Below are positions 1-64,000 of a DNA stretch of 64,000 nucleotides, one piece after another. Each line of letters opens with the position of its first letter. The stretch's first letter is position 1. The notes beneath the pieces were generated by a model, which was not told the origin of the DNA, did not search any database, and saw only the letters and a program-made list of their open reading frames with translations. Source of the stretch: Kalaharituber pfeilii (taxonomy: Eukaryota > Ascomycota > Pezizomycetes > Pezizales > Pezizaceae); the NCBI GenBank assembly GCA_015179045.1, contig WHUZ01000002.1, positions 1,984,001-2,048,000 of the forward strand. Reading direction: 5' to 3'. A program made the translations under genes and the position numbers.

Positions 1-2185
1 TGGATGATAAGCCAGCTGCACCCCCTTGGCCTGGGTCGATTTCCGTGTCCGACTGTGGCTTGAATAGCGGGAAATCGGTAATCCAGACCAACTGGTCAAA
101 TGGGCTGCGTGCGACTATGCCTCGGAAGTAACCCATTCGTAACATTATATCTCTAATGTTACCGATATTAGAAGTTCCACCCTAATACACAAAGTTAGCT
201 TGGCATGTAATAATATCGATCAGACAGGTATTGACAAGCAACATACACTAAATTGTTTACGTCTCGCTTGTACAATGACAATCTGACCATCCCGAGCACA
301 CATGAAGTTTTGTATTTGACTCCGAGTATCGAAACCGGATCGTTCCAGAAGTTCGACATTTCGAGCGGCTTTAGATCCAAATGAAATAAATGGAAACTCC
401 TTCTCCATTTCATCCAGACCAGGCCTTGCAAAAGCACGATCATGTATTTCGTCAATATAGTCTGCAGCTTTTACGAGAGGTAATGCAGGGTTCAAGGGAA
501 TTCCATCGTGTGCCTCCAACACGAAAGCCTCGACAACCACATCAGGATCACCATTTTGAAGATGCGGTAAAAGTACTGTAACATCTCGGATCTGCAGCAA
601 AAATTGGAAATTAGTGATTTTATTCAATACCTCGACTTATTTGCTAGTTACCCTTGAATGGTCATATCGGAGGTCTGGCTTGTCGCTGCCGTAAGTGGAA
701 ATAGCAGTTTGATATGGAATTCTTCGCAGCGGAAAGTTGGTGTATTGAGCACCAGCTTTACGCCTTTGTGCCCAAATGGTCTTTATCAATACTTCAACAG
801 CTTCCATCACATCTTGTGCTCCAGCAAATGACATTTCCAAATCAAGCTTGAAAATACTCTTTAGTATCATGCCACCAAGAGAGAATTTCAAAACATTAGA
901 GGAATACCTGTGTGAATTCTGGCTGACGATCAGCCCTAAGATCCTCATCCCTGAAACACCTTGCAAATTGGTAGTACCGATGAACACCAGAGGCCATTAA
1001 AATCTGTTTATATTGTTGTGGGCTTTGGATAAGAGAATACATCATCCCAGTGTACCGTGAAGGAACAAAAAACTCCTTAGCCCCTTCTGGAGTTGGCTTG
1101 AATAATATTGGCGTTTCAACTTCAAGAAATCCAAGTTTTTCAAGCTCAGAACGACAAATTGAGGCTACCTCAGCCCTGTGACGCAAAGCCCTGTTGAGGG
1201 TGTCCTCAGTGCGAAGTTGAAGATGTCGATCCGCAAGAGTGAACTTCGCGTCTTTGGTGAACATTATATCGTCAACATCATTTAAAACATGCACCGCTTC
1301 AGGAATAATCTCTACTTCCTGGTTCTGTCTGGCCGTAGATCTCTTTATAGCAGGTAATACGTCTTTCTCAGGCACTGCTACTTCCACCTTCGGTGGCTCG
1401 CTCTGTGGCTCGCTCGGCTGCTCATTCTGCTGCTCATTCTGCTGCTCATTCTGCTGCTCATTCTGCTGCTCATTCGGCGTTTTTTGCTCCAGTGCTTTCA
1501 GAGGCCTCCGAGATTTCGGCGATTCCTTTCGTACTACCTTCCCGGTGAGAGCCACAGGAGTCCACGCCTTTACAGCACCAACTTCCTCATGTATTTTTTG
1601 GTAATCAGTACCAGGGGGGCCATGCAATAAAGAAACGAGTTGAACCCCTGGCGCACCAGAGAAATCGAGGAAGTCTACAAAGATTACTTTATTCATATGG
1701 CGGACGCCAGCGAAGAAACCATGAAGAGTAACGGTCTGGCCAATCAAAGAATCATCGAGCTGGGCAAAAGTATGTGTTGCTCGTGGATAATTTACTTGGA
1801 ATAAAGTACATAATCAGCATGGAACAAAAAGAGTTATGGAGAAGGTATAGTCACACTTCTGTTTGAATTTGCTCCATTTTGAAGGTTCCTGGCCTACTTG
1901 AGTTGCGATTTCTGTGGGTAGTGTGGATGAGGGCCTAGCCTCCAACTGCCGCTCTGTCTCAGAGAGAAGTAAGTTGTAACTCCGATCAAGATCTTTTGTC
2001 GCTGTTGAGGGCCTACTTTCCGAGGATTCACCATCTATAGGCCAGTGCCTGGGCTGACTCCAGTGCTTGCGAACCTTAAATACTATCGATCTTGCTTGTA
2101 GGCACGGTGCTCCTTGGACCTTCAGCTGATGCGGAAGAAAAGGTCGTATTGTCCTGCAGCATCGTCCTGCCAATTGCGGGTACAT
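1..2185 (-). CDS. MSD1: Mitochondrial aspartyl-tRNA synthetase, 3' part beyond the left edge
   Basis: Charges mitochondrial tRNA with aspartate; a class II synthetase of the bacterial type. Seen: an N-terminal OB-fold segment ([13 protein letters not shown]), the motif 2 region with [18 protein letters not shown], the [10 protein letters not shown] element, and VWITDFPLF just before the window edge. Introns fit at 182-246, 592-651 and 847-907; across these junctions the reading frame is QFS-GGTSNIG, HSR-IRDV and FTQ-LDLEM. The start is taken at 2185 ([16 protein letters not shown]), an arginine-rich, acid-poor stretch that suits a mitochondrial presequence. The first intron, near 1806-1857, has the best GT and AG sites out of phase with each other, so that junction is unresolved and could hide an indel. 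A glutamine-rich insert coded by a 12-bp repeat splits the protein after the OB fold. The C-terminus is outside the window. Confidence 0.9.
1389..1476. repeat. 12-bp coding minisatellite, NEQQ repeat
   Basis: The unit ctgctcattctg occurs about five times in tandem inside the aspartyl-tRNA synthetase gene. On the minus strand it encodes repeated NEQQ, followed by [12 protein letters not shown] degenerate units. The block keeps the reading frame (12 bp = 4 codons), so copy-number change would only lengthen or shorten a flexible linker between the anticodon-binding and catalytic domains. Confidence 0.85.
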
Positions 2186-3488
2186 ATCTTCAGACAGGCA
2201 CAAAGCACAAGTCTAGATGTTGGTAAGAAGGCCTCTTTGATTTGATAATGAGTAGCCTATTTGGGAGCGAGGCTACCGCAATTGTCGAGATACCTCAACT
2301 GTGTGTTGCCGGAAAATTTGCAAAGGATCTGTCAGTTTCTTGGGCCGCGAACGTTAGGTACTTAGTAGCACCCAAACATTTTCATTCCCACATGCCAAGA
2401 TTTCACTTGCAATTTCTTGGCAGCTTCTACATAAACTCTGGATGCTGCCTTCCTTCGTTCTTCTTTCTTCTCTTTCTCCTCATCCTTCCAAGTTTTTACA
2501 ATGTGAGTTTGCCATTGCAATTCCCTTCATGGAGATTGAATCAATATCAAACGTATTGAGTTACTGACTTGGTATCAGATGATGAAAGCTAAGCGTGCAA
2601 CTTATGATGTGGGATGCCTCATTCACCGACACATGCTTGTTCTCTAGAGAATCTTCTCTGGCTCAAGGATTGGTTTGTGTTGATGAGTGTGGTAATCTAT
2701 GAAAACGGCGTTCGGGCACAATTACCTTGTTAACTATCGGACGCTTTAAGACATCTCTGATTCTTTGAGAACTTTGGAATGGATATGCCAGGTTTTATAC
2801 CTCTTTGGCGGCCGTTGGACCTTCCATTTGTAATTTCCAAAGAAGATACGACTAGTTTCGTGCTTAATACAACCCGAGATACCAAGTGGCAAATATAGTC
2901 TTATCTTCTTACTCCGAGATCTTTTCCCGCCTTTTTTTCACTGTTGTTACTGTTTGATGGCCTTAACGTTTCGCAGATCAGGTGGAGTCTGTTGAGGAGA
3001 GAAATCCTCTGGCTCAGTATGTCTACGCGATAGATAAATGCAATGCGGGCTGTCAAGCGATGTAATGCCAATTGGTTCCTGCATCTCTGTGGCCGCAAGC
3101 AGCAATGGGTGGGTATGGGAATGCTTGACGGAAGGATAGACAGTTACAAGTCACACAACTGGGTGTTGTTTCGATACATGGTTGCTGGCTCGTGAATCCA
3201 ACTGTCTTTCGCGCCGTCAGCCAATTCTTGATGACCTTGAGTGAGTGTTCTTTTTGTGTGTTGCTGCCACATTCCTCTCTTTGTGAAGTAAGAAGCTGTT
3301 ACTACGTGAAGATACAAAAATGTTAGCTACTAAAGATTGATGGAGAGCATTGTGTTCAAAAAATGACTATGTAGATCAGATCGCAATGGATGCGTGACAA
3401 GTTCCCAGCAATGCGGATTGTATGATGTGTTCGTCGTGGGCGTAGTATGTGCTATGTATGATAGTCTCGTGCCTGCCGCTTCTAACTA
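2186..3488. other. Spacer without a recognised gene
   Basis: This is the upstream region of the aspartyl-tRNA synthetase gene. The short open frames here (for example 2242-2559 plus and 2901-3098 minus) show no domain, no consistent intron structure and no resemblance to a family I know. I see no RNA gene. The MITE begins at the right edge. Confidence 0.5.
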
Positions 3489-3811
3489 GACAGAAAAATA
3501 AGTATTTGGACAGAGGATAAATGCATATTTATGTGCCATGCAGTATTCGGCAGAAACTAGCATATTTTTCGTATGCTTGGCAGTAAAGAATAGGTGTAAA
3601 AGTCCAAATTCATTATGTCAGCTATCCAGATTTCATCACGTCAGCTGTCCAAATACTTTCTTACATAATGAATTTGGACACCCTATCACGAAATTTGGCC
3701 TGTCTTATGGCTATCACCAGCCAAGCATACGAAAACATGCTAGTTTCTGCCGAATACTGCATGGCACATAAATATGCATTTATCCTCTGTCCAAATACTT
3801 ATTTTTCTGTC
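3489..3811. mobile_element. Fold-back MITE with about 92-bp terminal inverted repeats and TA flanks
   Basis: The left arm (3489-3581) and right arm (3720-3811) are near-perfect reverse complements; the only clear difference is a short indel/substitution in the run after GCAT. The outer ends read GACAG...CTGTC and both are flanked by TA (3487-3488 and 3812-3813). That fits TA target duplication by a Tc1/mariner or pogo-type transposase. A second nested inverted repeat, gtccaaattcattatgt (from about 3601) with its complement near 3663-3680, lies inside. There is no coding capacity, so it would be non-autonomous. High arm identity suggests recent activity or gene conversion. Confidence 0.85.
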
Positions 3812-3819
3812 TAGTACCT

Positions 3820-3846
3820 ATCCGAATACTTATTTTTTCGGCTAAT
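3820..3846. repeat. Second, truncated copy of the MITE end
   Basis: Immediately outside the right end of the MITE, the stretch ccgaatacttattttttcgg followed by cta resembles the terminal repeat (ccaaatacttatttttctgt cta). It may be an older solo end, or the trace of a nested or tandem insertion. Only about 27 bases are comparable. Confidence 0.5.
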
Positions 3847-4019
3847 ACGGAACACTAAGCCCACGTGATGAATTGAACAGGGCTTGAGCCCTTCCGCCCA
3901 CACAAAACGAAGCACCAAAGAAAGAATCGGTTTCTGACAATCCATGGATCGTACCCAACGACAACTGACGACACGATAACCACTACAGTACCCAGGGATC
4001 CGCTGCCAAATCAATCAAG

Positions 4020-5294
4020 ATGGTAAGAAATCTTCCTTCCACCTCGACATCACTTTTAGTTCAAATACTCTATGTCAAGTTGCATTCATCGTCCGACGAA
4101 GATGGAGCACTCGAGTTGCAGTGCTGGCCTTTCACCGGAAAATCGCTTTTCAAAGCGTAATCATAGAGTATCGCAGAACTAGGTGGTATTTCATCATTGT
4201 TTTTGCAATGCCTGGCTCCCCCTTTCCCCGGGCTGGAAAAGCGCAGTGCAGCGAGATAATCAGCATAATCCGTTCGGGATTTCTGACTGTATTACTCCTT
4301 GGCTGGGTCTCGACGACTGCTTAATAGCATAGCGAGACTATAGAGTTGATTTTTTAAATCTTGTGAAATGAACTTTCGCTGATTTGAGAAATCTCTCAAT
4401 GATCTATAGCCTGCCAAAAAAGCTGCTCCCGCCCCCTTCCCAAAGTCGAAGGCTGGTGCGAAGAAGCAGAAGGTAAATATCTCCCATATCGCATTTAAAC
4501 AGAACTAAGCTGATGAATGTAGAATCCTCTTTTCGAGAAGAGGCCTCGCAACTTCGGTATTGGTCAGGACATTCAGCCAAAGAGGAACCTCTCTCGTATG
4601 GTGAAATGGCCGCTATATGTCCAGCACCAGCGCCAGAAGAAGGTGCTCTTGATGCGCCTGAAGGTTCCGCCAGCTATTGCTCAATTCGGAAACACCTTGG
4701 ACAAGAATTTGGCCACACAAACCTTTCGACTGCTCAACAAATACCGCCCGGAGACAAAGGTGCAGAAGAGGGAGCGATTGACTAAAGAGGCCCAGGCCAT
4801 CGCTGAGGGAAAGAAAAAGGAGGATGTCAGCAAGAAGCCATACACTGTCAAGTATGGTCTCAATCATGTTGTTGGTTTGATTGAGAATAAAAAGGCTTCC
4901 TTGGTGTTGATTGCCAATGACGTCGACCCAATTGAACTTGTCATTTTCTTGCCCGCCTTATGCAGGAAGATGGGTGTCCCATATGCAATTGTTAAGGGCA
5001 AGGCTCGTCTTGGCACCGTCGTTCACAAGAAGACCGCTGCCGTTCTTGCTTTCACAGAGGTTCGATCTGAAGACAAAAATGAGCTTGCAACTCTGATCAG
5101 CGCTATCAAGAGCGGCTATTCCGACAAATACGAGGAAGCTAAGAGGCATTGGGGCGGAGGTATCATGGGCAACAAAGCCCAAGCCAGAATTGGTAAGTGT
5201 TTTTCCGAGAAGACCTCTTGTTGATATGTTGCTTACATGTTCGCAATGCACAGCCAAGAAGCAAAAGGCAATCGACTCAGCAATCAAACTCTAA
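4020..5294 (+). CDS. RPL8: 60S ribosomal protein eL8 (L8/L7a)
   Basis: Structural protein of the cytosolic large ribosomal subunit, eL8 family. Exons: 4020-4022 (the ATG alone), 4410-4472, 4523-5192 and 5254-5294. They join in frame to 258 residues, close to the usual ~256 in yeast. The joined protein starts [17 protein letters not shown], continues [21 protein letters not shown], and contains the conserved core with [29 protein letters not shown] and [14 protein letters not shown]. It ends [12 protein letters not shown]. The first intron (387 bp) directly follows the start codon, an arrangement common in fungal ribosomal protein genes and often linked to intron-dependent expression. A transcript reading through intron 2 would be out of frame. 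Confidence is very high. Confidence 0.97.
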
Positions 5295-7446
5295 CTTACT
5301 TACAATTTACGATCTTACATTCTTTCCCTTGTTTCTTCGGGTGCTCAAAACGGATTTGTTGGTTCTGCTATTTTTTCTCTGCGTTTATATTTTTTGTTTT
5401 TGTCAGATCAAGCTGGAACATGGGTCACAAAATGTAGGGTAGTATGCCACTTTGCAAGGAATAGGAATAAGGTTTCATAAACTGTGTATGGAGATACTCT
5501 GTAATTCTGTTGCTACCAGTTGATCAAATATAAGGGCGTTTTTGGAGGGCAACTCTTCACAATTCCTGGTCGAAGCACTCGGCTCTAACATGCTGATACA
5601 TAGGCGGGACCGCACCTGGGGCTGAAACGCTGATGCAATGTGCCACGATGCACTGAAGCAGAGCTTGAATTTCCTCGGCCCTAATTTCGCCGACACTGCC
5701 TGAATGCTTTCCAACATGATTGCCATGTCTGTTATACGCATTTTGACCGCGGTAGATGCAACCAGAAGTTAAAGTATCCTTAGCAGGGTAAACTTCCACT
5801 GTTCTCCTGGTTAGAGACTGCTGTTCTGCCTGGTGGCGGCTTTTTTCGTAGTGTATGCAACTGGGAAGTCCCCCGGGAATGCTTGGTTTCAAATTGGGCA
5901 GCGGGCTGCAGCAGGAAGAAGTGTGACCAAATTGTCTGAGTTCTGATTCTTATGATTGGTAATTTCCTGTGACCCTACCCTTCTTCACCATGAATCGTTG
6001 TGGATAATGTGGAGTACTGCCATGTTACAGGTGGTGCTAATTTTCGCCTTCTCGCTTCCAGTGCGCCTGGCAGTGGCATAGAGATATTTGGGAGAATTTC
6101 AGAATATTCTCAGCAGCAATTGTAGTATTTATCTCCGGGAGCTCCATCGCCATTTAGAGAAACAAGAGTTAAGAATTTGCACACCTAGTGCAAGGCTATT
6201 CAGGAGCGCTGCAACGTGGGGGCGCACCAAGATTCCGCTACTTTGATACTTCCTCCAATAGCGACTGTAGTAGCGACAGGGAGTTCTTCACTACAGCAAT
6301 GGACCAGAGGATAACGAGCTTATGGCTCCTTAGTTTCAACCTTGCTTGTAACTCTAAGGCAGGCCTGGGGACGATGCTAAAGGCAGGCCATCGGATAGAG
6401 TTCCTGCAAAATTTACCGGCACTCGGGCTGGATTGAGCATAATCTATAATATATCAAACCCCATCAAAAGATATGTTGAGAAGGCAATAGAAAAGTTTGT
6501 TACAATGGGATTTGAAGTAGATGATGTTAATGCCTTGCAATTACAAATTAAAGAAACAATGATAGGTCTCTTAAAAGAACCTATTCTCTTTTTTGTACAA
6601 ATTTAAAGATTAGAATAGACTAAAATATGATACATAGTGCGGGGGATAGGACAGAGCCGACTGCAGAGTTGACCACAGTTGCCCGCTGCTGCTGGGGCGT
6701 GAAGCAATCACGAGTAAATATGTATTGTCCAGAGTTATGATACCAGGCAGCGGGGATCGCAATTGTGGTTGGGCGGCAATGGCGCACCTGTGCCGCTCCA
6801 TGTAAGTGCATAATCTACACGCATCCGCGTCTGCATATGCGCGAGATTGCAACTTCTATGAATGGGGGCTACAAAGTCCTTGCTCAGCAGCTCTCGTCTC
6901 AAAGCGGCTTACAAATTCTCGTTCCACGTCCTGCCTCAACACCATTGATTTCCTGCTCGTATGTAGCTAGGTACGCCGAAGGGAATACGGCCCCTCTCAT
7001 GCTCCGGTCCCCGCCATTTCGAACTCAGGCCGGCACTAGACTACTCCCGTACTCCGCATTGCCTGCTCGCTTCTGTTCCGCCCCCCGTGTTTTAATCAAG
7101 CTGGAGCCAATTAACCTTATTCCGGGCAGTCCTCATATCAGCTCCGCCCAATTCCCAACGCTCTGCTATCAGAATGATGGAGCTCCACATTCCCAATCAC
7201 AGCGTCCCCCCACCCCTGTCAATTACGTATCATAGACGCCATGCATGGAGATACCCGATCCTCAATGTTGATTTCTAAACCTCTCCACGTCAGTTAATCC
7301 ATACCCCAGTCGTTCCGCATACCTTGACTGGTTCCCGCCCGGCCCATACTCTGCTCAAATAGCACAACATTTTCCGAGCATTTGGAGTCTTAGCTGAATC
7401 ATTAGCAGTGCCTCACAATTCTCAAGCTTGAGGCTCTTTCTTCATT
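5295..7446. other. Spacer: eL8 3' side and MFS promoter side
   Basis: No gene was recognised. Open frames such as 5557-5892 (minus), 6188-6436 (plus) and 6765-7235 (plus) have no visible domain. A plus-strand frame ending at 6605 reads SNPIKRYVEKAIEKFVTMGF then EVDDVNALQLQIKETMIGLL and looks protein-like. It has no start, no family match that I know, and may be a relic. Confidence 0.45.
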
Positions 7447-9801
7447 ATGGCAAACGAAAATTCATTAGCTCCCCATGCTAGCATGAATGGGCTTCAATCG
7501 TCAATTCTACCAGAGGCAGTCACCGCAAACGAAACCTCCCCGCTGCTAGACAGCCATGCGGACGGTGCTGCACAAAGATTATCAACTTCGGATGATCACA
7601 TTCTTAGAGAATGGCAAGGTGTTCCGTGGTGGAGACGGCCAAACGTGCATAACATCGACCACTGTTTCTGATTTTGTTCCCGCCGAACTGATTCATCATA
7701 CTGATAACAGTTTTACTGGCTACTTTTTCCCTTCACATTATTCACGACAGCATTCGGCGGGTAAATTCCCAGCAATTTTCCACTACAAGATTTGCTTCTA
7801 ACACTTGCCGATTGAACCAGTGTTGCCGTCCCTCGACTCAACATAACTCTCGAATTGGTTTGCCGCGACTACTTTGCAGACAAGAACCTAGGTCACAGTG
7901 CAGCCCATTTATGGTTATCTGCCAAGGAAAACGAACAATGTCAAATTCCAGAGGTATATGATTCCACTTAAATTGTATCAAGCAGGACTTCCAGGGGGTC
8001 TCATGCGCCATATTAGGTCCAAGCTCTCGTCTCGCGGTTTGTGCTATACATTTCTCTGCTGTCCGGGGCCCTCAGCGCGGTTACTGCGCCAAAACTAGGG
8101 TCATACTCTGATAGATATGGCCGACGACTCATTATTGTGGTTTCATCATTTGGGCTGCTGGCTTCCGAAATGGCTACTGTCCTAGCCGCTAAGTACCCTC
8201 ACATCTTTTCCGTCAATCTTCTCTTGCTGGGCGCAGTGATTGATGGGCTTACGGGGAGTATTACGGTTGCGCAGGCCGTCGCTCACTCGTACGCAGCGGA
8301 TTGTACAACGTCGGCACGCCGAGCTGTGAGTTTTGGATATTTTCAAGGGACACTGTTTTTAGGAATCGCAATTGGGCCAGCTCTAGGGGGCATGTTGATT
8401 AAAGCAACAGGAAACGTGCTTAATGTCTTTTACGCTGCTATGGTATTGACCCTGAGTCAAGTTATTCATCTCTAAGCTAATATGCTTGCTGCAGACTGCA
8501 CAAATAGTAATCATATTATATGTGGTACTGGTGCTCCCGGAGTCGCTTACCTCTACTCGCATGGCTCAGGCCCAGGTAAAGCATCGACATTCACAGTTTG
8601 CACAGGAAGCATCCGGACAGGAGCCTAGGGGACTGGTTGCAAAACTAAAATCCTGGAACCCGCTTGAGCCGTTGAGCATTCTTTTCCCTACCGGCCCTGG
8701 AAGCAGTCCGAGGTTACGAACCAATCTGATTGTGTTGGCTGCTACCGATACACTATTTTTTGGTATTGGGATAGGGGGTATGACGGTAATAATTATATAT
8801 GCTGAGCTCATGTTCGGGTGGGGTAATTATGAGGTAAATATATGTTGTTATGGAAGTTTGGTTTGGTTGTACTAATGCACTAACTTAGTCGTCAATATAC
8901 CTTTCTTTTGTTAACTTCACGAGAGTGCTCATGCTGTTCGTCATTGCGCCCTTCGCTGTGAAAGTGCTGGCTTCACGCCGAGGCCTGACCGACCCGACCG
9001 GGGGTAGTCAAACAGATGAGATCAAGGTATCTGGTGCTGATGGTATAGATATCTTGTAAGGCCAACCCTCTCTCAAAACTAAACCCTCTCCTGCCTCCGC
9101 ATGGCAGGTTCCAAAACTCGGCAATGGCCCTGAATCAACCCTACAATACCCTCTGGTATATTTGCTAACTTGCAACATGTAGTTTAATACGATTCGCTAT
9201 TGTTACCGAGTTCATGGGATATCTGGGCTATGCCCTGGCTGCTAATGGATCCCAATTTACTCTCTGTAGGTCTAAGTCCTCATTCTCTTACCGCCAGGCA
9301 TACTACTTTCTTGCCCCAGCAATAATCTCCAAATAGCACAATTTGCGTAATTTGAAACACCAGCTGACCCCAACACAGTCGGCATGCTACTCGCCTTGGG
9401 CAGCGTCGGTTCTCCCACCCTGCAATCCGCTCTTACAAAGCACATCCCCCGCGACAAAACTGGGCAGCTTCTCGGTGCTAGCGCCGTTCTGCGTTCCGTC
9501 GCACGGGTGATCTTCCCCACTGTATTCAACCTCATATATGCCGAAACAGTTGGCACATTCCCACAGACGGTGTTCGTCAGTCTCGCCAGCATGTTTTCTA
9601 TTACGGCTGTGTGCTCCTGGTTTATAACCCCACATAGTAAGTCAACCTCGTACATAGATTCTTGTAATAGCTTTTTGTCAATTAGCCCGATTGTTCTAAC
9701 AGGTCATAGTTATGCTACATGAAGACAAGCACGGCAACTTAGTGGATGGAGACCACTTAAATGCCTCCAGTGCGGATGTGGAAGAAAGAGCAGCTTCGTG
9801 A
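7447..9801 (+). CDS. Major facilitator superfamily transporter
   Basis: A 581-residue polytopic membrane transporter. Nine exons join exactly in frame: 7447-7644, 7711-7760, 7821-7953, 8017-8442, 8495-8833, 8889-9055, 9183-9265, 9379-9636, 9710-9801. A soluble N-terminus with WWRRPN precedes the first helix (FYWLLFPFTLFTTAFGG). The MFS signature between helices 2 and 3 is APKLGSYSDRYGRR. Helices 4-5 carry SITVAQAVAHSYAADCT and GIAIGPALGG. A long central loop precedes the second bundle, and the tail is hydrophilic (HEDKHGNLVDGDHLNASSAD). The overall layout resembles fungal MFS members related to TetA-like drug/H+ antiporters. The substrate cannot be read from sequence. All nine exons are open and splice consensus is good, so the gene looks intact. 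Confidence 0.92.
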
Positions 9802-11360
9802 TACTTCTTTTGTCTTGTAACGACATGTAGTCATTGCCCACTCTTATCGTTTCTTCTTTTCTTGCTCCGACAGCACGTACTCATTTCCACCTCAAAAATA
9901 TATATTTATGCACGTACTGCGATACCCTCAAAGGACTTCCTCGTAATGTAACTACATTAGCAATCCACAACATACATATATGTACTTATTGTATATAGTA
10001 TTTTATTTTTATTTTATTTATTTTGTAAATCTGATCCTTGCCCAATCAAACTTGAATCCAAGTATGTGGATCCAGACCGAATGGGAATTTATAGTACCAC
10101 GGATTTGGCACCTTCACTTGGTTTTCGTGGTAGCACCCTGGACAGCTCTCCACCAATTCATTGATCATATTTTGAGATGTGCTTTGCTTGCGTCCCTATG
10201 GACTAGTAACATTCGTTCTTTGCGGGAAACTGTCGCTGCACGAAGTGCCCTATCGATCCTCACAGTTCACACATAATTGCATTACCATCTGCCGCCGCCC
10301 AATTGCGTGTGATATAGCGGATTCTTGTACGACGCTTGTACAACCGAGCTGTCGCATGCGAAATGGCCATTGAAGTTTTGAGCATTCCACTCATCTCTCC
10401 ACTATTCGTACGTCTGCTCTTATCCACTTCCGTAACAATCCTCTTCCTGCTCGATGCCCATCCAATCTTCTCAATGTAAGCTTCCTTCGCTTCCTTCCGT
10501 CCATCACATTTCAATTCCATATACGTGACACAAATGCGTCACCCTTCCTAATAAGGCAATCTCCCCACAAAATCAATTCGATTCGCAATAGAATTCGTAT
10601 CCGATCCGATCCCGCTGACTGCTTGTCATCGCCCTTGGATGCAATTTAGCTAAACTGATTCTACGAACATGGAGGCAATAATTCATGGAAATTTTGCTTC
10701 GTCAATCCCGCCGTGGAACTTAGCAAATGAGATTGCGGCCCAGAGAGGTAAGCACTGCGCTAAGGCTCGCTTTAAGGTCGCTGGTATCGCTGCAATGGAT
10801 ATATCATTGGATATTCTGCTTCTTGCATACTTGACCGTAGAAACGCACTGGCGAAGCATAGAACGTTCTCAATGCACTCTGAGAAATACAGGTCATCTGA
10901 CGATATTGACATGAGGTTAGCAAGGGGTGTAGTCACACGTGCCGCCCGCGGCTGTGGACCAGTCCAGTACCTGTGTGAGAGGATATACGCGAAGAATAGA
11001 GGCATCCTGACAATTGAAGAATCCAGTGCTGGCAGTCATACACTGGCAGTCATACCGGTTGCAGTTCAACTAAGCACAAACTAGTATTGGTCTCATCGAT
11101 CTTTACCACGGGTATGTTAGAGTTGATGTTGCTGTCGAACCCATTGATAATAAAAGGATCAAGGGAACAACCAGAGGTATTATAGCGATCGCTCAGCGAA
11201 AAGGTGCTAGTGATATTACAGCTCCTACCACGTTAAGATATGATTCATGTCAACTTAATGCCCTGATTAGCCTCATGAGTGGAGATGAAAATGGGAATTT
11301 AAATCGTTTACCTTTGTGATATGTGCTGCCACCTAAGTAGCCCATCCCAACTTGCACCCG
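9802..11360. other. Spacer with two protein-like fragments
   Basis: AT-rich MFS 3' flank near 9980-10040, then unrecognised sequence. Two plus-strand frames look coding-like. One could splice from 10669 (MEAIIHGNFASSIPPWNLAN) over an intron ending near 10892 to SSDDIDMRLARGVVTRAARG and stop at 11084. The other ends at 11320 and includes YVRVDVAVEPIDNKRIKGTT and LNALISLMSGDENGN. No family is recognised. Confidence 0.4.
10669..11084 (+). CDS. Possible small hypothetical protein, two exons
   Basis: I do not recognise this gene. From the ATG at 10669 a frame reads to AAQR, where a GGTAAGC donor occurs. An acceptor ending at about 10891 (aatacag) restores an open frame reading RSSDDIDMRLARGVVTRAAR and stopping at 11084. 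The joined product would be roughly 85-90 residues, with no signal peptide or membrane segment. The splice model is only a possibility; the downstream part is also open without it. It may be a fragment of a larger decayed gene together with the frame that ends at 11320. Confidence 0.25.
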
Positions 11361-13469
11361 TTATCGCTTCTCTAGCGGAGGGGGCCTCCATTCAAAGAGA
11401 TCATATGCCTCACTACTCCACGGTCCAATGTCCGCGACACTAGCGGTCCCTTGGTCGTTCACCGGCTCTTGCTCTGTAGTTGGAGGCGGTAAAACTGTGA
11501 TCGGAGTCACTATCCTATTGGTTGATTTGATTCCGCCTAGACTCAAAGAGTCTGTTGCCTGACTTAGGCAGTCGTCATGGTGAACTTCCTGGGGGACTAT
11601 GTCGCCCCCTTCAGTCTTGCCCAGCTTTTGAATTCGTTCCTTTCCTTTCTTCTTCTCTCTTTTTTCAGACTCTTTACTTTTAGATGGAGCATTAACTTCT
11701 GGCGTCCGAAGATGGGCTTCCGGACTGGAAAAGGGAGAGTATGGAAGGAACAATGAACTAGCAGCTAGATCAACTCTTCGCTCAACTTCCTTTATCGTTG
11801 TACAGTCATCCTCACCATGAACTGCCTCCCAATCAATTCTGGCAGCGCCCAGACTTCTATTTGAGTCGTAACCTCCGGTATTCTGACTTTCGGTGTCCTT
11901 GGCCTGCCTGCGCTTTTCAACTACTGCGTTTTGCGCTAAATCATCACCTAAAATCGGTCCACCCCGACCCAATCTTCCAGTAGGTCTATTACATAGAAGC
12001 ATCTTCCTTTTCTTAGAGCCTAGCTTTATGGTGGTTGAAGGTAGGTTTTCCAGAGGCCGTTTCCGGCTAGGGATTTCCGGGTTTTGCGAATGTTTGCTAA
12101 CGGAGGGAGCGTTGCTCGTAGAGCCATTGGAGTTACTGTTCTTTCCAACTTCCGTTGTCGATAGTGTTTTGTTATTGAAGGTAGGTTTCCTGAATGCCCT
12201 CTTTGGAGGTACCATAGACTCGTTGGAGGCAGATTTTTCACCATCGTCGCTAGGTGGCTTTTGCCATTTGGAAGCTAAGTCAGGATTTGAAGTAAGGTCC
12301 ACAGTTACAGATCGAGACGGGGGGTTGAAAACCGGAGGACGCCTCTGAGGTGGGGGAGGGACTGGTATTTCCTGCCTGATGCTCATCCTATCCTTTGGGA
12401 GGGCTTTAGATGGTGTAAAGATTGAGTACGAATCTGGAGGGCGGTGGCCCTTTTCTTGAAGGAGTAATTCATCAGAGCGGGGAACCGAAATTCCCGACTG
12501 CAAGCTATCCGTAGGAACGGCTTCGTCCGGCTGGTTACTACCAGCAGACTCTCGTGCCTGTAAATTTCCCCTAAAGTTTGAGTTCTGTTGCGGCTCGGAT
12601 CTCGGTTGAGCAGTCACTGCTCTCCGAAGCGGCGTATGAACATTCGCTGACTGATTGGGATGCTGGCCCTTCGAGCGTTTTAAGATCTCAGTCAAACTGA
12701 CATGCTCCGTCCCACCAATACCCCCAATGGATGTCGGTTGAAGTGGAGCTGACGGAGGTCGTGGGAGTGATCGAGCTGTGGGGGCATCCTGGACTTGCAG
12801 TTTCCTGCTTGCACCGGCTCTGGGGTATACTGGAGATTGTGGATGGACAAGCTGCTGCCTTTGCTAATCGCCATCTACGTCAATGCTAGCTATAATCACA
12901 AGCCATCGGGGTTCAAGACAGCTGTCGGACTAATTACCTGTCGTCGTTCTATAATTGGACTGATAATAACGGATAGATCCTGCACAACCATCCCTAGATA
13001 CTCTTCAACTGTGACCAAATGGTGTTCAAACTCCAATTCATCCCCTTCATAGACCCTGTCTGCTCGCTGCAGGTACATGTCGCACTAAGTTTACAGTCAG
13101 AGCAAGCTTTGATTTCGCGACTATCCGCTAATACGCATGGCATATATGCTGTTACGTGGGGAAGGTCATGGTGTTCTCACCACTAATGTCCTGGTCTCAT
13201 CATATACAATCATTTTCTTATTGTAAGTATGAAACCGCAGAAGTCCTGTACACTCCGCGCATTTATTAATGTCAATCACCCCTGGATTTGTCAAGAGCAA
13301 TGTTATGAGCCCCACCATCTTGCCATTTCTTCAGCTTCTGCTTCTTTTGCTACGGTCCTCATCGTCAGCTAGGGTAACATAGCTATAAGGGACTATACTA
13401 TACCGAGGTCCAGAATACCCGGAATTCATCTATAGGGGACGTTTGAGAAGCTGGAAGCTGGGCTGCCAT
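11361..13469 (-). CDS. DUF2439-domain protein (Mte1/Dbl2/ZGRF1 N-terminal type)
   Basis: A 601-residue protein from five exons: 13404-13469, 13316-13349, 13181-13245, 12938-13084 and 11361-12854. The lengths sum to 602 codons including the stop. The N-terminal ~90 residues match the DUF2439 fold: DEFRVFWTS-QKKQKLKKWQDG, LLRFHTYNKKMIVYDETRTL, then YEGDELEFEHHLVTVEEYLG. The remaining ~500 residues are low-complexity and rich in S, P, R and K, with short basic patches such as KSKESEKREKKKGKERIQKL. Family knowledge: budding-yeast Mte1 and fission-yeast Dbl2 bind DNA and the Mph1/Fml1 helicases at D-loops and double-strand breaks, while human ZGRF1 adds a helicase. No helicase domain is present here, which is the usual fungal form. 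Start chosen at MAAQLPASQTS because it lies directly before the domain and no upstream in-frame extension is needed. Confidence 0.85.
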
Positions 13470-13743
13470 ATAGACTCGAGATATGGTTTACTCGGAAGAC
13501 GCGGACGTTCACACGACGCGTAAATTGATTCTAGTCCTTGGCAGTCACACAACTAAATATCTAAGAACACGTGATATAATGGCATCTCTACTGGCATCAA
13601 GAACCAAAGTAGCTAACCGAAATATAAGACGTTGATGTTCCCCGCCCAATGAAATGAGTATTCAATACATGCTATAAATGGGAATATGCTCGCTTCTTCA
13701 TCTCTTCTATCCCAAACAGTAACAATCACCACTATATGTGCGT

Positions 13744-16700
13744 TTAACCTCTCATGTTGTCCCTCCGGGTATCCATCTTTCTGAGGGACTGCGAATCGGA
13801 TGAAATGATATGTGGAAAATGTTGTTCCTCAATAGTAGAATGAACTGAGACGTTCCTACTAGCGCTACTCGATTGTTCACTGTACTCGTTCCACCATTCC
13901 ATGGAATCCGGCTGTCCTTCGTTCGTGACCTCCGCCGGTACATCATCCGTAACCAATGGATAATTTGCCCCATACCTCCTAGCGGGTCGAATCCCAACAG
14001 CTCCTTTAATGAAATCAACCATAAACTGTGCCTTTATCCTCGCTTCTACCTCCATCACGGCCATGTGCTGCTTCAATTCATAAATGACGATCTCCACAAG
14101 CCGCTTCTCCTTCACAATTCCTAACTCATCGAAGGCGCGTAACAATTGGTGTAGATATTTGAAGAATACAGGGGTTGGTCTCAGTCTTCGAGCAATCACT
14201 TGTTCCGCAGTCCACTTAATGCCACTCAAGTCCCGTGCACGACAATATGCTTTCAATATCACACAAAGCCCAATAATGTCGTATGGGGTCGCTTTGCCCC
14301 ATTTTGTTAAAGCAACCTTATGCATCAAGTGAATAGCTGCGTAATGATCTCCCGCGTTGATAAGGCGATTTGCGTTATGCACCGTAGAATGATGAGTGAC
14401 GGGCAATTTATTTCGGTCCAGGAACTGGTAGACTTCTTCGGCGCTTGCATATATGATATCAAGCTTGGGTAAATTCTCATCAGCAGTGGCAAATACCTCG
14501 TCCACATCCTCGAGGTTGGAGAGATTATGCTTATTGAGCTTTTGGACGGAATCTCTAACTAGCAAGACCATCGCTTGTGGAATGTCCCACCCTTGCTGTC
14601 TGGAGAGATTCAGAATGGGGGTATAAGATGTGCCTGGCCCCTAGCCATGATAGCCGCGCGTAACGCAAGAAGAATCATATGAATTGAAGGAATAGTTCCA
14701 TGTGTGATTGCTTTCTGCCATAGATCAAGTGCATCCTCTGGGTGCTGAGCTTCTAGTGCTGAACTCATCCGCAGCGCCACTGCCAGCTTGTCAGCGTAAT
14801 TGGTTTTATCCAAACGTAACTGCTTGTACGTAAAGGGATACATTCTAGACTCATGATGACTGGTTTTGAGAAGCATGCCCTTGGCCGAGTCTCCGAGAAG
14901 TTTGCTCTTTGTATGGAACCTCAGAATTTTCTGGTACACACGCCTTAACAAAGCTGCGCTGGCTTTGTAATTATGGCGTAGATCTTGAAATAGAGCGGAA
15001 AAGCTGTATTCATTAAGCTTGAAACCATTTTCCAAAATCTGATCCAACCAGTAAGCAAGGTGTTCTGCATTTGCCGCCCCCTTGTCATACACAGTCGCCT
15101 TGAGCATTATAGTATAAGTGTGAAGATTAGGGACAATTCCCCGTTCAAGTCCAAACTTATAAAACATTTCGGTATCATGAAAGAATTTGCAATCTGCATA
15201 TGCATTCAACACTGCATTGAAGGAGCCTGTGGGAATTTTAAGCCCGTGTTCATCAAAAATCGCCAATGTCTGTCGAAGTCCAACCCAGTCCCTAGCCATT
15301 GCATGTGCTGAGAGCATATCCCCAATTGTCTTGGCCGTGATTTGATGACCCTTATCAGTCATTTGTTTCAAGTACGTAGCTGCTTCATGTTGCATTCCCC
15401 TTGCAATTGCTGTTTGAGCCATAATGTGATAGAGGGTTTCCTCCCTGCCGCCCGTTAGCCTTTCCAACCACACGAAGTATCTGACTATCTTATCCCAACT
15501 CCCTCCGGTGTTTCTGATGGCATCAAGGATCGTAGTAAAACATTTTTTCGGGAGATATTGACGCCGAAAAACTGCATATCTCAATACCCCCTGCGCTTTC
15601 TTGATCTTCCCTAGGTTGAGGTAGGCGGCAATCACATATTCCCATGTCTGACTGGTGAACTTGACGCGGTGATGATACTCATGATACAGAATCAGTAACC
15701 TTTTCGAGTCGCCACGTGATAGCAATGCACAAAAGCACAGTTCTAATAATTTGCCGTCAATCCCGGTCATTTCATCCTGCACTGATGATTGTGAAGCTAT
15801 AACTTCTCCAAGCATTTTCTCAAGTTCTGCTGTTCCAGCACGCTCTTGTAAAACCTCTGGTACCTTCTGCAGTCGTAATAAAGTATCCCGCAGGAATTCT
15901 ATATATTCATCGATGCTGTCATCAGCAGGCTGTTCCTTTGAGGTCTCCACAATAGGTCGGGGTGGATTGACGCTGGTTTCTAGTCGAGAAGCTAGTTGTC
16001 CACGTATGTTCTTTTCCTCTTCTTGAATTTTACCCCTCAAGTCCACAGCCGCAAGAAACTTTCCGATGTCTTTGATTTTCATCACATCGCTGAACGTCCT
16101 ACGCCCCCTCCTCTCCAGTTTACTTGCATCCAAATTCCACTTGAACAGCTTGATTGTGTCCAGCCACCGCTCATGCTGATTATATCCCCTCATTATTTCC
16201 TTTGAAGCTCTGCGCAAATCTTCCAAATCTCTACCCCCCATTCTAGCACGATTCCAATCCTCCTCCGCCTTGTCGACATCTCCCATGTCAACCATTTTAA
16301 TTACTCTCCGTATCCATTCCGTATCTCCAGTAATGCGCTTCGATACAGCCTCGGTTCGCTTTTTGTGTCGCCTCCAGACATATAGCTTCGTGGGGACGGT
16401 TCGGCGACTGCGGAGACTTTTATGGCTTTGCTTGATGCAACTCACCGGCCCCCAATAGTTCTTTTCCGCAGGTTTCATCTGCGTTGTTGCATAGTCAACA
16501 TGGGTGCTGGTGCTGGCACTAGTCTGAGAACCATTTGCACTTCCAAAGTCCGAACTGGTGAAGGATGAGCTGGCTGAATGTGGTGGTCGGGACCGCTCGT
16601 GAGACGTATACCAGCAGCGACATTCCGGAGGTCTAGCCATCAAAAAGGGGCTGGGCATGTGAGGCAGTGGATGGTAAGAACGCTTATTGGGGGCTTGCGA

Positions 16701-16775
16701 GCATGACTCCCAGAGAAGATGCCGGAGGTGTCGGAGGATCCGCAACGACGGCACCCAGGCAACGGAGGTCTGCAT
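13744..16775 (-). CDS. Mitochondrial PPR-repeat protein, frame broken by one base
   Basis: A predicted mitochondrial pentatricopeptide-repeat RNA-binding protein. The start at 16775 (MQTSVAWVPSLRILRHLRHL) gives an arginine-rich presequence; an upstream in-frame GTG is not used. Helical PPR-like pairs are visible, for example TFNAVLNAY-like GSFNAVLNAYADCKFFHDTE, then VPNLHTYTIMLKATVYDKGA and NEYSFSALFQDL. There are no introns. The frame from 16775 stops at 14610 (..AHLIPPF). The protein continues in another frame (TPILNLSRQQGWDIPQAMVL onward) to a stop at 13744. The two frames overlap by only about 30 bases, too little for an intron. One base fewer than expected, plausibly in the G5/C5 run at 14617-14621, explains it. 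It could be a sequencing error, a natural null allele or recoding. Target RNA unknown. Confidence 0.75.
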
Positions 16776-19607
16776 ACTCTGGTTCGCCAGACGACAAGAC
16801 CGCTGCACTCATCTCACTTTACATGGGTCAATTCCGTCGCATTGCAGATGACGCGCGTGCCCAAGCCTGGCGGAAGAGGTGGGAAGGGTTTGGTAGACTG
16901 GGCGGGTTGCGGGGCTGCGGGGCTGCGGGGGGGATGTTCCTCCGGGTACCTGCGCTCGCGTTGGTGGGGCATCAAAAATGAATGCGAGGCTCTGCGGGCG
17001 CCAAGCCCCCACCGACGATGCCGGCATGCCGACCGCGGGGCTCTGGCCCTTGCAGAATTTCAGGAACTGCGCTGCGGTCTCTCGGCACGTGATCCCAACA
17101 CGTGAGTCTCGTTGCATCCACCAGAATCCACCTCCTGCCGGTTGGACCTACAGCCCCACCGTAGCATCATGCCTGGTTACGAGACTAGCAGCAAGTAACC
17201 TGCGGACAAACCGGGGGCGCCCGAATTATGTGCAGAAGGCAATAACAAGAAGCGTAGTGCGCCTTCTGACGGCTCTTCTAAACGCGGTAAGAAGGTTCGC
17301 CATTGCTCCCCCCCCCGCCCCAGATCACTGCTTGCTTGGCCGTTAGACCCTCATCAAATCTCATCCCCGCAGACTCAACAAGCGCCCAAAAAAACATTAA
17401 TTCTCTGCCGAGGAGCTTGGGAAGCATTATCATGAAATTCGCAAAAGTACCAATAAACTAATCCGTGTGTTCAAAGGGGAAAATATTACGATGCTGGGTT
17501 CAAACGTCGTCAGACTTTGACTGGCATAGAAATTGACACACATGGCATATTTGTGGCATGCAAGAAAGGAAGGGAACGGTGCACCGAGGAACTTTATGGA
17601 CTTTTTGATAAGGTGCGGAAACTAGGAAAGCCCAAATTGCAGAAGGATTCGATTCAACTAAGTTAATTGGTAACACTGAGGCATTGAGTAGTACGTAGAA
17701 CAGATTTACGGAGATCAGCAGGAAAAACAGATTCATTTGGATAATGCCGAGGACGGTACATATGATGATGATGAGATGGATATTGAGGTGATGATGGCAA
17801 AGCAGTTTGAATTACCGGTAAGGGCAAAGGTCAACCTATAGACAACATAGCAGCAGAAGCAAGTTGTTCATTTCGGTAAAGTTGGACACTCCATGCGGTA
17901 ATTCCTACCATCAGCCTAGCACCTCAAGTGAAACATATTTGCTAAATAAGGCCTCTTGTCGTCTATTTTCCTACAAAGCTTCCGATATCACCATCGAGTT
18001 TTGTTCATGCCATTTGTGAGAATGCTCTTACAAGTGAAGTACAACGAAGCTGCTGGACTCTAACAGCCTTACACCAACTGAATGAACTGGTAAGGCAGCT
18101 GTTTAGGGAATTGAGGAGATAGCCAATCACATCCTCAAACCTTGGTTTCATGAGGGCCAGGAAGAGTGAAATTTGCGATTCGGCCGTCGATAAGGAATCA
18201 TGACATATTGGCCAGGGGCCTAATCATCAGAACTGTAGCATCTTGTGTTGGACCAAGTCATCACAAAGTAGGCCATAAAAAGTATTACCAGTTGATATTT
18301 GTTGAGGTATATAAGGTGCGCATTTCATGGGAGCCCCTAACCTGCGTGCTACTTGCTGATGGGGTCTCCAACAGAATGCGGGTGGCATGAGTTGATCAAG
18401 GATTGGGAGAAATTGAAGCGCTTAAATCTTGCACAGATTCAGGAAGACCACAGGATTGCCGCAGAGGTTAACTCAAATTCAGGCGCACAATGATCAAGAC
18501 ATCAAAGGATGTTGATACCGAATCTGTGACTCTGTGAAAGGTAACGGAGACAAATTCCATGCCCACTGGACGGAGCATTGGGCTGCCGCAATTTCAGTTG
18601 AGGGTAACGGCAGACATTACTCATTGTAACCAGCTCTGGCCATACGTGTTAGTTGCACCAGTGTGAGTGGCTTTTAAAGTTCTTTATATGAAAGAATAGT
18701 TTATTTGCTCGCTCAGTGATCTTGGGAGCTCTACTATCTAGTTTTTTTCTATTCGCATACAGGATCTCCATCTTTTATAGACTTCCCTCATTACCATTTC
18801 TTGCGTCAGCTCTGTCCGAACTGGGATGGGAGTGAACCGTTCTTTGCCCCTTCTTGGATTAGTGCAATTTCTGATGGTGGTGGTGACAGATATATGTGAG
18901 GAGGTGGGGGATAATAGTTCTGTTGAATAATTATGTAGTCTTCTAGTCTTGAGGTATATACCTCATAAGGATATGTATGCATCAGGAGTTGTCCACGGAC
19001 TGAGTAGTATGAGCTTTAGATGTCTTACGTTGTGTGTACGTTGCTGTGCGTGGAGAAACTGGCGCTGGTCTACTAGAAGAGCACCTGGTACGAAGGACAG
19101 CAGTAGTCATGTTACAAGAATTCGAGCCTGTAAGCTGAATCCATTTCGTTCTGCTTCTTCACTGTGCATAAGAAGATGCTTATATACATTAACAACGGTA
19201 TTCATTCAAAACCCAACATCCGCCCCTCCAGTAGTCGTAATAAAACGTACTGAAGTGCATGAGTTAACATGTTACACAGGTTTGCCAAATCTTCATTTCG
19301 CCCGGCATCATCCGCGAGACCGTGATTATTTGTCTAACTTCAGAAGGGCCAAGAGGGGAGAATCACAAGAGGGGAGAATCACGAGAGGCAAGAGAAGGCC
19401 TCCACCTTTTTCTCCCCCGCAAAAGTCGTTTTGTGATGTGGGTGTCACCCATGCCAAGACTGCCTCTTTCCCAAACGGGAAGTCGACAACAGCAACACCA
19501 ATTCCCGCTCTCCCGTCTCATATCTCCATCTTCTTCGGGCGTCACCATGCGGACTAGCAAAAGCGTGCTGCATTACCTGTGTGGCTTGCGCTGCCCTCCC
19601 CTAACCA
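16776..19607. other. Long spacer with GC-rich start and decayed coding traces
   Basis: The first 600 bases are GC-rich, with cacgtgatcccaacacgtg at about 17084-17102. From about 17390 to 18130, short interrupted frames look like a decayed gene: EELGKHYHEIRKSTNKLIRV near 17410 and PTKLPISPSSFVHAICENAL near 17965. They are broken by stops and I cannot assign them. From 18900 to 19607 I see no gene. Confidence 0.4.
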
Positions 19608-22282
19608 TCAAGACATCAGAACCGAGTTGACTGCGATTAGGTTCGCGCGAGAGACTGAAGCGTGCTCGCCGAGGGTGGACATGATCCAGGCAAGGCGGCG
19701 GCGGAGGTAAGGTTTGTCGATGGGAGGTCGGTTGTTGTTGCTGCTGCTGCTGCTGCTGAGATAGTGGGACAGTTGGTGGCCTGTAACCGTCAGCGTCACT
19801 GTCACTTACAGATATATATACCCATATGCGGCATCGATTGAGTTCAAATACATACCCTGCTCATCATACAGCAACCCCAATACAAACAACGCCACAGCTA
19901 CCCCAGTATCCCCCGGCTCATCGCTCACAATCAATATCCTCTTCGTGCTCTCCTGCCTCATGGAGAGCCAGTCGGTGATCCATTGCCTCAACTTCGGCAG
20001 CACAGATTCGCGAAGCACTCGTGCAGCCTTCTTCCCCATTGGCACTGGTACTTCAAAGAGGGGATGCAATATTGTAGATGCGCTGGAGAAGCTGCCTTGT
20101 TGGCTGCGTCTTTGGTCGTCTCTAGTTTCTCCCTTGCCTGCTCCAGCGCTTTTAGCTGGCGATGTTGATATCCCTTCGTCTTTTGCATTCTGCTCTACGT
20201 TCTCGTCTTTTATTGGAATCAGTTGCGATGGTTTAGGTTCTGCTGCAGCCTCGGGTGGGGCCATGAAGCTCCCCCCTTCTCTGCCCTCTTCTTTCCCTCC
20301 CCGAGCCACATCTGATAGTGAGGGTCTTCGCCGAACATCAATCACTACATCAAAATTTTCCCCACCCTGTTCCAGAAGCCAACGCCCACTATACTGGCTG
20401 GAAGGATGACATATCGCTAGAGTTCTATCAGGGGAAATAAATATTGTTCCTATAGAACTACTGTGGATGTCGCTGTTGCTGTAGCCTGTCCCACCACATG
20501 AAGTGTGTGAAATACTGTCTCGGGCAATGCATTGCTTGACAAGCATGATGAGCTCGTCGTCGTTGTGGGCAGAAAAGAGAAGTTCGTGGTTGTCCCAGAA
20601 AAGCTTAGGGGTGAGGTTTACATCCTTGAGCCAGTTTTCAGCGTCATCGCCTGAAGGGGAGGTTAGCTTGTTGGGGCTTAAGATAAAAGTCAATATCGAT
20701 ACTAAGCAAATGCATACCCAAAATGATATATATCAGAAAAGTGGAAGGAAACAAGTATATGAAGGTAAGAGTCATACGAAAGCCAGAAGAGGAGTCAAAC
20801 CGAACATGAAATATATATACTAACCTGCACCCTGGATATACTCTCCCTCAATCCCGTCATTTCTCACAACCCTACTGACCGAGACCAGTACAAGAGGTAT
20901 GTAGTCCTCAAAAATAAGTGACTCTCCCTCCTCCTGTTCATGTAAGAAAAAGTCATCTGGGGTCACAAAATACGGTCTTAAAGGCTTCTTGGGCAAGCAT
21001 TTTATTTGCTTCTTCAAATCCAGATTCAGCTCCATGAACTGCTGAACGAAAGTTGGCATCAGGGAATTTATATGTGCGGTCTCTTGCTTCGAAACTGCAC
21101 GTGGAGGAGTGAAGACTTGGTGATAGGTGGAAGGAAAGTCAGGGAAGAGAAGGGCATTTATAACGGCGCACCAGATGGGGATCTGTGAGGTGAGTAGTAG
21201 GTAGGAGGGTTAGTTAATAGGGTACAATGCGCGGAACTCTTTTTTTTTGTGTGTGGGCTCGGCAATTTGCGGGGATGAGGGAGATTCTTGGGCAGAGAAA
21301 AAGGGGAGCAGGAGGGGGAAGGGAAACTACAGTTTTAGAAAGAGAGTCAGGATAGCGTTTGCCTCTGCGGGTGGAATCGACGATGATCGCACTGTGTGCC
21401 GAGAATCAGACAGGTGTTAGCTCCACTTGCTACAGAGTTATTTGGATGGGTTCACCGGGGTTAACGAATGGAAGTAAGAATGAAGGATGCAAGTACCCAC
21501 ATCCTGAAGCTGGGATCTTTAGAGGAAAGGCCGGGTATAAATGAGGGAAGATTAGAATTGAAGGTATAGTGGGTATCGTGATATTGTGAACACTAGTCAC
21601 CAGAAGCAAGCTCCTAGCAAGACTCCGGATGCCGTCTCTGACCAGGTATTTTCACCAATTACCCTAACCCAGGCTATCATAAAGTCATAGAGGCGGTGGT
21701 AATCCAAATCGGCGGAAAAGTTTTGGATACCATGAAGAACCCGCATTTAACCTCAATCTTTGGCCTCAGACCTTCTTACAACAAGTTGATGCTGGCCATT
21801 GCCACTGCACCTTCCTTCTCCTTCCCCGTCCCGCTTAAACAAACTCAGCAAACTAAAAACAAAGACCAGACAGCAACCCAACGCAACGCAAAGGAATTGA
21901 CCTACCCTCTCACATCGCCCCCTGTAACTTCCAAAACCGCTAAATTTAACCTCCGCGTACTAAAGCCCCAATTTCCATAGTGACCATCTGTAGATTTAAA
22001 GTATACCGCACCTTGACGTTCTTTAGGATCGAGATACCATTCGCCGGCACGCTTGTTGACCAATACGGGGAGGGGTGGATGGAGAGCAGAAATGACAGTA
22101 GTGAGGAACTGGGAGTCAGTGTGGATGGATCGGAGGCGGTGGAGGAGGCTACGGGAGGTACCACGGGGGAGGGTGGGGAAGGTAGGCTTGGGAGGGAGAG
22201 AAATCGAGGGGGAGAAGGAAGGAGACGGGGGACGAAGGGTGGGGAGGAAAGGGGCGGTGGAGGTGGAGGTGTTATTGGGCAT
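19608..22282 (-). CDS. RIT1: tRNA A64-2'-O-ribosylphosphate transferase (Rit1)
   Basis: Transfers a ribosyl-phosphate from PRPP to A64 of the cytosolic initiator tRNA-Met, so that it is used for initiation and not elongation. Exons: 21906-22282, 21331-21391, 20825-21182, 19856-20650 and 19608-19780, joining to exactly 588 codons (587 residues). Diagnostic blocks: RSLLHRLRSIHTDSQFLTTV, VYFKSTDGHYGNW, AIIVDSTRRGKRYPDSLSKT, IPIWCAVINALLFPD, and GEYIQGAGDDAENW spanning an intron. The C-terminal part has the DUSP-like segment ILIVSDEPGDTGVAVALFVL and ends with YLRRRLAWIMSTLGEHASVS. Start at 22282 (MPNNTSTSTAPFL), the first ATG of the open frame. The third intron is 514 bp, the longest in the gene. 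A serine/asparagine tract (CTG repeats on the plus strand at 19739-19758) sits in the last exon. It looks intact. Confidence 0.95.
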
Positions 22283-22913
22283 AGGTGAGAACTCTTTGAG
22301 TGGTTTCTGCAATTTGAATGGGAGTAAGATATTGCAGAGAAAGCGAGGGAAGAGGAGAGAGCTTAAGGTGTATTAGAAAAAATAAAACGTTATCAAAAAT
22401 GGATATCCAGGTGAGGAGATGCAAGATACTTTATATATAAAAATTGTAACAACAGGGACCGAAAGAAAAAAGAAAGAAAGAAAAAGCTCAGGGACTTCGA
22501 GGAATTGGTAATTTAGTGTTTGTATACCCCAGAGTTGTTTGAAAGGTTAAATGGATGAAGGTTGCGTGTAGTCAGCTCTCCTAGGCTGAGTGCGATTTCT
22601 ATGGAGATGTAGTCTCATGGTGGGGGTGGAGGACGCCTCACATCTCTTCTGTTGCTTAGTCATGTTTGAAGTCATTTGTATTGCCTTTCTTGGCAGGTCA
22701 AAGGTTTATGGACGGAGGTCAGATATATGTATATCTTGTAGCCTCTCAATTTTGTGAAGTTCGACAAAATTCTGGTATGAATATAGGTAAATAAGGTTTG
22801 GGTAGTTATACGGTGCGCAAACGACACTGCGTGGGGTTGAAGCTGTGCACCCCGCAGCGGCGGGAGATCGACAACGGCGTGCTAGGTTTGAATCAGATTG
22901 ATCTTGGGAGCTT

Positions 22914-22946
22914 TGTTCTCGTGCCCAGATTACGGGTACGAGAACA
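22914..22946. mobile_element. Micro-insertion A, 33-bp near-palindrome with 8-bp direct repeats
   Basis: The element consists of two 13-base arms, TGTTCTCGTGCCC and GGGTACGAGAACA, which pair with one mismatch around the loop AGATTAC. It is bracketed by exact GGGAGCTT copies at 22906-22913 and 22947-22954. The direct repeats look like a target-site duplication. Same terminal sequence as the copies at 25604, 27582, 40313, 49924 and 51448. Confidence 0.7.
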
Positions 22947-23312
22947 GGGAGCTTAAGCAATACTGGTAAGTATGGCAGAGAATATCCAACACAGGAAAAG
23001 AAAAATAAAAATGAAAATTTAGTGCCAGCATAGAATGCAAGGAGGGCGATTGGGGTTGGACACTAATTTTTTTTATCTTGTTGAAGATGTTGGTGTAATC
23101 TTTTTTTTTCCTTATTTCCTTAGATCGTACTACATATTTTGTATTGGAAGTGTACCACCCAAAAGAAGCTTTATGAAGGTCCAGTATATGAGAAAGCATA
23201 TCATAGAATAGTCACAGGGTAAGAAAGAAAAACAAATATACAAAAAAAAGAAAAACCCTTTTATTTTGAATAAACTAACTTTGACACCCATATCTCATCT
23301 AAAGTCCTGATT

Positions 23313-23332
23313 TCTCGTGCCCAGCCTTTTGG
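23313..23332 (+). repeat. Possible seventh micro-insertion copy
   Basis: The sequence tttctcgtgcccagcctttt matches the family consensus (compare the copy at 51448, which also continues into CAGCCTTT). The first bases differ from TGTTCTCG and no convincing flanking direct repeat is visible, so it may be an old copy or a chance match. Confidence 0.35.
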
Positions 23333-23696
23333 CTGCGTGAATTGCATACATCTGGGAAGTGACGAAAATAGAAAAGAGAGGGAAAAATCTGAAATAAAAA
23401 TACAAGGAGGATCACAAAAATAACCCGTCACATTTTACACGCTCATAGACACAGTATGGAAAAAAGGGAAAAAAAAAAGGATGGTTGAGACTCATGCACA
23501 CCTAAAGAAAGCCTTCCAAAAAGATTTGTAAAAAACTTGTAATCGAGGGAAGATATCATAACAAGATCCAAATCAGATAATGAGGTTTGCGTAGGCCGCG
23601 ATAGAGGGAGGGGTACTAAAGAAACAAAAGCAGCAAACATGCGAAACCATGAAAGGACGTCGCAATGCGCTATGGACATTGGAGTGTGAGGGTATT

Positions 23697-24841
23697 TTAC
23701 CACCCCCTCTTTGCAAGCCTCTGTTCCTCAGTTAGCCTTTCGACAGTCAACCCGACCATCGGCTCGCCCAGGTCTGTCGACACTTCTGCGAGGATCTTGG
23801 GGTTGTTGTAGTGTGTGACAGCCTGCCCAGCAAGTACATTAGCTGCTGTGAACCAAGTGGAACAGCCTCAGGATAACACCAACCTGCACAATCGCCTTCG
23901 CCCTCTGCGCCGCGTTCCCACTCTTAAAGATTCCACTTCCGACGAAGACACCGTCGCACCCAAGCTGCATCATGAGCGCAGCATCCGCTGGTGTTGCGAC
24001 ACCACCCGCAGCAAAGTTGACGACAGGGAGACGGCCGAGACGAGCGGTTTCCTTGAGGAGGTCATATGGCGCGCCAATTTCCTTTGCCATGACGTACAGC
24101 TCCTCGTCTGTGAGGCCTTGCGCCTTCTTGATTTCCCCATTGACAGTTCGCATGTGTTTGACGGCTTCGACAATGTCACCGGTGCCGGCTTCACCTTTTG
24201 TGCGGACTAAGTAGACATTAGAACACTGGTTTGTTTAACAAGTGGATGAGATGAATGGAGTGCAACATACTCATTGCCGCCCCCTCTGCAATCCTCCTCA
24301 ATGCCTCACCAAGATTCCTGCACCCACACACAAATGGCACCTTGAAGTTATGCTTCACAACATGGTGCTTATCGTCCGCTGGGGTCAACACTTCGGATTC
24401 ATCGATGTAGTCGACCCCCAGGGCTTCGAGTATTTGGCATTCAACAAAGTGACCAATGCGCGCTTTGGCCATGACGGGGATAGTCACAGCAGCCATGATC
24501 TCCTTGATCAACTTAGGGTCCGACATACGAGCGACGCCGCCTTGCACGCGGATGTCGGCGGGAACGCGCTCGAGGGCCATGACAGCGGCGGCGCCTGCTT
24601 CTTCAGCAATGCGGGCCTTTAGGGTGGAGAGGGTCGTTAGATAGGTGACTCGATGGGGAGGGGAGAAGCTTGGAGAAGAGGAAAGGGGAGGAAAAGAGGG
24701 ACAAATACGAACCTGTTCAGCGTTCACAACATCCATGATGACACCACCCTTGAGCATGCGGGCAAGACCAGCCTTAACGCTGAAGCTGGAGGCAGTGGAG
24801 TTCCGCTCAATTGAGCCATTGACTGGGAGATCGCTTGCCAT
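23697..24841 (-). CDS. Pyridoxal 5'-phosphate synthase subunit PDX1/SNZ
   Basis: The synthase subunit of the DXP-independent vitamin B6 pathway, a TIM barrel making PLP from ribose 5-phosphate, glyceraldehyde 3-phosphate and ammonia supplied by a PDX2/SNO glutaminase. Exons 24713-24841, 24271-24616, 23884-24206 and 23697-23822 give exactly 308 codons (307 residues), the usual family length. Visible blocks: [20 protein letters not shown] with the catalytic lysine (KGGVIMDV), [57 protein letters not shown] and [15 protein letters not shown]. The C-terminus ends RLAKRGW. No PDX2 gene is in this window. All splice junctions are in phase, so the gene appears functional. Confidence 0.97.
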
Positions 24842-25603
24842 TGTATGTGGTTTGTAGTTTGAATTCGTGACTTCTTTTTAAACAGACTATCAACTGTCGA
24901 GTGGGCGAGGAGGAGATGAGTGGCAAGGGCTGGAACTGGTACTGGACGTAGTAGGATCACGGTCGCAAGCTTTCGAAGGTAGTCGGTATTGCTATAATAT
25001 ATATGTCCTCTGTCACAGAGAACAGAAAACCGAAAGTATGAGTCAACAGAATATTCCCCTTCAATGAGCGATTGTGCTAACACAGTCAGGGGGGGGAATA
25101 AGATATAGGCAGATGCACTGGGGTAGTTTATGTAGGAGTTGTTTGCGAAGCTCCTCCCCTTCCTTCTGCCCGCCATCCCCACCACCCCACCAAAAAGTCC
25201 CAACTGGGGTGAAACGAGAAGTGTATTACTCACCACTTCTCACACTCGCTTCTGAAGGACCCTTCTGTATCCTTCAACCTACAAGCTAATCTGGCCTCGT
25301 CGATGGCAACTAAGGGCGCTAAGAATGTTGGAAGGGAAGCTTGGGACGAGAAATCAAAATTGGAGATCTGGGGAAATAGAATACGAACAGCCAGCTTTTC
25401 TTGCGGAGGCAAAAAGGCCGGACAGCCAATTGCAAGCGCTTGGTAAATGTGACTTCACTAGCCTTTCGGCTGGAAGTGGCAATTCGCATCGCGCGACATA
25501 AGACCCTGCTATACTGCTAAGATGCCTAGTCTGGTTTTAAGATGCCTATAGTGGGGCAGAATAAAATCTGTCAAAAAAAAATTGTCACTGAGAGGGGTAT
25601 CAA

Positions 25604-25623
25604 TGTTCTCGCGCCCAGACTCT
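25604..25623. mobile_element. Micro-insertion C, 20 bp with exact 9-bp direct repeats
   Basis: The 20-base unit TGTTCTCGCGCCCAGACTCT lies exactly between two GGGTATCAA copies (25595-25603 and 25624-25632). The first half is the family terminus. Unlike copies A and E it has no clear inverted arm at the other end. Confidence 0.65.
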
Positions 25624-25677
25624 GGGTATCAAATGTGATAGCGGGGTTACACATCGAAATAGATGAGAAAAAAGGGG

Positions 25678-25708
<31 letters not shown>

Positions 25709-25770
25709 AAAAGGAAAAGAATGAAAAGGTTCTGAGCAGAGTCGAAGGCGAAGGCGAAGGCGAAGGCAAG
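25678..25770. repeat. Poly-A tract and GAAGGC microsatellite
   Basis: About 25 consecutive A residues, an A/G-rich stretch, and then four to five tandem gaaggc units. It is simple-sequence DNA with no sign of coding use. A poly-A tail of a retroposon was considered but there is no recognisable body on either side. Confidence 0.7.
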
Positions 25771-26362
25771 AACCTGTGTCCCGATTGTGCAAAGGCCTGC
25801 TGGTGTCTCGTGCGACATCACGATACAATGGGTACCTGATCCCACGCCCACGCTCAAGTCTGGCTCAATCCCCTGTCCAAGCAACGGGGCCCAGTGACAG
25901 GCCTGTCTGTCCCAATCGCATGCTCGTTGACTACCTCATTGCAATGTCATATGCACTGAGACATGCCAGTGGCAGACTCTGCGGAGTACGGAGATGAAGT
26001 ACCCATGAACATCTGATAACCCCGCGCTAGATGGCCCCGCTAAGCCCAGCTGTATCATATCATACATTTAGAAATTTTTCCTCCGGCAAAAGAAACATCC
26101 TTCCGTAGGCCCATAAGCGGCAGAAAATACATACTTATGATACTGGTAGCGCGGGTCCCGCTCCCACAGCTAGGCAGCAGCGCAATGGCAATCGCAATTG
26201 CATATGCGAATGGTTCGGGACGGCTCTTCACGGAATGTATGATAGGGTGCGTGCCATTTACCGCAAAGGGCAAGTGATTTCTTCGTCTGCCAAGACCACC
26301 GAACGGCGCTGTGGGGAACACTACTAGTATCATACTCGAGTACTAGGGTCGTTTCAAAAGTA

Positions 26363-26896
26363 TTGGGACACCTGACTAATGCATAACATGTATTATGCAG
26401 TATCCGGTATGCACCAGTATAGGCTAGCGAGAGCAGCAGTCAATCCACCTACTTTTGCTATTATGGTAATCTGGTTGCGCATTTTCACAATATTTATACC
26501 CGCCATTCCAGCAACCTTTTTGAGGGTCATTTCGGCAGCCATTTTGACAGCCATCTCTATTTGACGGTCGCTTTGGCACGGAGTTTTGATAGTTATTCCA
26601 GAACCTTTTTTTTGACAGTCGTTTCGGCAGCTATTTTATTGGTCGTTTCACACCTGTGTTGACAACTCTCTCTACCCATTCCCAACCGCCATCCCTACTA
26701 TTATTATGTATCTAGTTACAGTGCTGTGCCGTGAATATGCTACTTTGATTGCTGTTTGTATAACTGCACTATGTTCAGGTGTATGTTGCAAGGTGATGGT
26801 AGAGAACTCAAAGGGCTACCGAGTGTTGGGTATCCAAAGTAGCATAATGCATACTGCATTCTACATAGCATATATTATACAAGTCAGGTGTCCCAA
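26363..26896. mobile_element. Tc1/mariner-like non-autonomous TIR element
   Basis: Left end TTGGGACACCTGACT and right end AGTCAGGTGTCCCAA are exact inverted repeats and both are flanked by TA, the target duplicated by Tc1/mariner transposases. A weaker second layer of inverted similarity (ATGCAGTAT / ATACTGCAT) continues inward. The 534-bp body has several degenerate copies of a gtcgtttcggcagc-like motif and no transposase frame. It would depend on a transposase in trans. Confidence 0.75.
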
Positions 26897-27581
26897 TATT
26901 TGGCTGGGTCACGGGATTGTGAGCCACCTGGGTTGAAACATTGGGCACTTCGTGCTTCTTACAACCTGCAATTGATACATATGTGCTATGTAGAAAAATG
27001 ACCCTTCACGTAACTCCACCCTTCATCAGTAGCTATGAGATCCATTACCCCATCCTCCAGGCTTTCTCGATGTTTAACTTTGCATTCCCTCATATATGGT
27101 AATAAAAAAACTCCAAATCCCAATCTCATTATCACAGCTAGAAAACCATAAACCAAATCGCTGTTGAATATCCCATTCGTTTCAAAACGCAGATTAAAAA
27201 AAAGTAGCTCACTATCAAATTCATAGTATATTGGTAGTTTCTGATTGATAAAGGAATTAGTAGAGCTTAGGTATGGGAATCCTGCAACCAGTAACAAACA
27301 TTTGGTGAGAGATATTCAACTTTGTATTTATCCTGGTACGAACCTTCTGAATTATCACATGCACGCCGTCCTCTTTTAGACCGCATAATAAAATGAGCTC
27401 GTAAAGAGAAAAAATTAAAAGTATAAAGACAAAAATAGACTGTTATGGCATCGAGGAGGTATTTCAGTTCCCTGTCTACGGGGAGTATACAAGATGCACC
27501 ACCGGGCAACTTCTCTGTAGCTTATGTAGCACATTTGAAACATACATACATTTTGATGTTTTGTTATTGCAAACACAGCGC

Positions 27582-27601
27582 AGAGTCTGGACACGAGAAC
27601 A
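27582..27601. mobile_element. Micro-insertion F, 20 bp, opposite orientation
   Basis: On the minus strand the unit reads TGTTCTCGTGTCCAGACTCT, differing from copy C at two positions only. The nine bases on each side (ACACAGCGC at 27573-27581 and ACACCACAC at 27602-27610) agree at six of nine positions, as expected for an older target duplication. Confidence 0.5.
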
Positions 27602-28051
27602 ACACCACACTTCCTAGAAAATCCACCCGAATACAAATACTTATAACAAAATTAATGTAAGGGGAAAAAAAGAGCAAAGTACAATACCCTAAGCATCTGT
27701 CAATCAATCTCGTGATCGTCAATCCATTTGTCCACATTAAAGAAAAGAAAAGAAATTGATAAAAGGATACAAAACGGACCTGCAAAACATATGCATCAAG
27801 AGTCATGTGCATTCAATGAAGCAGTAAGGCTAACGAGACTGTGGGACAATATACATGCACTACTACTGGGTGATAACTGCACGGCAAGCAGCAGTGATAA
27901 CATGAGCATTGATTGTTAAGAACATGAAGATAACATAAGCAAGAATAGAAGACGCCACGTTCGAGCAGGTTATGTAAAGGCAGCCAGTACACCATCGGAA
28001 AAGATAGGCCCCAGGGGGTTCTTTGCTATATCGTAATGCCTGCAATGGCTT

Positions 28052-31000
28052 TCATTTATTGCGAGTACTAGTTGTAGGCCTCCCCACCGCTCCATGTTGT
28101 CTGAGCAGGCGAAGATTGACGGAATCGAGCCCTGTCACACCTTGGATGTTTGTATTCATGAGAACGAGTCTGTTCCGGGGTAATGCCCATTGACAGGTGA
28201 GATTCAAGGAGGGCTTCTCCTGTGTGCGGCCGGCCTTGCATTGCACCTGATATAGATGAACTATGTTACCACTACCTATTGTTATCAAGTACGGGGCACT
28301 GGGAATGATGGACCAAGCTAGAGAGTTGACGGAGTGAAGGCAGTTGATGCGGGCCAGCTCTTGGCGTGAGAACAGTGACCATAGCGGCACACCTTGACGT
28401 CGTGGGACTGACCATAGCCGCACAGTGTCATCATAGCTGCCAGAGGCAAGCAGCTGGCCGTCAGGAGAGAAGGTGACAGTATTTACCGAATTGGTATGGC
28501 CCTCGAAGGTATGGATGACCTCTTGACGTGGGACTGACCATAGCCGCACAGTGTTATCAAAGCTGCCAGAGGCAAGCAGCTGGCCGTCAGGAGAGAAGGT
28601 GACACTATTTACCGAACTGGTATGGCCCTCGAAGGTATGGATGACCTCTTGACGTGGGACTGACCATAGCCGCACAGTGTTATCATTGCTGCCAGAGGCA
28701 AGCAGCTGGCCGTCAGGAGAGAAGGTGACACTATTTACGCCGCCAGTATGGCCCTCGAAGGTATGGATGACCTCTTGATGTGGGACTGACCATAGCCGCA
28801 CAGTGTTATCTCTGCTGCCAGAGGCAAGCAGCTGGCCGTCAGGAGAGAAGGTGACACTTTTTACCCAGCTAGTATGGCCCTCGAAGGTATGGATGACCTC
28901 TTGACGTGGGACTGACCATAGCCGCACACTGTTATCTCTGCTGCCAGAGGCAAGCAGCTGGCCGTCAGGAGAGAAGGCGACACTATTTACGCAGTCGGTA
29001 TGGCCCTCGAAGGTATGGATGACCTCTTGACGTGGGACTGACCATAGCCGCACAGTGTCATCATTGCTGCCAGAGGCAAGCAGCTGGCCGTCAGGAGAGA
29101 AGGCGACACTATTTACCCAGTTGGTATGGCCCTCGAAGGTATGGATGACCTCTTGACGTGGGACTGACCATAGCCGCACAGTGTTATCATAGCTGCCAGA
29201 GGCAAGCAGCTGGCCGTCAGGAGAGAAGGCGACACTATTTACCCAGTTGGTATGGCCCTCGAAGGTATGGATGACCTCTTGACGTGGGACTGACCATAGC
29301 CGCACAGTGTTATCATTGCTGCCAGAGGCAAGCAGCTGGCCGTCAGGAGAGAAGGCGACACTATTTACCCACCTAGTATGGCCCTCGAAGGTATGGATGA
29401 CCTCTTGACGTGGGACTGACCATAGCCGCACAGTGTTATCTCTGCTGCCAGAGGCAAGCAGCTGGCCGTCAGGAGAGAAGGTGACACTATTTACCGAATT
29501 GGTATGGCCCTTGAAGGTATGGATGACCTCTTGACGTGGGACTGACCATAGCCGCACAGTGTTATCATAGCTGCCAGAGGCAAGCAGCTGGCTGTCAGGA
29601 GAGAAGGTGACACTATTTACCGAACTGGTATGGCCCTCGAAGGTATGGATGACCTCTTGACGTGGGACTGACCATAGCCGCACAGTGCTATCATTGCTGC
29701 CAGAGGCAAGCAGCTGGCCGTCAGGAGAGAAGGTGACACTATTTACCCGCCTAGTATGGCCCTCGAAGGTATGGATGACCTCTTGACGTGGGACTGACCA
29801 TAGCCGCACAGTGTCATCATCACTGCCAGAGGCAAGCAGCTGGCCGTCAGGAGAGAAGGTGACACTATTTACCGAATTGGTATGGCCCTCGAAGGTATGG
29901 ATGACCTCTTGACGTGGGACTGACCATAGTCGCACAGTGTTATCATTGCTGCCAGAGGCAAGCAGCTGGCCGTCAGGAGAGAAGGCGACACTATATACCC
30001 AGCTAGATAGTTGTATGAAAGGTCTTTCCCCAAATGATATAAGATTCATACGAGCTTTACTGAAGTCTACGTTTCTTAGCCAAGTTTGATACAAACGTAC
30101 CTGCTTACTATAGCATTAGATTGGATGCGAGTGATAATAAAAGAAAAGGGACAAACCTGACGTAGGTCTGCGCCTTGCAGTTGAACACTATCAAACCAAC
30201 CGCCACTTAGATCAGCACTAGGAATCTTTATCCCACGTAAGTCATGACCCACAAATCTTCTGCCAGCTCTCACTAGAATTGTGATTGCATTTGCTGCAGC
30301 TATCGAGAAATCAGAGTCAATTTTAGAGCATTCAAGTAAGTCCAAAAGACTATCTTGCAGTAGACTCGTATATCTCGCTTCTTCGACAATGAAGTCACGA
30401 ACACCGGGATCATCGACCAGGCTGAACTCATTGATAAGTGCATTAGCTTTACGCCGTTTAAGCAACTCATCTTTCCACAGTGCTTCAGCCACCAAATAGT
30501 CCCGAAGTGATTTGTGTAGAAATCTGTATGAGTTCCCCTGCCGAATAAGTGGTGAACTGAAGCGTAATAGCCGTGTTATATCATTATCGGTAGCTAAAAA
30601 GGGTTTCCAAATCGACTGCTCTGGTGCTCTGGTATTGAAATCCTGATTGAGAATGTTTGGGACGTAGGTTGCTTCTAGTGCTTGATGACGGTAAAGTGCT
30701 AGTGCAAATTTTTGACAAAAATTTCGTGCGTGGGAGCTGAAGCCATTCTCGTCTAACTGAGTATATGCTCGGTGCTGAGCATCTGGTAGCTGAATTTTAT
30801 TTAAACGGGCCTGTGCTTGCTCTAGCCACTTATCGATGAATTGTTTATACAATTCTGTGCGCTTGAGCTTGTCTGTATCCAACGTTGGTGCCACCATTAT
30901 GATCATTCTAAGGAGGAATGGATTGCTGATTAGTTCACATATGTCCGGCTTCAGCAAGTACTGCTCATATCTCTCGACTGAAGGGCCAGTAGGATTAGCC

Positions 31001-33251
31001 TTTACGGATCGCGAAATATAGTCCTGGATGCTAGACTTTGAAAAGGGTGCAATCCAGTATTCTTGTAACAGCTGTGGTTGGTTAGCAGGGTGAAACTTGC
31101 TCCGATAGCCTGACATTAAATATTCAGGTCGGCTAGTGATCACAACTTTAGCTTTCCATAGATGAAGTTTATTTTCATCATAAAAGTTGCGCCCCCGGTT
31201 CTCAATTTCATCATAACCATCTAAGATAAATACAAATTGCCGCTGCTCTTGTGCTAGTTTTATTTGATGTTCATTGAATTTTTGACTAGCAAAGTAAGCT
31301 GCTATTAAATCTTGGTTTTGAGCACCCGGCGTATAGGTCCTGAATAGTGAGATAAATAAGGGAATCATAGCGCCTGGTTGATTGGGAGCTTTGTCGTACT
31401 CAGACCATAGCTGGCGAGCAAGGTGGTGGTTGAATGTTGATTTTCCAGAACCAGCACCGCCCTGAATCAGGCAAACCTTTTGTCGCACATCAGACAGGAA
31501 TTTGAGGACAACCTCCAGTAGATCAAAACGCTTGTTGTCATAAGGGTCTGTCATTCCCTCTGTGAGAACATATAGATCGGGCATAAATCCCTCCAATTGA
31601 GATTGATCTAGGTAGTCATTCTTAAGCTTCTCTAAATGCGAATCCAGAGATGAATCCAGAGATGAATTCAAAGATGTTCTGAAAAGTGTTTGATGTTGAT
31701 CCAGTGCTAGCTTTATGTTAACAAGCAATTGATATATTTAAGATGAATACACCAAACGTACTTAGACTCCATAACCTTTCCTTGATATCAGTGGATAGAG
31801 CAAGGTTCGCCTGAAGCAAAGTGTGAATTTCTATTTTTGTTTTTCAGAAATTAGCACCAATTGCAAGATGGTATGAATAAAATCAGCACTCACCGTCAAT
31901 CTTGGATAAAGATTCCATTTCCTTCTTGATATCCCTCAAGTGGCAATCCATCTGTTGAAGCTTCTCGGAATTTTCTACACTTATTAGCACAACATACTTA
32001 TGCAATAATTGAACGTCAGTATAATTTTTACTTACCTAAGATCCTTTTCATGCAAGCCCCATCCGCACACTCCCGGACAACCTTTTCCTTGCTAGATATA
32101 TCGTCAAGAAGTGGCTGCATTGCAACTGAAAAGGGTATGAAAAGAGTCACAACCCTCCGACGCCCTAATTTTGGCGCCTGTTAGCAAAAATCCAAACTGA
32201 CTGAACTAGGAATCGAATATCCTACATGAATTATTGAAGTATTTTTGTACTTCCTCTGCAAAAGCCTTGATTGCAGCATAGAGTTCATCCAGAGCAGAAT
32301 TCAGCTTGAGTTTAAAAGCCTCAGTTGTCAAATCTGAATGCAATGTGACTTCTGACAGTGCAGTCATATAGATGTGGGCATAAAATTCACATGTCGCCAT
32401 CTGTTCAACAATGGTAGCAATTGCCAATTCCAAATGTTCCATTAATTCAAGATTGTTGAGTGCAACCTATTACTACGATTAACTATATCTCCATGTGGGA
32501 GAACATTGAGACTAACCTGCAAAATAAACCTAACACCAGCCCAAACAAGAGCAGTAGTTTCTGGACTATGCTGTATTGCTACATCAACAATTGATGCATA
32601 ATGCTGTACCCCCTTCAGGATCCGTCCTAGCTGCTCTACTACAACAATACGCTCGCCACGTCTGTTGGTGTATTGCCACTGTCGTTTTTTAACATCATCC
32701 TTAGCACACTGTAAAGTCTCAATTATAAGTTCGATATTGCCATGTATTTTATTGCTCTGTAGATTCTGTAGAGGAATCTGAGGCACTACCGAGTGCTCCC
32801 TTGGTGACTGCAATGAACCGATCACGGGGGCAGTAACTGAACATGCGGTTGTTTGCGGCTGTATGGGTTGTACAGACGTCTCGACATTATGCTGCTGCTT
32901 TGGCGAATGCGATGAACCTGATACTGAGTTATCATCCACAGTTTGTGTTTGTGCTAATTGCAGTGGCGCGGGTGGTGCGAGAGCAGCAACCGGGTTCGAA
33001 GAGCCCGAGCTTTGGGAGTGAACCGTATTAACTGAGGGGGGTGCACTACTGGTCCTCGAGTGCCTCTCCGTTCCGACAGGAGATTTGGGTCGCGATCGAG
33101 ATAAGCGCCTGTCAAGTGGGGGAGATAAATTGTCGCTCTTCCTGAAAGATGCTTTTATTCCATATTTGATATCATGCATCACGCCTTTTAAACTCTGGCG
33201 GAGCCCGGGTCCCCCTGCAGGGCCGCCAACAGGTTCCGGATTAGTGGCCAT
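28052..33251 (-). CDS. NACHT-WD40 STAND receptor (fungal NLR)
   Basis: A 1617-residue STAND NTPase of the fungal NLR class, whose characterised relatives act in allorecognition and programmed cell death. Exons: 32517-33251, 32226-32466, 32036-32164, 31894-31974, 31762-31830, 30157-31706, 28052-30100 (1618 codons with stop). Residues 1-160 are low-complexity. About 165-390 form a helical N-terminal domain (HSPETTALVWAGVRFILQ-VALN), similar to DUF7708/Goodbye-like effector regions; this assignment is tentative. NACHT: Walker A GGAGSGKST near 500, Walker B FVFILDGYDEI, then KVVITSRPEYL, and a winged-helix part ending FLHKSLRDYLVAEAL. Pentapeptide-like ADLSGG...GADLRQ repeats precede the WD40 array from ~969: thirteen near-identical 42-residue units plus one degenerate blade, which would make two seven-blade propellers. 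All introns are 50-63 bp. Confidence 0.95.
28360..29998 (-). repeat. 126-bp tandem repeat array encoding 13 WD40 units
   Basis: Thirteen consecutive 126-bp units, almost identical at DNA level, each encoding the frame VNSV-A/T-FSPDGQLLASGS followed by x-D-x-TVRLWSVPRQEVIHT and FEGHTxx. Variation is concentrated at a few codons: the residue after LASGS (N, D, Y, R, F), the one two positions later (N, D, S), the two residues after GHT (NS, RR, SS, RW, NW, DC, SW, GG), and A/T in the first strand. The rest is constant, with single exceptions such as PHQ and FKG. Confidence 0.95.
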
Positions 33252-33957
33252 TGAAAGTCTGATGTCGGAGAGTTCACACAGTTCTATAACAGTTTGAATG
33301 CGAGAGCTTGAGTATGGAAGGAGTTATTTGGTTGTTGATTATAAACGTATGAGCGATGATGGGGGATTGTTTATTCTTGCGATTCTGCTTAACCCCGCAT
33401 TTACTTTTCATGAAGTGGTGATTGGTAAATTCCAGTCCGAAGCCTCACATCCAAACTATGCCTATTTCAAGTATGTACAAGGCAGGGCCAAGTTACAAGC
33501 CGTGCGAGGGGGCTGTGAGTCTGTACCTGACTTTGGGAGCAAAATTCTATGGAAATTCCCGTCAGTAGCTAGGTTCGAGACTGAGTAGCAATATCCAGCG
33601 CGGCCATAACAGCATCACAAATGCCTGCAACGAGTACTAGCCTACCCGTGATATATTTGCAATGCGCTATTCACTTTTTGGAACCGCGTAATCCTTATGC
33701 TAAGAAGAAAGAAACATAAAAGGCTCGTCTTTCAGAGGGACGCTGCCCCAATCATTCGAAAGCTCAAATTGCTTTCGTCCGATCCGTCGGTTTTTGCAAC
33801 GATTGACTGTCTGAATTCCTTCAACCCCGGCTCTGGAAATGAGAGTGATCGGATGAGCCGGTTCTTGTGGGGCAGTTCTCCCAACAAAGCAGCTGCCACT
33901 GCTCTGATCACGGGCATCGCTCAAGCAGCCCGTCTATCGCCACCGGAATCGGTGTAA
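33252..33957. other. Spacer upstream of the NACHT-WD40 gene
   Basis: Presumed promoter side of the receptor gene. Open frames 33298-33588 and 33697-33957 on the plus strand show no domain. The second runs straight up to the AIM11-like segment, but there is no evidence that they form one gene. Confidence 0.4.
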
Positions 33958-34495
33958 TTGGCACTTGTGACCCCTCCAGCAACTACAGTGGAGGATACTC
34001 TTGATGAGCTACCCACAACAAAAACCAAAAGACCCCTACAGCCCCATTCCCGAGTTTGCCTTCGCCGCCAACTCGCACTCCTTATCGCCGGCCCCGTTTT
34101 CCAATCCGCTGCAGTTGTGATGACCCGCACTGTCGGTGCCTTTCCGCTGCTCCTCTCCTGTTCCACTCCAACCAGCACCACCCTCCACACACCCCTCCGG
34201 TGCGCATGAAGCCTTCGAAGCGCTGAACCTCACCACACTCAACCTCATGGCATTCGCAGTCACGTTGGTGGGCAGCAGCATGTTTGCATTGGATGTTTGT
34301 AATGTGGAGGAGTTGAGGAGGAAGGTGAGGGGCGAGGATGGGATGGAGGGAGCTATTGGGGGAGAAATATAGGGAGTTGAAAAGGAAGGAGCAGGCAGCA
34401 GAACAGGAGATGGAGGAGTGGATGGGGGGTCCTGGCAAGGAAGGAATTGAGGGAGAGGGCGAAGAGGAGCGCTGAGGAGCAGAGGGCGGGAGGGA
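33958..34495 (+). pseudogene. AIM11-like gene, broken frame
   Basis: Resembles the Aim11 family of small fungal membrane proteins linked to mitochondrial inheritance. One frame carries CLRRQLALLIAGPVFQSAAV followed by VMTRT (first membrane segment and TR motif). A second, starting no later than about 34190, carries AHEAFEALNLTTLNLMAFAV then TLVGSSMFALDVCNVEELRR (second membrane segment and the usual EELR-KVRG motif). The acidic tail with KYRELKRKEQAAEQEMEEWM lies in a third frame. The stretch between the two membrane segments is readable only in yet another frame (PLLFHSNQHHPPHTPP). No plausible introns fit these short distances, so at least two and possibly four indels separate it from a working gene. 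Sequence error is an alternative. Confidence 0.5.
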
Positions 34496-36689
34496 GTTTG
34501 TAAGATGCTTGCCTAGAACGCAGGGCGTGTGGGAGTGATGGAGACGGGAATATATAGCGGGGAGACAATAATGTGGCTTCAGGACTCGGGAAGCCGGGTA
34601 AGGTGAAAGGCATATCAGAAGCCGGCCTCAAAAATTGGCCCAATCGGGACACGAACACAACCTTGCATCTTATATCATGATTCATATATATACATAGATG
34701 ACAAGTGTATACTACCTCCATTATTGGAATACAGCACTAGACACGATAGAGTTGAATGCCTCGGCATAGGGTCTGAACAGCGTCGAGACATAGGAAGCTT
34801 AAGTGGAGGTCGCAAATTATTTGAGAACATGGATTCACTAGCCTCGTCCCCAGGCGGGCTTTAGTCCTTGGGCACGTGACACACTAGTAATCTTGTTAGT
34901 AAGCAATGAATTATCTTGACCGAGAACCAAACCCTAAATTTCAGCTTATTATATTTACAGTTCTTGGTACATCACGTGATTGTCCGATTAGCTAATCTCA
35001 AGCTTCTGGGGGCGAGGCTATGTGCAACCAACGTCATTTCCAAACTCTCGACAAAACGAAAACTGACTTTCGATGGCTCCAAAACCTGTATTCACGCAGG
35101 ACAGGCCAGTTCAGCGAATAAACAGCATGCTGCTGTGGTCTAGAGTCAGGAACAGCCCAGCATGATTGAGATGTAATGCCCTTGGTTTGCGCTTCTTCCT
35201 CCTTCATCCCAGTCCCTACCGGCAACGCAAGTGTAGATTTGTTGAGCAATAAGAACAAGTTGACTGACTGTCAACAGCTGAGCTATCCTCGAACTGGAAC
35301 TGATCTAACCTCCCCGTATTGGATATAGAAGACATCCTAAGAGGTCACCCATATAATTTAGCCGTAGGTATTCGGATAGGGGTAGCTGTACTTCGACGTA
35401 ATATATGCGTCCAATGTTCGCTTTCTTGACTTGGCCCAGTCTCGAGACTGGACTTCACTCCCATGCCCGTGTGTGTATTACCCACACATCCGCGCCACCC
35501 TCCACATTCCCACACCAAAACCCACCTCTCCACACCCAGCATCATACCCAATAGCCAGGTCCAATCCTCGGCCTTTGGCACAAGAAGATACTGAGTCAGC
35601 CACACAGAATTCTTTGCAAACTATTAAGGAGACACCTGGGATGGGGGACAAATATGTCGTAATGTTCACTCAAATTCGCGAGATACTAAACTCCTCTACG
35701 CACTCCTTATGCGACTTAACGCCTTCATTTAGGAGCCGTTCGTCGAGCTATAGGTGCAAAGCAATGTAACAATTAGCGTTCCACATCATTCCTCACATCT
35801 CATCACTTCTTTACTACTCCTTGCACTTCCTTCTCTGGTCATCTGCCCTTTTCGACTTCAACCCTACATCATCACGAGGGTAAAAGGACAGACTCACCCT
35901 TCTCCGCTTCCTCAAACCTCCTCTCCGCCTCCGTCTTCCCTGTCCACCTATCCCTTTCCCTCTCTTCATCCCCCTCCTTTCTCCCCTGTCATTCTCTACC
36001 TCTATCCTTTCATTACTCAACTTATTCTGCTTCTGCTCACTACTCCTGGCTTCTGGATCCACTGACTTTTCCTTCTCCCTTTTCTTTTTCTTCTTGTAAT
36101 ACGCGAGTCTTAACACCTTTAAGCTTTAGACGGCCAGAGGCCGTGGCAGAGTCATCTGAGACCAGGTTGGGATTGGCGCGATGAGCTCTGGAACTATCGT
36201 GTTTAAAGGTTACGTAAAACGGCGCCAAGACGGCGGTATCTGTGTTCAAGTTGATCACGTGGCATGTCCAAATTTGGCTACATTGTTCTCACCAGGCAAC
36301 TACGGTGGGTTATGCCAGCACCAAGGGTTCCTCTAGGCATTTTACTTCTGTACTAGACCTATAAATCTCTCTACAAGCGTAACCAGTGACGGACGGGCAT
36401 ATGCTGTTCAGAAGGTGAACGAACTAGTGCGTATCTCAGTTGAAAATATGCTATTTCATCAAATACTAATAACTTGAGAGGAAGATTTTTAGGAAAACGA
36501 TGGCAGCACAAGTATTGCTTTTCATATTCCTGCAACTCAGAAGAGAATACGGCAAAAGTAGCTATCAATGCAAGATTTCTCTAGTGGCAGTAACAGTATC
36601 ATATATCTCGGCACTACTACTCTTGGTAGTAGTGCTAACATATAGGCAGTGACATAAACTCCATTCATAATGCATGTGACTATGTTGGA
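34496..36689. other. Spacer without recognised gene
   Basis: Contains AT-rich and pyrimidine-rich stretches (35780-36100, long C/T tracts) that create overlapping open frames on both strands without domain content. Nothing could be assigned. Confidence 0.45.
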
Positions 36690-37420
36690 AACATACCCTT
36701 ATCTCATTCAATGGAACCCCTTCATCCATGACAGGAAAATTAGCATTTGTAACCTGGTCTCCTGATGGATATGCCCTCTTTGCAGGATATGAGAAAGGTT
36801 GGAATCTATGGAGTGTCTACAGGAAACTTGGCCCTTATAGTTCCTGGGCTGAGCAAGATTTCATCAAGTGCAACAAAGGTGAGGGATACTTGATGGGTGC
36901 GGGAGACAGTTGTTGTATTGGGAGCAGTTAGGACCTTCTTTTAGTAAAGTATAAAGGTGATGGTAGGTTAGTGGCATTGGAAATAGCCAAAAGTGCATTC
37001 GCAGGTTGCTACAATTCAGTACCCTATCGGAATCATGAATTCAGTCCAAACAGGCTGATCTGACCTCTTGTTCAGGCAAACGTTTCAGGGGTGGTTTTAC
37101 ACACAAATGAGAAGCAACTAGTATACTGAGGATATGACCTTGCCACATTGGCTCAGGAAAACAGCATTCTATGGAATCATGTTACGATGCCCCCTATATA
37201 TTTAATTGATAACTGACCAATTAAGTCTGTCGTCATCTTACCTGATGGGAGGTATGTTGCCATTGCCGGGAAGTGCCGTTTGGCACATTATTCAGTCAAC
37301 AGTGGAAGGTGGAAGACCTTTGTCAATGAAAATATGAAGCAAGCTAGCCATGTAAGGGGAGGAATGCGCTGGTACCATTATATTTTGATTGCGGCAGTTT
37401 AATGTGATGGGTATACGAGG
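36690..37420 (+). pseudogene. RIC1-like relic (Golgi GEF subunit)
   Basis: Decayed copy of a gene related to RIC1, whose product with Rgp1 activates the Rab GTPase Ypt6 at the Golgi. Readable pieces: GKLAFVTWSPDGYALFAGYE then KGWNLWSVYRKLGPYSSWAE near 36733-36852, and LPDGRYVAIAGKCRLAHYSV then NSGRWKTFVNENMKQASHVR and GGMRWYHYILIAAV near 37220-37402. These follow the order of the N-terminal beta-propeller of RIC1. They are separated by stop codons and poorly matching stretches, and there is no continuation into the C-terminal half. A working RIC1 must lie elsewhere if the organism needs it. Confidence 0.65.
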
Positions 37421-38387
37421 TGAGTATTCTAACTGTCATATACGGAAACTTTGAAGGTTTCTGAGGGGCTGCTTCTGGGAATTCAATTCAAGGTTTGGAT
37501 AGATGTTCGACAAGAAGGAGATCTGTGCGAGAGGAGAGTCAAGAGAGCTTTCCAGCCGGCGTTGACTTTCATCCTATGTCAATTCTACTATCCAAAGGAA
37601 TTATTTTAGGATATTGAGTCCGATCGTGTGCAGCAAAGAGACATTCGGACAATTTTTTATTTCAGGTTTCTAAGACAGTAGGCTCATTTTCCTCTTTATC
37701 CATCGTTCGTATGTTGCAAACTTAAAGCATCGACCTAGGTTTTTGTACAGCATTTCTTAGATACTTCTGGCGAGTGGGGACTCTGAAGCAGCATTACAGC
37801 TTGCAACTCACTGTGAGAGCCTGTTGGAGTGTTACTTCACGACGTATTAAATGAAGCCGACAGTATCCCTGGCCCTATCAGTATGATTTTTTTGAACAGT
37901 GTTATGCTGATAGTTAGATTTTACTAGTTGCGGGCCAGATTACACAGTGCTGCAGCGTGTCAGTTGAACAGCCACGGAAGAGATGCAGTTGAGGGTAATC
38001 AGACTGTGTATGAGTTTGGCAACGCTTACGAGTTGAAATGCGACCACTCCGAGCGACCAGTTATGCTGCCATCATAAAGTATAAAAACGGGTTACCCAGT
38101 TCCAACTTCCAATTGGTCATTGCTAGAATTCCAAATCCCAAGGGATCATCGCTGAAACCGGAGCATTACTAAAGAATAGTAAGATATCGTTCTTCAACAG
38201 CTTCAATACTTCCTATTTCCTTACAGCACTGGCCATTTAGACCGAAGCTTGGGGTTTTTCAGCCAGCTCTATTTTTGCAACTATACCAAAGTATTCCAAA
38301 GCCATTTTATAAGATCTGTACTCAAGTAAGGTATTCTCTGTCTCTTGAATTAGTTACAATATACAGAGGGATCTTATCGGTTGACAC
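37421..38387. other. Spacer, possibly further decayed RIC1 or repeat DNA
   Basis: No open frame of note and no recognised motif. It joins the RIC1 relic to the first LTR-like repeat and may be degraded sequence of either. Confidence 0.35.
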
Positions 38388-38853
38388 TGTAGTAGGCGGC
38401 GCACCTAAGTCACATTAACCATGCTGATGCTGCCGCTGGTCACGTGGGGTCATATGGTTACATAGGTTACATACACACGGTCAGGGTAAGTCTGACGGTG
38501 CTTAGAAATGATAAGTCTGACAGCGACTGGTATAAGAAGAGTGTCCTCTGTACATAGCATTTCATTATTCATCTTCATCTTTCATCTTTATCTTTCATCT
38601 TTCCTATTCACTGTTTATTCCTTCATCTGTTCATACTCATTTTCCGTTACCTTCAACCTTTCCACAGTTATGTCTTTACAATCTTGGCTTCTGCACTTGC
38701 TATACAATCAAACAACTCTCGCTCGCGCTCAGTAACCTCCTCCGTTCTACTACCTGATACCGCCTTCACTTCCCCCTTTGCCCAGCGACCTCCCAGCGGA
38801 GGACCCACTGCGTAGAGTAGTGGAATTAGGCGTAGCACGCCCTACGCTCATAA
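38388..38853. mobile_element. LTR-like dispersed repeat, copy 1
   Basis: About 470 bases closely similar to 49519-50040: begins tgtagtaggcggcgcacct, holds a TATA-like ggtataagaag element, a long CATCTTT pyrimidine-rich tract and ends near acgctcataa. The size, TG start and promoter-like interior suit a solo LTR. No target duplication or flanking coding region could be confirmed. It lacks the micro-insertion present in copy 2. Confidence 0.6.
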
Positions 38854-39708
38854 TGGTGATTTCGCCCGGGTCTTTCTGGTAGGGCCAATCAATCAGGAAA
38901 GGCACGCCTTGCAATTACCGTCAACTGGCCTCCAATCTCGATTTCTAATACTCGAATGGGCCTGATCTCGATTTGTCAAAGCTTGAGAGGCTAGAAAATT
39001 TTAGTCTGATGCCCGACTTGTCAGCTCTGACAGTTCCAACAGACGCGGCTCGGTAAGTGTGTAAAGACCAAGTTAAGATGAGGCTGGAACGCGCGATTGA
39101 ATAAGTCTAGGTAATATGCATATTTCAACCCAAGGGCTTGGAACTACACTAAACCGATAAACGACTAAACAGAGAATTAAGCGAGCCGATCTGATACACA
39201 CAGACGCCCCCAGATCTCTGAACGAACCATGGTACCGGTACCGCCAAGACAAGGAATATCATACAGTCTAACCTTGATATCCTCTGATTCGGATATTCGG
39301 ACAACCGTTTCCCATACAAATTGCCCGGACGCCCTAACCATACCGGAAACCTCCAGACAAGTACCCCCTGTCTCCATACAAATATGATAATATTTGCTAT
39401 ACCGGACACGCTAATACCAATACATCTTAGCCTACCCCACTTTACCACTTAGTCTGGCTGTTTACCACTCTGTTGCCGTCACTGCTACCACTACTACTAC
39501 CATTACTGCTACTAATGGTTAGACTGTATCTCTGAAATAACTAAATGCCTGAGTGCGCAGAACACAGATGACAAAAGCTGGACCGATAACACAACAGAGC
39601 TACACAGAAGGATAATAAATATCAACACAGTTTACGAGATAATACCAGAAAGGTGCTCAGTGAAGCACTGGGTATACACCATATCAGCTAGTATTAGGTA
39701 CAATGTGT
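38854..39708. other. Spacer, probably decayed retroelement DNA
   Basis: Short frames only. Lies between an LTR-like repeat and a gypsy integrase tail, so part of it may be degraded retrotransposon sequence, but no RT or protease motif is visible. Confidence 0.35.
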
Positions 39709-40052
39709 GTACTACCGATCGAGCTCGTTCATTCGGCTTGGCAAATTATGAACAACGGCGAATATACTACTGAAGAGCTACTGGCAGCTCGAGCCCGACA
39801 ATTGACCCAGCAAATCGATAACCTTGAAGCCGCGGCAGAAAACTTTCGGGAGTAGAAACACAAACAAATGAAATACCGACGCATTCGCGCAGCCACTGAC
39901 CAAATAGAATCTGGGAACTTAGTGCTAGTCTATAATACCAAGCTAGATAAGTAGCACAGACAAACTGGCGAATCGATGGGCAGGCCCATACAAGTGGTTG
40001 ACATGTTGGAAGGGGGGTGGTACAGGATAGCCGAATTGGATGGGACTTGAGG
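39709..40052 (+). pseudogene. Ty3/gypsy polyprotein relic, integrase C-terminus
   Basis: A single frame with four or more stop codons reads VLPIELVHSAWQIMNNGEYT, TEELLAARARQLTQQIDNLE, a KYRRIRAATDQIESGNLVLV segment ending VYNTKLDK, and PIQVVDMLEGGWYRIAELDG T. This is the usual end of gypsy-type integrases (from the PIELV motif to the chromodomain-adjacent GPY/F-like module ending in L-D-G-T). The rest of pol is absent nearby. A degenerate remnant. Confidence 0.8.
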
Positions 40053-40312
40053 CCGTTGAGCCCCGTTCACGTGATCATCCATAGATCTCGAATAGATGAT
40101 GTTAATTCGAGATGATGTTGATGACCCCGGTCGCCAATATTGGTCCCAATCTCGCGGGATAATATGCCAATATAGCGATTACGTTCCTACTTTCAAATCC
40201 AATTCATAGGAATTCCATAGGGAAAAGTGATACAATCCAATATCGAGAATTGAACTTCGTTCACAAATTTCTGTGCCAAACTAGCAATAAATATATGAAA
40301 TTGAAGACAACA

Positions 40313-40327
40313 CTGGGTACGAGAACA
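40313..40327. mobile_element. Micro-insertion D, 15 bp, opposite orientation
   Basis: On the minus strand the unit reads TGTTCTCGTACCCAG. It lies between AAGACAACA (40304-40312) and AAGAAAACA (40328-40336), which agree at eight of nine positions. It is the shortest copy of the family, some 300 bases beyond the AROM stop codon. Confidence 0.6.
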
Positions 40328-40624
40328 AAGAAAACACACATACATACATACATGCATATACACGCAAAACAAAAAACTAAAATAAAATAAAAAAATTAAA
40401 AAAATCACCACCATCCTTCTCTCCCCAGTTTCCTTTTTCTATTTTGGGTTTTGATATTCCAAGGTGGATCAAACCCCGAGGGTACTTTAAACTCCCGTTA
40501 ACCGAGGCAAATGTGTACAAGTTCAAGCTTGTGAATTGTGTTCCTGAGACTGGATCTACAATACAGCATGTGTTCGAGTAAAACATAATGGTACCATCAC
40601 AATTGCACAACTGAATTTTGCTTT

Positions 40625-46156
<5,532 letters not shown>

Positions 46157-47005
46157 ATGTCATCCTCCAAACCCACAGCTTCAAGCCCTCCAATCCCAGC
46201 CCCCATCACTCCCCACCGGTCCCGCCATCATGCTCTTGGCCACTTGGTCGCGGCCTCGCACCTGCTCGCCGCTAGCTCCCCTCCCATCGCTGCACATCTC
46301 ATGTCGAGATTCTATTCCTTGCTCTTCAAAAAAGGAATCAACCTGCCAAAGAATACCGCAGCGGGAGCATGTCCAAGGTGTGGTGGGATGTGGGTGCTAG
46401 GGTGGAATTGTTTCGTTGGTGGGGAGGGAGACGGTGGTAGAGGGGGGAGGGTGGTGAAGCGAGAGCGAGCGAACCGGAGGAGGAAGAGGGGGAAGGACAG
46501 CGGCGGCGGGGTAATGGGGGGGAGGGTAGAAAAGGAGAATGGAAGGCGAGGGGAGGGAAGGGTGGAGTGGGTTTGTGACAGATGTGGGGTGGGTGTGGGG
46601 AAGGGGAGCGTGGGGAGCGGCGGCGGGAGGAGGAAAGGGAGGGGCAAGGGGAAGGAGGATGGCGAGAGTGGACTGCTGCTGGCGCTGGCGCAGACAGTAG
46701 GGGAGAAGGAGAACGCTGCGGGGTGTAAGGACAGCGGGAGTAAAGAGCAATGCACCGAAGCAGCCCGGAAAACAGAAGACTCTACAGCAAAGCCAGCACC
46801 TGGTCCTCCATCCGCATCAGAGCCCCCAAGAGCGGAGCTGGAAGTATCCAAACCCCAAAAGAGGAAAAAGGCAAACAAGAACTCCTCCCTGCAGGCCATG
46901 ATTGCAGCCAAGCGCGAGAGGGAGAGGGCCACCGTGAGTGGGGCGGGGGATGCGTTGGCGGGGATGGATTTGATGGATTTGATGAAGTTGGGGGTAGTCA
47001 AGTAG
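46157..47005 (+). CDS. RNase MRP/RNase P subunit, SNM1/Rpr2/Rpp21 type
   Basis: Predicted zinc-ribbon protein component of RNase MRP (rRNA processing) or RNase P (pre-tRNA 5' processing). It has 282 residues from the ATG at 46157; an upstream in-frame GTG is disregarded. There is no intron. The family signature is clear: HLVAASHLLAASSPPIAAHL, MSRFYSLLFKKGINLPK, then zinc-binding pairs CPRCGG and CDRCGV, with the VLGWNC motif between them. A long, basic, glycine/arginine-rich insert separates the two cysteine pairs. The C-terminal half is lysine-rich (KPQKRKKANKNSSLQAMIAA) and ends with a short MDLMDLMKLG helix. SNM1 is favoured over Rpr2 because of the length of the tail, but this cannot be settled here. 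Confidence 0.8.
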   Translation: MSSSKPTASSPPIPAPITPHRSRHHALGHLVAASHLLAASSPPIAAHLMSRFYSLLFKKGINLPKNTAAGACPRCGGMWVLGWNCFVGGEGDGGRGGRVVKRERANRRRKRGKDSGGGVMGGRVEKENGRRGEGRVEWVCDRCGVGVGKGSVGSGGGRRKGRGKGKEDGESGLLLALAQTVGEKENAAGCKDSGSKEQCTEAARKTEDSTAKPAPGPPSASEPPRAELEVSKPQKRKKANKNSSLQAMIAAKRERERATVSGAGDALAGMDLMDLMKLGVVK

Positions 47006-49518
47006 TAAGTGTGGGAGGATGTGTGGGCGATAGATGAAGGGTTGGACATATGACCTACCTTTTTTTTTTTTACGTATGAACCTGTGTACGATGCTAGATA
47101 ATGTGGGTGCTGTGTCCGAAATACCTATGCTCTATTAATGTTTTTGAATCTAGCATATCTTATTTTCTCTGTTTACTCTATCTTTTTGACATAGTCTCGA
47201 ATCAGACGGCCAGGTTTGTTGCAGCCCACTTATCCCACTACTAGTAGTCATTGCAAGTACACAGCATAAAATGTTGACCATGCGCATGAGGAATGGAGAT
47301 TCCATATCTCCAGCAGAAAGAGCGGCAAGCATCTGCTCACCCAACCCTTATACAGCCGCGCTGCATCTGCTTTGCGCTTCGACGGCCCCCGCTCCTGCCC
47401 CTCGACCGGTATGAAAGCGCCGGTTTCCCTCCCGTGCCTGGTCGCCTTCCTCAGCCGCTCCAGTAACCTTGCTCTCCCCACGCCTCAAGCAGATCTTATA
47501 GTATGTAGGGTAAGTTCCAGTCTCCTAACCAGGGTAAGTCCCCAGGCCGCAAAGCTTATTTTGCGGCAGTGTGATCTACACAGCACTCGCAGACTCAGAG
47601 AGTATCCGGACATCTGACCAACGACGGCGTTCCGGAGATGAAGAATAATGTGATGGAAGGAATAGAAGCGGAGGGAGGATGCATCGGATAAGGAACCAGA
47701 GGCTGGATAGGATATTTGTACCGGCTCCGGAGCATGCACCCGAGCGACAGAAACAGCCCATGGAAATGTCATGTTGACAACCTGAAGTATGGTAAGTATG
47801 ATAGGAATTTCCTTTTGTGGTCATAATTGAATTGTTATTGATCATGTACCTTCCTTAATATGTCCTGCACTCCGTGCAACGATCTATTTCTGTACATTCC
47901 TGTGTTTCTGCACATTCCAATGCTTTTCTACACTTCCAATAGTCTCGCGTGCATTTTCCTACATCTTTTTCTCTGCCATTTCCCGTTTTCATTGCCTTTC
48001 CACATATCCATTTGATCTTTCAGTATTATGTCACTAAGCTGCGCTTGTTGAACCTGATATATTGCTAAGGCCCTGTTTGATTGCAGTAGGTCGTACCATG
48101 TAGTTTAGACCTAGCATCAGTATGAATGGCCAAGGCGGGATACGACGTAAGAGGTGCAATTGGAACTGGGGAAGTGTTTGTTTGCTACAATTTGACTACG
48201 TACCTACAGATATGCAGTGCCAAAAAAAAATCAACTTGAAGGTTCGTTTGCTACATTCGCATTGTGCAAAGAAGAAAAAAAAAAAAAAAATTTGGATCCC
48301 GCGGCCACCAATTTCCAAACTTGTCAATTGCAGCTATTGCATTCGGAGCCGAGGACATGTCCCTGATACAGCAAATCGCTCGCCTAGACCCAGTATACTA
48401 TGCACTCGTGGTCGCCGCCCGCCCAGATGGCGACTACCGGCAGATTTCCTTCCTGTACTATGAAAGCCGTCCTACCTGGGGACTATACATTCTTTCAACA
48501 CTTGGATCTAAATATGAGGAGGTATATCGAGTGTCAACGAAGAATGAACAGAATACAGACGCCCCTCACTCAGCAAGAGACCCCGACCAACTGCACAGTG
48601 GTACTGCCAGGATTTTACAGATACATGGTCGAGTGGTGGGGGAAGATCAAAGTTCAAGGGCACGACATTAATCCTCCTTCTGCGGGGAGGTCAGGACAGA
48701 CAAGAATTGGCAACCCCACTCGGACTCAAGAACATGATGGAAAGACGCACCGAACGGACCGAATCTACTTGCGAGAAGACAAAAAACAGTACAGCGACTT
48801 AGTTCCAGCAGTATGTGGTACTGGAGATATTCGTATCTCTAGACCTGAATACTACATGGATCCTCAAGCAATAGGGAAGGGCGAGCTGAATTAAAAAGGT
48901 GGTTTGTCAATCCGTGGTTTGTGGGAATACAAGGAGACCACAGCACTCTCGATATTCCTGAGTCAGGGACCTAGGAGACACTTAGCGCCGCACACCGAGA
49001 CCTTACCGCCCTTAACAGAACAACTTCCGGGCAAAACAACATACATGAATTTCCGGAGGAGCGCTTTGCTGGGCCTGTAGCACTGAGAAGTATCAGTGCT
49101 CTCTCCGATGCGTTGGTAGGGGCGAGAAGGTGGACTGAACCGGATGTGTTGGAAGAGAGAGATTGGGCAGTAATGAGGTAGCCGCCTGGGAGTACATCCA
49201 GAAGGTGAGAAAACGACTGTTGGCGGCTTGGATAGAAGGGTTCGAGAAGATACAAAGGTGAGAGCAAGCTGCCTATGGGGAAAACAGTTATTTTCGGAAG
49301 ATTGAATTGGAAGGAGACTTGAGCCGGTTAGCGAGGATGCACCTAAACAGGACATTGCTGAAGATGAAGAGATTGAACGGTGATTCTGTGTTTTCTGCAT
49401 TTTCATTTCAATTCTACCTTAACTCTGTTCTTTTCCTTGATATTGCTGGATCCGCGGTTGACTTGTTTCCCTATTTCCTTGCTTCGGACTTGGTGGTCAG
49501 GGACGACGAGGGGACGAA
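47006..49518. other. Spacer with unassigned frames
   Basis: A minus-strand frame at 47248-47481 contains RARLLERLRKATRHGRETGA followed by FIPVEGQERGPSKRKADAAR, which looks coding. With neighbouring frames (47485-47772) it might form a multi-exon gene, but I recognise no family. Overlapping plus frames at 48264-48894 lack domains. An A-rich stretch lies at 48271-48290. Confidence 0.4.
47248..47772 (-). CDS. Possible hypothetical protein, exon model unresolved
   Basis: Not recognised. The frame starting at 47772 (MTFPWAVSVARVHAPEPVQI) and a second frame with LERLRKATRHGRETGAFIPV could be joined by an intron near 47480-47530 (gtaagt-like sequences occur around 47510 on the plus strand only, so the donor is not clear). 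The second frame is basic and free of stops for about 60 codons. No signal peptide, membrane helix or known motif. Treat as tentative. Confidence 0.25.
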
Positions 49519-50040
49519 TGTGGTAGGCGGCGCGCCTAAGTCACATTAACCGCGCTGATACTGAGCTCGGACGCCGCAGGTCACGTGGGGTCATAGGCTA
49601 TGGTTCTTGTACACACAGTCAGGGTAAGCCTGAGGGCGTGGGAGATGCTAAAAAATGATAAGTCTGGCAGCGACTGATATAAGAAGGGTGCCCTTTGTAC
49701 ATGTCATTTCATTATTCGTCTTCACCTCTCATCTTTATCTTTCATCTTTCCTATTCACTGTTTATTCATTCATCTGTTCATACTCATTTTCCATTACCTT
49801 CAACCTTTCCACAGTTATGTCTTTTTAATATTGGTTTCTGCACTTGCTATACTATACAATCAAACAGCTCTCGCTCGCACTCAGTAACCTCCTCCTTTCT
49901 GCTACCTGATACTGCCTTCACTTTGTTCTCGTGCCTGGGCACGAGAACACCTTCACTTCCTCCTTTGCCCAGCGATCTCCCAGCAGAGGGCCCAGTGCGT
50001 AGAGTATTGGAATTAGGCGCAGCGCGCCTCACGCTTATAA
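49519..50040. mobile_element. LTR-like dispersed repeat, copy 2, interrupted
   Basis: Second copy of the repeat at 38388-38853. It shares the TGTGGTAGGCGGCGC start, the tcacgtggggtcata segment, the TATA-like gatataagaag, the CATCTTT tract and the end acgcttataa. It carries micro-insertion E at 49924-49949, which is absent from copy 1. Differences between copies are scattered substitutions and a few indels. Confidence 0.6.
49924..49949. mobile_element. Micro-insertion E, perfect 26-bp palindrome with exact 9-bp direct repeats
   Basis: Arms TGTTCTCGTGCC and GGCACGAGAACA are perfect reverse complements separated by TG. Exact CCTTCACTT copies flank it (49915-49923 and 49950-49958). In the first LTR-like copy the corresponding place reads gataccgccttcacttcccc with a single CCTTCACTT, i.e. 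the empty site. This is the clearest proof that the unit is an insertion. Confidence 0.85.
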
Positions 50041-50099
50041 CGTACTTAAAATGTCTCTGTAAACCAACCAAGTAAGCTAATAATATGTTGAGACCAACA

Positions 50100-50670
50100 A
50101 GGGGAGCGTTCAATTGCTTCTTCAGAATGCCCTAGCTTCAATCGGCGGATTCCAAGCTTAACCCCGAGTTCGATAGGCATGGTGTAGATGTTTTTTGGAT
50201 ATTTCAGTCTTTTACATTCCTTCACAATAGCTGTCGTTGAATTGTCTAATTTTTCCCACTCCCGATCATCACCCTAGATTTGGTCCTAAAAAGTATTATT
50301 TGCATGGCCCCAAAGCCACCTTCCAATTGATTTTGTCATGCTTACTGCCTTATCCCATCTCTTTTCTGATATATAGAGTTCCACGAGAATGATCAGATTA
50401 GGCTACCCAAATCCTTCACGCTCTCCAAGGTCAATTGATTGATAACGCTGAATACTATGCTCATTAGGAAGCAGCGAGAAACTATCTGCTACTTCGTTCA
50501 ATTTACCAAGCTTTTTGTTTAATCCAGCGTTTTCATACATGGTGGTATTATCGTCTGAATTAGCTTATAATGCACGATTGTAGCAGTAGATAGCTGTTTC
50601 GTTCGGGCCTTCCTGATCGATACTTATTCCTGCACACTCAAGCCACAGATGAAAATCTCTTGGCCTGCAG
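50100..50670 (-). pseudogene. TFC4-like relic (TFIIIC tau131 TPR region)
   Basis: A single minus-strand frame with only three stop codons in about 190 codons reads PRDFHLWLECAGISIDQEGP, NETAIYCYNRAL, then LGKLNEVADSFSLLPNEHSI, LIILVELYISEKRWDKAVSM, GDDREWEKLDNSTTAIVKEC and TMPIELGVKLGIRRLKLGHS. This follows the TPR region of the TFIIIC subunit Tfc4/Sfc4, including the GDDREW motif and the IELGVKLGIRRL segment. Upstream (50680-50880) the complement is acidic, as the region before the TPRs often is. No start or full length is present, so it is a partial decayed copy. Confidence 0.6.
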
Positions 50671-50879
50671 TGCGCTGCAGTGCGCTTCCTCTGCCCGTTG
50701 TCTCTACCCTTTGCCCTTTGAATCTATGGGCTGCTTGTCATCAATGTCCGAAACCTCAGAAAATTCATCTCTATTACAGAAGCGTTAGTCACAAGTATCA
50801 TGCATGCATATGTTTGCAAACGCAAATCTTTCTTCTAGGTATCCAGCCTCAGATGTTTCATCTGAGTTAGAATAATCAG

Positions 50880-51876
50880 TCTTCATCATTATCATCCATG
50901 AAGCTATTGTGATCATATCCTGTGTCATCAAAATCATTGATATGTGCTTGTTCCTAGCAATTACTAGATTCCATACTGATGGTGCGAATATAGAGTAGGT
51001 GTATTGTACTCGAGTACACAATTTTATGAAGCAAGTATACAAGTGTCTCTGGTCGTAGCACTTACGGCAAGAGTACTTACCTGTTAGTAGTCTGTTTGCC
51101 TTAAACGGTCAGGTGCTAATATGCCAAGACCTTTAAGGTACCGTATCAATATGAATTTTACAACCTATCATATGATGGATGGTTGGTTGGCATACAGCAG
51201 GGGAATGGTGCTAGAACTGAATGAAGCAGGTTAATGCACAGTGAGATAGCCACACCTAGAATACTAGCCTCCATCTCAACCATCTAACGCCAGGTTCTAA
51301 AATTCAAAAACATACGGTATGGGACGACCTCATCTGTAGCACCCTGTTTCTCATAACCTGCGACAGGATTTGTTTGAAGGGAAAGGCACTGAATGATAAA
51401 CAAATATATACAAAAATTGGGAGAAGTAAGTACTCAAGGTAATAAATTGTTCTCGCACTCAGCCTTTGTAATAACACTGGGCAAGAGATCAATTCTGAGC
51501 ACGTAGGTATTCGGTACTCATGTGCAGGATTTCGGGGGATGCTTGATATGCACATAATAGGAAAATCACAAGACGGGCAGAGAGCTATCTATACAGGTAC
51601 TACTAATACCACAGTTGAAACAAAATCAATGCTAATATAATACCAAACATGCTAAAATGTCACGAATCTGGTTCGAGACTGCCTTTCATCCCACCTCAGA
51701 CACTAATCATTATCACTCAATATTATTAACACATACCAACCCTTGCTCTTCAATCTAAACCCGCCGCTAGGTATGCACTAGTCAAACGTACAGAATATAA
51801 TTAGTGTAAGCTCGAGGATCTCGATATTTGATTCAGGTGCCAAAGCCTGCACTAGATACCAGACGATTTTCCAGAT
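50880..51876. other. Spacer downstream of the V-ATPase gene
   Basis: AT-rich, no gene recognised. Contains micro-insertion G at 51448-51467. Confidence 0.45.
51448..51467. mobile_element. Micro-insertion G, 20 bp
   Basis: TGTTCTCGCACTCAGCCTTT between GTAATAAAT (51439-51447) and GTAATAACA (51468-51476), seven of nine positions equal. The unit has the same length as copies C and F and the same first eight bases. Confidence 0.55.
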
Positions 51877-54603
51877 CTAAGTCTGCTCTGCATCAGCTTC
51901 GAGCAATAGCTCGAAGCTGAATGGCTCAAATCCGACACCCTCGCCAACAAAATGCTAGAAGTTACAATTACATTAGTAACTTGTCTTTCCGTAGAACAGA
52001 GTAAACATACCTTACTCATCGCCTCGACCCAATGCAACCTCAAACTATGCAACATTGCGCTTGTCCCCTCCATGATCACCAACACCGCAACTGTCAACTG
52101 AAACCATACAGCGAACAAAAAGAACACCATGATCACTCCTAAAAACCCCGAAAAATAAAATGCATTCCCAATCGTCATACTCCACAGCACGGTACTGAGC
52201 TGCGCATGTGCAAGTGACAGTGCCCACAATCTCAAATAACTCGCCGTGTGCGAAATGCAGTTTAGACAAAACTCAATCGTGTGGATCACCTGGTGAATCA
52301 TGACCTCACCAAATTCGAATTCTTCTTCCTCTTTCATGTCCTCAGCCAGGAGCGCGGAGTTATCGCCAACGGAGTCTGTACTAGGACGCCCGCGAAGTTG
52401 GTTATTAGTGTCGTCGTCGTCAAGAGCGGATACGGTGTGTACTTCGGACAGGCCGCGGTAGCCGAGGGCGCGGTGTTTGTTGTGTTCGTAGCGGAGCCAG
52501 AAGGGCTTGAGGAAGAGCATGATGGGGACACAGGTGAGTGCAATCAATAACAGAACCACTTGGATGAAGCCCTGGTGTGGAAACAGTGGCTCGATGATGG
52601 TGCCAGGGGACAAGAACATAAATATTAGCATGTTCAAGATGGATGGGGGGGATTGCCCAGAGGCATTCCAGTCCACGGACCACTTATACATAATTGTAAT
52701 CACGAGATACCCAAAAATCGACTGCAAGAAAATCATGCCCGGAAGAAAGTTCCCGAAAATATCAACCTTAGATTTGAAGAACTTGTGGTTGACAAGTGAG
52801 AGGCAAAGAGAGTAAGTCATGTGTGCCCATCCGAGAATGATACTGAGCTTCATCTTGTACGAGTTTGTAAAGATAAGGTTGTTCTCTGCTCCGTGCCAGC
52901 CCCAGTCCAGACCGAAGGGGTATGTATAGCCCTCTTTCCTCTTTGCCTCAAGAGGCGTGCCTGGCTCGAACTCCTCAGGCCACTCCCACATGGACTGGAA
53001 CGGCGTCATGGATTTGGAAAAGATATCGTTGTAGATAAACCCAGTGTAGATAGAGAAGAGGCCCATCAGCAAAATAATATAACGTCCGAAAAAAGCCATG
53101 TCGAAAAGTTCAAAAATTTTCTTCTTCAACAGCTTCTCTTCATACCAAACCATCATCGCTCCAGAAAGCGCCATGATGAAACCGTGCCCAACGTCACCAA
53201 ACATAACAGCAAATAAGAACGGGAAAGTAACAATGGTTGGCAAACCGGGGTTTACCTCACGGTACTTTGCAACTCCATACGCGTCAATAATAGTTTGGAA
53301 ACCCAGAGTAAACCTGTTCGTTCTGTTATAGGTTGGCGGTGTCTTGCTAGTCTTGAGCTCGTTGATGATAGATGGAACTTGCAAACCAGCTCGGTCAGTC
53401 ACCTCACGTAGCGTCCGTTGAATCAGGGGAACAGTGCTTGTTGGACACCACCCTTCCGCGATCAAGCATTTTCTTGCTGAATCGTAGATGAAGAGGTTGA
53501 GTGCCGAGAACACAGCCTTCTCTTTTTTAACAATTACCATCCATGACGCAAGGGTTTGTGCAATCATACGGAGTTCCGCATGCAAGGTATTCTTCGTGTT
53601 CTGAAGAACCGAGTTAAGGTCGTTAATACGATTATTGACCTCACGTATTTGGTCACGACGCTCGTTTGTATCTTCGTCAACAGCATAGAGGTTCGCACCC
53701 ATTGACTCGGAGATCTTTCGAATTTTAGCAATAATCTCCTTGCCGTGAGCGAAGATAACAAAGACACTCTTGTCTACTGGCTCGTTGGTCGATGGATCGA
53801 CGATGGGCTCATTAATCTCGCTCTGCTTCATGTAAAGATTACCGCGGAGGGTCCTCCACAGAATCCTCTCAAAGGCAGCGATCTTTTCCCTTGCAATGAC
53901 ACCAGCCACGAATCCAATGTTCATTCCAGTCAGAGAACGATCCTGGGCGCCATTCGCGGGGCCGGTTTGCTCAATATCTTCAAGCAAAGGTGCGGAAGGC
54001 TCGTCAGTGGAGCTGCGGATTTCGTCTGTATGTCCATATGCACTGTCGAAGAAACCTCCAGCTTCCCGCAAGACCCAGCGAAACTCAATCAGTTCAACCC
54101 AGCGTTTCTGCAAAGTCTCGTAACTTTCATTTAGTTGGTTAATCCTAGTCTCGAGAGTTTCAGTTCTCTGGGCAAGTTCATTGATTTCGTTCGCGTTTGG
54201 TGCTGCAGTGATGTTGGCAGAGTCCGGAAATGGCCTCAGAGGTATACTGTTCTTTTCCATCTGGGCACCAAAGAAGCCTGATCGACGTTAGTTCATTTGT
54301 AGTCGCCCGCAATCCCATAGGATAACCAACGAAGTTGACGCTCCACATTATCTAGCCGCCTAATCTCGCCGGTGAATGTACGTTGGAAAGCTGAGGTTTC
54401 GGCATTGAGCTATACCTGTTAGCAATCTTTGTAGGGGGGTCATGGTGCTGTAACTTCTCCGAATTGCGAAAACATACATCACGAAACTGGATCTGACCAA
54501 TCTCTCCCAGCGCACTGACTGTCTCCCTCCCTATCTCTGTCGCTACGTACAACTGCACGAGCGACATCTCCACCGAACGGAAGAGGGTGTCCGTTGTACC
54601 CAT
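51877..54603 (-). CDS. VPH1/STV1 family: V-type proton ATPase subunit a
   Basis: Membrane subunit a of the V0 sector; provides the proton half-channels and, through its N-terminal arm, contacts V1. Exons 54478-54603, 54331-54409, 52011-54277 and 51877-51954 total 850 codons (849 residues), the normal size. Start at [20 protein letters not shown]. The soluble arm holds [29 protein letters not shown] and long coiled coils. The membrane half begins near [20 protein letters not shown] and [18 protein letters not shown]. The essential arginine region is present as [26 protein letters not shown] (R in SYLRLWAL). The C-terminus is [20 protein letters not shown]. Which of the yeast isoforms it matches (vacuolar Vph1 or Golgi Stv1) does not apply; most filamentous fungi have one. 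The gene looks intact. Confidence 0.97.
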
Positions 54604-54960
54604 CTTTGCAGAAATGACGTAAATCCCCGGAGTTGTCTGGACCAGCTGAGCTCTGAGGGGCGTAAAGGAGTCGATTGTATATGGGTATAGTAGTGAATTG
54701 TGGTAAGATACCGGGAATAGCAGAACTGGCGATGATGAGGATGCCGGATGAGGTCTGACTAAGCGAGGGATATCGGCGACTGCCAAGTCTCCGATTCTCC
54801 TTGATATTAGGAGGCCAAGGTACCTGGGAACCAGTGGCTCAAGGGCTTGGCGGAAGGTTGTCCTTAGCCTGTTCAGTTTCGGTCACGAGATACCATAGGT
54901 TCGTAGGTATTGTATAACAAAACTGAGACTTGAGCCATATGGCTACCACCACCGCACACG
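54604..54960. promoter_or_regulatory. Divergent promoter region, V-ATPase a / Med18
   Basis: 357 bases separate the two start codons, which face away from each other. Open sequence continues upstream of the V-ATPase ATG, but the family starts at the MGTTDTLF position, so this is taken as promoter and 5' UTR. No specific site was identified. Confidence 0.5.
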
Positions 54961-55823
54961 ATGCAGGAACTCTCCCTATATGCCCTGATACCAAATTCCA
55001 GACATGCTCAGATACTTCGAATTTTTTCTGGGATCTGTAACATGAGCCCGGAGTCTAAGCTTATACACCATCTCATATTTAAACCCAAGCGACCAAAGCT
55101 TCATATAATGGTGGGAACAGCGCAAGCGGAAATGCACTATTTACAGATTATATCAAAAATAGATGAAGCGGAGTGGGAGCGCAAGTACAAAGAACAGTAT
55201 CGGAAGAGCAAGAGGCCAAGGAGGAAGGCAAAGGAAAGGAGGAGGATGTGGTCATGATTGACATAGAAGCCGAACCTACACAAAGAAAAGCCCCAGAAAA
55301 CGAGGGAAAACTATATGACATCCGGAAGCAAAAATGGACAATCCAGTTTCTCGACTCTCTTGAGGCTATGAGGACCCGGCCAGAGACTACTAGAAATATG
55401 TATCTTGCGGAGATAGGAGACGGTAATACGTTGGCATTTATGGATGATCTAGGGTACACGTAAGTATCAAGGTTTTCCTTTCGAAACTATATGCTTTAAC
55501 CTGACTTGGGATCTAGCCATGTCACTGAATATGTTCCCACTGGCTACAACCTCTATCATCAGAACCTCATAATATCACTGACACAGACGCCACTTCCTAC
55601 TGTTCCCCATCAGCCTTTACCTCGCGAGTCATTCCAAAATCTTGATCCTGCTCAAGCGTGGGTATGTGAAGTTAGTGTTCGAGTTGCACCAGCTGGGTTT
55701 GCAGGTAGCTCCAACAAGGATCAAGTAGAAATAATGAGCATGGAGGTAGCAGAGCTCAAGAAATTTCAGGAATTGGTACGTGGTGTAGGGGTTGAGTTGA
55801 GATGGGAGAGCGATTGGCGTTAG
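54961..55823 (+). CDS. MED18: Mediator subunit Med18 (Srb5), apparent frame break
   Basis: Head-module subunit of the Mediator complex for RNA polymerase II. The N-terminus MQELSLYALIPNSRHAQILR with HHLIFKPKRP and the C-terminal beta-barrel part (KQKWTIQFLDSLEAMRTRPE, MYLAEIGDGNTLAFMDDLGY T-HVTEYVPTGYNLYHQNL) match the family order. An intron at 55460-55516 joins the last two parts in frame. The N-terminal frame (stop at 55257) and the middle frame (open from about 55165 to the donor at 55460) differ by one missing base, and overlap by roughly 95 bases in an A/G-rich stretch. No GT-AG pair of workable size fits the overlap without removing well-conserved sequence. Thus either a one-base error or deletion, or a less likely short intron. 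Confidence 0.8.
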
Positions 55824-56220
55824 ATACCCGGGTTAGGTGAACGCTGTATCGTTTAGTGGGTGTCTGAACTCCCATTTGTTGATTAGTTCCTAGTTGATGG
55901 CCACTTTTTGAATTAAGGCACAATGGATTGCATGCTCAAAGACAACCTGACTAACTCCAAGGTTTATCTGCCACATCCACTCTTGCGAGATAGATTTAAT
56001 TTGCTCTCATCGAGAGTAGGAAAGCTAAGATCAGTAGTTCAGTTCTGCACCACTTGATATACATCGAAAACCTCCCTCCAATCCTGACAATGGCATGAAC
56101 TAGACAATGTCTCCACCGCTGATACACAGTCTATGTTTATATTAATGCATGAACTAATGAATCGCAATCCTTAACAAACAGGTTAGTCGAGGGTCGGGCC
56201 AAACCAGACTACAAACAGGT

Positions 56221-57478
56221 CTACTCCCGCAACTCCCAGAAATTAACTACCCCGTCGTCTCCGGTGCTCACGATTAATTCCTCGCCCTCAAAACGCTTCC
56301 CCTGATCCCATCGTTTTGCCCAGCAAACACTATTTACTTCATAGATTCCGTGTGAGCCTTCCATCTCCGCTACTATTTGCCACCCCTTTTCCTTTTCTTC
56401 CCCCGTGCCATTGGAACTTGCATCGAACTCTTCATAGACCACAATCCTACCGTCACCTCCACAGGAGACAATACGTCCTGGCTGTAATTCTGACCAAGAA
56501 ACAGAATAGATCGTCCGTGTATGAGCAGATGGGAGTTTTCCAGTTTCACTCCACTGCTCTTCAATAGAATTCGTCTTCAAAATTGATGGTATTTGCTTTG
56601 TAGAGGCAGACGTTTGATTCGTAGGAGACATACGAGTCCAGATCTTTACTGTAAGGTCATCAGAGCAGGACACTAAACGACTGGGAGAGTTCGAGCTAGG
56701 GTCTGGATTCGTTTTAGGCTTCTCGAAGTCAATACACCATACCGTAGAGGTATGCCCTTTAAGTACAGCACAACAAGTCCAGTCGTCAACGTCCTCCTTG
56801 TATAGGCGTATTGTATCGTCATATGAAGACGATGCCAGAAGCTACGAATTCAGTTAATTGTGGAACGTAGGTAGTATTACCGTAGGCTCTGCTTACCTCT
56901 TCCTCTGGATGCCATTTTACACACTTTACATCCTGCGTGTGATCTTGCAGTACCGCTATGGTTTCAAAATTATCATCGTCCATTTCCTCCCATATCCATA
57001 CACTCTTGTCTCTCGAGCATGTGGCGAGGAATGTGCCTCCTGCAGACCAAGCCACACTTTTTACTTCACTTTCATGCCCATCTAGGACAACCGCGAATCT
57101 CCATTCCTCTTCCTCCTCTTCCTCCCCACCTGCTCCACCGGTGCATTCACCGCTGTATTCATGCTCATGATCATGGGAGTGTCCGTGATCTTGCCCCTCG
57201 TATCGTCGCCATATCCCCGCCGTTGCGTCAAAGCTCCCTGTCGCCAACACACTTTCTGGGTTATCTTTAGGGCCCGTATTTGGTTTCCATGCTACAGTCC
57301 GTATCGACCGCTTGTGCCCTCCCTCGATGGTGGATTGCGGGGTAAATGTTCGTAGTGAGGAGATTTGGACGGTCTTATTTGAGGAACATGTTGCAATTAT
57401 TGGGAGTGTAGGATGCGGGGCTGACTGCCACGCACGGTCGGACAAAGGGGGCAACGATGCGATCTTTTTGAGGCGCAT
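56221..57478 (-). CDS. CIA1: Cytosolic iron-sulfur assembly protein Cia1
   Basis: WD40 scaffold of the CIA targeting complex, which hands Fe-S clusters to cytosolic and nuclear apoproteins (with Cia2 and Met18/MMS19). Two exons, 56897-57478 and 56221-56841, join in frame to 400 residues. Seven WD units can be read: SIRTVAWKPN...LATGSFDATAGIW, EVKSVAWSAGGTFLATCSRD KSVWIWEE, DVKCVKWHPEEE-LLASSSYDDTIRLY, TVWCIDFEKP...LVSCSDDLTVKIW, TIYSVSWSELQPGRIVSCGG DGRIVVYE, and VNSVCWAKRWDQG...STGDDGVVNFWELRE. An acidic, histidine-rich insert (HGHSHDHEHEYSGE and an EEEEEEE run) lies in the second blade. Start at MRLKKIASLPPLSDRAW; the longer upstream open frame is not conserved. It converges with Med18. Confidence 0.95.
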
Positions 57479-59322
57479 TGTCAGAACGCTTGTGAACGAG
57501 CTCTGAGGGTTTATGTTCCACAGGATGATGGGTTGAAATGGGGTCACGTGGTGGTACCATAGCACCTGAGAAAAACATGTGACATCCTGGCTCATCAGCT
57601 GACTTGGCTGATCTGCTAACTATAAGCAACTCGCTAATTGCTGCATACGATTCAAACTAATGGACGTTATCTTGTACTCCCTGATATAGTGCGCTTTTTA
57701 ACCAACTTCCACCAATATCTAGACATCATCGTTCAATGTACTCGCAAAACAAAGTTGCCTCGTGGCGACATTAATTCTCAGTTGTAGGCTCGCCTCAAAT
57801 ACTTTTTGAAGAGTCTCTTGCTCGGCGGAATTTGAAGACAGCTGGGGATACCTTTGATTCTTCACACAATGGAGCAGCTCAGCTCGAGTTCCAAGGATGG
57901 TTCGGCTACTAGCAATTGCAGTGGCTCAAAGGGATTGGGATTTGTGAAGAATTGGCAAGGTTTTTCGCAACCATGGATGATACTGGAAAGACACTCAACG
58001 AGGCATTGGAACTAGTGGAGTTGTGAAGTCTGGTTGAGGACATGGAGAAAAGCTTCATGTTCGAAAGCGCAAAGCTAATGCCTCCACCTACCGGTCAGGC
58101 AAGAAGGGCTGGAGGTAGTACTGGGGGAGATGGAACACGTGCAGATGGAGGGAGTGAAGGTATTGTGGAGGAGTAATGAGGTAATAGCAGGGTCAATGAA
58201 CTGGATATTAGTGAGATGAAATGCTCAAAGGCCACCAGTTAGGAGGTAATAAGGAGGGCGATGGGATTCGTGGTTCGGTATTGGCGATAAGCTCAATGAC
58301 CAAGAAGACCTGCTTCAGTAATTAGCTGCAGCCAGGAAAGCTCACTGAGTACCTAATATACAAGTGTCTCCTGTGAGGCAGGGGTACTTCATCTTGTCTT
58401 GCGATCTCCTTGTCTTGTCCTCTTCGTTCTATAATACTGGCCTTCCCTCTAGAGCTAATTATCTTTCCCAATCAGGTCAACTCCTGATTAGGCAACATTA
58501 GTCATCACTACTGATATCATAATTGGCAAGCCTCGACCGTCAGCCTTGAGCCTCAAACTGTACGCGTTTGTTCGAGTACAGGTCGCCTTGGGGCCATCCG
58601 TAACCTTCTCCACGTTTATCTGCATGGCTCCCACCTGTGGCCTGCTGATAGACTGGTTCAATAAGGCTGAAATACGTAACTCGAGACAATCCACTGTCAT
58701 TGTGCCCCAATTAATCAGATGAGACCCTTCTTACTAATATTAGCTTTCACAATTCAGACATATCAAAGAAAGATCCAGCTCAGTTATCCAGACTTGCGAC
58801 ATTCATGCAGGGTGTAAGACGTGAGTAGAAATTCTCTAGCATCTCTATCACCAAGCCAGGCTATCGCTTTACACGTACAGTATTACTAATAAGTACGGGC
58901 TGGTCGAGACTAAGTAAGAGTGTTCAGAGTTGACCTCTACAGGCGTCGAAGAGGGCTGAGAATAATTTTTTCCCAGATTCGGAAATTTATGCTTTTCTCA
59001 GCTTTCTATTGTCTCGAAAATCTCGGGGATGTTCTCAGTACCCTGTAACCCTGATTAACCGAAAACTGCAATCACTGTACCAAGAATCCAGAAGCATTGA
59101 CCACAGATATACAAACTACTGTACCGCACTGGCGAGCGATGTCTCACCCGCCAAGGCATGCAAAATATATATCTAGGAGCTTTGTAGCTGTGCAGTCTCT
59201 ATTTCTTAAGAGTATTGGGTGCATATCTTGATTTGCATCTTTTGCACCAAATTTAAATTCTAGCCTCCGCTAAGAAGCACCAGCGCCTAAGGGTTTTTGT
59301 TGACTTCATGAGTACTTATATA
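57479..59322. other. Spacer left of the Helitron
   Basis: Between about 57870 and 58180 a plus-strand frame with several stops reads RFFATMDDTGKTLNEALELV and SFMFESAKLMPPPTGQARRA; it may be a decayed gene, unassigned. Nothing else recognised. Confidence 0.4.
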
Positions 59323-60990
59323 CTAGCAGTAACCCGCCTCCCGACCGGGAGGCGTGCTGCAGCAAGGGGGTAGCTGTATGTGCATACAATGACCTGCCTC
59401 CCGACCATGAGGAAGTTTACACTATGTGGTGTTGTGAACTGACCTGCGCTTAATGTAGCGGTTATACCTCCTGGTTAGGTTAACTTAGCGACATACTGAG
59501 TGCAGAATTGAGGGCCTGAGTTCAATTCCCTTGGGATGCAAATGATGGAAGAGGGTTGTCTGGCACCTAAGGGTGGTCTGTAATTCCCCGGTTTCGCAAA
59601 CATATCTGGTAGGCTTATTTCTAGCTAAGGATCCCTGTTGCGAAACCGGCGTAAGTCGTTTTACTTTTCACAAATGATTTTCTTTTAAATGCATCACTAC
59701 TCTATCTACATGCAATTTTATGCCATTTTCACATATGATTTATCACTACTTGGTCTATGCGGTCTATGTGGTCTACTTGCTATATGCGGTTTATGCCCAT
59801 TTTTATCACAGTGTTAATAGGACTTCAGTAGTATAGATAATATTTTCCGTAGTTTCTGAACCATTTTCTGACAATAAAACTGCCAGATTGTTGACATCTG
59901 TTACATATGACAGTGCAACATACAACTGCCCATGTATGAATGCGGACGTCCTTAAGTCTACCGCAACAACTTGTAATGACTGGCCGTGACCTCTATTGAC
60001 AGTCATTGCAACGCACACCCAGACTGGGAACTGCTTTCTTGTCAGGGTAAATGGAAGTTCACCCTCTGTTGTAGCTAGCTTAATACATGGTATGAGGCAG
60101 CGTTGACCTTCAAAATCACTAGTCAGGATATGAGCATAAATGCAACAATGTCCTAATTGTGTAATAGTTAAGCATGTACCATTGCATAGACCATGTTTAG
60201 GGTCCCTTGTAGATTCGGATCATAAGGTAACCGAGCAAGCCAAGACATAAACTCCATATTTGTACCATCTTGCTGTTGCAGCCGCATATTTGGTATCAAG
60301 AATAGCTGCTGCAGGTAAGGCCATATACTGTAAATGATGATCGTAAACGTGCATTGACAATTGCAGCTCTATTTCCCTTTAGTACTACTGGTAAGATTTG
60401 TGCAAAATCTCCACCAAGTAGTATGGGAATATTTCCAAATAGCATACCCTCTGACATACATAGACATTATTCAATATGCGTGAAACTGCTTCAAAGCAAT
60501 ATTTATATTGAATAGGGACTTCGTCCTAGATAATCAGGGTTTTCTGCCTGATTAATTCTGCTAAGAAGGAGTTATAGCTGATTGCATATATAGATTATTC
60601 ATGTATTGCCAAAGGTATTCTGAAACAGGAATAAACTGTACAACTACTAGGTAATAGCTGAGCAGCAACTCCTGTAGAAGCAATGCAAAGTACAGTCTTG
60701 CCCTTAGAGCAGAAGTAGTAGCATAACACTCGGTAAAGAAACATCTTCCCTGTCCCACCAGGTTCTTGCAGGAAGAAATGGGCTGGTAGCTTGTTCTCGA
60801 CTGCATGAAGAATTGTATCAAAGGCCCATTCCTGTTCTGAATTGAATTTTGCAGACCCTTTGTGGTATAGCCTTTCTGTTGCAGTATCATACTGAAGCTC
60901 ATCCGCAATCAGTGGGTTCTCATTAAAAATGTAGTGCATAGATATAGACAGGACATGTATGACGAATAACGAGATATGAACCCACAAAGA
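59323..60990 (-). mobile_element. Decayed Helitron with PIF1-type helicase and 3' terminal hairpin
   Basis: Read on the minus strand, the right end is a hairpin GCCTCCCG-GT-CGGGAGGC (59336-59353) followed nine bases later by CTAG (59323-59326) and then a T. That is the standard Helitron 3' terminus (hairpin, CTRR, insertion before T). Upstream lies a PIF1-like helicase with the blocks EPGGTGKMFLYRVLCYYFCS, GNIPILLGGDFAQILPVVLK, LGHCCIYAHILTSDFEG and AMTVNRGHGQSLQVVAVDLR. No Rep (HUH) domain and no 5' TC end were found, so the upper boundary is the last recognisable helicase sequence, not a true end. Confidence 0.8.
59806..60987 (-). pseudogene. PIF1-like Helitron helicase, broken
   Basis: The helicase half of a Helitron transposase. 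Walker A reads GGTGKM where the family has GGTGKT, so the base binding the Mg2+ ion is replaced by methionine. Walker B (GGDFAQILPVV) and the C-terminal motif AMTVNRGHGQSLQ with HGQLYVALSYVT remain. The pieces lie in at least three frames with stops and indels. It is unlikely to be active. Confidence 0.8.
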
Positions 60991-61292
60991 GAATCAAAAT
61001 AAAGAGGAGGAAAAAGACTTTTTTCAAATGTTAAAATGCTAGATTTATTTTTTATTTTTTATTTTTTTTTTCCCCCTCAGGTGCGCCGCTAGAAAGAAAC
61101 AAAATAGATATTCCCAAAAACGACAAATACTTTTTTAACAGCTACAAATACTAAGTACGTTGCTAAAACGCAAAATAGAAAAAAGTTCCAGCTTCTATAT
61201 AGACAGACAGAAGAAATGCATACATAGGGTAACCTAACCAAGCAAACAATCTATAGCTTAATGCACACATGTATTCATTGCATTGCCACCAT

Positions 61293-62484
61293 CTAAGCAC
61301 TCGCAGCAACTTCAGTCTTGCCACCCTCCTTGTCCGGAATCAGTGCATACTCCAACTCCCCGCTCCTCTCCCACTCCGCCATATCCAGAGCCACAACAGC
61401 ACTCTCCCTGACCACCCTCTCGCTGTCTTTAGCGAACATCTTGAGCACTTCATCAACCTCCTCTGTCCCCACACTTCCCAATGCCTCTACTGCCTCGTGC
61501 CTCACCATCGGGTGCTCGTTAGGATTTGACGCCACGGGGATCAAGTAGGGAACACTCAGTGGATGCGATAGTTGCCCAAACACAAATGCAATCTCGTGGC
61601 GGAAGAGAGCAGAGGGGTCGGCGAAGCCAGCGGCGATGGCCGGGATGCAGAGATTGGGGTGTTTGGAGACGAGGTCCCGGAGACGAAACATAGCACGGTA
61701 GCGGTGGAAGAGGGAGAGGGTCGGATCAGTAAGAGCAGATTGGAGCTTCGAGACAGTGGTGGTGACAGATGAGTTGTCGCTTATGGTGGTGGGCTCTGTT
61801 GGGAGTGGAGGGGCAGGATCAATTGAAGCGAATATACTATGGAGGTAGTTTCAGATTTAGACATATAAGTGGGAAGTGGGAACGGTGATGAAGGGTGAAG
61901 GGTGGGGAATAAACTAAGTACCTTTTCTCCAACACCTCCTTCTTACTCTCCTCACTCAATAACCACTCAATCCTCTCAATTGCAATCTCGCATGTCTCAC
62001 GCACCTCGGGCTTCTCATCACCCAAAAACTTACGCAGGAGCGGCAAACTGTCCACGTGGCCGAGGGCGCCGAGGGCTTCGGCAGCTTCGTGCCGCACCAT
62101 GGGGTCTTCGTTGAGGTTGCAGAGGACAGACTGAAGGTAGGTTGCAGCATGGTGGTTTTTTGATTGACCGAGGCAATAGGCGAGTTCGTGTTTGAGGAGG
62201 GCTGGAAGCGTCATAAGGCACCGAGAAAAAGTGGTTGCATTGTTAGCTTTATTGCCCTGTGTGGGGAAGAGCTGCAATTTCATTTAGAACGGATGCAACA
62301 AACCTGAATCAGATAAGAATGCAGAAGCTATCGCATCGATTGCCTCAATGTCGCCTTGGGTAGCAAGATGCTTGAGTGAGAACAGGGCTCTGAAACGCAG
62401 CGCAAGATTTTCGTTTTCATTGCACAGAACTGTGCGAAGCTTGAAGACAGTGGTTGAAGAGTCTGTGTCAGTGGTCGTGGTCAT
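61293..62484 (-). CDS. LIA1: Deoxyhypusine hydroxylase
   Basis: Di-iron HEAT-repeat enzyme that hydroxylates deoxyhypusine in eIF5A to finish hypusine synthesis. Exons 62304-62484, 61922-62201 and 61293-61836 sum to exactly 335 codons (334 residues), the normal size. Start at [17 protein letters not shown]. The four iron-binding His-Glu motifs are present: [38 protein letters not shown] and [13 protein letters not shown], two in each half as in the family. HEAT repeats form the rest. Splice junctions (G|CC and AG|T) keep the frame. No breaks; predicted functional. Confidence 0.97.
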
Positions 62485-64000
62485 TATGGGGTATTTAGAA
62501 AGGTTGTAGATGTGGAAGGTCCTTGTCCAGAACTCAGTAGAATTGGACTGCACAGTAGCGGTGGAGGAGATGAGATGAGATGGAAGAAGCGATTGGGGTG
62601 GTGGGGCGCAGCTTCGGAGCACACACCCCACCATCTGATTAGGTCACTTCACATCTGATAACCTTATTGTGCATGCTAGTGTGGCTTGGCAATTGGATAT
62701 GACATTGGCCATGCTATGATACACCATATCCTGCCTGGCCAGAACACATCCTCCTTCTCCAACTCTACTGGAAATTGCCCTGGAACCTTCACATACAGTG
62801 CCTCCTTTATCAAGCTCATCGCCGCCGAGATCCCCAAAACCGTCTCCAACTCTTTCAGCAACGTCCTACACCTCAATGCACCCCAAGATCGTCGAAACAA
62901 TCTGCAGCTGCTTAGACCCCCTAATCAATGTTATATAATCAAACCGCTCCTCCATCCTACTACTCATATACTACAAATCAAGTAACAGAAACTTACACAT
63001 CCACACACAGTTGGCCATGTAGAGCCGATTCGCAACCAAGTCCATCCCCAACAACCACACGGCCGTCTTCTCGCTATGCCGCGTGATCAAGCTGACAGCA
63101 ATGTTAGATGCTCTTTCAGACGTAATAGCTCCGCTTCAATCTTAGCCTCTGGTCCTGGAGTAGGAAGAGTCGTTCTGACTCTACGGGTGTAATGGTTAAT
63201 TTAAGCTTTTGCACTGCAATGGGTCCGAGCAAGGCATGATCCAAGGGACTATATGGATTACCAGAAATAACTATACTGTTGAATCGCCACAAAAAAATAC
63301 ATCCCTGCAACTTCATGTGTGTGGCAGCAATAGTCCCTTCCTATAGCATAGTGCTATCTTGGAATATGCAACTGGGTTCGATAAAATTCGATAGGATAGT
63401 TCTGTCACTCACGAGCTCCCCAGCAATTGTCATGTCTAAATGTCCCTGTTACTATGTTATTTAGATTGTACACTCTCAGTCATTCTTTGCTTCTATATAT
63501 ACCATGTGGCAAGGCTTCAAGGCGAGGATCAGGTTTATATTTGATGGATGTGAAAGCTAGAGCGGTATTTTACTTGCGGATGTGCTTTCGAGATGCCTTC
63601 GGCACATCATCAGACCCAACAAACATTGTATGTAGAAGAGGAGGTAATTGTTGCAAAGGCACTAGCTGAAAAAATATCTCCCTTTACAGCATGCTGTATA
63701 CCGCGTATTCGGAACTGTAGATCGAAGGGAGCTTTCCCCCTTCCAATGTAGAGCACCACATCGTAAACACTCAATATCCATCGAACCCAAATCTAGCACC
63801 CGCAATTGTGAGGAAGCTGATAGAAACGCTCCGGGAATGACAGCTGCTGCTCGTGATTGAACTTTGGATATGGCGAACGGCGCCGAAGCTTTTGCTTATA
63901 GCTATATTCCAGATTCGTTAGTAGTTCATCAGAGACTCTACTCTCTACTTTCATCCAATCTCAAATGCAGTGTATTCCGATATCTGACTACCATTCTCAA
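62485..64000. other. Right-end spacer, no gene assigned
   Basis: A minus-strand frame at 62676-62900 (LLKELETVLGISAAMSLIKE, EDVFWPGRIWCIIAWPMSYP) and a further stop-free piece near 63110-63000 (SNIAVSLITRHSEKTAVWLL) look like neighbouring parts of one decayed gene. A lipase relation was considered but is not supported. Beyond 63120 nothing is recognised. Confidence 0.4.

Follow-up and report, generated by a model that had tools for sequence, protein, structure and literature searches.

The window, a 64-kb stretch of the genome of the desert truffle Kalaharituber pfeilii (C112:1984001-2048000; assembly of 78 Mb in 360 contigs), contains 13 open reading frames of at least 250 aa. A V-ATPase subunit is encoded in it, with its best named match in Peziza echinospora (82%), and on the minus strand, at 28052-31728, adjoining open frames carry near-identical WD40 repeats and an NTPase-like region (NACHT-type by eye), like fungal NLR genes. 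The window also holds six very short units which an earlier note had described as micro-insertions between direct repeats of 8-9 bp, and all six were found at the positions claimed:

Unit A, 22914..22946, plus strand: 33 bp, two-ended remnant with the inverted-repeat core at both ends, the right one with 2 mismatches; flanks GGGAGCTT/GGGAGCTT, matching at 8/8 bp, or at 8/9 when a unit length of 32 bp is assumed.
Unit C, 25604..25623, plus strand: 20 bp, one-ended, ACTCT end type; duplication GGGTATCAA, 9/9.
Unit F, 27582..27601, minus strand: 20 bp, one-ended, ACTCT end type; duplication weak, 6/9.
Unit D, 40313..40327, minus strand: 15 bp, one-ended, TA (left) end type; duplication 8/9.
Unit E, 49924..49949, minus strand: 26 bp, two-ended remnant; duplication CCTTCACTT, 9/9.
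Unit G, 51448..51467, plus strand: 20 bp, one-ended, with a variant inner sequence; duplication weak, 7/9.

None of the six lies inside the 13 open frames, a comparison with whole frames that does not separate out introns and UTRs. A second inverted end is present in A and E and absent from C, D, F and G; unit E is readable as 15 bp from one end joined to 11-12 bp from the other. If at most 2 mismatches are allowed, the window has 11 occurrences of the core against 1.39 expected, and 0 of 100 shuffles reach 11. When the window was scanned with relaxed settings, which allowed the core at most 3 mismatches and the 9-bp repeat no more than 1 at lengths of 13-129, eight rows were returned: two for A and two for E, which are found on either strand, one each for C and D, and two probably due to chance. 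The same scan gave 0,0,1,2,0,0,1,0,0,0,0,0 rows on twelve second-order Markov controls. The duplications of F and G are poor evidence taken singly (binomial probability at a single fixed offset ~0.01 and ~0.001, respectively); the length of both, 20 bp, is the commonest one-ended length among the sites read.

Across the genome the core, TGTTCTCGYRYYCAG, has 863 exact matches (439+424), compared with 0+0 for a reversed-pattern control. The earlier figure of thousands per genome is thus too high for the exact core, a count in which two-ended copies appear twice and which leaves decayed copies outside. Direct repeats were scored at 234 distinct sites in all (in stages of 194, 213 and 234), a non-random sample made up of 99 of 100 listed core matches together with sites picked by four sequence patterns and by a host-repeat search. 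Sites less than 30 bases from the start of a locus or less than 60 from its end were dropped before counting, as were repeated 70-base contexts, and seven later loci, read by eye, stand outside the counts. At 75 of 194 distinct sites the best 9-bp direct repeat within 130 bp had at most 1 mismatch, compared with 3/193 in a shifted control, for which the 9-mer was taken from 40 bp further upstream, and with 3.9% of 3000 random positions. At the other 119 sites the best match within 130 bp carried at least 2 mismatches; some of them represent one end of a long element, and others may be decayed or unrelated. Palindromic pairs (TGTTCTCG-N4-34-CGAGAACA) occur at 39 places genome-wide against 1 in the control. 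By eye, the duplication was 9/9 in 7 of the 15 such places read (L015 and L019, both counted here, represent one locus in two copies), 7-8/9 in 5 and absent in 3. For one-ended units of 20 bp, the 213-site stage gave 15 distinct duplications that were exact, 23 with at most 1 and 26 with at most 2 mismatches. At 1 mismatch or fewer about 0.02 would be expected per length (0.023, by a uniform-base count) vs the 23 seen at 20 bp, and the runners-up among one-ended lengths were 21 bp (5) and 15 bp (4). The duplication is 9 bp and no longer: the next outward base matches in 2/15 of the distinct exact 20-mer cases. The micro-insertion family is confirmed as real.

The core forms the terminal inverted repeat (TIR) of a DNA transposon, 15 bp long and reading TGTTCTCGTRCCCAG. 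Paired ends with exact 9-bp duplications bound long elements of 3840, 5778, 5990, 5088 and 4868 bp (L145, L164-L167), and the search for a longer element with these ends, which the earlier note had called for, was also answered by two larger copies:

Long copy 1, C2:425047-434347, 9301 bp: TGGCGAGGT on both sides; includes L147.
Long copy 2, C57:69524-81809, 12,286 bp: GGTCTAATC on both sides; includes L144; middle unread.

Among the four stretches L144-L147, no end pair lies within L144, L146 or L147 itself, and L146 is assigned to no element. Both large copies contain a DUF6589 match, at C2:426452-427582 in the 9301-bp copy and at C57:70950-72086 in the 12,286-bp copy. In a Pfam scan of 3 proteins, DUF6589 was matched at E 1e-67. 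The genome has 34 DUF6589 match rows, of which these two lie inside the end-bounded copies, ends having been examined for these two only. Pieces of a RecQ-type helicase were found in the 9301-bp element (Helicase_C 1.9e-16, RecQ_Zn_bind 7e-7, in L147), a reading that covers this copy, ~6 of the 12.3 kb of the second being unread; L164 has a DEAD-helicase fragment (1e-8). By eye, comparable ORFs occur in L165-L167. A third protein of DUF6589 elements, the 9.3-kb one included, was seen in two copies (L184:1525-2787, L144:4011-5669) and matches no Pfam family. In the 3840-bp element, which has no DUF6589 ORF, L145 carries a nested reverse-transcriptase fragment and a tandem-repeat stretch. For the DUF6589 protein itself, a profile search returned 4 proteins, none of them new, no PDB sequence matched at E up to 1, and an AlphaFold model built from 5 sequences reached pLDDT 37, too low for use in a fold search. 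D248, D431 and E618 belong to a large set of columns that do not vary across 5 DUF6589 sequences, which is a lead only.

It is very likely that the micro-units derive from this DUF6589/RecQ transposon, as non-autonomous remnants. Internal deletion accounts for the two-ended units (MITEs), which range from 21 to ~100 bp, and since long elements exist, the first option of the earlier note, a TIR transposon with 9-bp duplications of which internal deletion has left the ends, was essentially right. The Mutator-like origin suggested alongside it finds no support. Mutator-like elements also make 9-bp duplications, but the truffle elements have DUF6589 and a helicase, with one nested reverse transcriptase, and no MULE domain was found in the long-element ORFs scanned with Pfam (8 ORFs, then 3 proteins). 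A new class of micro-mobile unit, also suggested, is not needed, the one-ended 15- and 20-bp forms with exact duplications being notable all the same. MITEs are usually far larger than 15-26 bp. The two-ended units, including A and E, resemble them in being short, non-coding derivatives of a coding family with inverted ends and duplications, whereas the one-ended units of the truffle lack a second inverted repeat.

AcademH DNA transposons reportedly were treated by Kojima in Mobile DNA in 2020. Because its two large copies hold a DUF6589 match and the 9301-bp one also has RecQ-type helicase pieces, the truffle family looks AcademH-like, membership being a lead. Both are fungal TIR transposons with a large gene lacking a MULE domain and with an SF2-type helicase, the occurrence of AcademH in fungi and its helicase having been described (PMC10799480). 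They differ in that derivatives of 15-26 bp are absent from the passages on AcademH in that paper, and the likeness is one of inverted ends, large gene and helicase.

Where a one-ended unit stops on its inner side depends on the type of end. In the 9.3-kb element the left end is of the TA type (TGTTCTCGTACCCAG) and the right end of the ACTAT type; L164-L167 and a ~59-bp palindrome have ACTCT ends on either side. The inner end lies mostly at 20 bp in the ACTCT type, at 15 and 60-72 bp in the TA type and at 33 or 51 bp in the ACTAT type, with ACTAT inner ends at 34 and 44 bp seen only with 2 mismatches. There are five 15-mers among 47 TA-end sites, four of them exact, and unit D is one of the five. 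Counts over the whole genome point the same way: 102 of the 224 ACTCT ends (TGTTCTCGTGCCCAGACTCT) continue as CTTR and 122 otherwise, some of the latter being other long variants (e.g. ATTGG), vs 122 of the 142 ACTAT ends (TGTTCTCGTGCCCAGACTAT) that continue as TA and 20 otherwise; this contrast is rough, as the extensions are of 4 vs 2 bases and point mutations are counted as stops. The ACTAT sites read were partly picked by a 29-base pattern and so could include no 20-mers, a bias of which the genome counts are free. One stagger common to all end types is ruled out by the end-type counts. Longer one-ended units whose duplication has 0 or 1 mismatch measure 33, 38, 44, 46, 51, 60, 66, 69 and 72 bp, and one of 22 bp was seen by eye at L228. 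Some two-ended units join 20 bp from one end to a fragment from the opposite one, with a length of 27 bp at L086 and of 31 bp at three places, of which the one read, L016, has a 9/9 duplication.

On balance we lean towards the one-ended 15- and 20-bp units being scars of excision and repair, a step that we infer. The transposase would take the element out by a staggered cut, so that a stretch of 15 or 20 nt from one end remains on the flank, and this 3' tail of fixed length would be ligated across the gap to the recessed strand, giving duplication, 15 or 20 bp, and duplication again. We favour this reading because a tail of fixed length is expected to produce both an exact outer duplication and an inner end at a set position. 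The sharp inner ends support it, with a fixed tail between duplications at 20 bp and at 15 bp, while other lengths occur too. As the inner end falls at 20 bp in ACTCT vs 15 bp in TA ends, and ACTAT mostly runs on, a lineage-specific stagger must be assumed. The one-ended units of 22 and 33-72 bp in turn call for a second route; those of 33-72 bp may reflect a refilling of the gap that was interrupted near hairpins. Short refilling could be favoured by the element's own RecQ-type helicase, which is a guess. It is chiefly the dependence on end type and the occurrence of longer one-ended units that speak against one simple stagger.

In Drosophila, the Bloom helicase homologue acts in repair after P excision. 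This homologue is named in a review of P elements (PMC7776569), which also gives a 17-nt staggered cleavage inside the ends. A fixed-length tail of one end between target duplications would be the scar expected from P-type excision. The two cases differ in that P makes 8-bp duplications, compared with 9 bp here, and in that the lengths here are 15 and 20 by end type; the likeness drawn is one of cleavage geometry. For P and THAP9 elements, deletions in the flanks are reported from assays of excision (PMC10983969). Unlike these, the counted units keep both duplications, and the counting itself selects for intact duplications.

A dispersed repeat of ~0.7 kb (L070 and relatives) bears on the alternatives, as it holds two insertions, a 59-bp near-perfect palindrome (site 1) and a 20-bp unit (site 2). 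The search for it scored 40 of 1095 candidates and gave 120 matches, from which 20 loci were fetched. Site 1 is informative about interrupted gap repair or decay in place, in which an end would be copied back, synthesis would halt at hairpins and the tract would be joined across, with no staggered cut. The palindrome is present in some form in all 18 rows, and in L012 it was cut from 59 to 43 bp in place with both duplications intact. L019 is longer, L126 lacks part of the right end, and in L125, L127, L129, L130 and L138 the right duplication is mostly or wholly gone. Shortening in place is thus observed, and hairpin modules, judged by eye, stand on either side of several inner ends (left 60-72 bp; right 44 and 51 bp, both 44s with 2 mismatches). 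Three two-ended units of 35 bp (C57:930286, C223:1528004 and C316:219672, one of them differing by one base) are consistent with loss of the DNA between two GGCACG repeats within the palindrome; like the 43-bp form, they look like products of ordinary microhomology or in-place deletion. However, none of the 18 rows at site 1 became a 20-mer, which disfavours an origin of the 20-mers by decay of the 59-bp palindrome. A random deletion would not end exactly at the duplication, and the 20-bp peak sits inside a stem, where halted synthesis alone leaves it unexplained. For the short units we consider this route rather unlikely.

Site 2 supplies the comparison of occupied and empty sites that the earlier note had proposed. 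Among 19 readable paralogous loci the 20-bp unit is present in 7, with GGCCAGTCC on both sides (degenerate in L125), and absent in 9, which have one such word; 3 are unclear. The 7 occupied loci are copies of a single insertion rather than 7 events, and since GGCCAGTCC-like words recur in that stretch, the empty-site case is slightly weaker. No full element is present at site 2 in any of the 19 loci, so the step from element to scar is unseen there. Units that move themselves, as one-end fragments that the transposase captures and then inserts while duplicating 9 bp of target, would account for this pattern and for 23 different duplications around units of the same length and nearly the same sequence at 20 bp. 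On the other hand, a single inverted repeat leaves the transposase without a second end, and a part of exactly 20 bp also occurs inside two-ended units; we regard independent mobility as unlikely. That the units are 5'-truncated retroposon tails sharing one 3' end (CGAGAACA), as the earlier note also proposed, would fit the one conserved and one variable end of the one-ended units, but full elements carry the inverted ends at either side, show duplications of a fixed 9 bp and contain matches to DUF6589 or a helicase, which makes it highly improbable. Chance repeats in non-coding DNA, with which F and G singly are compatible, are refuted for the family by the 863 vs 0 core matches and 75/194 vs 3/193 duplications, and their probability is negligible.

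Returning to excision scars, a more specific form of the idea is possible, and we put it forward tentatively: an AcademH-type transposase may cut the non-transferred strand at a set distance into the end, 15 or 20 nt according to lineage, and the RecQ-type helicase may keep repair short, so that the scars, possibly hundreds, would make up a genome-wide archive of cleavage geometry. If the scar reading is true, genome sequence by itself would suffice to read the cleavage position of an uncharacterised DUF6589 family, and P elements would not be alone in cleaving with a long stagger. DUF6589, a domain of unknown function in Pfam, is now placed within elements that have inverted ends and are flanked by target duplications. 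A caution also follows, in that indels of 15-30 bp in fungal genomes can be transposon products. Finally, the repeat with its nested palindrome and 20-bp unit should be useful for dating insertions.
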